From positions 166,392 through 230,391 of the forward strand of contig JAGBTN010000007.1 of the NCBI GenBank assembly GCA_017631315.1: DNA of 64,000 bases, written 5' to 3'. How positions within the stretch are numbered: position 1 is the stretch's first letter; each line of letters begins with the position of its first letter. Below are positions 1 through 64,000 of this stretch, one piece after another. Source of the stretch: Bacteroidaceae bacterium. GTDB lineage: Bacteria; Bacteroidota; Bacteroidia; Bacteroidales; Bacteroidaceae. Both the position numbers and the translations under genes were made by a program. The notes below the pieces were generated by a model. That model had not been told where the DNA came from. It did no database searches and was given only the letters and a program-made list of their open reading frames with translations.

Positions 1-923
1 TCTTCCCGCTGATTCGCGTAGAAAAGATAAACGGATGCAATCCCGAAACAGTACGCGACCGCAGCCCCTTCGAGAACCTAACACCCCTCTTCCCCGACGA
101 AAAGTTCAAACTCTGCTCTGGCAAGAACGACTCTCTCTCTGCTCGAGTTGTCGATCTCTTCGCTCCTATCGGCAAAGGTCAGCGCGCTCTGATTGTGGCA
201 CAGCCTAAGACTGGTAAAACCCTCCTGATGAAAGACATCGCCAATGCCATCGCTGCTAATCACCCCGAAGCATATCTCATGATGCTCCTCATCGACGAAC
301 GTCCCGAGGAGGTTACCGATATGGCTCGAACCGTCAAAGCAGAAGTCATTGCCAGCACCTTCGACGAGCCTGCCGAACGTCACGTCAAGATAGCAGGCAT
401 CGTTCTGGAAAAAGCAAAGCGCATGGTAGAATGCGGACACGATGTAGTCATCTTCCTCGACTCCATCACACGTCTTGCACGTGCCTATAACACGGTATCA
501 CCTGCCAGTGGCAAAGTGCTCAGTGGTGGTGTTGATGCCAACGCATTGCACAAGCCAAAGCGTTTCTTCGGTGCTGCCCGTAACATTGAAAACGGCGGTA
601 GCCTGACCATCATCGCAACTGCACTTATCGACACCGGCAGCAAGATGGACGAAGTCATCTTCGAAGAGTTCAAGGGAACAGGCAACATGGAACTGCAACT
701 CGACCGCATGCTCTCCAACAAGCGTATCTTCCCTGCCGTCAACATTGTAGCCAGCAGCACTCGTCGCGACGACCTGCTTCAGGACAAGATGACACTCGAC
801 CGTATGTGGATTCTGCGCAAGTTCCTTGCCGACATGACACCCATCGAAGCAATGAACGAAGTGAAGTCCCGTCTCGAGAACACCGACAACAACGAGGAGT
901 TCCTCCTCAGCATGAACTCATAA
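1..923 (+). CDS. rho: Transcription termination factor Rho, C-terminal part (5' end outside window)
   Basis: Rho is the hexameric RNA-dependent ATPase that terminates transcription. The reading frame is open from the first in-frame codon at position 3, so the start lies outside the window; about 306 residues of the C-terminal half are visible. The Walker A motif AQPKTGKT is followed by a Walker B region ([14 protein letters not shown]), an arginine-rich segment after [14 protein letters not shown] and the [15 protein letters not shown] stretch that is typical of the Rho ATPase core. The N-terminal RNA-binding domain and any Bacteroidetes-type insertion cannot be seen. No strong intrinsic terminator follows the stop. 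The identification is secure because the whole ATPase core matches the family. Confidence 0.97.
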
Positions 924-1060
924 ACATATTGTAAACGCAACAAACGATATTATAGCACTATTAAGATATTAATCCCATAACCGACAAGCCTATGAAGTAA
1001 AACATCAAAGCACACCGACGAGAAATTAACATCCAATTATTCACTCGGCGATGCTAGCTC

Positions 1061-1088
1061 TTGACTTCTTTTAAAATTTAATTATAAC
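1061..1088 (+). promoter_or_regulatory. Candidate promoter of the BspA-like gene
   Basis: TTGACT at 1061-1066 is followed by 16 bases and TATAAC at 1083-1088. Read the Bacteroidetes way, it is TTG plus 19 bases plus TATAACCTG, a poor match to TAnnTTTG. It would start transcription just before the folded leader at 1111. Rest of 924-1060: nothing recognised. Confidence 0.4.
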
Positions 1089-1110
1089 CTGGACTTTACG
1101 TCCTTGTTCT

Positions 1111-1230
1111 CGTCCCAAGAAACCGCCAATTTCAAAACATATGAGAGCAAGCGACAAAGGTTCATGTCCTATGGGCGTGAACTGTTTTCGCTTTTCTATA
1201 TGTAGGGTGCTTGGCGGTACCTTGGGGACG
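1111..1230 (+). promoter_or_regulatory. Structured 5' leader RNA of the BspA-like gene
   Basis: Four nested pairings can be read by eye. CGTCCCAAG (1111-1119) pairs with CTTGGGGACG (1221-1230, one bulged G). ACCGCCAA (1122-1129) pairs with TTGGCGGT (1211-1218). AAGCGA (1149-1154) pairs with TCGCTT (1188-1193). GTTCA (1160-1164) pairs with TGAAC (1178-1182). Together they make a long, closed cis-element between the candidate promoter and the start codon. A further weak hairpin with a T-rich end (about 1227-1265) sits just before the ATG. A 13-codon ORF (1164-1205) lies inside the structure. I do not recognise a known riboswitch class. Confidence 0.6.
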
Positions 1231-1272
1231 GAAAAGCAGCAAAGCAGTTTTCGCCCTTTTCTTATTATTCAA

Positions 1273-3447
1273 ATGAAACAAAATTACATTAGACGCATCC
1301 TTTTGTGTCTTTGCTTGCTTGCAAGCCTCAATGCTTTTGCCTATGATGCACTGATTGACGGCATTTGTTACACGTTTTCTGGAGACAACGCAGAGGTGAC
1401 ATCTGGTAGTTATTATCGTGGCACTATCGTTATTCCTTCTTCTGTTACCTATGAAGGAAAAAAATATAGCGTAACAAATATAGGAAGCTCTGCATTCCGT
1501 AATTGCGTAGAGCTAACTTCTGTCACCATTCCCAACTCTGTGACTAGCATCGGAAACCATGCATTCTACAAATGCTCAGGCCTTACCTCTGTCACCATCC
1601 CTAACTCAGTAACGAGCATAGTGGACTATGCATTCAGAGATTGCACAAGACTTACTTCAATAACTATCCCCGACTCCGTGACAAACATAGGAAACGGTGC
1701 ATTCGAAGGTTGCATAGAACTAAAAACAATTGTGGTAGAAGACACTAATCCCTTCTTCGACTCACGCAATAACTGCAATGCGATTATCGAAAGTGCGACA
1801 AACACATTGATTGTCGGATGCAAAAATACCGTCATCCCCAATGATGTGTTAAGCATAGGTGAAGGTGCCTTTTGCGGGTGCTACTATTTAACTTCACTCA
1901 ATATCCCAGAGGGTGTAACGAGTATTGAAGATGGTGCTTTCCAGGAGTGCGAAAGTTTAATCTCCATTACCATTCCCAAGACAGTAATAAACATTGGAGA
2001 CTATGTCTTTTGCGATTGCATTGCTCTGACATCCATTAAAGTTGAAGCCGGCAATACAAATTATGACTCTCGCAATAACTGCAATGCCATCATTGAGACT
2101 GCTACAAATACGCTGCTTTCCGGTTGTAAAAATACAACTGTCCCCAATAGCATAACGAGTATTAAATGGGGTGCTTTTTCTGGTTGCTCTGAGTTAAACG
2201 CTATCAGTATTCCCAACAGTGTAACAAGCATTGGCGAAGATGCCTTTTATGGTTGTACAAACTTGACCGCTATCACGATTCCCAGCAGTGTAACAAGCAT
2301 CGGCGAAGCTGCCTTTAGCAAATGTTCAGGCTTGAGTACTATAATTATTCCAAATAGTATTATAGTTCTCGAGTCTTCAACTTTTAGTGGTTGCTCTAAT
2401 TTGAAAACTGTCACTATTGGAAATAGTGTTAAAAGTATTGAATCAAATGCATTCAAGGGTTGTATGAGCATTACTTCTATTGTCATCCCGAATAGTGTAA
2501 CAAGCATTGGTAGTAATGCCTTTGCGGATTGCACAGATATCGTCACTGTTACCATAGGTACTGGAGTTCAATCAATAGATAGCTATGCCTTCACCGGTGT
2601 ATCTCCCAAGAAAGTCATTTGGCTACCAAAAACACAACCAAGTGGTTATTCTAATTCAAAATTAAAAGGAATCGTCAACTATGTGCCCAACGAATCATAT
2701 TCTGGTCTTGATAATGTAGTGATTTATCCGTATTTGAACTCTATGTTTGAGGTAGATGGCGTAAAATACGTTCCTGTCAATCCTTCCCAACGCACTTGCG
2801 ATGCTATTGATTGTACATACAACGAATCGGCGAAGAACATCTCTGTTGGAGAATCCGTTACAAACAGAGGCGTCAACCTGACAATCAGGCAAGCAGCTCC
2901 GTACTTATGTTATGGGAACACATTTATGGAGAATGTAAAACTTGATTTTAAGGGCAATATCAACAACTCTGCTTTTGGTGGCTGTACAGACCTTAAGATT
3001 GTTACAATAGGCGATAACGTAACGGGTATCGGTGATTATGCTTTCTCCGGATGCAGCAGTCTGGACTATTTCCAATTTGGCAAAAGTGTAGCAACGATTG
3101 GGAAGGAAGCTTTCTCCGGCTGTGCGGCAATAACAGAACTCATCAGCTGCGCCGAGACTCCACCAGTTTGTGGCACCGATGCGCTGAACGATATTGATAA
3201 GTGGGTTTGTATGCTTAAAGTTCCAGAAGGACATGTTGCCACATATCAAGATGCCGCACAATGGAACGAATTCTTCTTCATGGAAGCATTCGACCCCGAC
3301 AGAATAAAGAGTATTGAAGCAGAACCATCTTCTGCAAACGAGGTGGGACAATTCGACTTGCAAGGTCGTCGCATTGATAAACTCGCGAAAGGCATCAGCA
3401 TCATCCGCCACTCAGACGGAACAACAAGAAAGGTTCTCATCAAGTAA
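1273..3447 (+). CDS. BspA-like leucine-rich repeat surface protein
   Basis: A secreted protein of 724 residues. The start at 1273 is chosen because it opens directly on a signal peptide (MKQNYIRRILLCLCLL, cleavage near AFA); the frame is open further upstream but that part overlaps the folded leader. The mature protein carries about 17 repeats of roughly 23 residues with the pattern IGxxAFxxCxxLTSVTIPNSVTS, the LRR_5/BspA type. Two repeats contain the inserted segment DSRNNCNAII. The C-terminus (FDLQGRRIDKLAKGI, ending KVLIK) resembles the sorting tails common on Prevotella surface proteins. BspA-type proteins are known for adhesion to host proteins and other bacteria; the ligand here is unknown. 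Confidence 0.9.
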   Translation: MKQNYIRRILLCLCLLASLNAFAYDALIDGICYTFSGDNAEVTSGSYYRGTIVIPSSVTYEGKKYSVTNIGSSAFRNCVELTSVTIPNSVTSIGNHAFYKCSGLTSVTIPNSVTSIVDYAFRDCTRLTSITIPDSVTNIGNGAFEGCIELKTIVVEDTNPFFDSRNNCNAIIESATNTLIVGCKNTVIPNDVLSIGEGAFCGCYYLTSLNIPEGVTSIEDGAFQECESLISITIPKTVINIGDYVFCDCIALTSIKVEAGNTNYDSRNNCNAIIETATNTLLSGCKNTTVPNSITSIKWGAFSGCSELNAISIPNSVTSIGEDAFYGCTNLTAITIPSSVTSIGEAAFSKCSGLSTIIIPNSIIVLESSTFSGCSNLKTVTIGNSVKSIESNAFKGCMSITSIVIPNSVTSIGSNAFADCTDIVTVTIGTGVQSIDSYAFTGVSPKKVIWLPKTQPSGYSNSKLKGIVNYVPNESYSGLDNVVIYPYLNSMFEVDGVKYVPVNPSQRTCDAIDCTYNESAKNISVGESVTNRGVNLTIRQAAPYLCYGNTFMENVKLDFKGNINNSAFGGCTDLKIVTIGDNVTGIGDYAFSGCSSLDYFQFGKSVATIGKEAFSGCAAITELISCAETPPVCGTDALNDIDKWVCMLKVPEGHVATYQDAAQWNEFFFMEAFDPDRIKSIEAEPSSANEVGQFDLQGRRIDKLAKGISIIRHSDGTTRKVLIK

Positions 3448-3531
3448 ACATCCTATAATAACGTCGGATATCCTTAATTGGGCCGTCACCAAAGCAAGTG
3501 TCGGTAATATTCGAGTACAGAGATGTCTGCA

Positions 3532-3619
3532 AATCACTCACAAGTAGTTGAAAAAGTTCTGCAGAGAAGTTCGCCAAGTTCTGCAGAAAAGTTGAAAAGC
3601 CATACGCGTGAACTCGTAA
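3532..3619. repeat. 22-bp repeat array A (about 4 units)
   Basis: Units start at 3532, 3554, 3576 and 3598. The second and third both begin AAGTTCTGCAGA and carry the palindrome CTGCAG at the same offset; the fourth carries ACGCGT. They resemble the last two units of the array at 33265-33374. The array fills most of the gap between the BspA-like gene and the terminator before folD; I see nothing else in 3448-3730. Confidence 0.6.
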
Positions 3620-3730
3620 AAATCCACACCCGCTTTTACAGAACCTCACTATGCGGGCTAAAGCGATACACTATTCGCACATGCCGGTTTGTTATGCTAT
3701 TTTGAGTTTTACCGGACAGCAATACAATAT

Positions 3731-3779
3731 TATACTATTAAGGCGTGCTCCTCCGATTGAAGCACGCCTTAATAGTATA
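3731..3779. terminator. Bidirectional intrinsic terminator
   Basis: A perfect 19-bp inverted repeat (left arm 3731-3749, right arm 3761-3779) with an 11-base loop and a GC-rich inner half (AGGCGTGCT). It sits between the converging BspA-like gene and folD and has A/T-rich ends in both directions, so it can serve both transcripts. Confidence 0.85.
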
Positions 3780-3797
3780 TTCCTTGCTCGATACTGC

Positions 3798-4673
3798 TCA
3801 ATAGTAAAGATGCTTACCTGCTGCAAGGGTGTTGAGCATGAGCATACAAATCGTCATAGGACCTACGCCACCGGGGACAGGAGTTATGTACGAGCATAGT
3901 GGCGCTACGTTGTCGAAGTCGACATCACCCGACAGGCGGAAGCCACTCTTCTTTGTTGCATCGGGCACACGGGTTGTGCCTACATCTATGACAACGACAC
4001 CTTTCTTCACCATGTCTGCCTTTAGGAAACCCGGCTGACCTATGGCTGCTATAATGATGTCTGCCTGAAGACATTCTTCCTTGAGGGTGTTGCTACGACT
4101 ATGGCAAACAGTCACTGTGCTGTCGCCATATTGTTTCTGCATCATTAACTGTGCCATCGGCTTGCCTACAATGTTGCTGCGACCGAGAATGACACACTTC
4201 TTTCCACTTGTCTCGATATTGTAACGGCGAAGCAGTTCAAGTATGCCTTTGGGAGTTGCACTGATATAACAAGGCAAACCGATTGCCATGCGTCCGACAT
4301 TGATGGGATGGAAACCGTCAACATCCTTCTTGTAATCGATGGCTTCTATGACTTTCTGCTCGCTGATGTGTTTGGGCAGAGGAAGTTGTACGATGAAGCC
4401 ATCTACTGATTCATCATTGTTCAATTTGTCGACTTCTGCAAGCAGTTGCTCTTCTGTGATGTCGTCTTCAAAACGAAGCAATGTGCTTTGAAAGCCACAG
4501 GCCTCGCATGCAAGCACTTTGTTGCGCACATAAGTCTCACTGCCGCCGTCGTGGCCGACGAGTATGGCTGCAAGGTGTGGACGCTTGCCTCCTTTAGAAA
4601 CGATGTCCTCTACTTCTGCTTTTATTTCTGCCTTGATGGTGGCAGCAGTCTGTTTTCCGTCTATCAGTTGCAT
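3798..4673 (-). CDS. folD: Bifunctional methylenetetrahydrofolate dehydrogenase / methenyltetrahydrofolate cyclohydrolase
   Basis: FolD interconverts 5,10-methylene-, 5,10-methenyl- and 10-formyl-tetrahydrofolate in the cytosol, with NADP as the usual cofactor. The 291 residues match the normal family length. The catalytic lysine region is YVRNK near residue 50, followed by the conserved QLPLPKHI, the Rossmann segment [13 protein letters not shown] and the C-terminal signature [10 protein letters not shown]. The gene starts 26 bases after the end of ffh on the same strand, so the two are probably co-transcribed. Transcription should end at the terminator at 3731-3779. Confidence 0.97.
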
Positions 4674-4699
4674 AACCGTTTATATTGATATCTGCTGGT

Positions 4700-6040
4700 T
4701 TACATTCCCGGCATACGGCCTTTCATCATGCTGGCCAGTTGCTGCATTTTGCTCTTGTCTGTTACCATCTTCATCATTTTGCGTGTCTGGTCGAACTGTT
4801 TGATGAGACGGTTCACTTCCTGAACATTGGTGCCCGAACCTTTGGCAATACGCATTCTGCGACTTGTATTGAGGCATTCGGGGTGAGTGCGTTCCTTGGG
4901 TGTCATGCTCAAGATAATGGCTTCGATGTTCTTGAAGGCATTGTCGTCGATGTCTATATCTTTGATGGCTTTGCCTACACCTGGTATCATGCCGGCCAGG
5001 TCTTTAAGGTTGCCCATCTTCTTTATTTGTTGTATCTGCTTGTAGAAGTCGTTGAAGTCGAACTGATTCTTCTGTATGCGCTTCTCCAGACGGCGTGCCT
5101 CTTCCTCGTCGTATTGCTCTTGTGCTCTTTCCACGAGCGAAACGATGTCGCCCATGCCGAGGATGCGGTCTGCCATACGGCTGGGATGGAACGGATCGAG
5201 TGCCTCCATCTTCTCGCCTGTACCGACGAACTTGATGGGTTTGTTGACAACGCTACGGATGCTCAATGCTGCACCGCCTCGAGTATCGCCGTCGAGTTTG
5301 GTGAGGACTACGCCCGTGTAGTCGAGACGGTCGTTGAATTCTTTTGCTGTGTTTACGGCATCCTGACCTGTCATTGCATCGACAACGAAGAGTATTTCGT
5401 CGGGCTGTACGGCATCGCGAATGTCTTGTATCTGCTGCATGAGTTCCTCGTCGATGGCCTGACGACCTGCTGTATCGACGATAAGCACGTCGTGTGCTTT
5501 GGCTTTGGCGTGTTGTATGGCATTCAGGGCAACGGCAACGGGGTCTGTTGCGCCTTCTTCCATATAGACGGGTACGCCTACTTGTTCGCCGAGGACACGC
5601 AGTTGTTCCATGGCTGCGGGACGGAAGGTGTCGCAGGCTGCAAGCAGAGGATTCTTGGCACGCTTTTCCTTGAGCAGTTTTGCCAGTTTGCCACTCATGG
5701 TTGTTTTACCTGCACCGTTCAAACCGGCCATAAGGATGATGGCTGGATGGCCTTTGAGGTTCATGTCGGTTGTCTCGCCGCCCATGAGTTCTGCCAGTTC
5801 GTCGTGCACGATTTTTACCATCAGTTGCTGTGGTTTGATGGCGGTCAGTACGTTTTGTCCGAGTGCTTTCTGCTTGACGGTATCGGTAAAGGACTTTGCA
5901 ACCTTGTAGTTTACGTCGGCATCGAGCAGGGCGCGACGTACGTCTTTCAGTGTTTCGGCGACATTGATTTCTGTAATCTTTCCTTCGCCTTTCAGTATCT
6001 TGAACGACCGTTCGAGGCGTTCGCTTAAGTTTTCAAACAT
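4700..6040 (-). CDS. ffh: Signal recognition particle GTPase Ffh
   Basis: Ffh binds signal sequences of nascent membrane proteins and delivers ribosomes to FtsY. The 446 residues show the N domain (about 1-95), the G domain with P-loop GLNGAGKTT, DTFRPAA, DTAGR and TKLDGDTRGG, and the methionine-rich M domain with the SRP-RNA-binding helix SRRMRIAKGSG. The P-loop reads NGAGKTT where many Ffh proteins have QGSGKTT. Length and order of domains are normal. It is the first gene of a probable ffh-folD unit. Confidence 0.98.
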   Translation of the reverse strand: MFENLSERLERSFKILKGEGKITEINVAETLKDVRRALLDADVNYKVAKSFTDTVKQKALGQNVLTAIKPQQLMVKIVHDELAELMGGETTDMNLKGHPAIILMAGLNGAGKTTMSGKLAKLLKEKRAKNPLLAACDTFRPAAMEQLRVLGEQVGVPVYMEEGATDPVAVALNAIQHAKAKAHDVLIVDTAGRQAIDEELMQQIQDIRDAVQPDEILFVVDAMTGQDAVNTAKEFNDRLDYTGVVLTKLDGDTRGGAALSIRSVVNKPIKFVGTGEKMEALDPFHPSRMADRILGMGDIVSLVERAQEQYDEEEARRLEKRIQKNQFDFNDFYKQIQQIKKMGNLKDLAGMIPGVGKAIKDIDIDDNAFKNIEAIILSMTPKERTHPECLNTSRRMRIAKGSGTNVQEVNRLIKQFDQTRKMMKMVTDKSKMQQLASMMKGRMPGM

Positions 6041-6088
6041 TGAAGTAATTTTCTATTTAACGATTTAGTATTTGCAATTTATATGGTT

Positions 6089-6679
6089 TCAGACGTTCAG
6101 GATTTGCTCTGCGAGTGGCATTACCACTTTGCTGAGCACTTTGTCGTTGAGGAAGTGTTCGCCTTCGAAGAGTTGCATACGGTCTTTTCCGTAGTGTTTC
6201 TGGAAATCGCCCTGGCAGTTGACGAGTTTGTCCTGTGTGCCGAAGAGTCCCCAGACCAAGGCTTTTTCGTTGGCATCGATGGCTTTGAAACTGTCCTTCT
6301 CTACCTGTTGGAACGCCTGAATCATTTGTTTGTCGACCTTAAACTCCGTTGCGCCGTCCTGTCGCTTATTGCGGAATTCGCGTCGTCCCAGGCCTCGGAA
6401 GGTGAGAAGGCGTGCCATGTGGAACGAGGGGTTGACCAGTATTCGTGGTATTCCTCTGAGTTGTTCGGCATAGAGGGCGCCCATGCTGGTGGCGACAATG
6501 AGGTCGGGGTGTTCCTCCGCTACGAGTGTTTTGAGGAACCCGATTGCCGTGATTGGCTCCACAGGCACGTCCGGACTGATTACCTGCACGCCTTTCGGAT
6601 AGAGGTGATTGCGCATCTGCGTAGCAGAACCTGTGCTGCCGGCAGAGGCAAAGCCGTGTATGTAGAGTACTTTTTTCAC
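6089..6679 (-). CDS. YqiA/UPF0227-like alpha/beta hydrolase
   Basis: A small serine hydrolase-like protein of 196 residues. The chosen start is the GTG at 6679, which opens on the first beta strand (KKVLYIHGFASAG); only two TTG codons precede it before an in-frame stop. The nucleophile elbow is ATSMGAL, and a C-terminal histidine is in GEHFLN, fitting the Ser-His layout of the YqiA esterase family. It lies 48 bases upstream of ffh and reads in the same direction. The substrate is unknown. A -7 box ends only 4 bases before the GTG, so the message may be leaderless. Confidence 0.8.
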   Translation of the reverse strand: MKKVLYIHGFASAGSTGSATQMRNHLYPKGVQVISPDVPVEPITAIGFLKTLVAEEHPDLIVATSMGALYAEQLRGIPRILVNPSFHMARLLTFRGLGRREFRNKRQDGATEFKVDKQMIQAFQQVEKDSFKAIDANEKALVWGLFGTQDKLVNCQGDFQKHYGKDRMQLFEGEHFLNDKVLSKVVMPLAEQILNV

Positions 6680-6683
6680 GCTG

Positions 6684-6691
6684 CAAAGATA
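6684..6691 (-). promoter_or_regulatory. Bacteroidetes -7 element, hydrolase gene
   Basis: TATCTTTG on the minus strand. No clear -33 TTG at the right distance. Its closeness to the GTG at 6679 implies a leaderless message if used. Confidence 0.45.
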
Positions 6692-6953
6692 CAACAATTA
6701 AATGAAAAGTGGAAAGTGTGAAGTGAAAATTTATGAGGAGAAGGCGTAGAACACCTGGACGAGGCAGTCAATTTGTCAAGTTTTTTCTTGATTTTCACCC
6801 CTTCCGCAGCAAAATTTTGCGTCAAACCCACGAAAGGGTCATCAGCAGGGCATTTTTAGCAATTTCTGTATCTTGCTGAAATACCAGTACTTAAGAGTGT
6901 TCCCAAATAAAGTCAGCACATAGAAATGGACAAAAAGGTATGCTAAATCATAG

Positions 6954-7085
6954 AATTTGACGTGTTTTGTCGCCCGGAAAGGGCAGTCGAATTCCAAAAC
7001 ATGACGTGTGAAGTTTGCCAACTCGACGAGTGGAGTTGCGAATCGCCCAACACCGAATGACCCAACACCCTGTTACAAATCGCAG
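6954..7085. repeat. Degenerate 22-bp repeat array J (up to 6 units)
   Basis: Unit starts fall at 6954, 6976, 6998, 7020, 7042 and 7064. The clearest are 6954 (AATTTGACGTGTTTTG), 6998 (AACATGACGTG) and 7020, which holds the palindrome ACTCGACGAGT. They resemble units of the arrays at 59335 and 11565. The phase is weaker than in other arrays. In the rest of the gap 6692-6953 I see no gene. Confidence 0.4.
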
Positions 7086-7153
7086 ATTTCAGCATGGCAA
7101 ACAAAAAAGTTGTCAGGATTTTTCCTCACACAAGGCTGCAGTTCCCTGCAAAC

Positions 7154-7199
7154 GAAGTGCCCCTGAAAAGCCGAAAAAACGACTCATCAGGGGCACTTC
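7154..7199 (-). terminator. Terminator hairpin after the winged-helix gene
   Basis: A perfect 13-bp stem (arms 7154-7166 and 7187-7199, GAAGTGCCCCTGA and its complement) lies 29 bases past the stop of the minus-strand gene, followed by a short T-rich stretch. Confidence 0.75.
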
Positions 7200-7227
7200 A
7201 AAACAGGCGTATTGCCCGATGTATTGC

Positions 7228-7428
7228 TTACTTCAAAGTAACAGTAACTACCTTGTCAGCCTCAGTTACTTCAACCTTGTCCTCGCGAAGCAACCAGCCA
7301 AGAGCCAGATAAAGATCCTTGTCGGTCTTAACCTTAGCAGCCTTCTTCAGGTCCTTTGTGTTCAGTGCGCCATTCTCGTTAAGGGCTGTCCATACGGCAC
7401 CAGCCAATGTTCCAACTACTGTTGTCAT
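7228..7428 (-). CDS. Small winged-helix protein (DUF2582-like)
   Basis: A 66-residue protein that matches the short Bacteroidetes winged-helix family once named DUF2582: the start MTTVVGTLAGAVWTAL, the motif NTKDLKKAAKV, and LGWLLREDKVEV leading into a final beta hairpin. The fold suggests DNA binding, but no target is known from the sequence. It is monocistronic, with its own promoter and terminator. Confidence 0.8.
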   Translation of the reverse strand: MTTVVGTLAGAVWTALNENGALNTKDLKKAAKVKTDKDLYLALGWLLREDKVEVTEADKVVTVTLK

Positions 7429-7494
7429 AATTTTAATTGATTCTATTGATTATTATTTACTTAATCAGTTCTATTCTTCTCTGATTTTCGCGTG

Positions 7495-7502
7495 CAAAGA
7501 TA
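7495..7502 (-). promoter_or_regulatory. Bacteroidetes -7 element, winged-helix gene
   Basis: TATCTTTG on the minus strand, giving an untranslated leader of about 60 bases. Confidence 0.65.
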
Positions 7503-7609
7503 CAACAATTCGTGTAATCAACACCATATTATAATATATTCTTTTATGCTATGTGGCATATTTTTGACATTTATCAAGAGGGAGATAGCCATTATTTCGA
7601 AAAAAAGTA

Positions 7610-7617
7610 TATCTTTG
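7610..7617 (+). promoter_or_regulatory. Bacteroidetes -7 element, lipoprotein-regulator unit
   Basis: TATCTTTG, about 45 bases before the start of the lipoprotein gene. No clear -33 TTG. Confidence 0.55.
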
Positions 7618-7661
7618 CCACTTCTTAACAGCAAAAAACCACCACAAAAAGGCCGTTTTAT

Positions 7662-8081
7662 ATGCAAATATACCACAAAAAACTGACCGCCTCCGTCGCA
7701 CTCTGCGCACTCATCGTATGCGGAGCCTGCAAGCAAGAAACAAAAGACGAGAAGTTCAAAAAAGACTTCGAACAGTTCACACTGAAAGAATGCCCTAAAG
7801 AAATAGACCTCTTCATACAGCTGGACAGCGCAAATTACGACATAAAAAGCCGAACACTCAACTACCATTACACCCTGGAAGAAGAGCTCGACCACGACAC
7901 CATCTACGACGAAAAGACAAAAGACCTCTTCCACGAAAACATACTGAAGAGCCTGAAAACCAGTATACAACTAAAACCCTACAAGGACGAAGGCATCACG
8001 TTCCGCTACATCTATCGCAGCAACACCACAGGCCAAACACTCCTGGAACTCACATTCACTGCCGAGCAATACAACAACTGA
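7662..8081 (+). CDS. Small putative lipoprotein of unknown function
   Basis: A protein of 139 residues that starts with a charged, then hydrophobic segment ending LIVCGAC, a weak lipobox with the acceptor cysteine at about residue 23. The mature part is charged and has no recognisable domain; EEELDHDTIYDEKTKDLF and the following region look like a mixed alpha/beta fold. The stop is 8 bases before the start of the winged-helix regulator, so the two are very likely one transcript. By context it might sense something at the envelope for that regulator or for the TonB receptor downstream; this is inference. Confidence 0.7.
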   Translation: MQIYHKKLTASVALCALIVCGACKQETKDEKFKKDFEQFTLKECPKEIDLFIQLDSANYDIKSRTLNYHYTLEEELDHDTIYDEKTKDLFHENILKSLKTSIQLKPYKDEGITFRYIYRSNTTGQTLLELTFTAEQYNN

Positions 8082-8089
8082 GCGCCTCC

Positions 8090-8803
8090 ATGCCAAACAT
8101 CATACACTACGCCGACCTGCAAGTCGATACAACAACACGACAAGCACTGCATTCGGGAAAAGAAGTAACACTCACCGATACCGAATACCGCCTGCTCCTC
8201 TACCTGCTCAGACACCAGGGCGTAGTGTGCCGACGCAACGAAATCATCGAAAACATCTGGGGAGAACGCTTCCACTACGACACCGGCACACTCGACGTCC
8301 ACCTCTCCTCGCTCCGACACAAACTCGGATGGACAAAAGAAGGCCCCATGCGAACCATTCGCGGCGTAGGCTTCATCCTGCCACACAAAGCATCAGAAAC
8401 AGGCATCATAAAGATAGATTCCTTCCTGCGCGAACTGCTTATGAGCCACGAAGAAGCACTGCGCCACAAAAACATACGCTGCTACCTCAGCCTAACACCC
8501 TTCGTCTACGAAATACAAGCCGACGAAAACATCCTGCAAGAAATCTTCTCCTCCATCTTCTCGTTGTTCCTGCAACACGCACCCGACAAAGCAAGATGGG
8601 AAATCACCTCACAACTCACCGTCCGCGAATACACCCTGACAGCAACATCGACAGGCTCATGCCCCGACTTTGCAGAAATAATCACCGCCAGACAACAAGC
8701 CGCATTCCTCGGCATCCCCATTCGAATGGGCAACAAACACACACCGGAAGGGCCTGTCATGGGCGTAGAACTCAGCATACCCATGGAGGTCAACGAATCT
8801 TAA
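8090..8803 (+). CDS. Winged-helix regulator fused to a degenerate histidine-kinase ATPase-like domain
   Basis: A protein of 237 residues with an unusual order of parts. Residues about 1-100 form an OmpR/PhoB-type effector domain (LTDTEYRLLLYLLRHQG, YDTGTLDVHLSSLRHKL, IRGVGFIL). There is no receiver domain. Residues about 105-235 resemble the ATPase end of a sensor kinase: a helix like DENILQEIFSSIFSLFLQHA at the N-box, then a final stretch GPVMGVELSIPM like the last strand of that fold. The asparagine expected in the N-box is missing, so ATP binding is doubtful. It lies 8 bases after the lipoprotein gene and directly before the TonB receptor. A regulator of that receptor is the simplest reading. 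Confidence 0.75.
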   Translation: MPNIIHYADLQVDTTTRQALHSGKEVTLTDTEYRLLLYLLRHQGVVCRRNEIIENIWGERFHYDTGTLDVHLSSLRHKLGWTKEGPMRTIRGVGFILPHKASETGIIKIDSFLRELLMSHEEALRHKNIRCYLSLTPFVYEIQADENILQEIFSSIFSLFLQHAPDKARWEITSQLTVREYTLTATSTGSCPDFAEIITARQQAAFLGIPIRMGNKHTPEGPVMGVELSIPMEVNES

Positions 8804-8815
8804 GGCAATCTTAAG
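8796..8815 (+). promoter_or_regulatory. Predicted OmpR-type operator (11-bp-period direct repeat)
   Basis: AATCTTAAG occurs at 8796-8804 and again at 8807-8815, a direct repeat with an 11-bp period, the geometry bound by PhoB/OmpR-type winged helices. The first copy overlaps the stop codon of the regulator gene. The second lies where a -33 box would sit for the -7 element at 8837. The second copy also forms the palindrome AATCTTAAGATT (8807-8818), so a dimeric palindrome binder is an alternative. Confidence 0.6.
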
Positions 8816-8836
8816 ATTAAAACAAGAAACTTGTCG

Positions 8837-8844
8837 TACCTTTG
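8837..8844 (+). promoter_or_regulatory. Bacteroidetes -7 element, TonB receptor gene
   Basis: TACCTTTG, 26 bases before the receptor start. No -33 TTG; the direct repeat occupies that place, which suits an activator-dependent promoter. Confidence 0.7.
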
Positions 8845-8870
8845 CAGGCAAAACCAATTAAAGACACATT

Positions 8871-11237
8871 ATGAAGTACAAACTTCTCCCTATCCTACTA
8901 TTCACCACCATCACCCTTTCTGCCAACGACGCCGACACACTCCTCACACACAATATGGACGAACTCGTCATTGTCAGCACGCCAAAGGAACACATCGCTC
9001 TCAACAAGCAACCACTCTCGTCCACCACGCTTGGCAATTCACAAATCAAGCAGAAAAACATCAACAACATCAAGGATCTAACTGCACACATACCAGGCTT
9101 ATTCATTCCCCGCTACGGAAGTCGCCTGACAAGCAGCATCTATCTGCGAGGCGTAGGCAGCCGCATCGGCACACCAGCCGTAGGAATGTATGTCGACGAC
9201 ATACCCTTGGCCAACATGAGCAGCATGGATCAAGACCTGAGCGATGCAGACCGCATCGACGTTTTGCGTGGCCCTCAGGGCACACTCTTTGGGCGTAACA
9301 CCATAGGCGGCCTTATTCGCATCTACACAAAGAACCCCATGAACTATCAAGGCACCGACCTCATGCTCGGTGCTGCCACATATAATAATTATCGCGCACG
9401 CGTGACGCACTACCACCGACCTGTAGAAAACTTTGCCTTCAGTGCAGGTGTCAGTTACGAACACCAAGGCGGATTCTTCAGAAACCATGCCCTTGGCGGT
9501 CACCATGCCGACCGTGGAGACGACTTGTCTGCTCGCTGGCGAGGCATTTTCCTTCCCTCCGATCGCGTTCGCCTCGACCTTTCTGCCCGATACCAATGGA
9601 CAAAACAAGGCGGATACCCCTATGCCGCAAAGGAAGGAAGCGATGCCGGCAAGGTTGCATACAACCGCGAAAGCAGTTATCTGCGACACCTATTGACCAT
9701 AGGCCTCAATGCAGAACACCAGTTCGACCGTGCCGTTATGACCAGCACAACAGGTTTCCAGTTCCTGAAGGACGACATGTTCATGGATCAGGACTTCTCT
9801 CGTCAAGACCTTTATTCACTCCAGCAGAAGCAGAAAAGCAAGGTGTTGAGCGAAGAGATTGCCATCAAGTCGAAGGATAACGAACGCTGGCAATGGTCAA
9901 ACGGTGTGAACTTCCAGTATCAATGGCTTGACAGCGAGGCACCCGTCACGTTCTATCAGGAAGGAGTCGACTGGCTGTCGGGCATCGTCAACCGTACTTT
10001 ACCCGACCTCTCGAAAGTCGGTTTGGGAAAAATGTCCATCAAATTCAACAACTCTGTATTGCCTATGGGCGGAGTGTTCCAGACGCCTACCCTGACAACC
10101 GGCTTCTTCCATCAGTCGACCATCAAACTTGTAGAGAATCTCTCGCTGACCGTCGGTGCACGCGTTGACTACGAACATTATGAAATGGAATACAATGCGC
10201 CGGGGAATGTTGACTTTGATTTCGCCATGAAGGGCAGCAATCCACGCAACGACGTTGACCTGTCTAATCTTAACGCAAAGCCTGCTTTCGTCGGCAGGAC
10301 AAGCACCGGCCATTGGCACTTCCTGCCTAAAGCGGCTTTGAAGTACGACTTCGGGCAGCGAGGCAATGCCTATGTTTCGGTAAGCAGAGGTTATCGTTCG
10401 GGCGGATACAATGTTCAGGTGTTCAGTGACCTGCTACAAACGGAGATGAGCCGCCAGATGATGGCTGCCATCGATGCTGGCACGGAAGCCTACTTGACCA
10501 AACTCTTTGGACATATCCCCAACATGCCTGCCGAACTCGTCAATATGATTATGCAGAGCATACGCAGCAAGATGCCATCCATCGGGCAGCCAGATGTGAC
10601 AGCGGCCACTTATTACAAGCCCGAAACGGCTTGGAACTATGAGATTGGCACTCACCTGAATTTCTTCGATGGCAGGTTGAAGGCAGACCTTGCTGCTTTC
10701 TGGATTGAGACAAGCGACTTGCAAATCAGCCAGATGGCAGAGAGTGGTCTGGGACGTGTCACTGTCAATGCCGACAAGAGCCGCAGCATCGGCATGGAGG
10801 CCTCATTGCAGGCTTCGGTGACGGACGCTCTTTCTGTGAATGCCACCTACGGCTATACGCATGCTACGCTTCGCCATTCCGGCAACGAGGCGCACCCCTC
10901 CGACTACTTTGTTCCTTTTGCTCCGCAGCATACGATGGCGCTTGGCGCACAATATACGTGGCACACTCGTGGTTGGATGCAGGACATTACCCTCGGAGCC
11001 ACCGGCAAGGGCAACGGACGCATCTACTGGACTCGCGAGAATGACCTTTCGCAACCTTTTTATGCCTTGCTGGATGCACGTCTTTCCGTTCGTCACGACA
11101 ATCTCGAACTTGCGCTTTGGGGCAGCAACTTGACTGCCACGCACTATGATGCCTTCTGCTTTGCCACACGCGGACAAGCGTTCTCCCAACTCGGCACGCC
11201 GCTTCAGGTCGGCATCGAGTGCCGCATGAAGTTCTAA
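8871..11237 (+). CDS. TonB-dependent outer-membrane receptor
   Basis: A 788-residue receptor with a signal peptide (residues 1 to about 18), a possible TonB box (DELVIVS near residue 31), a plug domain (LTAHIPGLFIPRYG, SIYLRGVGSR, VDDIPL, IDVLRGPQGTLFGRN) and a long beta barrel that ends in the C-terminal phenylalanine of GIECRMKF. It lacks the carboxypeptidase-like N-terminal extension of SusC proteins and no SusD partner lies next to it, so a siderophore, heme, cobalamin or other small ligand is more likely than a polysaccharide. The substrate cannot be read from the sequence. Control by the upstream winged-helix protein is suggested by the repeat at 8796-8815. Confidence 0.92.
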   Translation: MKYKLLPILLFTTITLSANDADTLLTHNMDELVIVSTPKEHIALNKQPLSSTTLGNSQIKQKNINNIKDLTAHIPGLFIPRYGSRLTSSIYLRGVGSRIGTPAVGMYVDDIPLANMSSMDQDLSDADRIDVLRGPQGTLFGRNTIGGLIRIYTKNPMNYQGTDLMLGAATYNNYRARVTHYHRPVENFAFSAGVSYEHQGGFFRNHALGGHHADRGDDLSARWRGIFLPSDRVRLDLSARYQWTKQGGYPYAAKEGSDAGKVAYNRESSYLRHLLTIGLNAEHQFDRAVMTSTTGFQFLKDDMFMDQDFSRQDLYSLQQKQKSKVLSEEIAIKSKDNERWQWSNGVNFQYQWLDSEAPVTFYQEGVDWLSGIVNRTLPDLSKVGLGKMSIKFNNSVLPMGGVFQTPTLTTGFFHQSTIKLVENLSLTVGARVDYEHYEMEYNAPGNVDFDFAMKGSNPRNDVDLSNLNAKPAFVGRTSTGHWHFLPKAALKYDFGQRGNAYVSVSRGYRSGGYNVQVFSDLLQTEMSRQMMAAIDAGTEAYLTKLFGHIPNMPAELVNMIMQSIRSKMPSIGQPDVTAATYYKPETAWNYEIGTHLNFFDGRLKADLAAFWIETSDLQISQMAESGLGRVTVNADKSRSIGMEASLQASVTDALSVNATYGYTHATLRHSGNEAHPSDYFVPFAPQHTMALGAQYTWHTRGWMQDITLGATGKGNGRIYWTRENDLSQPFYALLDARLSVRHDNLELALWGSNLTATHYDAFCFATRGQAFSQLGTPLQVGIECRMKF

Positions 11238-11253
11238 ACAAGCACTCTCCTAC

Positions 11254-11281
11254 GCCCTCCCTCTACGGGAGGGCTTCTTTT
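11254..11281 (+). terminator. Intrinsic terminator after the TonB receptor
   Basis: GCCCTCCC (11254-11261) and GGGAGGGC (11267-11274) form an 8-bp GC-rich stem with a 5-base loop, followed by TTCTTTTTT. Confidence 0.9.
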
Positions 11282-11542
11282 TTCCTTAATGACAAAATGT
11301 AAGCAATGTGCCGTTTTTGCTTACACACCCCATTTTTGTCGTCGCTCCAGAATCGCTTAAAATCCTCTCGACCTTAGTTTTCCCCACCCGAAAGGTGAAA
11401 CGCGCTCAGAACGAAGGCTTTTTATAATGGCATGGTTACCAGCGTGTTGCAAAAAGATGTTTGGGGCTTTCAGTTTGACTCCTACGGCATAATCTGCCTA
11501 TTGGGCATGTCGAAACGGTAGTTTTAACCCGTTTTTGCACAC

Positions 11543-11652
11543 TTTTTCACTTGTGAAAGTAACAGAAAAGGCATGGGTAATTTCCGAATTTAACGTGCCA
11601 AGTCGAGCAACAAGGCATGGGATGTCTGCCAACACCCCACACCTTTTCTGCC
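11543..11652. repeat. 22-bp repeat array I (5 units)
   Basis: Units start at 11543, 11565, 11587, 11609 and 11631. The first holds TTTCACTTGTGAAA; the second begins GAAAAGGCATGGG; the third holds TTAACGTGCC, also found in a unit of the array at 59335; the fourth and fifth end in CTGCC. The rest of 11282-11775 is non-coding, with nothing else recognised. Confidence 0.55.
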
Positions 11653-11775
11653 GTAAAGCCATTTTCGGTCACATTTTAAGCCACTTTCAGAAGTGTGCAA
11701 AAATTGACATAATGATGTTAATTGCCGAAATTTGCTGACAATTTATCAAAATGTATCCAGCAGAAAAGGCAAGTA

Positions 11776-12723
11776 TTATGGTTCGTAGTAAAGCGTGTCG
11801 GCCCAGTTGATGTCCCATTCAATGCCGAAATCCTCCTGCAGAATCGGACTGTCGTCGCCACCTTCTTCGAAGAAATTGCCCTTCCACATAGTCAGATGAT
11901 TGATGCGTAGCGGCACGTCGTCGAAACACCTCTCATTGAGCACTCTGCCCCCTTCGCCAAGAGCCTGTACGGTATAGTCACTCGATATGCCCTCCTCGGG
12001 CAAGAAGAGATATGCCGTAAACATCATATTCTGTTTGCCGATGCTGCTTGCAGGGACTGCTATCTCCGACGTTCTGCCCTTGGCCTGCTGCGCAAAACCC
12101 GTTGTTGCATCCAGCACAGTACCGCCCGCAGTACTCACAAAACGCATCTTCTTCATGTCGGCAGGAATGGCATCTTCCGCCGTCACACAGAAGGCCGCCA
12201 CCGCATGCTTGAGCGTAATGGATTGGTCAAGAGCGGCACCCTCGTCGAGCGTGAACTCGTCGCAATAAAGAAATGTATTGGGAACGTAATCCTCCTCCCA
12301 GGAAATATGATTGGGCGAAGCAATGTTGCAGGCACGAGTGCCATTGAAACCAAGTGCAAGCACACGGTAACGGCCGTATGGCAGGCTGACCGAGAACTTC
12401 GGATAGTCGTAAGGATTCTCCTCATAGTCAGTATGATTATGCTGAATAGGTGCAACCACTTGCACTCCAGTCTCTGCATCATACACCGCAACAATCAGAT
12501 GTGCCAGCGTAGCAATCTCGTAGGGAGACATCGCTCTGGTTGTCCCAGAAGACGAAAAATCATCGAAACAGATTTGCCTGTAATTGGTGACACGAAACGA
12601 AACAGTACACTGCTCCACCGGAAAAGAATCGTCCTGCGGCCCCGACTGGCAAGAGGCAAACAGCACTACAAAACAAGCAACAACAACCGAAAGCATGATA
12701 CGGAAACAATAGCGGCTAATCAT
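11776..12723 (-). CDS. FimB/Mfa2-family fimbrial lipoprotein
   Basis: A lipoprotein of 315 residues with an N-terminal signal ending LFASC at about residue 24. The body shows features of the Bacteroidales Mfa2/FimB anchor subunits: HLIVAVYDAETG early in the first beta domain, LPYGRYRVLALGFNG, and ITLKHAVAAFCV before a second beta domain. Mfa2-type proteins anchor and limit short fimbriae on the outer membrane. No FimA/Mfa1 stalk gene lies next to it, so it may act alone or with a distant partner. The family call rests on pattern and length. Confidence 0.72.
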   Translation of the reverse strand: MISRYCFRIMLSVVVACFVVLFASCQSGPQDDSFPVEQCTVSFRVTNYRQICFDDFSSSGTTRAMSPYEIATLAHLIVAVYDAETGVQVVAPIQHNHTDYEENPYDYPKFSVSLPYGRYRVLALGFNGTRACNIASPNHISWEEDYVPNTFLYCDEFTLDEGAALDQSITLKHAVAAFCVTAEDAIPADMKKMRFVSTAGGTVLDATTGFAQQAKGRTSEIAVPASSIGKQNMMFTAYLFLPEEGISSDYTVQALGEGGRVLNERCFDDVPLRINHLTMWKGNFFEEGGDDSPILQEDFGIEWDINWADTLYYEP

Positions 12724-12802
12724 TTTATCCCTTTTATTTCTGTTTTACTGTTATCTGCCACAAAATTAACCAATAATTCCGCATAATTCAATTTATTTTT
12801 TC

Positions 12803-12810
12803 TAATTTTG
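12803..12810 (+). promoter_or_regulatory. Bacteroidetes -7 element, small membrane protein and lipoprotein
   Basis: TAATTTTG, 31 bases before the ATG at 12842. No clear -33 element. Confidence 0.5.
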
Positions 12811-12841
12811 CGAAAAAGAACCCCTTTCTTTTCAATATCGT

Positions 12842-12988
12842 ATGAATACTGCAATGTTGACACTGCTCATATGGGGCTGTTTCGTCTGCCTCGTTTTCCT
12901 TTTACTCCTCTTCGACACCATATATTATAAGTACGACTTGCCCAAAGTCTGCAAAAAAGTGTTCGATGCTTTTACCGAAGAGGAATAG
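12842..12988 (+). CDS. Small single-pass membrane protein (48 residues)
   Basis: An ATG at 12842 opens a 48-codon frame that ends at the TAG at 12986-12988. Residues about 4-25 are strongly hydrophobic (LTLLIWGCFVCLVFLLLLF), then a short charged tail ends in EEE. It begins 31 bases after a -7 box and overlaps the next gene by 23 bases, so translation of the two may be coupled. No family recognised. Promoter, overlap and composition support a real gene; function unknown. Confidence 0.65.
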   Translation: MNTAMLTLLIWGCFVCLVFLLLLFDTIYYKYDLPKVCKKVFDAFTEEE

Positions 12989-13520
12989 CCTGGTGCTGCT
13001 CTGCCTGATGCTGGCCTGTTGCCAAAAGATAGATTTGACAGTCACACCGGAAGAAGGCAACACCACCTCAAGCAATACTGTGCAAACCGCAAACATCGTC
13101 GGCACTGGCGAAGGCACAATGGAGCGCCCCTACACAGTGACTGATATCCGCTCGGCTGTGCATGCCGGAAAAGACAGCGTGTGGGTAATTGGCTACATGG
13201 TTGGGACAGCCCCCCGATCGATGGGCAATGCCGTCTTCAGCAGCGATGCCACTAACCAAAGTAACATCTTGCTCTCAAACGATTCCCTCTGCACAGACAC
13301 CGCCCATTGCATTCCCGTAGAACTTACTACCCCGAACATAAAGGCAACCCTTTCACTGCCAACAAACACTGCACGCTTCAGGAAATGCGTCCTCGTCAAA
13401 GGCATACCCTCCACATATCTGCAAAGAAAAGGCCTGCGAAAGTGCTCCGCAGGCCTTTGGCTCGTTGATTTCGACCTGAGCTCTATCGAGCCACAGGATT
13501 GGGGATCTATCTTGTTGTAA
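12966..13520 (+). CDS. Lipoprotein with an OB-fold-like domain (DUF6359-like)
   Basis: A protein of 184 residues that starts with a lipoprotein signal (LVLLCLMLACC) and then a low-complexity linker. The region TMERPYTVTDIRSAVHAGKDSVWVIGYMVG is the pattern of the Bacteroidetes DUF6359 domain, an OB-like fold found in many secreted proteins. It overlaps the 48-residue membrane protein at its 5' end, and its 3' end overlaps the converging polysaccharide export gene by 14 bases. Binding partner unknown. Confidence 0.7.
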   Translation: MLLPKRNSLVLLCLMLACCQKIDLTVTPEEGNTTSSNTVQTANIVGTGEGTMERPYTVTDIRSAVHAGKDSVWVIGYMVGTAPRSMGNAVFSSDATNQSNILLSNDSLCTDTAHCIPVELTTPNIKATLSLPTNTARFRKCVLVKGIPSTYLQRKGLRKCSAGLWLVDFDLSSIEPQDWGSILL

Positions 13521-14325
13521 CCATCACAATCGTCACAATAGCAGAAATCACGCCAAGAATGGCTGAACCTGCACCAAGGAAAGTGTAAAAAGCACTACTC
13601 TTGACTTTCTGACTCTTATTAGGCTCAACATAAATCAAATCGTTCTGCTGCACATAATATGCCGGGCTCTGGAAAATGTCGGCGCTAGTCAAATCAAGAG
13701 AATACTTCTTGCGCTCGCCATTCTCCTCACGATAAAGTGTCACCTTTTGGCGCAAGCCAGTATCAGCCACATCACCGCAACGAGACAATACATCGAGAAT
13801 AGTGTTGCGCTCGCTGGTGAGGTTTACCACCTGAGGCGCATTTACAGCACCCAGCACAGCAACACGGGCATTGAGCAAACGCACCGTTACATCTGGGTCC
13901 TTGATTAGGTTTGCATCAATAATGGTCTTTTCTATTCGGTCTGCAGCCTCATCGGAAGTAAGGCCCGCCACAGAGACACGACCAACAGCAGGCAGTGTGA
14001 CATAACCATCGTTGCTGACCGTATAACCATATACATTGGTCATACTGCCTGAACTTGAAATGCTAGTAGAACTGCCCTGACCCGCAGTTCCCATAACAAC
14101 ATCCTGGGAAAAAACCGCGAGCAACTCGGGTTCACTGCAAGTAACCTTAATGAGCAACTGGTCTGCAGGCTTAAAGCGCATCTCATACTGTTGCATAATT
14201 TGCTGACCCTGCCTGACGACTTCGTCCGACTCCTGGAAATAAACAATCTTTTTAGTTGAAACACAACCCGACATTAGAAGCAGAGCAACCAAAGCGAGCA
14301 TCATTGATGATAATGACTTTCTCAT
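13507..14325 (-). CDS. Wza-like polysaccharide biosynthesis/export lipoprotein
   Basis: A 272-residue protein. The start at 14325 is chosen because it opens on the lipoprotein signal (MRKSLSSMML, cysteine in LLLMSGC); the frame is open 19 codons further up. It has the poly-export domain (about residues 45-150, with SNDGYVTLPAVGRVSVAGLT), an SLBB segment and a C-terminal membrane helix (about 240-262) that fits the Bacteroidetes form. Such proteins form the outer-membrane channel for capsule or exopolysaccharide. No capsule genes flank it, so it is an orphan here. Confidence 0.88.
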   Translation of the reverse strand: MRKSLSSMMLALVALLLMSGCVSTKKIVYFQESDEVVRQGQQIMQQYEMRFKPADQLLIKVTCSEPELLAVFSQDVVMGTAGQGSSTSISSSGSMTNVYGYTVSNDGYVTLPAVGRVSVAGLTSDEAADRIEKTIIDANLIKDPDVTVRLLNARVAVLGAVNAPQVVNLTSERNTILDVLSRCGDVADTGLRQKVTLYREENGERKKYSLDLTSADIFQSPAYYVQQNDLIYVEPNKSQKVKSSAFYTFLGAGSAILGVISAIVTIVMVTTR

Positions 14326-14348
14326 ATACCTATAACATTTTACAGATG

Positions 14349-14356
14349 CAAAGGTA
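14349..14356 (-). promoter_or_regulatory. Bacteroidetes -7 element, polysaccharide export gene
   Basis: TACCTTTG on the minus strand, 23 bases before the ATG at 14325. Confidence 0.65.
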
Positions 14357-14546
14357 GTGCTTTTTAACAACACTTCCGCCATTATCCTCTATTTTTATAT
14401 ATGTATTCTGCTTTTTCTGAAAAATATAACCACTTACGATACAACAATTATGTTCCAGCCCACCGACAATATCATCGCGTAACGGTTACGAAAAACTTAT
14501 TGGGAAAATAATCTATGTGTATTGCACTGTTTTGCATTTTTCTTCA

Positions 14547-14554
14547 TATCTTTG
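14547..14554 (+). promoter_or_regulatory. Bacteroidetes -7 element, HAD-like gene
   Basis: TATCTTTG, 31 bases before the ATG at 14586; a TTG at 14522-14524 is a possible -33 box with a slightly long spacer. Confidence 0.65.
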
Positions 14555-14585
14555 CACAATAAACATCAATAAAAAACCAATTCAC

Positions 14586-15005
14586 ATGACTATAGCCGTT
14601 GATTTCGACGGAACAATCGTCGAACATCGTTACCCGAAGATAGGCAAAGAATTACCCTTCGCCACTCAAACCCTGAGGATGCTCATCGAAGATCGCCATA
14701 AACTCATCCTCTGGAGTGTGCGAGAAGGAAAGCTTTTGGAAGAGGCCGTTGAGTGGTGCAGAGAAAGAGGTATTGAGTTTTATGCCGTCAATAAAGACTT
14801 CCCGGAAGAAGATCTCGAAAAGAATCAACACTTCAGTCGCAAACTCAAGGCAGACATTTGGATTGACGATCGCAACATAGGCGGGTTACCCGACTGGGGA
14901 ACCATCTACCAAATGATAACCGAAAGAAAAACCTACGAACAAATTCTCACCGAACGGATGTCGTTGGACGAACCGAAACCTAAAAAGAAGTGGTGGCAGT
15001 TCTAA
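14586..15005 (+). CDS. Small HAD-like hydrolase
   Basis: A cytosolic protein of 139 residues with the HAD nucleophile motif DFDGTIVEH at its N-terminus and an acidic pair near the C-terminus (WIDDRNIGG). The cap domain is absent, as in other short Bacteroidetes HAD proteins. The start at 14586 opens directly on MTIAVDFDG and agrees with the promoter; the longer open frame has no support. Substrate unknown, perhaps a phosphorylated metabolite. It is the first gene of a run of plus-strand genes with separate promoters. Confidence 0.85.
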   Translation: MTIAVDFDGTIVEHRYPKIGKELPFATQTLRMLIEDRHKLILWSVREGKLLEEAVEWCRERGIEFYAVNKDFPEEDLEKNQHFSRKLKADIWIDDRNIGGLPDWGTIYQMITERKTYEQILTERMSLDEPKPKKKWWQF

Positions 15006-15139
15006 CATTCGTGTAAACAACGGGCAGAAGGCCACGAAACAACAGATAACAGCCTTGTACAAAATACCAAAGGAGATAGAAATCCACAAGTTTTTGTATA
15101 ATTCCTTGCTTCAAAGCCTTCAATCTAAATTTTATTTCG

Positions 15140-15147
15140 TAACTTTG
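15140..15147 (+). promoter_or_regulatory. Bacteroidetes -7 element, small membrane protein
   Basis: TAACTTTG, 41 bases before the ATG at 15189. No clear -33 element. Confidence 0.6.
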
Positions 15148-15188
15148 CAGAACAAAATAAGAAACATAGGCACAAACCTTATACAATT

Positions 15189-15353
15189 ATGAAGAAACAA
15201 TATCTGGGCCTCGCCCTCATCGTGCTTGGCGCACTCATGCTTATCCTTAGCTATGTATGCAGTCTGGAAGACTACAACTTCTACAACATTGGTGCATTGC
15301 TTGTCATCATCGGTGGCATTGTTGCACACATCGTTTTGACTAAACGGTCATAG
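15189..15353 (+). CDS. Small two-helix membrane protein (54 residues)
   Basis: An ATG at 15189 opens a 54-codon frame ending at the TAG at 15351-15353. Two hydrophobic helices (LGLALIVLGALMLILSYV and IGALLVIIGGIVAHIVL) are separated by a short acidic turn (SLEDYNFYN), so both ends should face the cytosol. It has its own -7 box. The barrel protein gene follows after 29 bases. Function unknown; the helical pair and the promoter make it a convincing gene. Confidence 0.75.
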   Translation: MKKQYLGLALIVLGALMLILSYVCSLEDYNFYNIGALLVIIGGIVAHIVLTKRS

Positions 15354-15382
15354 CCCATTCCTTACCAACTTTTATTCAACAG

Positions 15383-16039
15383 ATGCGAGCCATGATTACC
15401 ACCCGAAAAGCAATGGCTATGTTCGTCATGTTCTGCCTTTGCCTCTCCGTAAAGGCACAGTATGACGATAATTATGATGTAGAAGAATGGACCCTTGACT
15501 TCGAAGAAGAAGAGGCTCCAAAGCCACAACATAAAGAGTATAAAAACACTTTATACCTCCAGTATTCGCCATCTCGCTACCAAGTGAGCGACAATAATCG
15601 TGTCAAATTCAACGAATTTGCGTTGGGTTATAGTCGTAACATTCAGGTCTTGGAAGAGAAGCCTTTATTTGTTGAAGCAGGAGCGAGCATGAAGTTCTCG
15701 TGGTCGCAGAGCGAATTCAACGCCCGTGTACTAACCTTCCGTATTCCTATCAACGTCATATACAAAATATACCCCTGGAAAGAGAAGGACTATGCTATTG
15801 CTCCTTTTGCAGGAGCATCCGTTCGAGCCATTGCTATGGCACGCGAATACTCGGGCGAGAAGAGTGTAAATATTATGGGCGATGAAGGCTGGGATGCATT
15901 CCAGGTTTCTTGGCAAGCAGGCATCCGATTCTATCTGAATCGTTATTTCCTGGGCGTAAGCTATTCGCGCGACTTTCATGATACGAGCAAATATCCTGGC
16001 GTTCGCGAATGTGGCGTGCATGTAGGTTGCTGTTTTTAA
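15383..16039 (+). CDS. Putative outer-membrane beta-barrel protein
   Basis: A 218-residue protein with a signal peptide (MFVMFCLCLSVKAQ), an acidic linker (EEWTLDFEEEEAPK) and alternating beta strands with aromatic belts (ALGYSRNIQV, FRIPINVIYKIYPW, GIRFYLNRYFLGVSYSRDF). The size suggests an 8-strand barrel. A second ATG at 15392 is an equally good start. It follows the two-helix membrane protein and probably shares its message. No specific function is readable. Confidence 0.72.
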   Translation: MRAMITTRKAMAMFVMFCLCLSVKAQYDDNYDVEEWTLDFEEEEAPKPQHKEYKNTLYLQYSPSRYQVSDNNRVKFNEFALGYSRNIQVLEEKPLFVEAGASMKFSWSQSEFNARVLTFRIPINVIYKIYPWKEKDYAIAPFAGASVRAIAMAREYSGEKSVNIMGDEGWDAFQVSWQAGIRFYLNRYFLGVSYSRDFHDTSKYPGVRECGVHVGCCF

Positions 16040-16078
16040 GCAGGAGGTTATTCAATTCTGCTAACCCCTATTGAAATA

Positions 16079-16113
16079 TAACAGGAAAGGCTCCTTTGGG
16101 AGCCCTTCCTGTT
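16079..16113. terminator. Bidirectional terminator hairpin
   Basis: AACAGGAAAGGCTCC and GGGAGCCCTTCCTGTT form a stem of about 15 bp with one mismatch, flanked by A/T-rich sequence. It lies between the barrel gene and the converging unit that ends at 16226. Confidence 0.8.
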
Positions 16114-16225
16114 ATATTATACATATACATTATATATATTTGTCTTCACCTGGGTGCGTGGACAACCCGCTGCAAATAGTGCTGGCTTTTATGCCTTAGA
16201 TACGGATAGAGATTGAGTTGTATGC

Positions 16226-16435
16226 CTATCTTTGTTTGCGGCGTGCCAAAGGATCGCCACAGAAGTTGTCTTCTGCCCACTGGTCTACATCGGGCACCAT
16301 CTCCATTATCTTTCCGCCTCGACAGACGATTAGACTCTGACGGGCGGCGCCTGCACGCTGCCAGAGACGGTATTGTGCTTTTCTTACGCCTTCGTCTATC
16401 AGGCGTTGCATTTCGAGAATTTCTTTTTCCTTCAT
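16226..16435 (-). CDS. Small protein paired with the zeta-like kinase (possible antitoxin)
   Basis: A 69-residue charged protein (MKEKEILEMQRLIDEGVRKA at the start) with an N-terminal helix followed by a short beta region (SLIVCRGGKIMEMVP). Its start overlaps the end of the zeta-like gene by 4 bases, so translation is coupled. Kinases of this family are often followed by a small protein like this one; whether it neutralises the kinase, assists it or is unrelated cannot be told from the sequence. Confidence 0.65.
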   Translation of the reverse strand: MKEKEILEMQRLIDEGVRKAQYRLWQRAGAARQSLIVCRGGKIMEMVPDVDQWAEDNFCGDPLARRKQR

Positions 16436-17040
16436 GCGTTCTCGCCCTCCTCCGGCTTGTTGTATTTTTCTTGAAGCAGGCGATATGCCTCTGCATTATG
16501 TACCACGACTTTGTCTCCGCCTATTCCTGAAGCGATATGAACTGCGGGGCAATCGCTGTTGTCATAGAGCGACCAGCTGTCAACGACAGGCATATATAGT
16601 TGGAACAGATTGCTCAATCCAGCTTCATAGCGACGCAGGACGACATCGGTCGGTATATTGTGTCCGCCCATTGCTACGCGTTTTGCGACACGCGCCACTG
16701 CTTGTTCGGGTGTGCTGAGAGAGAAGAATAGCAGTGTGACGAAGTAGCCGCGCTTTTGAGCTTGGCGGATCAGCTTGACATAGGAACGGGTTGCCAAGGT
16801 TGTTTCGAAGGCGAAGGTTTCGCCTTCCTTCAGGAGATAGATGATACGGTCTATCATGAGACGTCCTGCCTGAATGGCGACTCCTTCGGGATTGAAGGGG
16901 GAAAGTCCGGCTGCAATCTCGTCTGCATTGACAAACTCACGGCAACCTAACATTTCGGGCAAGACGGTGAAGGAGGCTGTTGTCTTGCCTGCACCGTTGC
17001 AACCGGCAATGATGTATAGGTTCATTTTCTTCTTTTCCAT
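16432..17040 (-). CDS. Zeta-toxin-like P-loop kinase
   Basis: A 202-residue protein with the P-loop AGCNGAGKTTAS at residues 12-23, NADEIAAGLSPFNPEG, then FETTLATRSY and a lid-like segment RRYEAGLSNLF. This is the pattern of zeta-family kinases, whose founding members phosphorylate UDP-N-acetylglucosamine. Many chromosomal relatives have no proven toxicity. The second methionine (MNLYIIAG) is an alternative start. It begins 15 bases after trmD on the same strand, an odd place for a classical toxin-antitoxin pair. Confidence 0.85.
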   Translation of the reverse strand: MEKKKMNLYIIAGCNGAGKTTASFTVLPEMLGCREFVNADEIAAGLSPFNPEGVAIQAGRLMIDRIIYLLKEGETFAFETTLATRSYVKLIRQAQKRGYFVTLLFFSLSTPEQAVARVAKRVAMGGHNIPTDVVLRRYEAGLSNLFQLYMPVVDSWSLYDNSDCPAVHIASGIGGDKVVVHNAEAYRLLQEKYNKPEEGENA

Positions 17041-17055
17041 ATGCTCTACCTGTTT

Positions 17056-17787
17056 TTATTTTGATGGGCCTTTTGCCGGGCCTTGTTTTTTTGCATGCCC
17101 TGGGAGTGTGTTCCCTTGGAGCAGGTCGGGGCGGAGGCGTTGTGTGCGTTCAAGACTTTGCTGCAATTCCCATTCCTTTATCAGCCGTTCGTTGCCGGAA
17201 AGGAGTACTTCGGGCACTTTCCAGCCTTTGTATTCGGCCGGACGGGTATAGACGGGTGCTGCCAGGAGGTTGTCCTGGAAGGAATCTGAGAGTGCGCTTT
17301 GTTCGTCGCCTATTGCGCCAGGCAGGATGCGAACGATGGCATCCGCCATCACTGCTGCTGCGAGTTCGCCGCCTGTGAGCACGTAGTCGCCGATGCTGAC
17401 TTCTTTGGTAATGAGGTGCTCTCTTATGCGGTAGTCTATGCCTTTGTAGTGGCCACATAGTATGATGATGTTCTCGCAGAGAGAGAGGCTATTTGCCATT
17501 GGCTGATTGAACTGTTCGCCGTCGGGGGAGGTGAAGATGATTTGGTCGTAGTGGCGTTCTGCTGTGAGTGCGGAGATGCAGCGGTCTATGGGTTCGCACT
17601 GCATGACCATGCCTGCAAATCCGCCAAAGGGGTAGTCGTCCACACGGCGCCATTTGTCCGTTGTGTAGTCGCGCAGGTTGTGAATGTGTATTTCTGCCAG
17701 ACCTTTCTTCTGTGCTCTTCCGACGATGGACTCCTGCATGAAGCCCTGTATGAGTTCGGGCAATACGGTTATGATGTCTATTCGCAT
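17056..17787 (-). CDS. trmD: tRNA (guanine37-N1)-methyltransferase
   Basis: TrmD makes m1G37 in tRNAs that read CNN codons, with S-adenosylmethionine as donor. The 243 residues show the start [12 protein letters not shown], the [15 protein letters not shown] segment, and the SPOUT knot with [11 protein letters not shown] and [15 protein letters not shown]. The C-terminal domain is complete. The gene overlaps the end of pyrD by 10 bases, so the two are co-expressed. Length is typical. Confidence 0.97.
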
Positions 17788-18686
17788 ATGCCTACTATGT
17801 CTTTAACGCTTGCGAAGCCGTGCTTGTCGAGGTATTCGTTGATGCCTTGTGCCACCTTGACGCTGATGGCAGGGTCGAGGAAATTGGCTGTGCCGATTTC
17901 TATGGCGCTGGCGCCTGCCAGGAGGAACTCTATGGCATCTTTGGCATTGCTGATGCCGCCAAGGCCTATGACGGGTATCTGGACGGCACGTGCCACCTGG
18001 TAAACCATTCTCAATGCCACCGGCTTGACGGCCGGACCGCTCAATCCGCCTGTTCCGATACTTAGCACTCGCTTGCGCTTTTCGATGTCGATTGCCATGC
18101 CCATCAGCGTATTGATAAGGCTGACCGCATCGGCTCCGGCATCTTGCACGGCAAGTGCGATGTCTGTAATGCTGGACACGTTTGGCGAGAGTTTCACGAT
18201 GAGCGTCTTCTTGTATGCTTCGCGAACAGCCTTCACCACGCTGGCTGCGCCCTCGGGTGTTGTGCCGAAGGCCATTCCTCCGTGTTTCACATTGGGGCAC
18301 GAGATATTGAGTTCTATTGCTGGAATGCAATCGAGTTCATCAATACGCCTTGCACATTCGGCATAATCCTCGGGGCTATTGCCCGATACGTTGACAATCA
18401 TATTGGTCTTGATGTCCTTTATCTGCGGATAGATATGCTCGCAGAAGTAATCGACACCCTTGTTCTGCAGGCCCACACAGTTGAGCATTCCCTGTGCCGT
18501 CTCCGCCATTCTGGGATAGGGATTGCCCTCGCGGGGCTGCAAGGTGGTGCCCTTGACGATAACACCTCCCAGTTGACTCAGGTCTATGAAGTCCTGGTAT
18601 TCTATACCATAGCCAAACGTTCCGCTGGCTGTCAGCACGGGGTTGACAAGGTCCAGGCCTGCTATGTTTACTCGCAAATCTGCCAT
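17778..18686 (-). CDS. pyrD: Dihydroorotate dehydrogenase B, catalytic subunit
   Basis: Class 1B PyrD oxidises dihydroorotate to orotate and passes electrons to NAD through PyrK. The 302-residue protein starts at 18686 ([13 protein letters not shown]); the open frame extends 18 codons upstream into the repeat array and is not used here. Visible features are the class 1 active-site segment [11 protein letters not shown] with the catalytic cysteine, [10 protein letters not shown] at the N-terminus and [14 protein letters not shown] near the FMN phosphate site. It pairs with pyrK upstream, which confirms the 1B type. Confidence 0.96.
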
Positions 18687-18716
18687 CTTAATTTTCCTTT
18701 CTTTTTCGTCTTCCCG

Positions 18717-18804
18717 AAATAGGTTAACCTTTCTTGCCAAATAGGTTAACCATTCCGGCCATATATGTTAAGCATTATTGCCAAACACGTTAACCATTAT
18801 TTTC
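18717..18804. repeat. 22-bp repeat array B (4 units) between pyrK and pyrD
   Basis: Four units start at 18717, 18739, 18761 and 18783 with an exact 22-bp period. Units 1 and 2 share AAATAGGTTAACC; all contain GTTAA at the same offset, and the first three end in GCC. A 21-base stretch (18731-18751) occurs unchanged at 45521-45541. The array lies in the 166-base gap inside the pyrK-pyrD transcript. Confidence 0.9.
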
Positions 18805-18852
18805 AACACTCCACAGTGTGGTATTTCTATCGCCTAAGCCCAATGAGGAATG

Positions 18853-19626
18853 CTACCATTTGAGTCGCTCGATGTCGAACACGGGGCCTTCCTTGCAGAC
18901 GCACACATTGCCCTCGGTTGTATCTTCCACACAACACAGACAGGCGCCCAAGCCACAAGCCATCATGTTCTCCAAACTGACTTCGCACGGGATATTCTGC
19001 GACTTTGCATAGGAAGCCATTGCCAACATCATAGGCTTAGGTCCACAAACTGCAATACGATCGAATTTCTCGTTCTGCAACACACTATGTTGAGTAACAA
19101 AGCCCTTCTCGCCTTCCGAGCCATCTTCCGTAGTCAGATAGACATCGCCACAAGCACGATAGGCATCGAGTCGCAACAAATCAGACTTACTGCGAGCTCC
19201 GAGCAAGAAAGCAGGACGAGCCCCCATCCTCTGCATCTCGGCTCCCATAAAAAGGAGTGGAGCAATGCCTACGCCACCGCCTACGAGCAAAATCCGCTGG
19301 CTGGGCGATTCGGGCATCGTAAAACCATTGCCCAAAGGCAATATCACATTCAGCGTAGAACCGGGACGCTTCTCCCAAAGCGAAGCAGTACCCTTGCCCG
19401 CCTTCTGCACAAGAAAACTAACCTCATTCTTGTCGCGATCAAAACTATGCAGGCTTATGGGGCGACGCAGAAACGTATCCTTACTATCGTCAATACGGAG
19501 TTGAGCAAACTGCCCAGGAGCCATCTCCGGGAGCGGACCGTCCGGATTGGTAGTAACGAGCAACAGAAAACGGTCACCCAAACACTCCACAGACGTCACC
19601 CGCAAGTCTAAAACGTATTTCTTCAT
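18853..19626 (-). CDS. pyrK: Dihydroorotate dehydrogenase B, electron transfer subunit
   Basis: PyrK carries FAD and a 2Fe-2S cluster and links PyrD to NAD. The 257-residue protein starts at 19626 (MKKYVLDLRV). It shows the FAD-binding RRPISLHSFD, the nucleotide-binding LLVGGGVGIAPLL, and near the C-terminus the cluster cysteines of MACGLGACLCC and a later CVC. The upstream open frame overlaps a promoter and is not counted. It is the first gene of the unit pyrK-pyrD-trmD-zeta kinase. Confidence 0.96.
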   Translation of the reverse strand: MKKYVLDLRVTSVECLGDRFLLLVTTNPDGPLPEMAPGQFAQLRIDDSKDTFLRRPISLHSFDRDKNEVSFLVQKAGKGTASLWEKRPGSTLNVILPLGNGFTMPESPSQRILLVGGGVGIAPLLFMGAEMQRMGARPAFLLGARSKSDLLRLDAYRACGDVYLTTEDGSEGEKGFVTQHSVLQNEKFDRIAVCGPKPMMLAMASYAKSQNIPCEVSLENMMACGLGACLCCVEDTTEGNVCVCKEGPVFDIERLKW

Positions 19627-19651
19627 ATACATTATTATATATATTCCGCTA

Positions 19652-19659
19652 CAAAAATA
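19652..19659 (-). promoter_or_regulatory. Bacteroidetes -7 element, pyrK unit
   Basis: TATTTTTG on the minus strand, 25 bases before the pyrK start. The -33 element is not clear. Confidence 0.5.
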
Positions 19660-19982
19660 TACAAAATTCACGAAATACACACCCCAACAGCAAAGAAAAT
19701 CACCTTTCAAACAAGGAAAAGCACCATAAAACAACCCAACATTCGTCAGACAACCACAAAGCAGAAGAAAAACAGCAATCCGCCTAAACACAATTCGTGC
19801 CACAGCAAAAACAACCCAACCACAAAAGAAAACAAGGGAAGCAACCTTAGAAGACGACCCAACAAGAATATGAAAAGAAAGAAAACAGCAACAGAAAGGC
19901 CACTACACAAAAGCAGTCATCAACCACCTAAACAAGCCCGCGAAACAAAACAAATACCAGACTGTTACAACAGCAATACACC
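19660..19982. other. Non-coding stretch with extreme strand asymmetry
   Basis: The plus strand is rich in A and C and very poor in T: I count 26 T in the 300 bases 19681-19980. No gene, hairpin or array is visible. It lies between the end of the XRE gene and the pyrK promoter. Confidence 0.6.
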
Positions 19983-20435
19983 CTACGAATTTCCAGGGAA
20001 AGTCTCGAACGTACCATCATCATAGAACACTCGAATCTCTGCAATACGACGCGTCGGTTTGTCAAGTTTTTTTCCATCCTCTACAGAAAAAGGCATCGCA
20101 GGGGCAGCCTGAGGAACTACATTAGGCTGCACTAGGAAGCCCGGCTGAACAGGAACACCACCCGAAGGCACAGCGCCAGAAAAATCAGCCACATTAACAT
20201 TCTGCACATTCGCATCCGAAGACGCGACATTGTACATTTCACCCTTGCCATCAATCAACCAACCCATATTCACTTCCGGGAAACGTTCATGGATATTGTT
20301 CACTGTGTTAAGTGTCGGTTTTGTTCTGCCACTGAAAATACTCGAGAGAGCACCCTCCGATATGCATATTTCTGCAGCAAAAACTTTTTGAGACATACCC
20401 ATGTTTTTCATCAAAGCAATAATGCGATCCTTCAT
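19983..20435 (-). CDS. XRE-family helix-turn-helix protein
   Basis: A 150-residue protein with an N-terminal Cro/CI-type DNA-binding domain (residues 1 to about 65: MGMSQKVFAAEICISEGALS, GRTKPTLNTVNNI, WLIDGKGEM). A proline- and glycine-rich linker follows, and a short C-terminal beta segment (IAEIRVFYDDGTFETF). This layout is common in Bacteroidales. The targets are unknown. It is monocistronic, with a consensus promoter; no terminator is obvious downstream. Confidence 0.88.
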   Translation of the reverse strand: MKDRIIALMKNMGMSQKVFAAEICISEGALSSIFSGRTKPTLNTVNNIHERFPEVNMGWLIDGKGEMYNVASSDANVQNVNVADFSGAVPSGGVPVQPGFLVQPNVVPQAAPAMPFSVEDGKKLDKPTRRIAEIRVFYDDGTFETFPGNS

Positions 20436-20490
20436 AATCTATAGCGTATCTGTTCGCCCCAAAGGCATATTTAACTTTCTAAATCGGTCA

Positions 20491-20522
20491 CAAAGGTACA
20501 AAAACCAATTTAAATATCCAAA
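20491..20522 (-). promoter_or_regulatory. Consensus Bacteroidetes promoter of the XRE gene
   Basis: On the minus strand TTTG (20522-20519), a 20-base spacer and TACCTTTG (20498-20491). Confidence 0.8.
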
Positions 20523-21220
20523 CTTTTCATTTAAAAACCAAGCATACGCATCTTTATTTAGAATTCAAAACTTAAAGATTGCAAACCTAAATCCGCATGC
20601 ACATTCGTTGCATAGCGCCCCTCTTTACCTGGTTCTCCCGCTCAAATTTGGCTTAAAGCCTTAAGGTTTCACAAAATTCCACAAAGTTTTGGCTTTAAAA
20701 GCACTATGCGCTCGCTAAAAGTCCCTTTTTCAAGCAATCATCCCAAACATTGCAGAATACGACTCCCGGTGTGCAATTTAATGCCTAAAACAATTTAACA
20801 TGCTGCCGTTATGCACTGGTTTGCAGGAAACTACGCACATAATTTTGTGGTGCATAAGTTTTCGTTTTTGTATGCGCATCATGGCATTTTGCTTTAAATA
20901 TTTATATTTGCAAATCGAAATTTAACAAAACTGTATTGGAACATCTGTGGATTTTCTCGATGCGCTGTTATCCCTACTTTTCTTTTGGTTCACTACTTCA
21001 TATTCACATTTGCAAATCAAAAGAAGAGGCATACAGCTTAAATCCCACGAAAAACGGCCAAATTCGAGTATTTTCTCGAATTTAGCCGTTTTTCGCACTG
21101 TTGGTAATCGTGAAGAAAATTAAGCGATTTTCAGGCAAGATGAACAATGCATAAGTAATTTATGTTCAGCATATAACGAGCAAAAACAAGCCTTTCAGCT
21201 TTTCGTAAAATAGAATTAAA
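20523..21220. other. Long gene-free region
   Basis: About 700 bases without a credible ORF, from the XRE promoter to the end of holA. It holds two ATTTGCAAAT palindromes about 100 bases apart (around 20910 and 21010), a plus-strand TATATTTG near 20906 without a following gene, and the holA terminator. A small RNA gene is possible but not demonstrated. Confidence 0.5.
21048..21095 (-). terminator. Strong terminator after holA
   Basis: A 21-bp inverted repeat with one mismatch (arms 21048-21068 and 21075-21095, CGAAAAACGGC...) and a 6-base loop, about 125 bases past the holA stop. Confidence 0.75.
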
Positions 21221-22243
21221 TTAGTGCAAAATATAGAAGATAAGGTCCTGCAAAAGCTCTTCATGAGGTGTTTTTACCCCCCCTACTCCCTTACTTTGAG
21301 CATCAGTTTTGCGTATTTCACTCAAAATTTGCATTACTTTTACTCCAGAGTAGTTTCTGCGGGCAGGACCGATATCTGTTCTGACCTTCCATTCTGTTTT
21401 TCCGAGCCAGGACGCAATGCTGGCATCTGTTCTTTCCGGAGCATAATATGCTAACATTACGTCGGAAAAAAATGTAAATAAATTGGTCAGTGTACGTCCT
21501 ATGAAAAAACTTCGGGGATTGCCTTGATAGTATTTGACGATCTGGTTTGCACGGAAAACATCTCGTTGCGCTAATGCAGCCTGCAGTTCGAAGTCGTTGA
21601 AGTCTTTACTCATACCTGTCTGTGCCTCTACTAGTGCTGCTCCTACCACCCTATTTCCGTTCTCCGGCAATGCCAAAAGCAACTTGTCCATTTCTGTTGT
21701 CAGGCGACAAAGGTCTGCTCCGATATGCCCCACAAGCATTTGAACGGCTTGTGGCTCTATGTCTGTGTTGTGCTTACGGAAGTACTGTGCGACGAAAGGT
21801 GCAAGCTGGTTATCGTAGAGTCGTTTGCTGTCGAAGACAATACCGACTTGCTGGATGGCTTTTCCTGCTGCCTTTCGCATATCCAATCTGCCATGCTTGT
21901 GGCAGAAGACAAGTACTGTTGTGGGGGTTAGATGCGCCAGGTATGCCTCAAGACCTTCAAGGGAGCGTATGGCTTGTGCTTCGCGTATCAGGACAACACG
22001 TCGTTCCGCCATCATGGGATATGCGTGTGCCAGTTCTATGACTTTATCTGTGTCTGCTTCCGATCCGTACAGGATGTCGAGATTGAAGTCTCGTTCTTCT
22101 TCGCTCAATGCGGCATCTACGATGGCATTGCTGAGTTTGTCGATATAATAGTCTTCGTCTCCCATCAGGTAATAGACGGGGGCGAACTTGCGGGCTTTTA
22201 TGTCTCGCAGGATTTCTTCGTAGGTAATGCCTTTTGCCGCCAT
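21221..22243 (-). CDS. holA: DNA polymerase III delta subunit
   Basis: HolA opens the sliding clamp within the clamp loader. The 340-residue protein begins at the ATG at 22243 (MAAKGITYEEIL); a TTG at 22249 is also in frame but overlaps the stop of amn. Family features are APVYYLMGDEDYYIDKL at the N-terminus, MMAERRVVLIREAQ, and the helical C-terminal collar with RDVFRANQIVKYYQGNPRSF. It directly follows amn, so the two are one transcript. Confidence 0.92.
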   Translation of the reverse strand: MAAKGITYEEILRDIKARKFAPVYYLMGDEDYYIDKLSNAIVDAALSEEERDFNLDILYGSEADTDKVIELAHAYPMMAERRVVLIREAQAIRSLEGLEAYLAHLTPTTVLVFCHKHGRLDMRKAAGKAIQQVGIVFDSKRLYDNQLAPFVAQYFRKHNTDIEPQAVQMLVGHIGADLCRLTTEMDKLLLALPENGNRVVGAALVEAQTGMSKDFNDFELQAALAQRDVFRANQIVKYYQGNPRSFFIGRTLTNLFTFFSDVMLAYYAPERTDASIASWLGKTEWKVRTDIGPARRNYSGVKVMQILSEIRKTDAQSKGVGGVKTPHEELLQDLIFYILH

Positions 22244-22245
22244 TG

Positions 22246-23022
22246 TCAATAGTCGAATTTGAGGTGACGTACGGTTTTCTTTTCTTGCTTGATCATTTCG
22301 AGGGCTTGAATGCCTATCTGCACATGGTTCTTTACGAATTCTGCTGTCACTTGCCGGTCGCTTTCGGTGGTTTTGACGCCTTCCGGGGTCATGGGGTTGT
22401 CGCTGACGAGCAGAAGGGCTCCAGTCGGGATATTGTTGGCAAAGCCACAGGTGAAGAGTGTTGCTGTCTCCATATCGACAGCCATTGCCCTTGTTGCCTT
22501 GAGATGTTGTTTGAATTCGTCGTCATGTTCCCAGACTCGGCGGTTGGTAGTAAAGACTGTTCCGGTCCAATAGTCGTAGCCGAGATCGCGGATGGTACTG
22601 CTGACGGCTCGTTGCAACATGAAGGCTGGCAGCGCGGGCACTTCTGGGGGGAAGTAGTCGTTGCTGGTTCCTTCGCCACGAATGCCAGCAATGGGCAGAA
22701 CGAGGTCGCCCAACTTTGTCTTCGGGGATATGCCTCCGCACTTTCCGAGAAAGAGACAGGCTCGTGGCATGATGGCGCTGAGCAGGTCCATGATGATGGC
22801 TGCGTTTGGGCTTCCCATTCCAAAATTGATGATGGTGATGCCGTCGGCTGTGGCGCAACGCATATTGGAACTGTAGTCTGGCTTCTCGATTCCGAAGTTT
22901 TCGCAGAAGATGTCAACATAGTTGTTGAAGTTGGTCAGCAGGATGTAAGTGCCGAAGCTTTCGAGCGGCATCTGCGTATATCTTGGCAACCAATTCTTCA
23001 CTATCTCTTGTTTTGTCTTCAT
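22246..23022 (-). CDS. amn: AMP nucleosidase (PNP/UDP-phosphorylase superfamily)
   Basis: Cleaves AMP to adenine and ribose 5-phosphate; the short Bacteroidetes form lacks the long regulatory N-terminus. The 258-residue protein starts at 23022 (MKTKQEIVKNWLP), consistent with a -7 box 18 bases upstream. It shows INFGMGSPNAAII, LGKCGGISPKTKLGDLVLP, AVDMETATLFTCGF and LVSDNPMTPEGVKT, the phosphorylase-fold landmarks. Annotation as AMP nucleosidase rather than another nucleoside phosphorylase rests on overall resemblance. The stop is 2 bases before the holA start. Confidence 0.88.
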   Translation of the reverse strand: MKTKQEIVKNWLPRYTQMPLESFGTYILLTNFNNYVDIFCENFGIEKPDYSSNMRCATADGITIINFGMGSPNAAIIMDLLSAIMPRACLFLGKCGGISPKTKLGDLVLPIAGIRGEGTSNDYFPPEVPALPAFMLQRAVSSTIRDLGYDYWTGTVFTTNRRVWEHDDEFKQHLKATRAMAVDMETATLFTCGFANNIPTGALLLVSDNPMTPEGVKTTESDRQVTAEFVKNHVQIGIQALEMIKQEKKTVRHLKFDY

Positions 23023-23037
23023 TTTTTTGTAATTTTG
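23008..23037 (+). promoter_or_regulatory. Promoter of the HSDR_N gene
   Basis: TTG (23008-23010), 19 bases, TAATTTTG (23030-23037). It overlaps the 5' end of amn and lies 3 bases from the divergent amn -7 box. Confidence 0.7.
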
Positions 23038-23040
23038 CAG

Positions 23041-23048
23041 CAAAGTTA
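23041..23048 (-). promoter_or_regulatory. Bacteroidetes -7 element, amn-holA unit
   Basis: TAACTTTG on the minus strand, 18 bases before the amn ATG. Confidence 0.65.
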
Positions 23049-23062
23049 CGATTTTTTTCAAT

Positions 23063-23518
23063 ATGCTGGCACTGAACCTACCGAAAACAGAATTAAAAGT
23101 CATCTCAAAGGATGGCAAGCAGCAGGTTTTCGATGTCCTGAGGCGCAGGTTTGTGGTGCTCACGCCCGAAGAATGGGTGCGCCAGCAGTTCGTCCATTTC
23201 CTTATTAGACACAAAGGCTATCCGGCAGAGTGCATCGGAAACGAAGTTTCCATCACATTGGGCGCAACCAAGAAGCGTTGCGATACTGTAATATATGGTA
23301 GCCACGCAGAGCCGCTGATGGTCATCGAGTACAAGTCGCCAAACGTAGAGATTACGCAGAAGGTGTTCGAGCAAATTTGCCGATACAATATTAAAATGAA
23401 GGTAGAATGGCTCGTAGTGAGCAATGGGCTGCAACACTACTGCACTCGTATAGATTACGAAAACGGCACCTATCAGTTCGTGGAAGATATCCCCGCCTTT
23501 CCTTCCATCGCCTTCTGA
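23063..23518 (+). CDS. Stand-alone HSDR_N-type nuclease-fold protein
   Basis: A 151-residue protein matching the type I restriction enzyme R N-terminal domain family that occurs alone in Bacteroidetes (HSDR_N_2). The start LNLPKTELKV and EEWVRQQFVHFLI lead to the PD-(D/E)XK core: an acidic residue in CDTVIYG and the E-x-K of PLMVIEYKSP. The motor and methylase parts of a restriction system are absent, so its role is likely other than classical restriction. Divergent from amn. Confidence 0.85.
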   Translation: MLALNLPKTELKVISKDGKQQVFDVLRRRFVVLTPEEWVRQQFVHFLIRHKGYPAECIGNEVSITLGATKKRCDTVIYGSHAEPLMVIEYKSPNVEITQKVFEQICRYNIKMKVEWLVVSNGLQHYCTRIDYENGTYQFVEDIPAFPSIAF

Positions 23519-23667
23519 TGCCCAACCGAACAACCCTGCCCGATTGGCGTTCCGGCTATGGTTCATGCACATTCCTGTACATTATATATATAATATGTAT
23601 AAGACGCAAGCACTGTTCTTCTCGACGCCACAGATGAACGTACACATCCCCTTGCAGATGCTCAAAA

Positions 23668-23755
23668 AGAAAGGTTCACCATTATTCGAATAATGATGAA
23701 CCTTTCCGTTCAATTAGGTTAAGGGTTTTGGCCAACAAGGCACGCCTTGTCCGAC
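23668..23755. repeat. 22-bp repeat array C (4 units)
   Basis: Units start at 23668, 23690, 23712 and 23734. The first two together form a near-perfect 36-base palindrome (23670-23705, AAAGGTTCACC... to ...GATGAACCTTT). The third holds AGGTTAAGGGTTTTGGC, the fourth AAGGCACGCCTTG; the same pair in the same order occurs at 52799-52842. The array lies between converging genes. Confidence 0.8.
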
Positions 23756-23785
23756 GGATGCCTGCAGCCCCCCCTTCTGTATTGT

Positions 23786-24616
23786 TTACTCTTCGGTCTT
23801 TGCCTTTGCTCTTGACTTGCGGGCAGCCTTCTTTGGAGCCTCCTGATTCTCGGAGGGCAGACCTGCCAATTCGCGGTCAATCATGATACGGCCGCAGTAC
23901 TCGCACACGATAATCTTCTTGCGGCTACGGATGTCGAGCTGACGCTGTGGCGGAATCTTGTTGAAGCAACCCAAGCAAGCATCGCGCTGCAATGAAACAA
24001 TACCCAGGCCGTTGCGGCTGTTGCGACGAATACGCTTGAAGGCATTGAGCAAGCGAGGCTCGATGGTAAGCTCCAGATTCTTTGCACGCTCACGAAGCTT
24101 CTCTTCCTCAGCCTTTGTTTCGCTAACGATTTCCTCCAGCTCCTCCTTCTTGGTTTCCAAAAGCACACGGCGCTCGTTGACCTCAAGGTTGCAACGAGTC
24201 ATCTCTGCAGTCTTCGTCTCCACCAACTCCTTGGCTTCGCGAATCTTCTTCTCGTGGAGCTGGTTGTCCAGCTCTGCATACTCCACCTGCTTGGTCAAGC
24301 TGTCGTACTCACGGTTGTTGCGCACGCTGTCCATCTGAGTATTGAAACGCTCGATGCTCGCCTTGTTCTCCACAATCTTAGCATTGCGTTCGTTGATATC
24401 ACGCTTCAGGTCTGCGATGTCTGCATTTATCTTCTCGATACGAGTAGTCATACCTTCGATTTCGTCCTCAAGGTCCTGAACCTCGAGAGGCAACTCGCCA
24501 CGGAGAGTCTTGATGTTGTCAATCTCCGAAAGCAAGCTCTGCAATGCATACAGATTCTTCAGCTTCTCTTCCACGCTGTAGCCTGCGGGGTCTTTCTTAG
24601 TCTTTTCTCTTGCCAT
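23786..24616 (-). CDS. Coiled-coil protein with C4 zinc ribbon (DUF164/CdsZ-like)
   Basis: A 276-residue protein. Residues about 20-180 are a long coiled coil rich in E, K and L. The C-terminal zinc ribbon has the cysteine pairs in RDACLGCFNKIPPQ and CEYCGRIMID, followed by a lysine/alanine-rich tail. Members of this family have been linked to cell division and flagella in other phyla; in Bacteroidales the role is not established. It follows the Nif3-like gene by about 70 bases, an arrangement common in Bacteroidales. Confidence 0.88.
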   Translation of the reverse strand: MAREKTKKDPAGYSVEEKLKNLYALQSLLSEIDNIKTLRGELPLEVQDLEDEIEGMTTRIEKINADIADLKRDINERNAKIVENKASIERFNTQMDSVRNNREYDSLTKQVEYAELDNQLHEKKIREAKELVETKTAEMTRCNLEVNERRVLLETKKEELEEIVSETKAEEEKLRERAKNLELTIEPRLLNAFKRIRRNSRNGLGIVSLQRDACLGCFNKIPPQRQLDIRSRKKIIVCEYCGRIMIDRELAGLPSENQEAPKKAARKSRAKAKTEE

Positions 24617-24689
24617 AATTGCATTTATTATTTAAAGATTCATCAATTCATATTCACGTCCGCCAACGCGGAGACCGTTTTCCGGAAAG

Positions 24690-25505
24690 TCAGAGATACT
24701 TAATAGGGTTCGTACAAACCGTCGTCTTGAAGAGCGGCAACCGAGGGCACCTCTCACTTATCACAGAATTAAAGATGTCCATCGTGTACTGTTCGCTCTG
24801 ATAATGCCCGAGCACACCAATCTGTATCTGCCCATCATGGCCGAAGTACTGATGGTAATGCATTTCGCCCGTAAGGAACGCATCGGCTTGCAAATTCAAT
24901 GCCTCCTGCAACAAAAAGTCGCCAGCACCACCGCAAATAGCCACGCTATGCACAGGACGCGACAACAATTCGTTGTGCATCAAACACTCCACGCCAAAGG
25001 CCTGTTTCACTCTCTGCAAGAAAACCAGCGAGTCCTCGCCGTCCGGCAGATAACCAATCACACCCGAACCTGCCTGCACCGAGCGAGCATGCGCCCCCGC
25101 CCCCACAGACACCTGCCTAGGTTGCAACAGCACCACATCCACCAAGCCCAGACGTTCAGCCATCATATAGTTAACACCATCTATGGCAGAATCAAGATTT
25201 GTATGGGCAGAATAAATGGCAATGTCATTCCGCAAAGCTATGCGAACACATCGCTGCACAGTATCTTCGTCCGTCAGATGCTTCAACCCTCGGAAGATAA
25301 GAGGATGGTGCGACACAATCATATTACATCCCAACTCCAATGCCTCCGCTATCACCTCCTCGGTCACATCAAGGCACAATAAAGCCCCTGACACTTCCGC
25401 CCCTGTCAATCCAACCTGCAAGCCAGCATTATCGTAGCTTTCCTGCAGAGGCAGAGGCGCGAAATCTTCAAGGGCGTCGATAACGTCTTGAACTCTTACG
25501 CTCAT
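24690..25505 (-). CDS. Nif3-like dinuclear metal centre protein
   Basis: A 271-residue member of the YbgI/Nif3 family, which forms hexameric rings with two metals per subunit; relatives are annotated as GTP cyclohydrolase 1 type 2-like. The start at 25505 (MSVRVQDVIDALEDFAP) is set by the -7 box at 25528-25535. Metal ligands are visible in VSHHPLIFRGL, SAHTNLDSA and the C-terminal GHYQSEQYTMD. The inserted PII-like domain of longer members is absent. Function is unsettled across the family. Confidence 0.9.
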   Translation of the reverse strand: MSVRVQDVIDALEDFAPLPLQESYDNAGLQVGLTGAEVSGALLCLDVTEEVIAEALELGCNMIVSHHPLIFRGLKHLTDEDTVQRCVRIALRNDIAIYSAHTNLDSAIDGVNYMMAERLGLVDVVLLQPRQVSVGAGAHARSVQAGSGVIGYLPDGEDSLVFLQRVKQAFGVECLMHNELLSRPVHSVAICGGAGDFLLQEALNLQADAFLTGEMHYHQYFGHDGQIQIGVLGHYQSEQYTMDIFNSVISERCPRLPLFKTTVCTNPIKYL

Positions 25506-25527
25506 GTTAAAAACATCTATTCGGGCG

Positions 25528-25535
25528 CAAAGGTA
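25528..25535 (-). promoter_or_regulatory. Bacteroidetes -7 element, Nif3-zinc ribbon unit
   Basis: TACCTTTG on the minus strand, 22 bases before the ATG at 25505. Confidence 0.7.
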
Positions 25536-25589
25536 CAAAAAATAATTAAGAAAGAAGGAATAACTACGTTTTTTTTCGTTTTTTCTTCG

Positions 25590-25597
25590 TACCTTTG
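25590..25597 (+). promoter_or_regulatory. Bacteroidetes -7 element, aguA-aguB unit
   Basis: TACCTTTG, 35 bases before aguA; the -33 element is not clear. Confidence 0.65.
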
Positions 25598-25632
25598 CAG
25601 TCAATAAGTATCATATTCGGAAAAGAAAAACA

Positions 25633-26673
25633 ATGCCCGAAAGCTCTACATATCTGCCCGCAGAATGGCACGAACAGAGTGCAGTGCAACTCACATGGCC
25701 GCACAGCAACACCGATTGGCAGCCAATTCTGGAAGATGTAACACGCTGTTACATCGATATGACAAAAGCCATCGCCTCACGCGAACGCCTCATCATCGTC
25801 ACACCCAATCCCGAAGAAGTAGAGCATCTCCTCGCAAACAACCTTTCCGACGAAAGCATGCAGCGCATTTCGTTCTGCATGGCTCCCACTAACGACACCT
25901 GGGCTCGCGACCATGGCTTCATCACACTCCTTTCACCCAACGGCCCTCGTCTGCTCGACTTCAAGTTCAACGGCTGGGGCGAGAAGTTTGCCGCCGATCT
26001 CGACAACTGCATTTGCAGAAGAATGGCAGAGCAGAACATCTTCAAAGGAGACTACGAAGACCATCTCGACTTCGTACTCGAAGGAGGCAGCATAGAAAGC
26101 GACGGCAAGGGCACCATCCTTACAACAAGCCATTGCCTGCTTGCGCCACATCGCAACCAACCTTTGTCGCAAGCACAAATCGAAGCCCGACTGCTCGATG
26201 CGCTCCATGCAAAACGCATCCTATGGCTCGACCATGGCTATCTTGCCGGCGACGACACCGACAGCCATATCGACACATTGGCACGCCTCTGTCCCGACGA
26301 CACGATTGCCTATGTGCAATGCCTCGACAAAGACGATGAACATTACACAGAATTATCTTTAATGGAGGCACAACTGCAGGAGTTCCGAACAACCGAAGGC
26401 AAACCTTATCGCCTTATTCCGCTCCCAATGGCAAAACCGGCATACGACGAGGACGGCACTCGCCTACCGGCCACATACGCCAACTTCCTCGTCATCAATG
26501 GAGCAGTGTTGATGCCTACCTACGGCGAACCTGCCACAGACCTCAAAGCCGAACAGCAGTTGCGTTTGGCTTTCCCAAACCATGACATCATCGGCATCGA
26601 TTGCCAACCACTCATCATACAGCATGGCAGCCTGCATTGCTGCACCATGCAATTCCCCATCGAAACATTATGA
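25633..26673 (+). CDS. aguA: Agmatine deiminase
   Basis: Converts agmatine to N-carbamoylputrescine and ammonia. The 346-residue protein belongs to the guanidino-modifying fold: WPHSNTDWQP at the N-terminus, NDTWARDHGF, VLEGGSIESDGKGT, HGYLAGDDTDSHIDTLAR with the catalytic histidine, and a C-terminal GSLHCCTMQ with the nucleophilic cysteine. It overlaps aguB by 4 bases (ATGA). The two enzymes form the arginine decarboxylase branch to putrescine. Confidence 0.95.
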   Translation: MPESSTYLPAEWHEQSAVQLTWPHSNTDWQPILEDVTRCYIDMTKAIASRERLIIVTPNPEEVEHLLANNLSDESMQRISFCMAPTNDTWARDHGFITLLSPNGPRLLDFKFNGWGEKFAADLDNCICRRMAEQNIFKGDYEDHLDFVLEGGSIESDGKGTILTTSHCLLAPHRNQPLSQAQIEARLLDALHAKRILWLDHGYLAGDDTDSHIDTLARLCPDDTIAYVQCLDKDDEHYTELSLMEAQLQEFRTTEGKPYRLIPLPMAKPAYDEDGTRLPATYANFLVINGAVLMPTYGEPATDLKAEQQLRLAFPNHDIIGIDCQPLIIQHGSLHCCTMQFPIETL

Positions 26674-27545
26674 AAATAGGTATCATACAGCAAAGCTGCA
26701 CCAACAGCATAGCAGAGAACAGAGAAAAGCTTGCCTCAAGCATTGCCGATTTAGCGAAGAAAGGCGCACAGCTTGTTGTTCTTCAAGAGTTGCACGACAG
26801 CCCCTACTTCTGCCAGACAGAGAGTACCGCTAACTTCCAGTACGCCTTGCCTATCCCTGGAGAAGCAACAGATTTCTATGCAAAGGTAGCCAAGGAAAAC
26901 GGCATCGTACTCGTCACGAGTCTCTTCGAGCGCCGTGCAGCAGGGCTCTACCACAACACTGCAGTTGTCTTCGAGGCCGACGGCAGCATTGCCGGCATAC
27001 ATCGCAAGATGCACATCCCCGACGACCCTGCATACTACGAAAAGTTCTATTTCACGCCTGGCGACCTCGGCTTCCATCCCATACAAACAAGTGTAGGCAA
27101 GATTGGCCTGCAAGTCTGCTGGGACCAATGGTATCCCGAAGGAGCACGTCTTATGGCTCTGCAAGGAGCAGACCTCCTCGTCTATCCCACCGCCATTGGT
27201 TACGAAAGCACCGACACCAAGGAAGAACAAGCACGGCAACGCGATGCATGGATGACCATCCAGCGCAGCCATGCCATTGCCAACGGCATTCCCGTCGTTG
27301 CAGTCAATCGTGTCGGCCTCGAGCAAGACCCCAGCGGTGCGACGAATGGCATTCAGTTCTGGGGAAGCAGTTTCGTAGCAGGACAGCAAGGCGAACTGCT
27401 CTACCAAGCAAGCGACACAAAGGAAGAGACAGCCATCGTCGATGTCGACCTGCAACGCACAGAAACCGTGCGTCAGTGGTGGCCTTTCTTGCGCGACCGT
27501 CGCATAGAAGCTTACGGCGACCTCACACGTCGTTTCATTGATTGA
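26670..27545 (+). CDS. aguB: N-carbamoylputrescine amidase
   Basis: Hydrolyses N-carbamoylputrescine to putrescine, CO2 and ammonia. The 291-residue nitrilase-fold protein starts at the ATG at 26670 inside the ATGA overlap with aguA; the frame is open further upstream inside aguA but that is not credible. The catalytic triad is visible: glutamate in VVLQELHDSPY, lysine in HRKMHIPDDP, cysteine in LQVCWDQWYPE. Together with aguA it gives a complete agmatine-to-putrescine step. Confidence 0.95.
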   Translation: MKIGIIQQSCTNSIAENREKLASSIADLAKKGAQLVVLQELHDSPYFCQTESTANFQYALPIPGEATDFYAKVAKENGIVLVTSLFERRAAGLYHNTAVVFEADGSIAGIHRKMHIPDDPAYYEKFYFTPGDLGFHPIQTSVGKIGLQVCWDQWYPEGARLMALQGADLLVYPTAIGYESTDTKEEQARQRDAWMTIQRSHAIANGIPVVAVNRVGLEQDPSGATNGIQFWGSSFVAGQQGELLYQASDTKEETAIVDVDLQRTETVRQWWPFLRDRRIEAYGDLTRRFID

Positions 27546-27583
27546 ACTTCACCCTATATATATAATAAGGTATAAGAAAAAAG

Positions 27584-29776
27584 ATGTCAAGTACACTCAG
27601 ATTTCAAATCGTAGGCGAGGCATTCAAAAAAAGACCCGTCGAAGTGCCCCATCGCGAGGAACGTCCCAGCGAGTTCTTTGCCAAATATGTTTTCACCAAA
27701 CAGAAGATGCAGCAATACCTGCCTGCACAAGTCTACCAGAAGATGTGCGACGTCATCGAAGGCGATGCCGTACTCGACATGGCAACGGCCGATGCAGTGG
27801 CAGCAGGCATAAAGAAGTGGGCTATGGAACTTGGTGCCACACACTGCACACACTGGTTCCAGCCTCTGACCGAAGGCACGGCAGAGAAGCACGACGGCTT
27901 CGTAGAGCACGACGGCAAGGGTGGCATGATAGAAGAATTCACGGGCAAGCAACTCGTACAGCAAGAGCCCGACGCCAGTTCGTTCCCCAGTGGCGGCATC
28001 CGCAGCACATTCGAAGCCAGAGGCTACAGCGCATGGGACCCCACAAGTCCAGTCTTCATTCTGGGCGACACACTGATGATTCCCACCATCTTCATTTCCT
28101 ATACCGGCGAAGCCCTCGACTACAAGGCTCCCCTCAAGAAGTCGCTCAAGGCAGTCGACAAGGCAGCCACAGCCGTTGCACAATATTTCTACCCCGACGT
28201 GAAGAAGGTCATCAGCAACCTTGGCTGGGAACAAGAGTACTTCCTCGTCGACGAAGGACTCTATGCAGCACGCCCCGACCTGCTCATGACCGGACGCACC
28301 CTGCTCGGCCACGACAGTGCAAAGAACCAGCAGATGGACGACCACTACTTCGGCTCCATCCCAATGCGTGTTGCAGCCTTCATGAAGGACCTTGAGATAA
28401 AAGCCCTGGAACTTGGCATTCCCTGCAAGACACGCCACAACGAGGTGGCCCCCAACCAGTACGAGCTGGCACCCATCTTCGAAGAGACCAATCTTGCCAT
28501 AGACCACAATATGCTCATCATGAGCCTGATGAAACGCACTGCCCGCAAGCACGGATTCCGTTGCCTGCTGCACGAAAAGCCGTTTGCAGGCATCAATGGC
28601 AGCGGCAAGCACAACAACTGGAGCCTTGCCACCGACACCGGCATTCTGCTACACGGCCCCGGCAAGACACCGCTCGACAACCTGCGTTTTGTCACCTTCA
28701 TTGTCGAGTCGCTTATGGCAGTCCATCGCCACAATGGTTTGCTCAAGGCTTCCATCATCAGTGCCACCAACGTGCATCGTCTGGGAGCAGCCGAAGCACC
28801 GCCAGCCATCGTGTCGAGCTTCCTTGGCAAACAGCTCAGCGACCTGCTCGAACATCTGGAGACATGTACCGACGACGAGCTCATCAGCCTCACCGGCAAG
28901 CAGGCACTCTGCCTGGACATTCCGCAGATACCCGAGTTGATGCAGGACGACACCGACCGCAACCGCACCTCGCCTTTTGCCTTCACGGGCAATCGTTTCG
29001 AGTTCCGCGCCGTAGGCAGTCAGCAGAACTGTGCAGCAGCCATGATTGTCATCAACACTGCAATGGCAGAAGCCCTGACAAACTTCAAGGTGCGCGTCGA
29101 TGCTCTTATCGCCGAAGGCGTAGAACCCATGAAGGCTATTCTCCGCATTGTTCGCGAAGACATCAAGACCTGCAAGCCCATCCATTTCGACGGCAACGGC
29201 TATAGCGACGCATGGAAGCAGGAGGCAGCACGCCGTGGCCTCGACGTAGAGACCTGTGCACCCATCATTCTCGACCAATACCTTGCACCCGCAACCGTCG
29301 AGATGTTCTCGAAGATGAACGTCCTCACGAAGGCAGAACTCCTGGCTCGCAACGAGATAAAACTCGACACCTACATCAAGAAGATACAGATTGAGGCACG
29401 CATACTGGGCGACATCTGCATGAACCACATCATACCTGTGGCAACACGCTACCAGACACAACTCATCGACAATGTGCACAAGATGGCGGACATCTTCCCT
29501 ACCGAGACGGCCGAACGCCTCAATGGCACCAACATGAGCCTCATCAAGCAAATTGGCGAGCACAATACCTTCGTCATCGAAAATGTGGAACGTCTCATCG
29601 AAGCCCGTCGCGTTGCCAACCGCATCAAGAACGACAGAGAGCGTGCCATTGCCTACCACGACACCGTAGCACCTCTCATCGAAGAGATACGCTACCACGT
29701 CGACCAACTGGAACTCATCGTCGACGACGAACTCTGGCCGCTGCCCAAGTACCGCGAGATGCTGTTCATACACTAA
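27584..29776 (+). CDS. glnN: Type III glutamine synthetase
   Basis: ATP-dependent synthesis of glutamine from glutamate and ammonium by the long GSIII form typical of Bacteroidales. The 730 residues match that family. Landmarks are HCTHWFQPLTEGTAEKHDGF, WEQEYFLVD, ETNLAIDHNMLIM, the ATP-site segment NGSGKHNNWSL, HNGLLKASI and RFEFRAVGSQQN, then a helical C-terminal extension. It begins 38 bases after aguB, perhaps in the same transcript; I see no promoter in that gap. Confidence 0.97.
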   Translation: MSSTLRFQIVGEAFKKRPVEVPHREERPSEFFAKYVFTKQKMQQYLPAQVYQKMCDVIEGDAVLDMATADAVAAGIKKWAMELGATHCTHWFQPLTEGTAEKHDGFVEHDGKGGMIEEFTGKQLVQQEPDASSFPSGGIRSTFEARGYSAWDPTSPVFILGDTLMIPTIFISYTGEALDYKAPLKKSLKAVDKAATAVAQYFYPDVKKVISNLGWEQEYFLVDEGLYAARPDLLMTGRTLLGHDSAKNQQMDDHYFGSIPMRVAAFMKDLEIKALELGIPCKTRHNEVAPNQYELAPIFEETNLAIDHNMLIMSLMKRTARKHGFRCLLHEKPFAGINGSGKHNNWSLATDTGILLHGPGKTPLDNLRFVTFIVESLMAVHRHNGLLKASIISATNVHRLGAAEAPPAIVSSFLGKQLSDLLEHLETCTDDELISLTGKQALCLDIPQIPELMQDDTDRNRTSPFAFTGNRFEFRAVGSQQNCAAAMIVINTAMAEALTNFKVRVDALIAEGVEPMKAILRIVREDIKTCKPIHFDGNGYSDAWKQEAARRGLDVETCAPIILDQYLAPATVEMFSKMNVLTKAELLARNEIKLDTYIKKIQIEARILGDICMNHIIPVATRYQTQLIDNVHKMADIFPTETAERLNGTNMSLIKQIGEHNTFVIENVERLIEARRVANRIKNDRERAIAYHDTVAPLIEEIRYHVDQLELIVDDELWPLPKYREMLFIH

Positions 29777-29844
29777 AGAACGAAAAACAAATCCCTTCCT
29801 TCTACAAAAGGCATAAAAAGATTAAAACGCCAGAAGGAATAAAC

Positions 29845-29882
29845 AAAAATCCGTGCAGCCCAAATGGGTTGTACGGATTTTT
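29845..29882. terminator. Bidirectional terminator
   Basis: A 17-bp stem with G-T pairs (arms 29845-29861 and 29866-29882, AAAAATCCGT...) and a 4-base loop, A-rich before and T-rich after, between glnN and the converging restriction gene. Confidence 0.85.
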
Positions 29883-29905
29883 ATTAGGACATATTCGTTA
29901 AAGTA

Positions 29906-30805
29906 TCAGAAGAAATAAGGCTCTGATGCTAATGCATAATTCTCTTCTGAGAATTTATACTCTTTTATTGTTCTGTTTTTGATTAGTTTTAATATTTTTT
30001 CTTCATTATGATGAAATTGCATTTGCCCCTGATGCCACTGCACAAATCCAAATGGTAGTTGAATCGTGCTACCACCTGTTCTCGTTCCATATTCTACAAG
30101 ATTAGTATGGTTTTTTATTTTCTCACGCAAGTCTTCTAAATTGAGCATAGTATCTTGTACTTCCTCCTCCTCACCAGGCAATAGGTTTTTATACCAAATA
30201 ACATTTGCCCAGCATTTCGGATTGCTTGCCAGTCCTCTTATAAAACAAAAATCAAATAATTCTGCAATATTCTCTTTAAACCAATCAAGAAGAACAGAAG
30301 AAAGATTTGCATTATATCGTTGAAGAGTATTGAAAACAAGACGATGCTTTTTCACTTGATACGCTTTTTCAACTACAGCATACTCATGTATGATTGTTTG
30401 AGTGTCTAACGCAGAGCCCCAATATAGAGAAATTGCTCTTCTCACATCGTCAGAAATAGTTTTTTTGTATTGTTTTTCAAACCCCGCAATAAATCTCTCA
30501 ACAGTTATCAAATACACTTGCCCCCCAGAACTTTTCTTTAAAGAAACATTAATATATTCTCCCTTGTCAGTTAAAAGATAAAGATCGGGTTTGGCCTTTG
30601 TAGAACCTCCTAATACTGATTGGATGCCTTTTTCATGCAATCCTCCTTCCGAAATACTAACGAATCTACCTGACTTCTTGGCTATTTTCACCAAGTCTTC
30701 TTGCACTTTTGCTCGTTCACAAACATAAGATGTAACAAGGTCTTCATTTTTGTGTCCACTTAATTTGGCATGTACCCATCCTTTCTGCCTGTCCCTTTCT
30801 TCCAT
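29906..30805 (-). CDS. Putative type II restriction endonuclease
   Basis: A 299-residue protein, AT-rich compared with the flanking genes. The likely active site is AKPDLYLLTDKG followed by INVSLKKSSGG, a PD-x-SxK version of the PD-(D/E)XK motif. It follows a C5-cytosine methyltransferase on the same strand, the usual arrangement for a type II restriction system. The recognition sequence cannot be read. The ATG at 30805 has no good ribosome-binding site and lies 15 bases behind a terminator hairpin, so its expression seems tightly held. Confidence 0.72.
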   Translation of the reverse strand: MEERDRQKGWVHAKLSGHKNEDLVTSYVCERAKVQEDLVKIAKKSGRFVSISEGGLHEKGIQSVLGGSTKAKPDLYLLTDKGEYINVSLKKSSGGQVYLITVERFIAGFEKQYKKTISDDVRRAISLYWGSALDTQTIIHEYAVVEKAYQVKKHRLVFNTLQRYNANLSSVLLDWFKENIAELFDFCFIRGLASNPKCWANVIWYKNLLPGEEEEVQDTMLNLEDLREKIKNHTNLVEYGTRTGGSTIQLPFGFVQWHQGQMQFHHNEEKILKLIKNRTIKEYKFSEENYALASEPYFF

Positions 30806-30820
30806 TTTATTCGAATAAAA

Positions 30821-30848
30821 AATGACCAGATAGCTCTATCCGGTCATT
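30821..30848 (-). terminator. Terminator hairpin directly before the endonuclease gene
   Basis: In the minus-strand RNA a 13-bp stem with one mismatch (AATGACCGGATAG and partner) is followed by six T. It lies between methyltransferase and endonuclease, so only read-through reaches the endonuclease unless another promoter exists. Confidence 0.8.
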
Positions 30849-30873
30849 GAAAGGAACACAGGCGGCAGAGTAA

Positions 30874-30983
30874 GCAGCAAAGTCGGCAAACTTGATAACA
30901 ATACCCTACCCACCCATGTTCATGACACGGATAGCAGGAGCATATAGTTTCTTGTTATCTTATGGTTTTGCCGACCTTACTGC
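30874..30983 (-). promoter_or_regulatory. Long inverted repeat between methyltransferase and endonuclease
   Basis: Arms of 17 bases (30874-30890 and 30967-30983) pair with two mismatches around TTTGCCGAC. A second inner stem, GATAACAA (30894-30901) and TTGTTATC (30952-30959), lies inside. The loop holds GGGTGGGTAGGG in the minus-strand RNA. The element ends shortly before the terminator hairpin at 30821-30848. Confidence 0.65.
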
Positions 30984-31015
30984 TAAAAATATATGCCTTC
31001 GCTAAATGTAATTAT

Positions 31016-32206
31016 CTAAAATAATTCTTGTTGTATATACTTATCTCTTTTTGTTGTTATATGATTATTGAGTTCGTCGGGAGTTAAATCCCTATTGTTT
31101 TCTTTTAAATAAGTCTTTACAGAGTCTTTAATTGCCCTTGACAAAAAAGTTGGGACTGCATTCCCTATCTGCAGATTCCTTTCCGACCTTGTACCAAAGA
31201 ATTGATAGTCATCTGGAAAGCCTTGCAATCTAGCGCCTTCTCTAGTGGAGAGGGGTCTCGGCTGTTTGGGATGGACACATCTTGAAGACGATACGCAACC
31301 TAAGTTTCGGGTTATTGTTGTGCTCGGCTTATTCCACCAGAGTCTACAATAACAATTTGCAAAGCCGCTAGTAGGTCTCAATTCTTTTGGCACATCGGCA
31401 GGAGAGCCTCCGTCTGGAAGTGCCTCCATCAATCTCACTAAATGTTCACCATTTCGTGATACATTATGATCCATCAATACTTCCGGAGCATTCTGTCTCA
31501 TCAGTTCCTGGTATTCGTTATAAGGACTAGATTCGTATGAAGTTGCAGAGCCGCCATTTTCTATAGGCGGCAAGTCTCCTAGTGCCTCTCCCAGTGTCAC
31601 ATATGGTTTAAGACCAGGTATGACGCCTGTTTCTGGATTATAATGAGTAGGCTGCGGATAGTTGTATTTTCCTCCCAACAATGTACCAACTAATATCACT
31701 CTTTCCCTAATCTGCGGAGCTCCATAGTCAGCAGAATTCAATAGCCGAATATTCACATCATAACCTATCGACTCAAAGAGAGAAATAATTGTTTTTATTA
31801 ACTCTCCCTTACACATTGAAAGAAGGCCCTTCACATTCTCAAAGACAAATAGTTTGGGGCGAAGTTCTGTTAGAATGCGGTAATATTCTTGGAATAATTT
31901 ACCTCTTGGGTCGTCTATCAAGCGTTTCCCAACTGTTGAATATGCCTGGCAAGGAGGCCCGCCTACAACTATGTCGATATCTCCCTTATTCAAACCTAAA
32001 TCTTTTGACAAATCGGATTGTGAGAAATCCTTAATGTCCTTATTGTATATCTTTACTGAAGGATGATTAAGGGAATACGCTGTTGCCATAGGTGTGAGAA
32101 TCTCATTGGCTGCTACAATTTCAAAATCTTCATCATGAGCAAATCCATAAGATAGCCCACCTACTCCTGCGAATAAATCAATAACCTTAAATTTTTCCTT
32201 TGACAT
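31016..32206 (-). CDS. DNA C5-cytosine methyltransferase
   Basis: A 396-residue methylase of the type II class. Motifs in order: I DLFAGVGGLSYGF, IV GGPPCQAYS with the catalytic cysteine, VI FVFENVKG, VIII QIRERVILVG, IX RPLSTREGARLQGFP and X QIGNAVP. The variable target-recognition region lies between VIII and IX and does not reveal the target. The ATG at 32206 is preceded by a strong AAAAGGGGG ribosome-binding site; an in-frame ATG at 32323 would add 39 residues, read from the folded leader. It should protect DNA from the adjacent endonuclease. Confidence 0.95.
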   Translation of the reverse strand: MSKEKFKVIDLFAGVGGLSYGFAHDEDFEIVAANEILTPMATAYSLNHPSVKIYNKDIKDFSQSDLSKDLGLNKGDIDIVVGGPPCQAYSTVGKRLIDDPRGKLFQEYYRILTELRPKLFVFENVKGLLSMCKGELIKTIISLFESIGYDVNIRLLNSADYGAPQIRERVILVGTLLGGKYNYPQPTHYNPETGVIPGLKPYVTLGEALGDLPPIENGGSATSYESSPYNEYQELMRQNAPEVLMDHNVSRNGEHLVRLMEALPDGGSPADVPKELRPTSGFANCYCRLWWNKPSTTITRNLGCVSSSRCVHPKQPRPLSTREGARLQGFPDDYQFFGTRSERNLQIGNAVPTFLSRAIKDSVKTYLKENNRDLTPDELNNHITTKRDKYIQQELF

Positions 32207-32210
32207 AAAA

Positions 32211-32309
32211 GCCCCCTTTTCGTTTTTGAAAAGAGGGCGTGGAAGAGATGTGTTTAACCAAGGCTTAGCACAGCCCACATCAGACAACAATTCTTCTGTC
32301 CACGCCCTC
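32211..32309 (-). promoter_or_regulatory. Leader with two competing hairpins at the methyltransferase start
   Basis: Hairpin 1: an 11-bp perfect pair GAGGGCGTGGA/TCCACGCCCTC (arms 32299-32309 and 32233-32243). Hairpin 2: GCCCTCTTTTC (32228-32238) with GAAAAGGGGGC (32211-32221), one mismatch, which buries the ribosome-binding site. Both need bases 32233-32238, so they exclude each other. Confidence 0.55.
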
Positions 32310-32426
32310 GTGAGCGTAAACATCCAATTGCTTGTCCGACTGATGTGTTCGTAGAGTGCTAATTCTGGTTAACCAGTCAAATCAAGGATGTCCAAACTAT
32401 GTTTCTATTTTACTTTCATTCTCGTT

Positions 32427-32705
32427 TTAATCTAAAAACAACCAACTGTTTGCTATGTCACGTATCCTGTCACAATCAGGTTCTGGCTTTCCGTCATCAC
32501 CCATGCGGACAAGTTCTTGCAGAGAATATATCTCCGTCGTTTTGCCGATTTTGATAGCATCTCTTGCATCTACATTCAATATAATCTTGCCACAACGAAG
32601 TCCGATGGCAAGGACATCATCCTCGTCATACAGTTCGTTTATATAGTCCTCGACTATATCTGTTATACGTAGTTCTAAAGCATGTATGTCCTGAATACTG
32701 CTCAT
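32427..32705 (-). CDS. 92-residue acidic protein at the head of the restriction operon
   Basis: Starts at the ATG at 32705 after an AGGA ribosome-binding site and ends at 32427. It begins MSSIQDIHALELRITDIVED, with further acidic stretches (DYINELYDEDDVLAIGL) and IGKTTEIYSLQELVRMGDDG. No helix-turn-helix of the usual restriction control proteins is visible and I do not recognise the family. It is the first ORF after the attenuator-like leader and 220 bases ahead of the methyltransferase. It may be a control protein of another kind or an unrelated passenger. Confidence 0.65.
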   Translation of the reverse strand: MSSIQDIHALELRITDIVEDYINELYDEDDVLAIGLRCGKIILNVDARDAIKIGKTTEIYSLQELVRMGDDGKPEPDCDRIRDIANSWLFLD

Positions 32706-32760
32706 AATAACATCCTGCAGCAACAGACTATATCTTCAGGCATATTACAGGTGCTTCCAG

Positions 32761-32931
32761 AAAAAGACCTCAGAATACAAGAAAAGTGCGAAACATGGCT
32801 CTTCTCTTGTATCGTGAGGTCCTAGGAATTACCTGTACTACTAAGATATAAGTCATGCCCGCACTATTGCACGGGCATCGGCTGACTTATTCAAGTAGTA
32901 CAATCGAGAAATTTCCTAGGTTTCACGATAC
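32761..32931 (-). promoter_or_regulatory. Attenuator-like leader: antiterminator versus terminator
   Basis: In the minus-strand RNA, five nested pairings close a long arm: GTATCGTGA (32931-32923) with 32817-32809, CCTAGGAA (32920-32913) with 32828-32821, TGTACTACT (32902-32894) with 32842-32834, ATAAGTCA (32890-32883) with 32855-32848, TGCCCG (32877-32872) with 32861-32856. The 3' half also pairs with the next segment: GACCTCA (32821-32815) with 32772-32766 and ATACAAGA (32812-32805) with 32782-32775, a 19-bp hairpin followed by TTTTT. The two folds compete for 32809-32817. Confidence 0.7.
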
Positions 32932-33012
32932 TCTGAATAAATAGCTGATGCTATTATTGTTTGTATGTTGAGAAAGGTACCTCCACCGAGGTTGTAATCA
33001 CCCTTTCGACGA

Positions 33013-33020
33013 CAAAGATA
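33013..33020 (-). promoter_or_regulatory. Bacteroidetes -7 element, restriction-modification operon
   Basis: TATCTTTG on the minus strand. Transcription from here would pass the attenuator-like leader, then the 92-residue ORF, methyltransferase and endonuclease. Confidence 0.6.
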
Positions 33021-33229
33021 CAAAGAAAAATGGGAATAGAAAATGAAAACGAAAAATTCTTCCTATTTACATTGATAAAATTTAACCTGCTCCTGAACTG
33101 TAAAATGAAATCAAGTAAAAAACAACATTAAGAATATCTAACTGCTGTAAAGTAATTATAGTATTAAGTATTTAATCACTCAACCGAGTATAGGAATAAG
33201 ACTAAACCCTGTAAACCGCTTGTCGGAAT

Positions 33230-33262
33230 AAGTCTCTAAACTGACAACCTAAATCAGGAAAG
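33230..33262. repeat. Conserved flank of array D
   Basis: The 30 bases from about 33232 (TCTCTAAACTG... to ...AATCAGGAAAG) are found as an exact reverse complement at about 47460-47489, beside array F. A further shared piece, TGTAAAGTAATTATAG, is near 33153 and, reversed, near 47500-47515. Confidence 0.85.
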
Positions 33263-33264
33263 TA

Positions 33265-33374
33265 CAGACGCTGCAGTCCACTTGGCAAAATGGACGCGTC
33301 CTTCGAGACAACTTCACATGTGAAGTTGGGAAACTTCTCTGCAGTAAATGGCAAACTTCTCTGCAGAAGTTTTG
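33265..33374. repeat. 22-bp repeat array D (5 units)
   Basis: Units start at 33265, 33287, 33309, 33331 and 33353, exact period 22. Cores: CTGCAG, GGACGCGTCC, AACTTCACATGTGAAGTT, CTCTGCAG, CTCTGCAGAAG. Every core holds a palindrome but the sequence differs. The first three correspond in order to the reversed units of array F. The gap 33021-33229 holds no gene. Confidence 0.9.
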
Positions 33375-33489
33375 GCTGTGGTGTTTTGTATTCATTCTGA
33401 GTCTGTTGGGAAATCCTGTTTTCCCAGCTGTTATTCTCTCTGCCTTGATGCTTTCCGGCTGGACAAAAACTGATTATTTTGCGCCACCG

Positions 33490-33521
33490 TTTGGGGGTAT
33501 TCTTTTTTCTTTGTACTTTTG
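33490..33521 (+). promoter_or_regulatory. Consensus promoter of the nucleoside hydrolase gene
   Basis: TTTG (33490-33493), 20 bases, TACTTTTG (33514-33521). Confidence 0.8.
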
Positions 33522-33576
33522 CGATTGGTGTGGTCTCTCCCCGAACATACATTCCGAACCTTAAAACCCAAACACT

Positions 33577-34575
33577 ATGAAAACAAGATTCCTCTTTCTT
33601 CTCCTTGCTCTCTGCCTGATGACTGCCATGTCGGCACAGCGACAAAACATTATCTTCGAGACAGACATGGGCAACGATGTGGACGATGCTCTCGCCATCG
33701 ACATGCTCTACAAGTACGACCGGCAGAAACGCATCAATCTAATGGCTGTAATGCCGAACAAGGAAGGGCGTTTCCCTGCTATGTATATCGACCTGCTGAA
33801 CACTTGGTACGGCTGTAAGCGCACGCCCATCGGGGTGACGGGACGTCGGGAACAGAGCATCGTGGCGGGCAACAACTTCACTCAGGTGGTGGTGGAAAAG
33901 AAGAACGACAAGGGACAGCCTCTCTACAAACGTTCGCTGCGAGACTACGACAAACTGCTGCCTGCACCGGAACTCTACCGCAAACTGCTGGCAAAGGCGA
34001 AGGACCGGTCTGTGACCATCGTTTCGGTTGGCTTCAGCACCAATCTGGCTCTGCTGCTCGACAGCAAGCCCGACAAATATTCTCCGCTCTCGGGCAGCGA
34101 ACTGGTGGCAAGAAAGGTGGACAGGCTGGTGGTGATGGCAGGACACATGGAGGACGCCAACTACAGGGAATACAATGTGGTGAACGACGTTGCCTCCTGC
34201 CAGAAGGTGTTCCGCCAGTGGCCCACGCCCATCTACACTTCTCCCTTCGAGGTGGGGCTGCAAATCAAATATCCTGCACACAGCATAGAGAACGACTTCG
34301 GCTGGACGGCGCACCACCCCATCGTGGACTCGTATAAAGTCTATCTGCCAAAGATTGAAGACCGTCCCACATGGGACCTCACGGCCGTACTCTATGCCAT
34401 AGACCCGCAGGATTTCTTCAGCACATCCGTTCCCGGACAAATCAGCATCACAGACGACGGCTGCACACGTTTCGCCCCAAAGGCAGACGGCACGCACCAC
34501 TACCTCAGCGTAACGCCGGAACAAGCCGACCGCATACGGGATTATTTTGTAGAAATGATTACGGCAAAGCCCTGA
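33577..34575 (+). CDS. Secreted nucleoside hydrolase (IunH-like)
   Basis: A 332-residue protein with a signal peptide (FLFLLLALCLMTAMSAQ) and the calcium-binding nucleoside hydrolase signature ETDMGNDVDDALA directly after it. VSVGFSTNLALLLDSKP and VVMAGHMEDANYREYNV fit the fold; the C-terminal part is divergent from classical inosine-uridine hydrolases. It should act in the periplasm or outside, hydrolysing nucleosides or a related N-glycoside. It has its own strong promoter and converges with trmO. Confidence 0.87.
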   Translation: MKTRFLFLLLALCLMTAMSAQRQNIIFETDMGNDVDDALAIDMLYKYDRQKRINLMAVMPNKEGRFPAMYIDLLNTWYGCKRTPIGVTGRREQSIVAGNNFTQVVVEKKNDKGQPLYKRSLRDYDKLLPAPELYRKLLAKAKDRSVTIVSVGFSTNLALLLDSKPDKYSPLSGSELVARKVDRLVVMAGHMEDANYREYNVVNDVASCQKVFRQWPTPIYTSPFEVGLQIKYPAHSIENDFGWTAHHPIVDSYKVYLPKIEDRPTWDLTAVLYAIDPQDFFSTSVPGQISITDDGCTRFAPKADGTHHYLSVTPEQADRIRDYFVEMITAKP

Positions 34576-34638
34576 GAAAAAGCCATTCCCTTACTAAAGA
34601 AAAACGGCAGTCGGGCAGAACTTTTGGCTACAACTGCC

Positions 34639-35322
34639 CTACTCCACCCAGGCTTTCACCTCTCCGTCCGTCACACGAAACTTCACCTCCCGGCCTGCGA
34701 ACTCGAAGGCATAGACACGCTGCTCGTCGGCATGGTAGTGCGGACGAGGGTCGGCACTGAGTATGCCACGCAAAGCCTGCAGACGCTCGGCAGAAAAGGC
34801 CGAGACAAGCGTATCTGAGAAATGCACTGCAAGAGGCTCGATGGTTGTATTCTGCTCCTGCGCAAAGCCTCCAAGCGCATCGGGGTGGCTGTCGGTAAAA
34901 GGCAGATAGGGCTTGATGTCGAAGATGGGTGTGCCGTCCATCAGGTCGGCACCCTCCACCTCTATTACAGGTCCGTCGGGGGTATGCAGGTCGATGCTCA
35001 GAATACGAACAGAGGAGAGCCCGATGTTGTTGGGACGAAAAGGACTTCGGGTGGCAAAAACACCCATACGACGATTGCCGCCAAGACGGGGCGGACGCAC
35101 CGTGGGCTGCCACTTCTCGCCTTTGCGTCGAGCCTCGCTGAAGTCCCATAGCAGCCAGATGTGGCTGAAGCCGTCGAGACCTCGCAAGGCCTCCGGGTTG
35201 CGGTACTCGGGTTCGAAGACGATTCTGCCCTTCAGTCCGCTGACGAGACCGCTCTGGCGAGGCACGCCGAACTTTGTGGGGAAATCCGTCTCGATGTGTG
35301 CTATGGTCAACAGTTCTCTCAT
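34639..35322 (-). CDS. trmO: tRNA (t6A37) N6-methyltransferase TrmO
   Basis: TrmO (YaeB/TsaA family) methylates the N6 of t6A37 in threonine tRNA. The 227 residues include an SAM-binding beta barrel with IAHIETDFPTKFGVPRQSG, GLDGFSHIWLLWDFS, VRPPRLGGNRRMGVFATRSP and FRPNNIGLS, then the C-terminal domain (IFDIKPYLPFTDSHPDA). Its start overlaps the end of the MATE gene by 4 bases (ATGA). Confidence 0.95.
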   Translation of the reverse strand: MRELLTIAHIETDFPTKFGVPRQSGLVSGLKGRIVFEPEYRNPEALRGLDGFSHIWLLWDFSEARRKGEKWQPTVRPPRLGGNRRMGVFATRSPFRPNNIGLSSVRILSIDLHTPDGPVIEVEGADLMDGTPIFDIKPYLPFTDSHPDALGGFAQEQNTTIEPLAVHFSDTLVSAFSAERLQALRGILSADPRPHYHADEQRVYAFEFAGREVKFRVTDGEVKAWVE

Positions 35323-36635
35323 TTCTTAAACTCTCTGTAGTATAAAGCACCAGCCGTGGTAAGGCCGAAAGGGAATGCCAGCCAAATGCCTACAAGCCCC
35401 CAGCCAAAGACAAAGCCGAAGAGATAGCCCAAAGGCAACGAGATGACAATGTATGCCACGAAGGCTATCCACACCATCGCCTTGACGCGAGCCATGCCGC
35501 GCAGAGCATTGGCATAGGTGGTCTGCAAGGCATCGCCAAACTGGAATATCAAAAAAGGTATGATTAAAAGTGCCACAAGGGCAACAACCTCGGTATTGTC
35601 TGTGAAGAGCATGCCGACCTCCCTGCGCAGCAGGAACAAGGGAACGCCTTCGAGCAGGGCAATGAGCCAGCACAGATGAAGGCCCGACGCTGCCACCTTG
35701 TACGTCTGTTGCACGTCTCCCATGCCACGGTAATAACTCACCCGCACAGCCACAGCAGCCGAGAGGCCATAGTAAAGCATGAAGAAGAACTGACTGATGG
35801 TTATGGCAACCTGATGGGCTGCCAAAGCATTGGCTCCAAGCCACCCGACATAGAGTGCGCTCAGACTGAACGAAGCCGCCTCCATTGCCAGTTGCAAGGC
35901 AACGGGCCACCCCATGCGATGCAGTTCGAACTGCTCTGCCTTCGTAACAGAGGAACGAGAAAAGTCCTTACGATACAGGGCATATCGCTTCGTATAATGG
36001 AACAAGCCTGCCATGAGAGCCAGTTGCAGGATTCTGCTCAACAGAGTGGAGAGTCCTGCTCCGAGCAAACCCAACTCGGGGAAACCGCAATGGCCGAAGA
36101 TAAGAAGCCAGTTGCCGAAGATGTTGAAAACGTTGCTGACGAGCATCACCCACATCGGCATAGACGTATCCTGTATGCCGTCGCTGAACTGCTTGTAGGC
36201 ATTGAACAACATTTGCGGCAGCAGGCTCAGCAGCAAAACAAACATATAGGGACGCATCAAGGGCAAAAGGTCGGAGGGCAATCCGAACCATGGCATTGCC
36301 ACCATTAGCAGTCCGGCAAGGCACATCAGCAGCACTCCCACTGCCGCACAAGAAAAGAGTCCGTTCTTCAACTTGCCGGCAACATCGTGCAACCTGCCCT
36401 CTCCAAACAACGCACCAACTATCGGCGTCAACCCATACGAAAAACCCAGGCCTCCTATGATGAGCAAGCCCAGGATATTATTCACGAAACCGGCAGCAGC
36501 CAGTTCGTTTGTTCCGTAACGTCCAACCATAAGCGTATCGGCGAACCCCATCATGATGGTGCTCAACTGGCCCATCATGATTGGTACGCCGATGCGCAAA
36601 AGGTCGGAATAATGTGATGTCTTTATGCGAACCAC
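35319..36635 (-). CDS. MATE-family multidrug exporter
   Basis: An inner-membrane antiporter with 12 predicted helices, two MatE domains, about 438 residues from the GTG at 36635. The open frame reaches an ATG at 36698 deep inside glgP, but the family start fits [18 protein letters not shown]. Landmarks are [40 protein letters not shown] and [15 protein letters not shown]. It overlaps the end of glgP by 13 bases and trmO by 4, so all three are coupled. Substrate unknown. Confidence 0.9.
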
Positions 36636-39187
36636 TTCACGTAGCAGAAGTCCTGACGATGGGGCAGGTTCTCGTTCTTCGGGAACATGCGGTAGCAAAC
36701 CTTGAAGCTGCCAGCATTGTCGATGCAGTGAGAAGCCTTGAAGGTGTAGTTGTTACCCTCGCAACCTACCATCTCGAAAGCCTCAACACAGTAGATGTGC
36801 TCCTCGCCGTTCTTGTCGGTAACGAGTGTCACCAACTCCATGCCAACAGCATCGTGCAAGCCTGCCTCGTCAACAACAACTTCGACGTTGTACTTCTTGC
36901 CTGCCTCGATAGAACCATTCACGAGTTCCTCGCTCTTCTTCACGCTTACCACGTTGATGGCATCCCAGCGCTCGGCAACGCTCTCCTTCCAGAGGGCAAT
37001 CTCGCCTGCAAGCTGGTTGTCGTTTGCCTGCAACTGCAGAGAACGGTCGCGCAACTTGTTGTAGAACTTGCTATAGTAGTCGTCGAGCTGACGCTTCATT
37101 GTGTAATGAGGAGCAATCTGTGCGATGCTGTTCTTCACAACCTTCACCCAACCGGTGCTGAAGCCCTTGGCGTTGCGAGCATAGTAGAGAGGCATCACCT
37201 CGTTCTCAAGCAGAGAGTAGATGGTGGCAGCATCGAGCTGATCCTGATACTCCTGGTTCTGGTAAGTACGCTTCTCGGTCAGTGCCCAGCCTGCGCCTTC
37301 ACGATAGCCTTCGAGCCACCAGCCGTCGAGGACAGAGAGGTTTACTACACCGTTCATCAGTGCCTTCTCACCGCTGGTACCGCTTGCCTCGAGAGGACGA
37401 GTCGGAGTGTTCATCCAGATGTCAACACCGCTTACGAGACGGCGTGCGAGCTGCATGTCGTAGTTCTCAAGGAAGATGATCTTACCCAGGAACTCAGGAC
37501 GCTGGCTGATTTCATAAATCTTCTTGATGAGACCCTGACCGGCGCCATCGGCGGGGTGTGCCTTACCAGTGTAAAGGAACTGAACAGGATAGTTGGGATT
37601 GTTTACAATGCGTGACAGACGCTCCAGGTCGGTGAAGAGGAGATGAGCACGCTTGTATGTTGCAAAGCGACGGCCGAAACCGATAAGCAACGCATTGGGG
37701 TTGATCTTGTCCATGAGAGAAACCACACGGCTGGGATCGCCCTGATTCTTGAGCCAGCTGTCGCGGAACTGCTCACGGATGTAGTCGATGAGTTTTGTCT
37801 TCAACGCCATGCGTGTCTTCCAAACCTCTTCGTCGCTGACATTGTAGATTGCCTCCCAGATGCTCTGGTTGCTCTGGTCTGCAAGATGGTTGGCATCGAA
37901 GTGCTTTGCATAGAGTGTACGCCACTCGTTGGCACACCATGTGGGGAAGTGAACACCATTGGTAACATAACCAACGTGGCTCTCTTCGGGATAGTAACCC
38001 TTCCAGATGCCAGCAAACATCTTCTTGCTGACCTCGCCGTGCAACCAGCTCACGCCATTAACCTCCTGTGAGGTGTTGCAAGCAAAGGTTGACATGCAGA
38101 AGCGTTCTGACTTATCTTCGGGATTCATGCGACCCATGCCCATGAACTCGTCCCAGCTGATGCCAAGCATCTGAGGATAGCCGCTCATGTACTTACCAAA
38201 GAGCTGCTCGTCGAAATAGTCGTGACCTGCAGGTACGGGAGTGTGTACAGTGTAAAGAGAAGAAGCACGTACGAGTTCGAGAGCCTGTGTGAAGCCCATG
38301 CCACCACGTACATAGTCAACAAGACGCTGAACATTGCAAAGGGCTGCATGGCCTTCGTTGCAGTGATATACGTCCTTCTTGATGCCGAGCTTCTGCAAGG
38401 TCAGCACACCACCAATACCAAGCAAGATCTCCTGCTTCAGACGGTTTTCCCAGTCGCCACCATAAAGTGCATGAGTAATGCTGCGGTCGAACTGTGAGTT
38501 CATATCATTGTCGGTGTCGAGCAGATAGAGCTTGATGCGACCTACATTGACACGCCATACATAAGCGTGAACATAGTAGTTCATATAAGGAACGTCGACA
38601 ACCATCGGGGTGCCGTCTTCGTTCATCTGCTGTTCGATGGGCAGCGAACCGAAGTTCTGTGCCTCGTAGTTGGCAATCTGCTGGCCGTCCATGCTCAGAG
38701 TCTGAGTGAAGTAGCCATAACGATAGAGGAAACCTACAGCACACATATCGACATTAGAGTCGCTGGCTTCCTTAAGATAGTCGCCAGCCAAGATGCCGAG
38801 ACCACCACTATAAATCTTCAATACCTGGTTCAAGCCATACTCCATGCAGAGGTATGCTACGCTGGCACGATTCTTGTCGGGCTCTACGTCCATATATGCA
38901 CGGAACTGCTTGTAAACATTGTCCATCTTCTTCAGGACTGCCTTGTCCTGAGAGAGTTTCTCCATCTTCTCGAAGCCAAGACGCTCGAGCAAGAGTACTG
39001 GGTTCTGACCACACTCCTCGAAGAGTGTTTCGTCGAGACTACGGAAAAGGCTGCGGGCATCATGGTTCCACGCCCACCACATGTTGCGTGCGAGTTCCTC
39101 GAGCTTGCCGAGTTCTGCAGGAACATTACTTTTTACTGCAATAGGTTTCCAGCAGGGCTGATTGGCATTACTTGCTTTAATTTTCAT
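36623..39187 (-). CDS. glgP: Alpha-glucan (glycogen) phosphorylase
   Basis: A GT35 phosphorylase of 854 residues of the MalP-like alpha-glucan branch with an N-terminal extra domain ([17 protein letters not shown]). It releases glucose 1-phosphate from glycogen. Visible features: [56 protein letters not shown], and the sugar-site segment [17 protein letters not shown]. The C-terminal part is not the canonical PLP lysine region by simple reading, but the fold is clear. It lies 36 bases after glgA on the same strand, forming a synthesis-and-breakdown pair. Confidence 0.93.
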
Positions 39188-39223
39188 TTTTCTTTATTCT
39201 TATAATTATTGTATTTCTGATGA

Positions 39224-40882
39224 TTATTTGTTTCTCTCTGTTGATTTGCGCAAAGCTACGTCGTAGGCATCATAATAATACTGAATGAAGTTACCCCAAA
39301 GGGCTTTCTTCGCCAGCTTTGACGCATTGGTGCGTGCCTTGTCGGCTGTCTTCTTGTCGAATGCTGCATAACGGGCAATGGTTGCACTCAGTTGCTCTGC
39401 CACTTCCTGGAAATTGTAGTCGTTGCGAGCAATAACTTCCACACCGTCCTCCAGTTTGCTGTCGCGTCCTATGCTTGTGCATGCCCAAACGCCAAATCCA
39501 CTGAGGGAAGTGGTGATACAAGGAACATGGAAAGCAACTGCCTCGAGTGGCGTATAGCCCCAAGGCTCATAATAGGAGGGATAAGCGGCAAGGTCGTCTC
39601 CGATAAGCAGGTCGTAATAAGGCTTCTGGAAGATGCCGTCGTTGCCGTCGAGATAACAGGGAACGAAGATAACTTTAACACGGCTCTCCTTGTCGTTCTT
39701 CATGCCATGTGAACGCAAGAAGTTCAGCACAGGGTCATTCCAAGCCTCGTGAAGGTCGTGAGTAATTACAGGCTCTGGCAGAGGCTCGTTATAGGTTCCT
39801 CCTTGACGAAGACGCTCCTGCAAGTCGGCACGAGGGCTCTTCACCCAAGCAGGTACCTGTATGAGCATCAGCACCTGACGTTGGAGCTCGGTGTCGTAGA
39901 GACTGCGATAAGCGGCTTCGAGGAAGACATCGATACCCTTGTTACGATATTCATAGCGACCACTTGTTGCTACAATAAGGGTATCGGCAGGATACTCAAC
40001 ACCAGTCAGAGCATTAGCCACCTGCAAAATCTTGGCGCGAGCCTCGTTGCGGCGTTTTGTAAATGCTGCTCCTGCTGGCACGAAGTCTGCTTCGAAACCG
40101 TTAGGCAGAATAACATCTGGAGTTTTATCGAGCAACTCAGAACATTCGCGGCCAGTGACATCGCTGACAGTCGTGAAGCAGTCAACATGATGAGCCGCCT
40201 GGCGTTCCACACTATGTTTAGCTTCCATGTTGAGTTCGGCAGCCATCTGTGTGCCGTTATAAGCCCACAAATACTCGTACAGAGGTTTGTTGTTGCCTGC
40301 GATACTGCGGCCGATACTTGTGGCATGAGTTGTGAAGATGGTTGCTATCTCCGGAACGTTTTTCTTAATGTAGAGTGCTCCGAGACAAGTCATCCATTCA
40401 TGAGCCTGATAGACTACTTTTTTCTTACTGCTGAGTTTCGTGCGATAGAAACTTTCCACCACAAGGGCTGCAGCATAACTGAACATGCTGGCCTCGTCGT
40501 AATCGCCGTAAGCATGAAGGCTATCTACCTGGAAATCGTTCCAGACATCGCCGTACAACTCGTTCTTCTTCTCAAAATAAGGTTGGAAATCAACCAGTAT
40601 AACACACGGATTGCCGGGGATATTCCAACGGCCAACGCGAACATTCAGTCCTTGTTCGGCAGCCTTCTTCACCCATGCAGGCCAAAGTTTTGTATCTTCA
40701 ATAAAGAGAGGATTCTCCTTTCCTTTCCATACATCAGGACCAATGAAAACAAGTTTGTCAGGATACTGTTCCTGCAATGTTTTGGCACGGGTTGACAGTA
40801 CGGTATAGATACCTCCCATCTTGTTACAAACCTCCCAACTACTCTCAAAAATAAAGTCGGGATTCAATCTTTTTTCTCTCAT
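39224..40882 (-). CDS. glgA: Glycogen synthase (GT3/GT5-like)
   Basis: A 552-residue glycosyltransferase. The start at 40882 (MREKRLNPDFIFESSWEV) is preferred to the far upstream ATG, which would lie before the promoter. It shows the KMGGIYTVLSTRA nucleotide-sugar loop, VYQAHEWMTCLGALYIKK, IFTTHATSIGR, and the C-terminal EPWGYTPLEAVAF segment. The whole resembles the eukaryote-like GT3 glycogen synthases found in Bacteroidetes. Paired with glgP; no branching enzyme is in the window. Confidence 0.92.
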   Translation of the reverse strand: MREKRLNPDFIFESSWEVCNKMGGIYTVLSTRAKTLQEQYPDKLVFIGPDVWKGKENPLFIEDTKLWPAWVKKAAEQGLNVRVGRWNIPGNPCVILVDFQPYFEKKNELYGDVWNDFQVDSLHAYGDYDEASMFSYAAALVVESFYRTKLSSKKKVVYQAHEWMTCLGALYIKKNVPEIATIFTTHATSIGRSIAGNNKPLYEYLWAYNGTQMAAELNMEAKHSVERQAAHHVDCFTTVSDVTGRECSELLDKTPDVILPNGFEADFVPAGAAFTKRRNEARAKILQVANALTGVEYPADTLIVATSGRYEYRNKGIDVFLEAAYRSLYDTELQRQVLMLIQVPAWVKSPRADLQERLRQGGTYNEPLPEPVITHDLHEAWNDPVLNFLRSHGMKNDKESRVKVIFVPCYLDGNDGIFQKPYYDLLIGDDLAAYPSYYEPWGYTPLEAVAFHVPCITTSLSGFGVWACTSIGRDSKLEDGVEVIARNDYNFQEVAEQLSATIARYAAFDKKTADKARTNASKLAKKALWGNFIQYYYDAYDVALRKSTERNK

Positions 40883-40911
40883 TAACAGTCTATAATACCA
40901 AAATTCGCGCG

Positions 40912-40919
40912 CAAAGGTA
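40912..40919 (-). promoter_or_regulatory. Bacteroidetes -7 element, glgA-glgP unit
   Basis: TACCTTTG on the minus strand, 29 bases before the ATG at 40882. Confidence 0.7.
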
Positions 40920-40981
40920 CAACAATTTATGTTAAAAAAGAAACGATTCATACATTTTATATATAATTATATAGAGTAGCG

Positions 40982-41012
40982 TTGGATTGTATACCTTTTT
41001 TTAGTAACTTTG
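40982..41012 (+). promoter_or_regulatory. Promoter of the cytochrome/oxidoreductase cluster
   Basis: TTG (40982-40984), 20 bases, TAACTTTG (41005-41012), 42 bases before the first ORF. Confidence 0.75.
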
Positions 41013-41054
41013 TAGGAGTTTTTTATATTCACACGAGAAAATATAAAACTTCAC

Positions 41055-41471
41055 ATGAGAAAACAGGCAATTACTGCTGTCATGTTGGGCTACTTCACTG
41101 CATGCCTTGGACAAGGCCCCTGGAAGCTCAATCTGCATTGCCAGGAGGAAAACATCAACTTAAAACTTGACCTCTACGAGGAAACCATCAGTGTGCCGGG
41201 ACTGGAAGATTTCGGCCCGATGAACGGATTCCTCGGCGGCAACATTTATGGTGTGTGGTATGTGGCTGGATTCGATATTAAAAACGAACGCTCTGCAAAC
41301 ATTACCATTGCCAACGACCTTGGCAGCGAAGACCAGAAATTGACACTGACGCAAACCTCCGACAGCACCTATATGCTGAAGTTCCTTGGACATAACTTCG
41401 TAAAACGCGTCCAAGGAAAGAAACTCGTGAAGATTCCATCGGAAATGGAAATGAGAGTAAAGCCTCTCTGA
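41055..41471 (+). CDS. Putative lipoprotein at the head of the cytochrome cluster
   Basis: A 138-residue protein with a short signal ending LGYFTAC, a possible lipobox. The rest is predicted beta-rich (INLKLDLYEETISVPGL, GNIYGVWYVAGFDI, KLTLTQTSDSTYMLKFLG) and looks like a small lipocalin-like or sandwich fold. I do not recognise the family. It begins after a clear promoter and 52 bases before the cytochrome/SUMF1 gene, so it likely belongs to that unit and works at the envelope. Confidence 0.7.
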   Translation: MRKQAITAVMLGYFTACLGQGPWKLNLHCQEENINLKLDLYEETISVPGLEDFGPMNGFLGGNIYGVWYVAGFDIKNERSANITIANDLGSEDQKLTLTQTSDSTYMLKFLGHNFVKRVQGKKLVKIPSEMEMRVKPL

Positions 41472-41523
41472 CTCCATGCCAAAGCCGGGAACTAACCCAA
41501 CTAACAAAATTTAAAACCAGATA

Positions 41524-43068
41524 ATGAATCGTAATAAGAAATCATCCCAGTCGGGAGCAAAGAAAAAGAACCGATACCTGCTTGCAGCCTTAGGCGGCTT
41601 TGGATTCGGCGTTGTACTTGTATTGGCTGCACTCTACACAAACGAGGCCACCTCGACCAACGAGTCGTGTATGTCCTGCCATGTTCACCCCGAAGCCGAA
41701 ACAAGCTGGAAGCAAAGCGTTCACTATGCAAACGGAAGCGGCGTGCAGACAGACTGCGTAGCCTGCCATTTGCCCCCCAAAGGCACACCTTATTACTATT
41801 TTGCAAAGGTAAAAACAGGACTCCGCGACATTTGGATGTACCTGACACACGACAAAGAAGAGCTTGACTTCGAAAGCAAACGGACAGCCGAATATGCGCC
41901 GAACATCGTCTACAACAGTTCCTGCAAGGAGTGCCATGCCAATCTTTTCCCACAAGGCATCACGGACGATGGCGTTGCTGCCCACCTATACTACGAAGAC
42001 AACGAGGAAAAGTTGAACCTGCAATGCGTAAGTTGCCACCTCGATGCCGGACACTTCCTGCCCGGTTACAAACACGAAAAGATGGTTGCTGCGCCGATTG
42101 ACACCACTGGCCCTGTCTTCACAGAACCGGCAAGTGTCACATCTTTCCAAAACTTCGTGGAAACTATTCCCGGCACTCGCGCATCCATCAGCATGATTGC
42201 TGTTCCCGGTGGCACATTCACAATGGGCAGCCAAGAGGGAGACAAATTCAGCCGTCCCGACGAATATCCTGCCCACGAAGTAACCGTATCGCCTTTCTTT
42301 ATGGCAGAGGTAGAAATCACATGGGACCAGTATTGGGCCTTCTACATTGAAACCATGTCGGAAGGACGCACAAAGCCCGAGACTATCTATGCAAACAATA
42401 GCCGTCCTGACGTTGATGCCGTATCAGGCCCTACCCCACCATTCGGCATGCCCGACCAAGGCTGGGGCATGGGTAACCGACCTGCCATCACTATGACGCA
42501 CTATGCTGCCGAGACGTTCTGCCAGTGGCTCAGCCTGAAGACCGGCCGTCATTATCGTCTGCCGACAGAAGCCGAATGGGAATATGCTGCCAGAGGCGGC
42601 ACCGACTCGCCCTACTTCTTCGAAGGAAAGCCATCGACATATTCGAGCCAAGGACTATGGAACAGCATCTTTGGCACAGACACGACAACCATCAATCGCT
42701 ATGCCATCTACGCTCTTAACAGCAAGAGCCGCACACAAGAGCCTTCACGAGTAGCAGCCAACCCCTTCGGCTTGCGCAATATGCTTGGCAATGTGATGGA
42801 GTATTGTCAAGACTGGTATGCCGAGGATGCCTATGAGCAGGCAGGAGCCAACGCTGTCGACCCGAAAGGACCGGCAACAGGCACAGATTATGTGGTGCGT
42901 GGCGGCAGTTATCAGGACGACGCCAGCGAACTGCGTTGTGCAGCCCGTCGCCACAGCGATTATGAGGCTTGGCTCAAGACAGACCCGCAGAACCCCAAGA
43001 GCATCTGGTGGCTGAGCGACATAAAAGGCATTGGCTTCCGCGTCGTATGCGACGCCCCCACAAAATAA
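41524..43068 (+). CDS. Membrane-anchored tetraheme cytochrome c fused to a SUMF1 domain
   Basis: A 514-residue fusion. One N-terminal membrane helix (about 19-40) precedes a NapC/NrfH-like region with four CxxCH heme sites at residues 49-53, 78-82, 134-138 and 168-172. Residues about 222-514 form a formylglycine-generating-enzyme-like SUMF1 domain (MGSQEGDKFSRPDEYP, RLPTEAEWEYAARGG, GNVMEYCQDWY, VVRGGSYQDD, GFRVV). The cysteine pair of true formylglycine enzymes is not present after RGGSY, so sulfatase activation is unlikely. NapC-type cytochromes take electrons from menaquinol or give them to it. Neighbours suggest redox chemistry on sugars in the periplasm. Confidence 0.88.
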   Translation: MNRNKKSSQSGAKKKNRYLLAALGGFGFGVVLVLAALYTNEATSTNESCMSCHVHPEAETSWKQSVHYANGSGVQTDCVACHLPPKGTPYYYFAKVKTGLRDIWMYLTHDKEELDFESKRTAEYAPNIVYNSSCKECHANLFPQGITDDGVAAHLYYEDNEEKLNLQCVSCHLDAGHFLPGYKHEKMVAAPIDTTGPVFTEPASVTSFQNFVETIPGTRASISMIAVPGGTFTMGSQEGDKFSRPDEYPAHEVTVSPFFMAEVEITWDQYWAFYIETMSEGRTKPETIYANNSRPDVDAVSGPTPPFGMPDQGWGMGNRPAITMTHYAAETFCQWLSLKTGRHYRLPTEAEWEYAARGGTDSPYFFEGKPSTYSSQGLWNSIFGTDTTTINRYAIYALNSKSRTQEPSRVAANPFGLRNMLGNVMEYCQDWYAEDAYEQAGANAVDPKGPATGTDYVVRGGSYQDDASELRCAARRHSDYEAWLKTDPQNPKSIWWLSDIKGIGFRVVCDAPTK

Positions 43069-43114
43069 GACACAAGACATTAATACACATTAAACCCATA
43101 AAACAACAAAATCT

Positions 43115-44458
43115 ATGAAACAAGAAGGAATCAGCAGACGCCATTTTTTGGCCGGCGCTGCAACCGTCGGAGCCGCTGCAGTAGCAGCTCCTGCACTTCT
43201 TGCCAGCTGTTCTGGCAAAGAAAAGTTCACCCCTCTCAAGAAAGAAGGTGAATACTATGTACCCGAACTGCCCGACAAGGCTATCGACGGACGCGAGCTG
43301 AAGGTTGGTCTCATTGGTTGTGGCGGACGCGGTAGCGGTGCCATCATCAACTTGCTCGACGCTGCCAACAACATCAAGGTTGTTGCTCTTGGCGATGTTT
43401 TCGAGGATCGCTTGAACGATGTACGCAACCGTCTTATCAACGAGCGCGGCCAGGAAGTTCCACAGGAGAACTGCTTCATCGGTTTCGACTCATACAAGAA
43501 GGTTATCGACTCTGGTGTTGATATGATTATCAGCACTGCTCCTCCAGTATTCCGCCCCGACCACTTCAAGTATGCAACCGAAAAGGGCGTTCACTCTTTC
43601 CTCGAGAAGCCCATCGCCATCGACCCCAAGGGCTATCGCTCCATCATGGCAACAGCCAAGCAGGCACAGGCCAAGGGCTTGAGTGTTGTAGTAGGCACAC
43701 AGCGCCACCACGAGCGTCGCTACGTAGAGGCTAACAAGCAGATTCAGGCAGGCCTTATCGGCGAAATCACCGGCGGCAATGTTTACTGGAACCAGGGCAT
43801 GCTGTGGTACCGTCAGCGCGAAGAAGGCTGGACCGACATGGAATGGAACATCCGCGACTGGGTGAACTGGAAGTGGCTGAGCGGCGACCACATCATCGAG
43901 CAGCACGTACACAACATCGACGTATTCCTCTGGATGAGCGGCTTGAAGCCCGTATCTGCAACAGCATTCGGCTCTCGCCAACGCCGCGTGACAGGCGACC
44001 AGTACGATTTCTTCAGCACCGACTTCGTGATGGAGAACGGCATACACATGCACTCAATGTGTCGCCAGATTGACGGCTGCAGCAGCAAGGTGAGCGAATA
44101 CATCCAGGGTAGCAAGGGCAGCTGGGACAGCGAAACCAACGAGATAAAGGACCTCCAGGGCAACGTCATCTGGAAGTACGACGAAGAGAAGGCAAAGCAA
44201 GAATTCCAGTTGCACGACCCCTACACACTGGAACATGTTGACTGGGTGAATCACATCCGCAAGGGTACTGCTCACGAAGAGGCCACAGAGTGCGCTATCT
44301 CCTGCATGGCAGGCATCATGGGACGTGAGGCTGCCTACACCGGCAACACTGTCACATGGGACGAGATGACACAGTCTCCACAGGATTTCATGCCCGAGAA
44401 ACTCGAGCTCGGTCCCCTCGACCTGGCATCGATGACCGTTCCCGTACCCGGAAAGTAA
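43115..44458 (+). CDS. Tat-exported Gfo/Idh/MocA oxidoreductase
   Basis: A 447-residue protein with a twin-arginine signal (ISRRHFLAGAATVG) that ends in a lipobox-like LLASCSG. The Rossmann fold follows (LKVGLIGCGGRGSGAI), then SFLEKPIAIDPKG, the classical EKP motif, and a C-terminal alpha/beta domain. Members often carry tightly bound NAD(P) out of the cytosol and oxidise sugar hydroxyls, for example at C3 of glycosides. It follows the cytochrome fusion by 46 bases and precedes a TIM-barrel protein that is also exported. Confidence 0.92.
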   Translation: MKQEGISRRHFLAGAATVGAAAVAAPALLASCSGKEKFTPLKKEGEYYVPELPDKAIDGRELKVGLIGCGGRGSGAIINLLDAANNIKVVALGDVFEDRLNDVRNRLINERGQEVPQENCFIGFDSYKKVIDSGVDMIISTAPPVFRPDHFKYATEKGVHSFLEKPIAIDPKGYRSIMATAKQAQAKGLSVVVGTQRHHERRYVEANKQIQAGLIGEITGGNVYWNQGMLWYRQREEGWTDMEWNIRDWVNWKWLSGDHIIEQHVHNIDVFLWMSGLKPVSATAFGSRQRRVTGDQYDFFSTDFVMENGIHMHSMCRQIDGCSSKVSEYIQGSKGSWDSETNEIKDLQGNVIWKYDEEKAKQEFQLHDPYTLEHVDWVNHIRKGTAHEEATECAISCMAGIMGREAAYTGNTVTWDEMTQSPQDFMPEKLELGPLDLASMTVPVPGK

Positions 44459-44470
44459 AACACCATCAGC

Positions 44471-44494
44471 CTCTCTCCCGCACAAGGGAGAGAG
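44471..44494 (+). other. Hairpin between oxidoreductase and TIM-barrel gene
   Basis: CTCTCTCCC (44471-44479) and GGGAGAGAG (44486-44494) make a 9-bp perfect stem without a T run. It may stabilise or process the message rather than end it. Confidence 0.5.
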
Positions 44495-44520
44495 CAATGT
44501 TCAATGAACAATAACATATT

Positions 44521-45426
44521 ATGCAACGACGTAAATTCTTATTAAGTTCAGTAGCCGGCGCCGCAACTGCAGCGCTGGCTCCTGCCACTCTGCTGACATC
44601 CTGCACACCTAAGCAGCAGCCAGCAAAAAACACCACTCCACTCAACCTCTGCTTTCAGGAAGGCATTGCCCTGGGCAATACACTTCAGGAAAAACTCGAC
44701 TACATGGAGAGCCTCGGAGTGACAGGCCTCGAAGTAGGTGGCCGCGGTTTGGCTGGCCGTGTGGATGAGATAAACAATGCCCTCAAGGGACGCAACATCC
44801 GCATGTCTGCCATTTGTGCCGGCTTCGATGGATTCATCCTCGCCGAAGACGGACAAAAAGATGACTTCGACCGCACTATGCGCGAAATCATCGAGGCCGC
44901 AGGCAAGATAGGTTCCTGTGGCGTCATCATGGTGCCTGCCTTCAACGGACAGCAGCCCTGCCGCCCACACACAATGGACACCCGCAACTACCTCTGCGAG
45001 CAACTCCACAACCTTGGCGAATTTGCACTGCAGTGCGGAACAACCGTCATCCTCGAGCCACTGAACCGTGCCGAATGCTTCTATCTGCGACTCGTAGGAG
45101 ATGCAGCAGCCATTGCACGCGATGCTGACAGCAAAGGTGTGAAGTGTATGGGTGACTTCTGGCATATGCAGGAAGAGACATCCGACTATGCAGCATTCCT
45201 CGCCGCAGGTAAGGACTATCTGCAGCACGTACACATCGCCAGCCGTGGCCGTCGTAAGACACCCGGCGAGGATGGCGAAAAGGACAACTACATCGACGGA
45301 TTCCGCGCCCTCAAGGAGTTAGGATACGAAGGTTTCGTAAGCTTCGAGTGCGGATGCGAAGGCGATCCCGCCACAGTACTCCCTGCCGCAGTAGAACTGC
45401 TCCGCAAGCAGTGGGAAGAAGCATAA
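44521..45426 (+). CDS. Exported sugar isomerase/epimerase-like TIM-barrel protein
   Basis: A 301-residue protein with a Tat-type signal (MQRRKFLLSSVAGAA) and a lipobox-like LLTSCTP. The barrel is of the AP-endonuclease/xylose isomerase type: LDYMESLGVTGLEVGG, VIMVPAFNGQQP, TVILEPLNRAECF, CMGDFWHMQEE, HVHIASRGR and GFVSFECGCEG hold the usual metal-binding Glu, Asp and His residues. Related exported proteins act on 3-keto sugars next to Gfo/Idh/MocA enzymes in Bacteroides. Last gene of the cluster. Confidence 0.9.
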   Translation: MQRRKFLLSSVAGAATAALAPATLLTSCTPKQQPAKNTTPLNLCFQEGIALGNTLQEKLDYMESLGVTGLEVGGRGLAGRVDEINNALKGRNIRMSAICAGFDGFILAEDGQKDDFDRTMREIIEAAGKIGSCGVIMVPAFNGQQPCRPHTMDTRNYLCEQLHNLGEFALQCGTTVILEPLNRAECFYLRLVGDAAAIARDADSKGVKCMGDFWHMQEETSDYAAFLAAGKDYLQHVHIASRGRRKTPGEDGEKDNYIDGFRALKELGYEGFVSFECGCEGDPATVLPAAVELLRKQWEEA

Positions 45427-45462
45427 CAGCCATTCCAACACTAACCCCGTAGGACATCGAAA

Positions 45463-45550
45463 ATAAGGGTTAACCATTATAATGAAAAAGGTCAACCATT
45501 ATAAGCAGAAAGCCTAACCATTCTTGCCAAATAGGTTAACCCATTTGAGA
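45463..45550. repeat. 22-bp repeat array E (4 units)
   Basis: Units start at 45463, 45485, 45507 and 45529. The motif AACCATT recurs in the first three and GGTTAACC in the first and fourth. The junction 45521-45541 is identical to 18731-18751 in array B. Confidence 0.88.
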
Positions 45551-45568
45551 AGACAAGGCAAACCATAC

Positions 45569-45611
45569 AAAATAAGCCCCAAAGTTCATTTTAAACTTTG
45601 GGGCTTATTTT
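45569..45611 (+). terminator. Intrinsic terminator of the cytochrome/oxidoreductase cluster
   Basis: An 18-bp perfect stem (arms 45569-45586 and 45594-45611, AAAATAAGCCCC...) with a 7-base loop, ending in TTATTTTAT. Confidence 0.88.
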
Positions 45612-45728
45612 ATGCCTCGACACAAAAGACTGCAACAGGAACCTGCCCATATACCTGCGCCATTCGACAAGAACACAAAGTAGAGAAATCCTCTCGAAAA
45701 GCAAAAAAACTAAAGCAGGGAAAATAAT

Positions 45729-45757
45729 AACCCCCGACGGAAATTCCATCGGGGGTT
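45729..45757 (-). terminator. Terminator of the cohesin-like gene
   Basis: AACCCCCGACGG (45729-45740) and CCATCGGGGGTT (45746-45757) pair with one wobble, 32 bases past the stop at 45789. Confidence 0.85.
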
Positions 45758-45788
45758 AATGTTATTTCTTAATCAGATGGGGAGATGC

Positions 45789-46439
45789 TTACTTAACAGC
45801 AATCTTCTTACCGTTCTGGATGAAGATACCCTTCTGAGCCTTGCTTACGCGCTGGCCAGCTACGTTGTAGATAGGAGCGTTAACGTCGTCAGCATTGATG
45901 CTGTTGATGCCAACATCACCAACTGTCAAAGTAGCAACAATTTCCTTTGTGTCAGCTACAGATACACCACCAGTAGTAGAGATTGAGATCTCATACAACT
46001 TAATCTCATATACACCGTCAGCGAGGTCTGTAAAAGTCAAGGGCAAAGTCAAAATGTTACCTTCGTTACCCAAGAAAGCAACAGTCTCATTAGGATAGAG
46101 TGAATACTGCTTGTTTCCGTCAGATGCATTCTGAATTGCAAGAACGTATGCGATATCAAGAGCAGCAGCTTCTTCATCCTCTGAATATTCTCTTACCCAG
46201 TCCATGTCAATACGATCCTCGTTAACAGACATGTACTTAGCAGCCTTAGTCTTTACACCTGCAGGAAGAGCGAGACGGAAAGAGAAAGCGGCAATAGGAT
46301 CAGCGTTTGTCAAACCGATTTTGAGGTCTGCGGTAGTTACACCAGTCTCAACCTTAATAGATTCAGCAGTAAGAGTGTTCTGTGCAAATGCTGCAACACC
46401 GCACAGCATAGCAACCAATGTCATGTAAAACTTTTTCAT
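45789..46439 (-). CDS. Secreted cohesin-like protein with C-terminal sorting tail
   Basis: A 216-residue protein: signal peptide (MTLVAMLCGVAAFAQ), then a beta sandwich with IKVETGVTTADLKIGLTN and AFSFRLALPAGVK, the pattern of cohesin-like carbohydrate-binding folds. The C-terminal tail PIYNVAGQRVSKAQKGIFI, ending KKIAVK, resembles the sorting tails of Prevotella surface proteins. It lies 49 bases after the dockerin-bearing gene on the same strand. A physical match with that dockerin is possible but is inference. Confidence 0.75.
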   Translation of the reverse strand: MKKFYMTLVAMLCGVAAFAQNTLTAESIKVETGVTTADLKIGLTNADPIAAFSFRLALPAGVKTKAAKYMSVNEDRIDMDWVREYSEDEEAAALDIAYVLAIQNASDGNKQYSLYPNETVAFLGNEGNILTLPLTFTDLADGVYEIKLYEISISTTGGVSVADTKEIVATLTVGDVGINSINADDVNAPIYNVAGQRVSKAQKGIFIQNGKKIAVK

Positions 46440-46488
46440 TGCAATTTAATTTATTAATTTGTTATTACTTTTTTGTTTCTTATTAGGA

Positions 46489-47166
46489 TTATTCAGCACC
46501 TGCCATGATATTCAAGACAGACACGAAGTCGGCAATATCAACAGTGCCGTCACCGTTAACATCAGGATTACCTGTAGCCTCACTACCTGCCATTGCATTC
46601 AAAACAGATACACCGTCAGCAATATCAACGCTGCCGTCGTTGTTCACGTCGCCCTTAATAGAAGGATCCTCGCCCTTCTCAACAGTCCAAACATATTCGT
46701 TGGCATCCTTAGAGTGGATTGTGCCATCAGCCTCAATGGTCTTGATGTTCTTGAGACCTACAGTGTAGTCAGCGGGTTCAACGGTAGCAGCGATCTGTAC
46801 CTGGATGGTAGCGATTGCACCGTCTGTGCCAGTATAAGTAGTTCCCTCGGGGAGCTCGCAAGACAAAGTTACTGTGCCGTCTGCATTTACTGTTTCTGCA
46901 AATACGGGAGCTACGCCTTCTGCATAGCGACCACCGGTAGCAGTCATGCTCTCAGCAACATAAGTAAAGCCTTCGGGAAGAACGAGTGTGCAAACCCAAG
47001 AGTTGATTGCATTCTTGTTCTTCAGGTTCAGAGTAAGCTCTGAAGTACCATTTGTTTTGCCATTCGCGCCAGCTGTCAGATAAACCTGATAAGCATCAAT
47101 AAGAGATGCCCACATAGCTGTCATCATGAAGAATGACACCAAGGAAAGTAAAATTCTCTTTTTCAT
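46489..47166 (-). CDS. Secreted protein with cohesin-like and dockerin-type domains
   Basis: A 225-residue protein: signal peptide, a beta-sandwich domain (LTLNLKNKNAINSWVCTLVL, GAIATIQVQIAATVE) and a C-terminal pair of dockerin type I calcium-binding repeats, GDVNNDGSVDIADGVSVLN and NPDVNGDGTVDIADFVSVLN. Each repeat has the DxNxDGxVD loop of an EF-hand-like dockerin. It is transcribed from a good promoter and followed by the cohesin-like gene. Dockerin-bearing proteins of this kind in Bacteroidales are not linked to a known cellulosome. Confidence 0.85.
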   Translation of the reverse strand: MKKRILLSLVSFFMMTAMWASLIDAYQVYLTAGANGKTNGTSELTLNLKNKNAINSWVCTLVLPEGFTYVAESMTATGGRYAEGVAPVFAETVNADGTVTLSCELPEGTTYTGTDGAIATIQVQIAATVEPADYTVGLKNIKTIEADGTIHSKDANEYVWTVEKGEDPSIKGDVNNDGSVDIADGVSVLNAMAGSEATGNPDVNGDGTVDIADFVSVLNIMAGAE

Positions 47167-47217
47167 AAGATTTTAGGTTTTATTATTAGTTATGTTTCTT
47201 TTATACCTTTTCTGCTG

Positions 47218-47247
47218 CAAATTTAGTGCTTTTTTAATAATCACCAA
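47218..47247 (-). promoter_or_regulatory. Consensus promoter of the dockerin/cohesin pair
   Basis: On the minus strand TTG (47247-47245), 19 bases, TAAATTTG (47225-47218). Confidence 0.8.
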
Positions 47248-47371
47248 AACTTTTCTACTTTTTTTTTCTTCTTTTATTATTTTTTGAAAATGGCAAGAAA
47301 CCGATTTCGTTTCGAATAGTATTTTCCTCCTTTATTTTCAAGCCTTAGCGACGGTTGCTGCGGAGTTTTTT

Positions 47372-47459
47372 GCATTGCATTTGTCATGCGGGGAAATTTC
47401 ACGCGTGAACTTGGCTGAATGGACGCGTCCGTTTGAGCAAGTGGACGTGTCTGTTGTGC
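47372..47459. repeat. 22-bp repeat array F (4 units)
   Basis: Units start at 47372, 47394, 47416 and 47438. Cores: TTCACGCGTGAA in the second, GGACGCGTCC in the third, GTGGACGTGTCT in the fourth. Reversed, the order matches the first three units of array D. The rest of 47248-47543 holds the shared flank and no gene. Confidence 0.85.
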
Positions 47460-47489
47460 TTTCCTGATTTAGGTTGTCAGTTTAGAGAG
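47460..47489. repeat. Conserved flank of array F
   Basis: Exact reverse complement of the flank of array D at about 33232-33261. It touches the end of the last 22-bp unit. Confidence 0.85.
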
Positions 47490-47543
47490 TTATTCCTATA
47501 ATTACTTTACAAATCGTTGTTTTGCTGCAAGGCACGGAGGAGT

Positions 47544-47960
47544 CTATATGCCACGAGCCCGGAAGATGGTGTCGCGTGCCTCGGTTATCTTTCGGAACTT
47601 CTCTTCTGCAGCTTCGCGGGCAGCCTCTCCCTTCGATTCTACACGGTCGGGATGGTAGCGCAAAGCCATTTGACGATAGGCTTGCCGCACCTCGTCGTCG
47701 GTTGCTGTCTCGCGAATCCCAAGGGTTCGATAGGCTTCCTGCAAAGTGACATCCACATACGGTTGCCACTCGCTCTTCTGCCTTTGGTAGCCGGAAAAGT
47801 CGTCTGCCGAATTGTTGCGAAAGGTGAAATGGATAACCGGACGCCGATACATGGAGTCGATGAGCCAACCCAACAGGAAACCGAAGATGAGTCCACGACC
47901 TCCACCTATATTCCAGCCTATAATGGCAAAGATGAGTTTGAAGCTAAGCAGACATGACAT
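47544..47960 (-). CDS. DnaJ-domain protein with N-terminal membrane segment
   Basis: A 138-residue protein. A hydrophobic N-terminus (FAIIGWNIGGGRGLIFGFLLG) is followed by a J domain at residues about 70-135 (AYRTLGIRETATDDEVRQAY, ALRYHPDRV with the HPD motif, FRKITEARDTIF). The layout resembles a short DjlA-type co-chaperone that recruits DnaK at the membrane. It starts 20 bases downstream of the nuclease-like gene on the same strand. Confidence 0.88.
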   Translation of the reverse strand: MSCLLSFKLIFAIIGWNIGGGRGLIFGFLLGWLIDSMYRRPVIHFTFRNNSADDFSGYQRQKSEWQPYVDVTLQEAYRTLGIRETATDDEVRQAYRQMALRYHPDRVESKGEAAREAAEEKFRKITEARDTIFRARGI

Positions 47961-47980
47961 AGATTAATCTCTGTTTGTGG

Positions 47981-48832
47981 TTATACGGTTTGTCTGAGTT
48001 TCTCGGAAAGATCCTCAACAGGCACAATCTGATACTCTCCGTCCTTGAGCCAGACAATGCGACGGGAGACAATGGGAACACCAATATCCTCGAGCATCAG
48101 TGCATAGAAACTCAGTTGTATGGAGTAAAGCGTATAGTCTTCTTCCGGCATACAGTCGAAAGGCGGACGAAGCATTCGCCCGTAACGACGGTTGTATTCG
48201 TTCTGAAGTTTGGAGTTCGTCTTATAATCGAGAATAACGAACCCTTCCGGTTGGCCGTCGCTGCCATCGTTATAATACAACATATCGAATGTGCCGGCAA
48301 GTTGCTGCTTGAGATTCCGCTCCAAACATGGATTCTTACCGCTATACACCTGGGCCTCGTTAAGCACGAGGTGCATGCTGCGAGGCATCTCGTTCATGAA
48401 CTTCAATGCAGCCTCTTCCTTCGGATGAAGCGGAGCAAGGAATCCATACTCCTTCATGTACTGATTCTGCATCGCCGGGCAAATGCGTTCCGACAAGCCT
48501 GCACGCAAATAGCCAAGGCTCTCACCATAGGAATGGGTCTTCGTGCCAAGTTTCATGGCACGGAAAGAATTCTGGCGCCACTGCTGTATCCAGTATTCGG
48601 GCGTCATTCCCTTCTTCGAAGCATAGCGTTCTGCCTGGAGCTGTTCGTCGAATGGCTCACGAATAAAACGGTGAACGACATTCGTAACAGAAGGCAATGT
48701 CTTGCCCGAAAGCACATAACGATGCTCGTCCTCATAAAACTCAAGGTCCTCAAACTCAAGGAGTACCTTTCTGCGTATCTCTGTTACCACTGAAGGCTCG
48801 CCAGCCACAGTGAACATCTTATCATTGAACAT
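47981..48832 (-). CDS. RecB-like PD-(D/E)XK nuclease-family protein
   Basis: A 283-residue protein with the core AGTFDMLYYND and GFVILDYKTNSK, the D and D-x-K pattern of RecB-type nucleases, and a downstream YSIQLSFYALML helix like the Q-x-x-x-Y motif. FVLSGKTLPSVTNVVHRF-like text at the N-terminus fits stand-alone members of this group. A start at the second methionine (48817) is also possible. It overlaps the end of the large esterase gene by 11 bases. Role in DNA repair is likely but unproven. Confidence 0.82.
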   Translation of the reverse strand: MFNDKMFTVAGEPSVVTEIRRKVLLEFEDLEFYEDEHRYVLSGKTLPSVTNVVHRFIREPFDEQLQAERYASKKGMTPEYWIQQWRQNSFRAMKLGTKTHSYGESLGYLRAGLSERICPAMQNQYMKEYGFLAPLHPKEEAALKFMNEMPRSMHLVLNEAQVYSGKNPCLERNLKQQLAGTFDMLYYNDGSDGQPEGFVILDYKTNSKLQNEYNRRYGRMLRPPFDCMPEEDYTLYSIQLSFYALMLEDIGVPIVSRRIVWLKDGEYQIVPVEDLSEKLRQTV

Positions 48833-51800
48833 TGATGAACTTCTTGCCTTGAACGATGTTTATGCCTTTCATTGGACGGCTGAGACGCTGGCCTGCAAGA
48901 TTATATACCCCGCCTCTATTCGGAAAAGGGAGCGAAACGGCATTGACGTTTGTCCAATCACTGTCGGGACGACCTACGCCAACCAATGCATCTGTATAAG
49001 TGGGCATGAACTCCGAAACCTGTATCACATTATTGCCACCTCCCTTACGGGCTGTTATCTCCCACTTGAAACTCTGATATGCTTTTGTGGTCTCTGCTGG
49101 CAACTTATATGTATATGTCGTGAAGTTCACGTCCTGAAGTTTTGTGTCGTTGGCGACAGAAGCAATCACCTCCCACGAAGCATCGTCCTTGCCGGGGTTG
49201 CTGTCGGCAGTAGAGCCATAGAAGGTCCATGTCTTAGGATTGCGACCTGAATAAGAGGCATTGTCGTTGGCTGTCGTAATCTTATAGCCCGTCACATAGA
49301 TGGGGTGTGTTGCATGGAAGATAACGTAGACAGGGTTGCCTTCGCCACCATTGAGGCACCATTTGGTTGATGTGCTTCCGTCGAACAGTTTATCGTAGTT
49401 CTCGCCCGATCCAAAACCTCCTGTGCCATCGTCGGAGATGAAGAAGACATCTGCCGTACCTCTCTCATACTCCTTCTCCTTCATAGGACCATAATACACC
49501 TCATTTGTGCTTTGTGCCAGATTGTCGATATCCGTTACGCCACCAAGAGGCGCATATATTTCGAGGCTGGACTTAAGCATCTTGCCATTACATACTGCCG
49601 CTATTTCTTCCGGTGTCATACCTGAACGCCAGAAGAACAGTTCGCTGACCTCACGACTGTTGTTTGCATCACCCAGGCTCACTGTCTCTATTTTTGCCAG
49701 ACGTTCTCCTATTTCACCGGCTTTTGTCTTGTTGACATAGAGAATGGTGCGACGCTGTGCATAATAACTCGTCAGAGTGACATGATGCCAGTTGCCATCG
49801 TTAATCTTTGTGGTTGAGGTAACAGAAGAACCCGTAGGAGCAGTATAGGTAACTGTGCCGTCGGCATTCACCCGAACGATTGCTTTTTCTGTGCCGGAGG
49901 CCTGGGTCAGGCATACAACCTGGCCTTCTGTTCCTTTAATACGAAGTGTAATTGTGAACGGATGAACTGTCTCTTCCGGCTCGAAGTATATTTCGTTGCC
50001 AGCTTCGATGGTCATGCTCTTTGTCCGATTGCGTACCGGTTGTGGCTTGCCTGCCTTGATGGCATCGAAGAGTGAAGGCACCATTGCGTACATGAACTCC
50101 ACATGGCCTGCAGTGTTCTGGTGATAGGTGTCGGCCACATAGCCGTCTGCCCATTGGCCGTTACCCTTATCGATAGAACCAAGTACATTGGTGGAAGCGA
50201 CATCCCACTCGTGGATGAGGAGATTCAGTTTCTTTACATAGTTATAGTCTGTCTCGTTGTAATCGCTACGGGTATAGTTGTTCATCACCATAGGTATCTT
50301 GCCATCTGCACGAACTTGCTTTATCAGTTTGAGCATATTGTCGCGCCATTGGCTGAAGACGGCGTCGGGATTGCTGGCACCATGAATACCTTCATTGCCA
50401 AGCGAAAGGCCAAAGACAACATAACGGCCGAAGTCGCGGATGAGATCGTCGTAACGATTGAGGAGATTGACTGTTGTGTTGCCACCGATAGATACGTTGC
50501 TTGTGTAGAAAGGCGTGCTGCTCTTGCCTTGTTTATGACGGGCGATGAGTTGCTGACCATAGAGATAACGATAGCCTTTATAGTCTGTTGCACCTTGTCC
50601 GTTTGCCACAGAAGAGCCGAAGACAGAGATGCGATTCTCGTCGATGGGTGCAGAGATGTTGTAAACCATCTGCTTCATGTCGACTGTAACGGTGTATGTT
50701 CCGGCGTTCTGATAGATGTTTTCTGTGCTTTGCCCCTTTTCTGTTTCGCCAAGAGCATATCTTGTGGATGCGCCTTGCAGGCGTTTGATGGCATAGGCAT
50801 CGTCGTTGTTGAGTGCGAAATACATCGTCTTGTCCACCCACTGTTGCGAGGATGTCTCCTGCAATGTTACTTCTCCTTCGAAGACACCATCGCCCTTATA
50901 GGGAACTGCAGGACTGCCTGCGCCCATATTGCCACGGATGTTCATGGTGACAGGGAGAACGGTTACTGTATTGTATGCGGTGCTGACGGTGATGCGGGCC
51001 ACACAGTTTTTACTTACAGAGAAAGGTGTGTTGCCTTCTGTGGCGAATGTTCCGTCGCCGTTATCAGAGAGTGTGATGGCCTCGCCATCGGTAATTCCGG
51101 TCAGGGTGAAAGTGCCTGCATTGAGGCGAGCAAAGGCTTCGTAGGTGTCGTTGCCGATGGCTTTAAATGTTACGTCTTCGGCATTCCCGCTTAATGTAAG
51201 GCCAGTGAATTCGATTGGGTCTTCGGGGCGTGTGCCACCGGTGTACTCTTCCACTCTCATTGCGCTGATGTGTGCCATGCCGAACACGCGCTGATAGGTG
51301 ATGACGATATTGCCATCCTTGTCGGGATAGATGTAGTCGGTCTGGAGGATGCTGCTCAGGTTGCCGTTATAGCCTTCGCCGCCTACTTCGGAGCCCGATG
51401 TGGTCTGTCCGCCTGTCCAGATGCGTTGTCCTTTGAAGTTATAGAGTGTGCAGCGGTTGTCTGTGTGGTTGCGTGAGCCATAGATATAGAAGCGGTAGCA
51501 ACGGTCTGTTTTGAGTCGGGAGAATTTGAAGGAGCGAACTTCGGCATTGTCGATGAAGACATAGTCTTCTGTCGCTGTCTTGACGGCGAGATCGCCCAGG
51601 TCGTCGGCCGAAGGGTTATTGTTGCCGCCGGCATCTACGCCGTTGGTATAGGTTTTCTCCACTACGGTGAATCTTGCCGTGGTTGTGGTTCCTGCGCTAT
51701 TTTTAATGGTGATGGTCTTGTTGGCGGAGATGGCATTGCTGCTGCTTGACCCGGAGGTGACGTTGTTCCACTTGTTGCCGTTGGCATCTGTGGTTGTCTG

Positions 51801-52586
51801 ATGTCCTCGGGTGGCATTGCTTGTCTCGCCGAAGTCGAAGTACATTTTCTGTGCCAGGGTGAGTTCCTGGTTGGGTCGTTCCATGCCGGAGACTTCTTCA
51901 ACCTTCATGCAGTTGAGATAGACCATGATGCCTGAGCTCTTTTTGATGATGGTGAGGTCGATGTTTCCGTTCTTGTCGGGGAAGATGACGTCTGAGGTCA
52001 GTACGTTGTTGTTATTGCCGTCGTAGCCGCCGTTGCCTATGTCTGTGCCCGACATGGCCATTTCTTCTCGCCAGCAGTTCTCGCCTGTGAGGTCGAACCA
52101 TGCTGCGCGGGTGTCTGTTGCCGTGCGCGAGCCGAAGAGATAGAAGCGGTAGCCTTTGGTGAGATCGAGTCCTTTGAGGTGAATGACGCCATAGTCTTGT
52201 CCTCCTTCCAGGAAGATATAGTCTTGTGTTGCGCTTTCGATTGCGAGGTCTCCGAGCAATGATTTGGACGGGCTCTGCAGTCCTCCGTTCGTATAGCCGT
52301 TGGTTGAGAAACGTGTTGAGAGTTGCAATTTGCAGTCGGTGGCAGTGTTATCGGATGTCACGAGGCCGATGGTCTGCGGATAGGCCTTGTCGGGTGCTCC
52401 GGTTCCTTTGCCGAAGATGTTGTTCCAATAGTGTCCGTTGGCGTCGGCTCCAATGGTCTTGTAGCCTTGGTTTGCCACATTGTTCTGTCCGAAATCGACA
52501 TAGAAGGTGCGTTCCACCGTCTGCGCAGTGGCATTCAGACAACCTGCGAAAATGGCAAGTGCCAGCAAGATACGACTTTTCTTCAT
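48822..52586 (-). CDS. Large multidomain secreted SGNH-type esterase
   Basis: A 1254-residue protein: signal peptide (ILLALAIFAGCLNATAQ); two N-terminal repeats that start FYVDFGQNN and MYFDFGETS; beta domains; an SGNH/GDSL hydrolase domain (about 650-890) with ISVFGSSVANGQGA, LSLGNEGI and DTYHQNTAGH for the Ser, Asn and Asp-His blocks; a LamG-like region (about 905-1040); an F5/8-type region (KLFDGSTSTKWCLNG); and a C-terminal sorting tail (VYNLAGQRLSRPMKGINIV). A polysaccharide deacetylase/esterase on the surface is the likely role; substrate unknown. Confidence 0.85.
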   Translation of the reverse strand: MKKSRILLALAIFAGCLNATAQTVERTFYVDFGQNNVANQGYKTIGADANGHYWNNIFGKGTGAPDKAYPQTIGLVTSDNTATDCKLQLSTRFSTNGYTNGGLQSPSKSLLGDLAIESATQDYIFLEGGQDYGVIHLKGLDLTKGYRFYLFGSRTATDTRAAWFDLTGENCWREEMAMSGTDIGNGGYDGNNNNVLTSDVIFPDKNGNIDLTIIKKSSGIMVYLNCMKVEEVSGMERPNQELTLAQKMYFDFGETSNATRGHQTTTDANGNKWNNVTSGSSSSNAISANKTITIKNSAGTTTTARFTVVEKTYTNGVDAGGNNNPSADDLGDLAVKTATEDYVFIDNAEVRSFKFSRLKTDRCYRFYIYGSRNHTDNRCTLYNFKGQRIWTGGQTTSGSEVGGEGYNGNLSSILQTDYIYPDKDGNIVITYQRVFGMAHISAMRVEEYTGGTRPEDPIEFTGLTLSGNAEDVTFKAIGNDTYEAFARLNAGTFTLTGITDGEAITLSDNGDGTFATEGNTPFSVSKNCVARITVSTAYNTVTVLPVTMNIRGNMGAGSPAVPYKGDGVFEGEVTLQETSSQQWVDKTMYFALNNDDAYAIKRLQGASTRYALGETEKGQSTENIYQNAGTYTVTVDMKQMVYNISAPIDENRISVFGSSVANGQGATDYKGYRYLYGQQLIARHKQGKSSTPFYTSNVSIGGNTTVNLLNRYDDLIRDFGRYVVFGLSLGNEGIHGASNPDAVFSQWRDNMLKLIKQVRADGKIPMVMNNYTRSDYNETDYNYVKKLNLLIHEWDVASTNVLGSIDKGNGQWADGYVADTYHQNTAGHVEFMYAMVPSLFDAIKAGKPQPVRNRTKSMTIEAGNEIYFEPEETVHPFTITLRIKGTEGQVVCLTQASGTEKAIVRVNADGTVTYTAPTGSSVTSTTKINDGNWHHVTLTSYYAQRRTILYVNKTKAGEIGERLAKIETVSLGDANNSREVSELFFWRSGMTPEEIAAVCNGKMLKSSLEIYAPLGGVTDIDNLAQSTNEVYYGPMKEKEYERGTADVFFISDDGTGGFGSGENYDKLFDGSTSTKWCLNGGEGNPVYVIFHATHPIYVTGYKITTANDNASYSGRNPKTWTFYGSTADSNPGKDDASWEVIASVANDTKLQDVNFTTYTYKLPAETTKAYQSFKWEITARKGGGNNVIQVSEFMPTYTDALVGVGRPDSDWTNVNAVSLPFPNRGGVYNLAGQRLSRPMKGINIVQGKKFINVQ

Positions 52587-52710
52587 AGTGGGTGTATGTG
52601 TAAGTTTTGTTATTATTTTGCTGCAAATATCATACTATTCTCCGTAATTTGCAAGCATTTCCGGATAAAATAGGCCGGTGCTTGCGTACGAGAGTTCCCC
52701 CTCGTTTGTG

Positions 52711-52842
52711 CAGGAGGTATGCCACGTCTGCAAACATGGCAGTAGATGTCGGGCAGAATGGTTAACCTTTCGGGCAATAATGCTTAACCATTATTTGGAT
52801 AATGGTTAAGGGTTTTTGGCAGACAGGCACGCCTTGTTCCGA
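52711..52842. repeat. 22-bp repeat array G (6 units)
   Basis: Units start at 52711, 52733, 52755, 52777, 52799 and 52821. Units 4-5 hold the inverted repeat AACCATTAT/ATAATGGTT. Units 5 and 6 match, in order, the last two units of array C (GGTTAAGGG and GGCACGCCTTGT). It fills the gap between the esterase and macroglobulin genes. Confidence 0.85.
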
Positions 52843-52870
52843 CGACAGCCTCGTGGAGGTCTCCACTCCC

Positions 52871-55800
52871 CTACTTCACCTCGATTCTTTCACCTGCGGT
52901 CTGCGACTGGAACTCGGGTGCATAGAGACTGGAAAGACGAGCCGACGGCAGGAGATATGTGCCGTTTCCGTTCATGAGCCATTCTTCTTCTATGACGTAT
53001 GTGCCTTGCGGCAATCGGTCTATGAAGTACTCGGTGCTGGCATCGTGCATGGCCTGGTAATAGCCGAGGCCGTTCTGCCAACGGTATCCCGACAACTGCT
53101 GCGCCGGTTCTGCCACTGCCGGACGGGGTGCTCGCAGGCTGACGTACTCATAGTCGCGGTCGGTTGTAATGGTATAACGTACACGAACACGGTCGCCCGC
53201 ACGAAGTTCGTCCCTCCCACCGACCTCGCGACGGACGGTCATCCCCTCACGATGGCTTTCCGCTTCCGCTGCCGGCAACTGATATTGGGCATAGACGGCT
53301 CCCCAGGAAAGAAGTCCCTCTTCCTCTCCCTTCAAGGGAGATGTGCTTTGCTGAACAATATAGAGTTCCTTTGCATCCGTTACTGGTTCCACCACCTCGC
53401 GGACATAGTCGACCGAAGACTCGGGCAGTTGCAGGCTGCGAACCTGTTTGTCGTAAGCGACCCGACCTTCCCATCGGCCCTCCGAACTGCTGAAAGGACT
53501 TTGCATCAATGCATATACAGCGTCTGCCGACTGCACCGGGTGCTCCCATGCCAGCGTCCTCTTCTGCCGGATGAGCCACTCTGTCATGCCGGCAAGCAAC
53601 GCCGTCTCCTTCGGTTCAACTGTGCGGACAGCCTCCATCAGATTGACGTGTGTCTCCACCTTACGGTCGATGCTCACAAAATTGCCACCCGGATAGGCCA
53701 GATACAGACCGTCCTGATGACGAAGCAACTCATGGATGCGAGGCATCAGAGCCTGAGCCTTCTTCGACTCACCCACACTCTGCAACACGATTGCCGCCAG
53801 CGCACGCGGTTCTCTGTCCAGGTTGTCCGCCTGTCGCCTCAAGAGCGAAACCATATAACGGGCATCGTCATCCAAGGTCTTCCTATACATTATATATATA
53901 TATAGGTAGCGAAGTTCAGCAAGAGACAACACGGGATTCTTCGCCTTGCGCAACTGCTCCACCTCCTTGTGCATTTCCTTCTCGAGGAAAGCCATCGCGC
54001 CATCGAGTATCTCGGCTTCCAAAGTCGACAATTCTCCTTTTATCTTGCCAAGCCTTGCCAACAGCGTTGCAACCTCCAACGTCATACCCAGACTGCCCTT
54101 CATGCCAGGGAACCAGCCGAAAGAGCCGTCCTCGTGCTGACGAACGGAAAGGGCCGAAAGCAACACAATGCGGTGGCGCTCCTGCTCCACCTCGACGAAA
54201 AGCGACGACAGACGCTGCCAGCTTGTCTTCTGGCGCTGAGCATCAAGCATCCAAGGCGTCTCGTCGAGAAGAATATCCGCCAGTTGCTGATTCCTCATAA
54301 GCGGGCTCTCCCACTCCATTTCCTTACCCTTAGCACCCTGCTCCTCAACATAAGTGCGAACCTCTGGATAGGTGTGTGCAATGTGATAGGCAAGGGCTCC
54401 GCCATAATAGGCAGAGGCAACAGAGAGAACATCGCTGCGGGTCGGAGCGGTCAGGGATGGCAATGTCTGCAAGGCAAGACTGAGAGGTTCGGTAATATGC
54501 TCAACCGTCAAAGTCTTATTGGCAGCCTTCGGGTTACCATTTGCAAAGAGTGCAGACAAGTCCACCGACAGCGTTGTATCCCCTTCGAGCACATAAGTCT
54601 TCGTCTCTGTAACGCTTTGCATATCGGAAAGGACAGGCAAATAACGCATCTCACCATCGCTAGCGTCCTTACCCATTGCCTTCCATCGAACGGCAAGCAA
54701 CGGATGGGCGGTGCTCGCATCGAACGTCATGCTATAAACAGCCTCTTTGCCCGGCTCAAGTTCAAACCTCACCTTCATCGTCTTTATACGCTTGTCGTTC
54801 GAAACATCAACGACTTCCAATATGGCTTCGCCCTTCTGGCGTTTCTCCGAAGCATTGCGAATGGAAGCCGTCAGCGTAGCCTCATCACCGTTTCGCAAGA
54901 AGCGAGGCAACGACAACTCTGCCATCAGTTCTTTCTTCGCCACAACAGTCTCCTGCCATTCTGCAGTCATCATATCCTTCGTGTGCGCCAAACCATGCAA
55001 ATGCCACGAAGTGAGTCCTTCGGGCAAGGTAAACTCAATGGATGTCTGCCCCTTGCTGTCAGTGCGAAGTTGCGGATAGAAGAAAGCCATTTCCGAAAGG
55101 TCGGAACGGAGTCCGGCTGCAGTAGGAGTTTCAGACAAAGCATCATCCTCCACCACTCCGCTGTTCGCACTCTCCTCCTCAACCTGCCCTGCACTCCTAT
55201 CAAAAAGAGTAGCCCCTGTTGCAACCATTGTCTTTGCCATCGGTGCAGCGAACGAATTCATAGCAACGCCCTCGGTTCTTGCACCACGCAAACGCATGGT
55301 TTTGCCTCCTCTCGACATAATTGCACTTCGGAAGAACTCATCGCTCCACCCTCCAAAGTCATAAGCATCATAAGGAAGGAAACGCAACGGCAGGTTCACC
55401 TCCCAATAAAGTTTGCGAGCAAACAACTCGAAAGCATTGACCCGAGGCAACACATTGCGCCTGCAAGTACGGTCAACCAACAAATTCATGTCATACGGAG
55501 AAAGCACATCGAGCGAGGCATCGTACATTCCAAGCATAACATTTGCCAAAGCAGGACTGCCGTCAGGATGCCTCAAGGTAAGCCGCCATTGCTCTTTTTG
55601 TCCGGGTTGCGAATAGTTACGGAAGGTGTCCCAATGCATTCGAAGCCGTGTATCCGGTTGCTCCAGTTTGAAGTCTATTGTCTCTTGCCTGAAGTTTCCC
55701 TCATACATCAGCATCAATGTCACAGACAAATGATGGCGGAATCGTTCTTCGTAAGGCACTTCAACAAGCATTGCACTATTGGAAAGATGCAACACAGTAT

Positions 55801-58800
55801 CACGAACAACACCACATTCGCCTGTCATAATACAATAAATCCAAGCATCCGACAAGGTCGTGCCTACTTGGAAACGTGCAGGTTTCTCATGGGATATGGT
55901 ATCACAAGGCGTGTAGAGCCACAAATCGTGATTGCCCTGGAGTTGCGTGTCGGTAATGGAAAAGATCGTGAACTCTGCTTTGTATGATGCCGTATCGTCT
56001 TTGATTTCTGCTTTTGCGTAGAGGTCGTATTTGCCAGAGGGCAGGGTTCGAAGTGATTCTGGAATGGTATCTTTTCCCGAAGGAACGCAGAAACGCTCAA
56101 CCTCCTTGCCGTTTTTTGACAAGATACAAAGTACATTACCCTCAACGGCCTTGTCGTTGCTTGCAAAAAGATTGAAGCGCCATGGTTTGAGCGACTCTCG
56201 ATTCTCCTGTTCAGGCACATTCCCTTGCATCCTTAAGGGCGTGCTGCAAAGCGTCAGACGAGTGCTTCCCTGCTGCGTTTCGCCTTCGAGACTGAACACA
56301 TCCACATTGAGAGACAGTGTCTGCCCCCATTGTAATTGTTCTTTTGTCAATGCCTTTGAAACTGGAACAGTGATGCTGAAACGACCTTCTTCGTCAGTAA
56401 AAAGGGTATCTATCTTATGTAATTCTCTTGGAGCGACTCGCCTATACCACCAACTTTGCTGCCATTGATAAGTTCCGGTTACGCGGGCATTGCCTACCGG
56501 CCACTGGCTATATGTCATGGCTCTACCTGTAAGAGTGATGCTGTCGACGGGCAAAGTGATGGCAGGAGCCTCGTCCATCTCCACCAAGAATGTTGGACGG
56601 CGGTACTCTTCGACGAGGAATTCATGATAATGATTATTGATGCGAATGCCATAACGACCAGGCAAACCCGATTCGGGCAGTTGGAGGCTGTCCTTCAGGG
56701 TGCCGAATGAGTCGGTTTTCAATGTATGTTCTGCAATTTTCTGATTGTTGGCATCGATGAATATGAGCTTACATTCTGCTCCTGCTTCTACTCGTGGTGG
56801 GCGGTCGTGACTTTGGGTATGGGCAATGACGCCTACATAAACCATCTGTCCAGGACGATAGATGCTGCGATCTGTGTATAGATTAAAATGGAGAGTGGCG
56901 TTGTTTTCTATTCTTTGAGTATTGCGCCAACCTAAAGATTCCTTCTTGTGGGCTGTATCTTTGGCTCGCGACAGTTCTACATATACTGTTTCATTCTGTC
57001 CGACACGGAGTTCGGCAATTCCTCTGCTGTCCGTAGTTCTTTCCGCGATTAGTATGTAATCCTGCTTGTCTTTTCTGTAGAAGGCGGCCTTTACTCCCTG
57101 CTGAGGTTTGCCGGACATTGCGTCTGTAACCATTATGCGCTCTTTCCCGTCGGGCATAGCAACAGACATAAATGTAAGAGCCGACACACGTGTCAGGATT
57201 GTTTTGGGTTCGTATTTGTCTGTTTTCTCCTTTGTAGTGCCAGTCAAGACAAGTGCATATTGTCCGAAATCTGGTGTGTGCCAACGCAATGTGTCGTGCT
57301 TTGTTTCGAGAGGAGACGCGTTGTCAATGTTGATTGGTAAGGTTTCAATGAGTGTACCTTTGTGCTGTACCTGCTCGAATCTTGTTCCAGATGTTTCTTC
57401 GTTACCGAACTCGAAGTCATTCGGCATGCGGTAGACAGCGATGCTGCCTGTTTGCATATTCTTAATTTGGAGGGGGATGTCGTAATCTCTCTTGGGATAA
57501 TACATCTCGAGGAACCTTCCGGCAAGCAGCGGACGATGCAGTGAGATGAGCCGATTGCGCAACTCGTTTGCCTGACGGCTCTGGGGATAACGCCTCAAGG
57601 CGTCTTGCAACAGTTCCTGCTGCTCTTGGTCTGTTTTGTCTGGCAAAGATGCAAGTTGCAGATAGACTTGTGCGCAGGCAGGCAAGTCGGCATATTCGTT
57701 GCGCAGGCTTTGTAAGGCTTCTTCCTGTTTTTCGCTGTAGTTTTCCAGTATGGAATCGAGCCGAAGCAGCAATGTTGCTTCGCGAAGGTTGTGTCTGCGG
57801 TAGACTTCGATGATGTCGCCCACATTGGGGACGAGGTGTTTTTCCCTTAGTTGAAGGGGAATATCCTGTTTGGCGCTCTGCCAGATGATGTATAGAAGGT
57901 CGTCGTTGAATATGGCATTGTCTTTGCCTTGCTGTACCAATGGCTTTGCATCTGTCAGTTTGCAGCGATGGAGGGCTTCGGTGTTCTGCAATGCTTGTGC
58001 ATAGAGGTTGGCTGCATGGGACAGATATTCCTGCCGGCTCCACTCTTGTATGCTGTCGGGATGGCTGGTGGTCTGGCTGTCGTAGCGTTGCGAACGCCAT
58101 TGGTTTTGGCATAGCAGTCGAGCCATTGCTGCACGATAGATTGCCTGTGCCGTAGGGTCTTTCTCCTGCAACATTTCGCCTTTGAGTTGTCGCCAGTCGT
58201 GGAAGAAACTGTCGGGCGTAATGTCTTCTCGTTTCTGATTGTCTTTCAAGACGGCGGCCAAGCGCAGGGTTGCTTTCCGACAGGCTTTGCTGCGGTCTTT
58301 GTCGCTCTGCATGATGCCTTGCCAAACGGCTCTTTGCAGGTCGCCCTGCTGATTGTCGTCTGAATACTCCCAGTACATTGCTCCGCGCAATCCTTGCCGG
58401 TGTATGTATGCACACTTCTCGGCTATGGAGCGCGGAGAGTCAAAGCCCATTGTCAGTTTGCCGTTCCTGTCGGCCAGGTAGGATGCTTTTGCCACAGCAT
58501 CCCATCGTTCGATGTCTGTCTGCGCGAAACGGTCCTTGTAGTCCATGTACTTCCCTTTTTCTCCTCTGCCGTAGAAGGGCATGCCGAGAACCATTTTGCC
58601 ATAGGGGACTCCTGCCTTGCGATGTGCCTCGACGACTTCGGAGGCACAGAGCCAACCGACGTTTGGCGAGCGGTAGAGTGCCGAGTGGTGTTTGGGCGCG
58701 TTGCCCATGTCGTAGGCCATCACGTTGACCACATCGAGATACTGCACACAGGTGCGGAAGTCGATGAACTGTGCGCTGCCCACGCTTGCCAAAGTGAGCC

Positions 58801-59293
58801 AGAGTTTCTTTCCCAGAGCCTGCCTGAGGTCGCGCATCAGGAGGGTGAAGTTTTCGGTGTCTTTGGGCGACGAACTGATGCCGGCACTGTTCTGCGTGGG
58901 GTATTCCCAGTCGATGTCGATGCCGTCGATGCCCAGTTCATCGCACAGGCGACGGCAATCTCTGGCAAAGGCCTTTCGGTTTGCCTCGTCGGCAGCCATC
59001 TCGCTGAAACGGCCACTGCCCCACCCGCCTATGCTCAGCATGATGCGGAGGTTGCTGTTTTTTTTCTTTAGGGAGACAATGTCGCGCAGACGCTTTTCGT
59101 TGTCGATGCGCACACCATTGAACTGCTCGTTGACATGGCCGAAAGCATAGTTGATGTGCGTCATCACCGTCGGGTCGGGCATTGTCCGCGTCCACGACGT
59201 GACGTAAGCCACCACTACCGGCTCCGACCCTTTGCCTGCAAAAACAACAAGAGTGCAGACAAGGGCAACGAGAAAAGCAAAAAAGTGTTTCAT
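52871..59293 (-). CDS. GH18 chitinase-like domain fused to an alpha-2-macroglobulin protein
   Basis: A 2140-residue secreted protein. The start at 59293 opens on the signal peptide MKHFFAFLVALVCTLVVFAG; upstream open frame runs through repeat array H and is not used. Residues about 25-330 are a GH18 domain with IMLSIGGWGSG, the catalytic DGIDIDWEYP and MYWEYSDDNQQG. The rest is a bacterial alpha-2-macroglobulin: macroglobulin beta domains (DRSIYRPGQMVYVG, LPGRYGIRINN), FTLPEGLTSWHLHG and an alpha/alpha-toroid region. No CxEQ thioester is seen. Such proteins are thought to guard the periplasm; a chitinase-like head is unusual. Confidence 0.88.
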   Translation of the reverse strand: MKHFFAFLVALVCTLVVFAGKGSEPVVVAYVTSWTRTMPDPTVMTHINYAFGHVNEQFNGVRIDNEKRLRDIVSLKKKNSNLRIMLSIGGWGSGRFSEMAADEANRKAFARDCRRLCDELGIDGIDIDWEYPTQNSAGISSSPKDTENFTLLMRDLRQALGKKLWLTLASVGSAQFIDFRTCVQYLDVVNVMAYDMGNAPKHHSALYRSPNVGWLCASEVVEAHRKAGVPYGKMVLGMPFYGRGEKGKYMDYKDRFAQTDIERWDAVAKASYLADRNGKLTMGFDSPRSIAEKCAYIHRQGLRGAMYWEYSDDNQQGDLQRAVWQGIMQSDKDRSKACRKATLRLAAVLKDNQKREDITPDSFFHDWRQLKGEMLQEKDPTAQAIYRAAMARLLCQNQWRSQRYDSQTTSHPDSIQEWSRQEYLSHAANLYAQALQNTEALHRCKLTDAKPLVQQGKDNAIFNDDLLYIIWQSAKQDIPLQLREKHLVPNVGDIIEVYRRHNLREATLLLRLDSILENYSEKQEEALQSLRNEYADLPACAQVYLQLASLPDKTDQEQQELLQDALRRYPQSRQANELRNRLISLHRPLLAGRFLEMYYPKRDYDIPLQIKNMQTGSIAVYRMPNDFEFGNEETSGTRFEQVQHKGTLIETLPINIDNASPLETKHDTLRWHTPDFGQYALVLTGTTKEKTDKYEPKTILTRVSALTFMSVAMPDGKERIMVTDAMSGKPQQGVKAAFYRKDKQDYILIAERTTDSRGIAELRVGQNETVYVELSRAKDTAHKKESLGWRNTQRIENNATLHFNLYTDRSIYRPGQMVYVGVIAHTQSHDRPPRVEAGAECKLIFIDANNQKIAEHTLKTDSFGTLKDSLQLPESGLPGRYGIRINNHYHEFLVEEYRRPTFLVEMDEAPAITLPVDSITLTGRAMTYSQWPVGNARVTGTYQWQQSWWYRRVAPRELHKIDTLFTDEEGRFSITVPVSKALTKEQLQWGQTLSLNVDVFSLEGETQQGSTRLTLCSTPLRMQGNVPEQENRESLKPWRFNLFASNDKAVEGNVLCILSKNGKEVERFCVPSGKDTIPESLRTLPSGKYDLYAKAEIKDDTASYKAEFTIFSITDTQLQGNHDLWLYTPCDTISHEKPARFQVGTTLSDAWIYCIMTGECGVVRDTVLHLSNSAMLVEVPYEERFRHHLSVTLMLMYEGNFRQETIDFKLEQPDTRLRMHWDTFRNYSQPGQKEQWRLTLRHPDGSPALANVMLGMYDASLDVLSPYDMNLLVDRTCRRNVLPRVNAFELFARKLYWEVNLPLRFLPYDAYDFGGWSDEFFRSAIMSRGGKTMRLRGARTEGVAMNSFAAPMAKTMVATGATLFDRSAGQVEEESANSGVVEDDALSETPTAAGLRSDLSEMAFFYPQLRTDSKGQTSIEFTLPEGLTSWHLHGLAHTKDMMTAEWQETVVAKKELMAELSLPRFLRNGDEATLTASIRNASEKRQKGEAILEVVDVSNDKRIKTMKVRFELEPGKEAVYSMTFDASTAHPLLAVRWKAMGKDASDGEMRYLPVLSDMQSVTETKTYVLEGDTTLSVDLSALFANGNPKAANKTLTVEHITEPLSLALQTLPSLTAPTRSDVLSVASAYYGGALAYHIAHTYPEVRTYVEEQGAKGKEMEWESPLMRNQQLADILLDETPWMLDAQRQKTSWQRLSSLFVEVEQERHRIVLLSALSVRQHEDGSFGWFPGMKGSLGMTLEVATLLARLGKIKGELSTLEAEILDGAMAFLEKEMHKEVEQLRKAKNPVLSLAELRYLYIYIMYRKTLDDDARYMVSLLRRQADNLDREPRALAAIVLQSVGESKKAQALMPRIHELLRHQDGLYLAYPGGNFVSIDRKVETHVNLMEAVRTVEPKETALLAGMTEWLIRQKRTLAWEHPVQSADAVYALMQSPFSSSEGRWEGRVAYDKQVRSLQLPESSVDYVREVVEPVTDAKELYIVQQSTSPLKGEEEGLLSWGAVYAQYQLPAAEAESHREGMTVRREVGGRDELRAGDRVRVRYTITTDRDYEYVSLRAPRPAVAEPAQQLSGYRWQNGLGYYQAMHDASTEYFIDRLPQGTYVIEEEWLMNGNGTYLLPSARLSSLYAPEFQSQTAGERIEVK

Positions 59294-59334
59294 ATATTTG
59301 TGCTTAAAAATCAACACCTTCAGCCTCGCTGGGA

Positions 59335-59444
59335 AACATGGCATAGGTTGTTGGAAAACATGGCGTGCCTTGTTGGCAAAATAGGTTAACCTTTCCGGCC
59401 AACTTAACGTGCCTTGTTGGGCAGAAAGGCACGCCATGTTTTCG
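59335..59444. repeat. 22-bp repeat array H (5 units)
   Basis: Units start at 59335, 59357, 59379, 59401 and 59423. The first two begin AACATGGC; the third holds AAATAGGTTAACC as in array B; the fourth holds TTAACGTGCC; the fifth AAGGCACGCC. It lies between pepD and the macroglobulin gene. Confidence 0.88.
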
Positions 59445-59451
59445 GACAGCC

Positions 59452-60903
59452 TTAAATCTCTTCGAGCAGAGCCTTCAGGAACACCCAGAACTTGGCTACG
59501 CTGGGGATGTTGCAACGCTCGTCGGGCGTATGAGGACTGCGCAGTGTGGGACCGAAACTCACAAGGTCCATCTTCGGATAGACACCGCCTATGATGCTGC
59601 ACTCCAAGCCTGCATGGCACACCTGCACCTTAGCCTCTTCGTTGAAGAGTTTGCCGTAAACCTCCACCATCTTAGCCGTGATGGGGCTGTCGAAGTTCGG
59701 CTGCCAGGCACCATAATGCCCTCCGAACTCAACCTTCATGCCTGCCATAGAGAAACAGCACTCCTGCATCTCCTGAATGTACTCCATCATCGTCTCGTTG
59801 CTCGAGCGAGCCAGAATAAGAACACTCGCCTCGCCGGCACCGATGTTGATGATGCCTATGTTGCTACTCGTTTCAACAACAGACGGAATGCTGGGAATGT
59901 TGCGCAACACGCCATCGTGACAAGCCATAATGGCATCGACAAGATTGTCCTGAATCTCTACCGGCACCTGGCCCGCAGGCATCCTTGTCTGCTCCACCGT
60001 CAGCGTAATGCCCTCTTCCACACCACGGAACTCGTCGGCAAAAACCTGCTGGCAATACTGAGCCAACTCACAAAGGTCCTCATAGTTCTCCTCTGGAATA
60101 GACAACACAACCGTAGCCGTACGGGGAATAGCATTGCGCATGTTGCCACCCTGCCAAGAGCAAAGACGCGCCTCATCGTCGGCAATAGCCTGACGCACAA
60201 AGCGAGCCATCAACTTGTTGGCATTGCCTCGGCCCTCGTTAATCTCCAATCCGCTATGGCCACCACGGAGACCCTTGAGCGAAACCTTCACCGCAATGTC
60301 ACCCTCCTCAGGGGCAACATCCTTATATTGCATCGTGGCACTGATGTTCACACCGCCTGCCGAACCAATAACAAACTCACCCATCGTCTCATTGTCAATG
60401 TTGAGCAAAATGTCGCCCTTCAGCGTATCGGCAGAAAGGTTATTCACACCATACATACAAGTCTCTTCGTCTGCCGTAATAAGAGCCTCCAACGGACCAT
60501 GCTCGATGTCGCAGCTCTCCATCACAGCCATAATAGCAGCCACGCCCATACCGTCGTCGCTACCCAACGTCGTGCCCTTCGCCTTCACCCAATCACCGTC
60601 AATGTAAGTCTCGATGGGGTCCGTTTCGAAGTTATGAGTGCTCTCGTCAGTCTTCTGCGGCACCATATCCATGTGAGCCTGCAACACTGCACACGGACGA
60701 TTCTCCTTGCCCGGAGTGGCAGGCTTACGCATTACAATATTCTCAGCATTGTCCTTGAAGGCTTCAATGCCGTGTTCCTTAGCCCAATCAAGCAGAAACT
60801 GCTGTATCTTTCCGAGATGCCCACTCGGACGAGGCACCTGCGTAAGCAGATAAAAATTCTTCCAAATAATCTGAGGATCGAGGTCTTTAATCAATGTAGC
60901 CAT
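59452..60903 (-). CDS. pepD: Aminoacyl-histidine dipeptidase
   Basis: A cytosolic M20-family metallopeptidase (PepD) of 483 residues that hydrolyses Xaa-His and similar dipeptides. Zinc ligands and catalytic acids are visible in LQAHMDMVPQ, GSDDGMGVAAIMAV, ITADEETCMYG and the C-terminal RSPHTPDERC; RGGHSGLEINEGRGNA marks the dimerisation domain. Length is normal. The stop is 7 bases past the end of array H. Confidence 0.96.
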   Translation of the reverse strand: MATLIKDLDPQIIWKNFYLLTQVPRPSGHLGKIQQFLLDWAKEHGIEAFKDNAENIVMRKPATPGKENRPCAVLQAHMDMVPQKTDESTHNFETDPIETYIDGDWVKAKGTTLGSDDGMGVAAIMAVMESCDIEHGPLEALITADEETCMYGVNNLSADTLKGDILLNIDNETMGEFVIGSAGGVNISATMQYKDVAPEEGDIAVKVSLKGLRGGHSGLEINEGRGNANKLMARFVRQAIADDEARLCSWQGGNMRNAIPRTATVVLSIPEENYEDLCELAQYCQQVFADEFRGVEEGITLTVEQTRMPAGQVPVEIQDNLVDAIMACHDGVLRNIPSIPSVVETSSNIGIINIGAGEASVLILARSSNETMMEYIQEMQECCFSMAGMKVEFGGHYGAWQPNFDSPITAKMVEVYGKLFNEEAKVQVCHAGLECSIIGGVYPKMDLVSFGPTLRSPHTPDERCNIPSVAKFWVFLKALLEEI

Positions 60904-60939
60904 ATTTCTTTTCTATATTATATTAGTTAATGTATATCG

Positions 60940-60947
60940 CAAAGATA
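60940..60947 (-). promoter_or_regulatory. Bacteroidetes -7 element, pepD
   Basis: TATCTTTG on the minus strand, 36 bases before the pepD ATG. The rest of 60948-61126 shows no gene. Confidence 0.65.
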
Positions 60948-61126
60948 AGGAAAAAACACGAATCAAGAAATAAGACATAATGACTATCTAATGTAAATTA
61001 TGAATTATTCACATTAATAACCCGGTGCAGGATTGACAACAAGCCGTACAAAACCCGACACTTATCTCACATAAATGATAATTGTATTGAACGCAACAAG
61101 AACTATCCAACAGTAAATACCCTCAT

Positions 61127-62737
61127 TTACAAATCACCAACTATCTTTGCAACATTCCAGTTTCCGCTTTGCCGATACGCCTCTTCTGTACCCTCCGGCA
61201 CATGCAAAGTTATTCCTGTCTTATTGAAGATGGGTGGCACTACCTGTGGCACCTGAGCATGATTATAAACATCTGTCAGGCTGTCGCAATAGAAAAACAC
61301 ATACTCACCAATCGTATTCACAGAGGCAGGAATGGTTACCTCCCTCAAATTTGTGCAACACCAAAACACCCCACGACTGATAGTGGAAAGTGTAGAAGGC
61401 AATGACAGCCTCTCCAACGACGAACAGTGAGCAAAGCAGTCCAGGCCAAGCACTTCCACTCCTTCGGGAATGGTCAGCCTCTTCAGCCCACGGCAACTGG
61501 TAAAAGCATTGTGACTTATCTTTTTTATGTTTCCTGAAAAAGACAAACTTCTCATAGCCTTCATGTCATCGAAACACTTTATCCCTATTCTTTCCACGCT
61601 TTCGGGAATATCCAGCGACAATACCTCGTGACATCTATTGAAAGCCATGTCGCCAATCTCGCGCACACCATCTGGAATATATACCGATTGTACGGTCCAT
61701 CCGGCATAGGCTTCACTATCTATGGCCACAGTCTTGTAGGTCTTTCCGTTGTGAGGTACCTCCTCGTGAATGTATAGGTCTCTCAATTCTCTTCCGCCCA
61801 CTGCCATGCAGGTCAAACTGTCTTCACTCAGTATGCGGTAATATATCTCGTCGTAACTGATATCGTATGCAGGCTGTCTGAACCACCATTTCAGTTCCAA
61901 CTGTGCAAACCTATAGGTATCCGTCTTTGAAAAAGTAAAAATTCCCAATGCGAAGGACAGTGTCAATACAGATGCTATGGTTAAGCGCATCAGCCATTTG
62001 CGTCTGTGCGTCACGTCCATTAACACCTCATCCACATTGGCATAACGATTCTGCATGTCGGGCTGGATGCATCTGTCTATAATCCGTTGAAGGCGTTTGG
62101 GGACATTCACACATGCCGCCTCCTTTACATACAGCATCAACCGTCCCACGGCATAGATGTCTGTGCGGGCATCCACCCGTTCCAAAGCACCATCCTTCAG
62201 TTCAGGAGCAGCATATTCGTAGGAGCAACCCGCCGTATGGCTGTAGGCATCGGCAAAACAAAAACCCAGATCAATAATCTTAACATCGTTGTTCACTTGT
62301 GTGAGCATCACATTGTCGGGTTTCAGGTCCATGTATGCCACATTAGCCTCGTGCAGAGCCTTCAGGCCCTTTAGGATTTGCACGAAAAGTTTCTCGAAGT
62401 TGTCACCACGACTGAAGTATTCTGGCTCTTGGACCAGTTTCTCGTCCAGCGTATGCCCATTCACATGCTCCATGAGAATATACAGTCCATCGGCATTCTC
62501 GTCAATCGACTCATACTTGACTATATACTTGTCATTGATGCTACGCCCTACTTCATATTCCTTTTGGTAGGCAGAACGGTATCGCCAATCGTCCTTCAGT
62601 TTGGAACGTAACTGTTTCATAAAGAACTCCCTGCCCTCTATGCGTACAAGATATGAGTTTGAGGTAGCTCCCCTTACGCCCAAGCGTTTTATTTCCTCAG
62701 CATCCTTGTTACCGAGAGTACAAGAATCCACCCTCAT
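61127..62737 (-). CDS. Receptor-like Ser/Thr kinase with BspA-type LRR ectodomain
   Basis: A 536-residue protein. Residues 1 to about 240 are a Hanks-type kinase: lysine in FFMKQL (K41), MDLKPDNVML with catalytic D137, DLG at 156-158 in place of DFG, YAAPELKDG and DIYAVGRL. The HRD histidine is tyrosine and the glycine loop is degenerate. One membrane helix (about 250-270) follows, then a beta-rich region and about six BspA-type repeats (IPDGVREIGDMAFNRC, IPEGVEVLGLDCFAHC). The repeats should lie outside the inner membrane with the kinase inside. Substrate unknown. The broken gene upstream is 32 bases away. Confidence 0.88.
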   Translation of the reverse strand: MRVDSCTLGNKDAEEIKRLGVRGATSNSYLVRIEGREFFMKQLRSKLKDDWRYRSAYQKEYEVGRSINDKYIVKYESIDENADGLYILMEHVNGHTLDEKLVQEPEYFSRGDNFEKLFVQILKGLKALHEANVAYMDLKPDNVMLTQVNNDVKIIDLGFCFADAYSHTAGCSYEYAAPELKDGALERVDARTDIYAVGRLMLYVKEAACVNVPKRLQRIIDRCIQPDMQNRYANVDEVLMDVTHRRKWLMRLTIASVLTLSFALGIFTFSKTDTYRFAQLELKWWFRQPAYDISYDEIYYRILSEDSLTCMAVGGRELRDLYIHEEVPHNGKTYKTVAIDSEAYAGWTVQSVYIPDGVREIGDMAFNRCHEVLSLDIPESVERIGIKCFDDMKAMRSLSFSGNIKKISHNAFTSCRGLKRLTIPEGVEVLGLDCFAHCSSLERLSLPSTLSTISRGVFWCCTNLREVTIPASVNTIGEYVFFYCDSLTDVYNHAQVPQVVPPIFNKTGITLHVPEGTEEAYRQSGNWNVAKIVGDL

Positions 62738-62769
62738 TTAAATTCCTCTTTTGATTGTTTATAATACAC

Positions 62770-63342
62770 CTATAGTACAATGAACTTCACTCCCCCTTCA
62801 CGTCCACATACATAGCTTACAGGTTCTCCTCCCTCATGTTTCAGCTGAGCCAAATACATAGGTTCGCCCTCTACCACAAGCCCACAACGGAAAGTATCGC
62901 CCGCGTTCAGTTTGCTGTTCACCGACTCTAAAACGGAAAACACCTCATAGCCCTCGTGCCTTATGGTAACCACACGGTCGGGGTGCCACATCAGGCGAAC
63001 AATGGCACCCCTTGCCAATGAATTTGTTATCAAAGACTTGTTTTTCAGGAAGTCGCTCTCCACTTTTCCCGTAGCGCTCGACTCCTTGTAATACGTCATC
63101 CAATCCGTGTAGCCCACCATCCGGGCCAAAAGATTCAGCGTGCCCAGGCGCGGTTGTCATTCATTCTTCTTGCCAAGGTAACCCCAGAATCGTTTCAAGG
63201 TCATGGCACTGATGTTCTCCTTTGTTGTAGTAAATACACAACTGGACAAATAGTCGAAATCGCATGGCGTAAGCATTGGCCGCCCAACTGCCTTCTCCAC
63301 CGATTTCTGCAATCTTATGTATATTTCCTGAACGGATACCAT
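62770..63342 (-). pseudogene. Gene interrupted by an in-frame TGA, next to the receptor-like kinase
   Basis: Two ORFs lie in the same frame: 63342-63157 (starts MVSVQEIYIRLQKSVEKAVG, ends GKKNE) and 63129-62770 (TDWMTYYKESSATGKVESDF onward). Between them only a TGA at 63159-63157 and nine further sense codons occur, reading QPRLGTLNLL. The joined product would be about 190 residues, with a helical N-terminal region (MTLKRFWGYLGKKN) and a C-terminal beta domain (GYEVFSVLESVNSKLNAGD). No known family recognised. It could be a recent nonsense mutation, a sequencing error, read-through or re-initiation. Confidence 0.7.
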
Positions 63343-63365
63343 TCTATTTGTTTATTTCCTTTCTG

Positions 63366-63373
63366 CAAAAATA
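63366..63373 (-). promoter_or_regulatory. Bacteroidetes -7 element, broken gene and kinase
   Basis: TATTTTTG on the minus strand, 23 bases before the ATG at 63342. Confidence 0.6.
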
Positions 63374-63471
63374 TGCAACTTTTTTAACATCCCTCTCATT
63401 TATTCTCGTTAAAAACATTCTGCACAACAAAATGTACCAAAGTGTACCAAGAATTCGTGGAATAATTGCCG

Positions 63472-63479
63472 TATTTTTG
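63472..63479 (+). promoter_or_regulatory. Bacteroidetes -7 element, coiled-coil lipoprotein
   Basis: TATTTTTG, 28 bases before the ATG at 63508. Confidence 0.6.
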
Positions 63480-63507
63480 CAAAAATCTATATTATACATT
63501 TTACACT

Positions 63508-64000
63508 ATGAAGAAACTGATTTATATTTTGTGTGCATCGTTTATGATGCTATTCTCTTCATGCTGCTATGAAGATGAGATCAATGACATTTATGACCAT
63601 TTAGAACAATTGGAAGGTTCAAAAATCCCCATGCTTGAACAACAGATTGGTGGCATCAATGCATCATTGACTGAACTTAATGCCGTGCACGAAGCACTGA
63701 GACAACTCATCAGCGAACTCTCAAACAAACAGGAAGAACTGCAAAACCAGATTGACAACAATGCGGCGGCTGATGCAGCTGAAAAAGCAAAATTGGAAAA
63801 GGAACTGAAAGACCTGAAGGCGCTCATCGCGTCACTGCAAAGCAAGGATGAAGAACTCACACAACAGATTGAAGAGCTACAAAATTACGTGAACAACGAA
63901 ATATCAGGACTGCATAATTGGGCAGAAGGAACATTTGCAACTTTGGAACAATATGCGCAGATGCAGACGGAACTCGCAGCAATCAAGGCTTTGATTGATA
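63508..64000 (+). CDS. Coiled-coil lipoprotein, N-terminal part (3' end outside window)
   Basis: The ATG at 63508 opens a frame that runs off the window; 164 residues are visible. The signal peptide ends in a lipobox, FMMLFSSCCYED. What follows is a long heptad-rich coiled coil (LEQQIGGINASLTELN, SELSNKQEELQNQIDNN, LEKELKDLKALIASLQ). This is the N-terminal pattern of many Bacteroidales surface proteins in which a coiled-coil stalk lifts a carbohydrate-active or binding domain away from the membrane. What the stalk carries cannot be seen. Confidence 0.85.
   Translation, partial: MKKLIYILCASFMMLFSSCCYEDEINDIYDHLEQLEGSKIPMLEQQIGGINASLTELNAVHEALRQLISELSNKQEELQNQIDNNAAADAAEKAKLEKELKDLKALIASLQSKDEELTQQIEELQNYVNNEISGLHNWAEGTFATLEQYAQMQTELAAIKALID

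Follow-up and report, generated by a model that had tools for sequence, protein, structure and literature searches.

Arrays of 22-bp units in the window

The window, by which we mean the whole 64,000-nucleotide stretch of Bacteroidaceae DNA that was analysed, contains a series of arrays of tandem 22-bp units (Table 1). All ten coordinates listed in the initial annotation hold such arrays, scoring 51–111 bits with a six-type 22-bp profile (trained on stretches chosen for pattern hits) that recovers all ten; the array at 41003 was absent from that list. The units are tandem as described, and, the array edges being degenerate, the profile counts from 3 to 10 per array where three to six had been given.

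Table 1. Positions of the 22-bp arrays and associated flanks in the window.
Feature	Position	Strand	Score or remark
22-bp array, 9 profile units (clear 3528–3593), CTGCAG-type core	3506–3703	-	78 bits
22-bp array, 7 units, degenerate	6928–7081	-	54 bits
22-bp array, 9 units, degenerate, convergent intergenic region	11473–11670	-	67 bits
Possible weak array, 4 units	15272–15359	-	24 bits, near threshold
22-bp array, 4 units, GGTTAACC core	18717–18804	+	97 bits
22-bp array, 4 units, GGTTAACC-like then GGCACGCC, convergent	23668–23755	+	67 bits
Flank, inverted counterpart of 47461–47496	33225–33265	+	33225–33327 matches 47496–47395, 79%
22-bp array, 5 units, type B composite: CTGCAG, GGACGCGTCC, TTCACATGTGAA, CTCTGCAG x2	33266–33375	+	76 bits; unit order recurs at other loci
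22-bp array, 5 units	41003–41112	+	43 bits (profile)
22-bp array, 4 units, GGTTAACC core, convergent, terminator-like hairpin just beyond	45463–45550	+	79 bits
22-bp array, 5 units (TTCACGCGTGAA, GGACGCGTCC)	47351–47460	+	51 bits
Flank, inverted counterpart of 33225–33265	47461–47496	-	sequence match
22-bp array, 8 units, GGTTAACC + GGCACGCC cores	52707–52882	-	111 bits
22-bp array, 6 units, GGCGTGCC/GGTTAACC cores, 7 bp from M20 peptidase frame 3′ end	59313–59444	+	98 bits

Lag 22 stands out when the genome is compared with itself. In 464 kb of stretches chosen for pattern hits there are 73 self-similarity clusters at lag 22, against 0–1 at lags 16, 17, 19, 20, 23, 25 and 26, and 4–6 at lags 18, 21 and 24. 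A second set of 264 kb, composed of the window (itself given for its arrays) and ten stretches chosen independently of pattern hits, has 26 clusters at lag 22 and 0–4 at the remaining lags from 16 to 29; without the window, the ten stretches (200 kb) contain 26 arrays of at least 40 bits (37 in total less the window's 11). Pairs of GGTTAACC with at most one mismatch occur 128 times at a spacing of 22 in 664 kb, and not once at 21, 23 or 24. The profile finds no array of at least 20 bits in 464 kb of reversed sequence. Degenerate units with one A/T-rich end might point to chance, low complexity or composition, and two lag-22 clusters among ten further genomes of the genus (L266 and L270) are indeed of low complexity; in this genome, however, the lag, reversed-sequence, reversed-pattern and spacing controls are all near zero and rule out a chance origin, an explanation to which we attach negligible weight.

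Unit geometry and symmetry

A central palindrome is present as initially described, although the unit is better read as an 18 bp palindrome followed by a 4 bp linker than as an A-rich start, a palindromic core and a tail. The palindromes do change from unit to unit: among 37 window units, pairs 3–16, 4–15, 7–12, 8–11 and 9–10 are complementary in 26, 24, 25, 28 and 19 units, where column composition predicts 14.5, 14.9, 13.4, 15.7 and 11.5. Pairs 2–17, 5–14 and 6–13 have a small excess, and pair 1–18 none (25 versus 24.9 expected). The palindrome axes were fitted for maximal pairing, which inflates such pair counts, and a column-permutation null allows for the fitting; by this measure 60 of 66 arrays of this genome are more palindromic than permuted versions of themselves (p≤0.05), as are 32 of 49 arrays of related species; in G065 alone the figure is 7 of 18. 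Among 150 units of related species, each of the nine symmetric pairs, the innermost adjacent bases included, is complementary in 53–72% of cases (26–30% expected), and complementarity drops to 40% at pair 10 and 27% at pair 11. In this genome, pairing does not exceed expectation at the fifth and eighth pairs counted from the axis. MAFFT alignment of three-unit windows slips by whole units.

Genomic placement and spread

The arrays are intergenic, as had been noted, and their distribution follows the orientation of the flanking genes (called with our own hexamer script). The 264 kb set has 87 spacers that are 100 bp or longer, and 35 of them carry an array; convergent spacers are richest (13 of 17), tandem spacers intermediate (19 of 52) and divergent spacers poorest (3 of 18). 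Units in tandem contexts are oriented with the genes in 23 arrays and against them in 20 (n=43). The same 22-bp geometry, with other palindromes, recurs through much of the genus, as well as in some of the other Bacteroidales. Matches in g77 genomes are accompanied by high controls in places (G148, G330). On the sequences compared, the spacing stays constant across genera and the letters do not.

Composite elements

Some arrays are copies of composite elements whose unit order is fixed at many loci, of which types A and B are clear. Type A has a 144-bp body with 82–90% identity between one query and 12 aligned copies (13 of 64 BLAST matches). Such elements account for part of the differences between units. 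Purely local tandem amplification as the sole origin is rejected, since distant arrays share unit order. Inspection of type A ends by eye revealed no target duplication, and no empty site was resolved among the spanned arrays and orthologous spacers compared.

Constraint between sister species

Divergence between sister species is 0.04–0.09 in the central eight letters and 0.14–0.18 in the linkers, with palindrome positions 4, 5 and 18 diverging at linker-like rates; whole arrays diverge at 0.102, other spacer at 0.118 and coding sequence at 0.060. A covariation check on 30 orthologous arrays (170 units) gave 6 pair-keeping double changes, against 0–5 in six slid controls; strong compensatory evolution is not seen in this comparison. 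The suggestion that palindromy and phase are kept while sequence drifts is borne out in that both are real and outlast the sequence; the excess of compensatory change that would accompany it does not appear between sister species. Over the short term, constraint acts on letters rather than on pairing alone.

Arrays near some HU-HIG genes

Four of the five clear HU-HIG genes of this genome (L379–L383) have an array within 420 bp on their 5′ side, compared with 27 of 191 called genes (binomial 0.0018); for L380, L382 and L383 the gene start is approximate, and the count omits three weak PF18291 matches (L384, L385 and L386). The exception is L381, with no clear array 5′ of the gene. When all seven above-cut-off matches are counted, four have a 5′ array (about 0.01). 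The four arrays are of four palindrome types: CTGCAG, ACACGT, GGTTAACC and ACATGT. Among the weak matches, L384 has a GGTTAACC array on its 3′ side, and L385 has an array at a distance of more than 1 kb.

A further gene in the sister genome G023, L191, has a CTCGTGTGA-like array on its 5′ side, bringing the count to five of six (0.0003). Had L191 and L379 been orthologues, the difference between their arrays would have been a case of co-divergence; orthology was rejected because only the coding region aligns, and L191 is treated as a paralogue. The sole other clear HU-HIG gene of the genus with a 420 bp flank, L119, has a GACGCGCGTC array, in a genus background of 26 of 678 genes with an array. 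No array is present at L200 (171 bp flank), L375 or L130 (a weak HU match).

Multicopy HU-HIG genes of genus g53 also have a 22-bp array in front of them, although the seven genes were found by similarity to an array region and so provide no test of association. At six of 15 HU-HIG loci of gut Parabacteroides, Bacteroides and Phocaeicola a lag-22 array ends 0.4–0.6 kb before the gene (including Parabacteroides distasonis, Phocaeicola massiliensis and Bacteroides finegoldii), against four lag-22 clusters in 150 kb elsewhere; the other nine loci have no array. Three of the six arrays are palindromic at p≤0.05, and the loci represent one homologous cassette. L387, with an A/T-rich repeat at lag 26 and a palindrome p of 0.19, was left out of the array count.

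All four neighbouring proteins match PF18291 above cut-off, and two of them (L379 and L389) also match TIGR01201, for which L119 and L191 fall below. The median number of PF18291 matches per genome is 7 across 67 genomes of the genus and 2 across 43 genomes drawn from as many other families, seven of which have at least six (up to 21 in G102); these are not pure HU-HIG counts, since ordinary HU is matched as well (in 9 of 14 control genomes). Three single-protein scans found no viral carriage of close HU-HIG relatives. An expansion of HU-HIG was reportedly described by Burroughs and colleagues in 2017. Classical HU binds DNA with little sequence preference, and we found no DNA sites described for the HU-HIG family in published literature (subscription journals being mostly outside coverage).

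Possible roles of the arrays

The arrays may be phased dyad sites for a symmetric protein, probably HU-HIG paralogues, and so constitute a candidate binding system; this is the reading to which we lean, without quite crediting it with an even chance. One 18-bp dyad site would be presented every 22 bp, and a symmetric (dimeric) DNA-binding protein would occupy neighbouring sites in register. That a dimeric protein binds the arrays, as the initial annotation had suggested, is plausible. HU-HIG paralogues (PF18291; HU_rel), members of a histone-like family with many copies in the genus, are the likely proteins; each would recognise its own palindrome type, which would also be the type of the array upstream of the paralogue's gene, and would further bind dispersed, REP-like copies in the spacers between genes, with possible roles in self-regulation and in organising or insulating the chromosome.

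Two other explanations need to be set against this. The arrays could be RNA elements, strings of hairpins at mRNA 3′ ends with a role in termination, pausing or transcript protection. The preference for convergent spacers would suit such a role, and adjacent units can pair to form an 18-bp stem with a 4-nt loop; moreover, several type A copies have, by eye, a terminator-like hairpin and T-tract at the gene-distal end (the hairpin being perfect in L338–L340 and degenerate or absent in other copies), and the neighbouring gene points at the type A element in 11 of the 12 copies with a called gene there. Predicted terminators are divided: with each strand of a spacer taken as a separate case, 31 convergent cases have both an array and a predicted terminator, which forms within the array in 13 and precedes it in 15, and 47 of 78 convergent array cases have none predicted. 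Tandem spacers show no strand preference, and in the 43 tandem-context arrays sense-strand G–U mismatches (189) are fewer than A–C mismatches (260). Rfam returned no match at gathering score in the window, L171, L082 or L209. The conservation of core letters, the pairing of even the innermost adjacent bases, and the lack of an excess of either compensatory changes or G–U mismatches together speak for a DNA site bound by a symmetric protein rather than an RNA hairpin, and we regard the latter as improbable.

The more serious rival is that the arrays are selfish or neutral repeats of the REP/MITE kind without an HU-HIG partner, copied by a mobilising enzyme and surviving in spacers, convergent ones especially, since selection would remove insertions elsewhere, their proximity to HU-HIG genes being incidental. 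We hold this to be quite possible, if a little less so than protein binding. Composite copies with fixed unit order, the enrichment in convergent spacers, the inverted common flank at 33225/47496, and the lack of the array from several orthologous spacers of other species are all in keeping with it. Yet no match to a Y1 (RAYT-type, PF01797) transposase is present in the array-rich genomes G000, G023 and G019 (87, 72 and 62% complete), on which grounds a RAYT-driven REP was rejected, and all 30 spannable arrays are common to the sister species, with no insertion or target duplication demonstrated. The better conservation of core letters than of spacer and the 5′ arrays of four of five HU-HIG genes also weigh against this rival, and one mobile element would not be expected to keep the same 22-bp geometry from genus to genus while its palindromes are unrelated.

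Protein binding at phased dyad sites can be extended to a diversifying protein–DNA code, in which HU-HIG paralogues of the Bacteroidales, each with a private 18-bp palindrome every 22 bp, would regulate themselves through the upstream array and mark the chromosome by way of many dispersed intergenic arrays, the geometry being set by protein packing and the specificities turning over between species. We think this fuller version rather unlikely; were it true, it would represent a histone-like system with paralogue-specific addresses. Binding of the arrays by HU-HIG would in itself provide an expanded and little understood gut-bacterial family with DNA sites, and bacterial histone-like proteins with sequence-specific addresses; since arrays adjoin HU-HIG genes in named species, this can already be put to the test. 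Even without the HU-HIG link, it is unusual for a repeat to hold its spacing from genus to genus as its letters change.

Comparison with known repeats

No named family had been recognised for these units, and in the published work surveyed on Prevotella/Bacteroides repeats and on HU-HIG (subscription journals mostly outside coverage) we likewise found no description of this repeat. REP/BIME sequences with their RAYT enzymes are short dispersed intergenic palindromes, often at gene 3′ ends, whose sequence varies between species. The arrays too are dispersed intergenic palindromes, but they are arranged head-to-tail at an exact 22-bp period, and the array-rich genomes, all incomplete, lack the transposase match. 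Plasmid iterons and operator arrays are phased sites about two helical turns apart to which one protein binds; the arrays are similarly phased, but number more than 100 in a quarter of the genome and have many unrelated palindromes. Unlike CRISPR arrays, they have no spacers, the units being separated by a 4-bp linker only.

The occurrence of a single composite sequence as separate copies at many loci (types A and B) is MITE-like. The BrickBuilt MITE of Porphyromonas gingivalis has a 23-nt direct repeat, a leader and tail, inverted-repeat ends and 19 copies in ATCC 33277, and is likewise intergenic and tandem, with no spacers between its units, in a Bacteroidales genome (PMC4596501). Its period is 23 nt rather than 22 (lag 23 has no clusters in 464 kb here), and palindromes go unmentioned in the BrickBuilt text (PMC4596501). 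PINSR of Prevotella intermedia is also an intergenic, dispersed, lineage-specific repeat, but is described as a 188-bp repeat with one consensus and 177–184 copies per genome, and the term '22-bp' is absent from its text (PMC4755523). The family to which some arrays are tied by position is HU-HIG (TIGR01201, HU_rel), whose genes lie beside these arrays here and in other Bacteroidales.

Arrays of 22-bp dyad units

All ten of the intergenic 22-bp arrays claimed for the window in the initial annotation are real, as judged by sequence inspection and a profile scan, and scanning with a profile of six unit types brings the total there to 12. Symmetry is greatest when each unit is taken as an imperfect palindrome of 18 bp with 4 bp after it, and the period is exactly 22 bp. 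Among 107 arrays scoring at least 40 bits against this profile in 664 kb of the window's genome (G000), there are between 3 and 10 units per array, most commonly five, and just two lie mostly within called genes.

Arrays and other features of the window and its genome
Feature	Location	Basis or remarks
Array overlooked in the initial annotation	41003-41112	profile of six unit types
Weak array	15272-15359	profile of six unit types
CTGCAG array	5′ of HU-HIG gene L379	window's genome
ACACGT array	5′ of HU-HIG gene L380	window's genome
GGTTAACC array	5′ of HU-HIG gene L382	window's genome
ACATGT array	5′ of HU-HIG gene L383	window's genome
Single long frame with GH18 glycosidase and alpha-2-macroglobulin domains	52871-59620 (-)	true start probably near 59285, within this frame (by eye)
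69-bp (23-codon) repeats	1519-1704 and 2201-2358	within frame 1141-3447

The arrays exceed what chance would give. Within 464 kb of the window's genome there are 73 self-similar clusters at a lag of 22 bp, compared with 4–6 at lags 18, 21 and 24, and none or one at 16, 17, 19, 20, 23, 25 and 26. Pairs of GGTTAACC occur at spacing 22 in 128 cases and never at 21, 23 or 24, and a 20-base unit pattern (up to three mismatches) matches 642 places in the genome versus 32 for its reverse. A 264-kb set, comprising the window and ten stretches chosen without regard to arrays, contains 37 arrays of at least 40 bits (11 of them in the window); its reversed sequence contains none.

Best-axis symmetry exceeds that of column-permuted arrays (p≤0.05) in 60 of 66 arrays of the window's genome and 32 of 49 from other species, and the axis lies between two bases in 65 of the former 66 and 40 of the latter 49. 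In 150 units from other species all nine pairs, including the innermost, are complementary in 53–72%; in the window's genome the fifth and eighth pairs from the axis lack such complementarity.

Conservation and composite copies

Of 81 arrays compared with stretches of the sister species (G023), 36 were matched and 30 were spanned together with their flanks, the array aligning in place in all 30. Divergence is 0.102 in arrays, 0.118 in other spacer and 0.060 in coding sequence; by position it is 0.04–0.09 in the central eight and 0.14–0.18 in the linkers, with palindrome positions 4, 5 and 18 at 0.14–0.17. Double changes that keep a pair number six, versus 0–5 in slid controls. The letters of an array are thus conserved in the short term, and types differ in the long term. 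The earlier proposal that palindromy and phase are kept while sequence drifts is partly supported: both outlast the sequence, but drift compensated within pairs is not supported between the sister species.

Unit order is also informative: among 5356 array pairs, the arrays' own order aligns better than shuffled units in 57.9% and worse in 34.0%. Some arrays belong to composites. Type A, aligned from the query and 12 copies, has a body 144 bp long, made up of six and a half units that each carry a palindrome of their own; several copies end distally in a terminator-like hairpin and T-tract (perfect in loci L338-L340, by eye), and the neighboring gene is directed toward the element in 11 of the 12 copies having a called gene there. 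The window array at 33266 belongs to a type B composite.

Genomic position and terminators

Among spacers of at least 100 bp in the 264-kb set, oriented by gene calls from a simple hexamer script, those between convergent genes hold an array in 13 of 17 cases, those between tandem genes in 19 of 52 and those between divergent genes in 3 of 18 (Fisher 0.0006 for convergent versus divergent and 0.005 for convergent versus tandem). Two adjacent palindromic units can form a hairpin in which the stem is 18 bp long and the linker is the loop, and some arrays lead into T-tracts. With each spacer strand counted separately, 78 convergent cases have an array; a terminator is predicted in 31 of these, lying inside the array in 13, before it in 15 and after it in 3. 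Terminator formation is a side property of some arrays rather than a general rule.

Distribution across genomes

The GGTTAACC pattern (up to two mismatches) is found at 313 places in the window's genome, 310 in its sister and 14 in G019, and at no more than four per genome in 70 other examined genomes of the genus. Loci of other species have 22-bp arrays with unrelated palindromes, such as GCTTGTACATGTATAAGC, GTTTCTCTGTAGGGAAAC and GAAAGACGCGCGTCTTTC. A set of 80 loci yields 35 clusters at lag 22, 11 at lag 16, 7 at lag 23 and 1–3 at 17, 19, 20, 25 and 26. In 20 stretches drawn from as many genomes of the genus there are 19 at lag 22, four to eight at 15, 16, 23, 24 and 30, and 0–3 at most other lags; at a looser threshold 13 of these genomes have a lag-22 cluster. 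Among ten further genomes of the genus, six show a cluster, two of the six being low-complexity. In 180 kb of another genome, G065, there are 20 clusters at lag 22, with many different cores, and none at 19, 20, 23, 25 or 26; palindromy exceeds that of column-permuted arrays (p≤0.05) in 7 of the 18 arrays listed for it.

When 86 arrays of the genus are compared free of rotation and strand, their consensus reaches 4.16 bits, versus 2.73–2.90 in six permuted sets, and reads AACGTGTT, with TTGGCAA further on. Its core recurs at spacing 22 between 113 and 354 times in G051, G053 and G008; in three other genera (g53, g60 and g77) individual genomes have from a few up to some dozens of occurrences. 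At least one match is present in 59 of the 399 genomes. Arrays of the 18+4 form occur in short stretches from G209 and G305 (g53) and G451 (g60). Twenty stretches (about 276 kb in total) that sample 20 further families of the order give one lag-22 cluster, and random 50-kb stretches give two in Parabacteroides distasonis and one each in Bacteroides finegoldii and Phocaeicola massiliensis, three of these four being palindromic at p≤0.02.

Individual loci show further arrangements. A single run at L219 (4819-5069) has three unrelated palindrome types in blocks with a 22-bp period throughout, and two G209 loci (L296 and L297) share a similar heterogeneous five-unit block, adjoined in L297 by an unrelated second 22-bp array. 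By eye, a spacer array of ~10-bp units with CCTAGG palindromes lies downstream of an M20 peptidase gene in another species (L115, from 7437), and CCCCCTTTAGGGGG-type palindromic repeats follow the same gene in relatives (L104 7450-7600, L081, L083 and L114).

Association with HU-HIG genes

In g53, copies of a gene for HU-HIG, a histone-like family (PF18291; TIGR01201 HU_rel), lie downstream of a dispersed region that contains a 22-bp array. This finding prompted a test in the window's genome. There are eight PF18291 matches there, seven above cut-off. Four of the five clear HU-HIG genes have an array, of four different types, within 420 bp 5′ (L381 has none), giving 0.0018 against a background of 27 of 191 called genes; counting all seven matches above cut-off, the figure is four of seven. 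A further paralogue in the sister species (L191) has a CTCGTGTGA-like array, and its inclusion gives five of six (0.0003). Another species has a GACGCGCGTC array at its HU-HIG locus L119, and no array was found at L200 (171 bp of flank examined), L375 or L130.

In named gut species, 6 of 15 HU-HIG loci have an array ending 0.4–0.6 kb before the gene; these six represent one conserved cassette, and three pass the palindrome test. By eye, the cassette arrays of P. massiliensis and B. finegoldii (L392) each look like the array present elsewhere in the same record. At gut Bacteroidales loci L389, L390, L391 (without annotation), L392, L393 and L395, the HU-HIG gene is often accompanied, within one cassette, by a primase- or helicase-like gene, a small DUF4248 gene (DUF6722 in L393) and an amidase or similar, with the 22-bp array in or near the spacer ahead of the DUF4248/DUF6722 gene. 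The PF18291 model, which also matches ordinary HU, has a median count of 7 per genome in the genus (67 genomes) and 2 in other families (43), among which seven exceptions have at least 6. These statistics suggest HU-HIG proteins as candidate binders of the arrays; in the more novel reading they would form a code, each paralogue recognizing its own palindrome type.

Comparison with known repeats

These dispersed dyad arrays of fixed geometry form a family. A cognate transposase (RAYT), a feature of REP/BIME repeats, was sought in the incomplete genomes G000, G023 and G019 and was not found there. As for MITE hallmarks, no target duplication was seen at the ends of type A copies (by eye). Related literature includes PMC4596501 (the BrickBuilt MITE of Porphyromonas gingivalis), PMC4755523 (the PINSR repeat of Prevotella intermedia) and PMC5771137. 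Among known kinds of repeat, REP/BIME and MITE elements come closest to the arrays.
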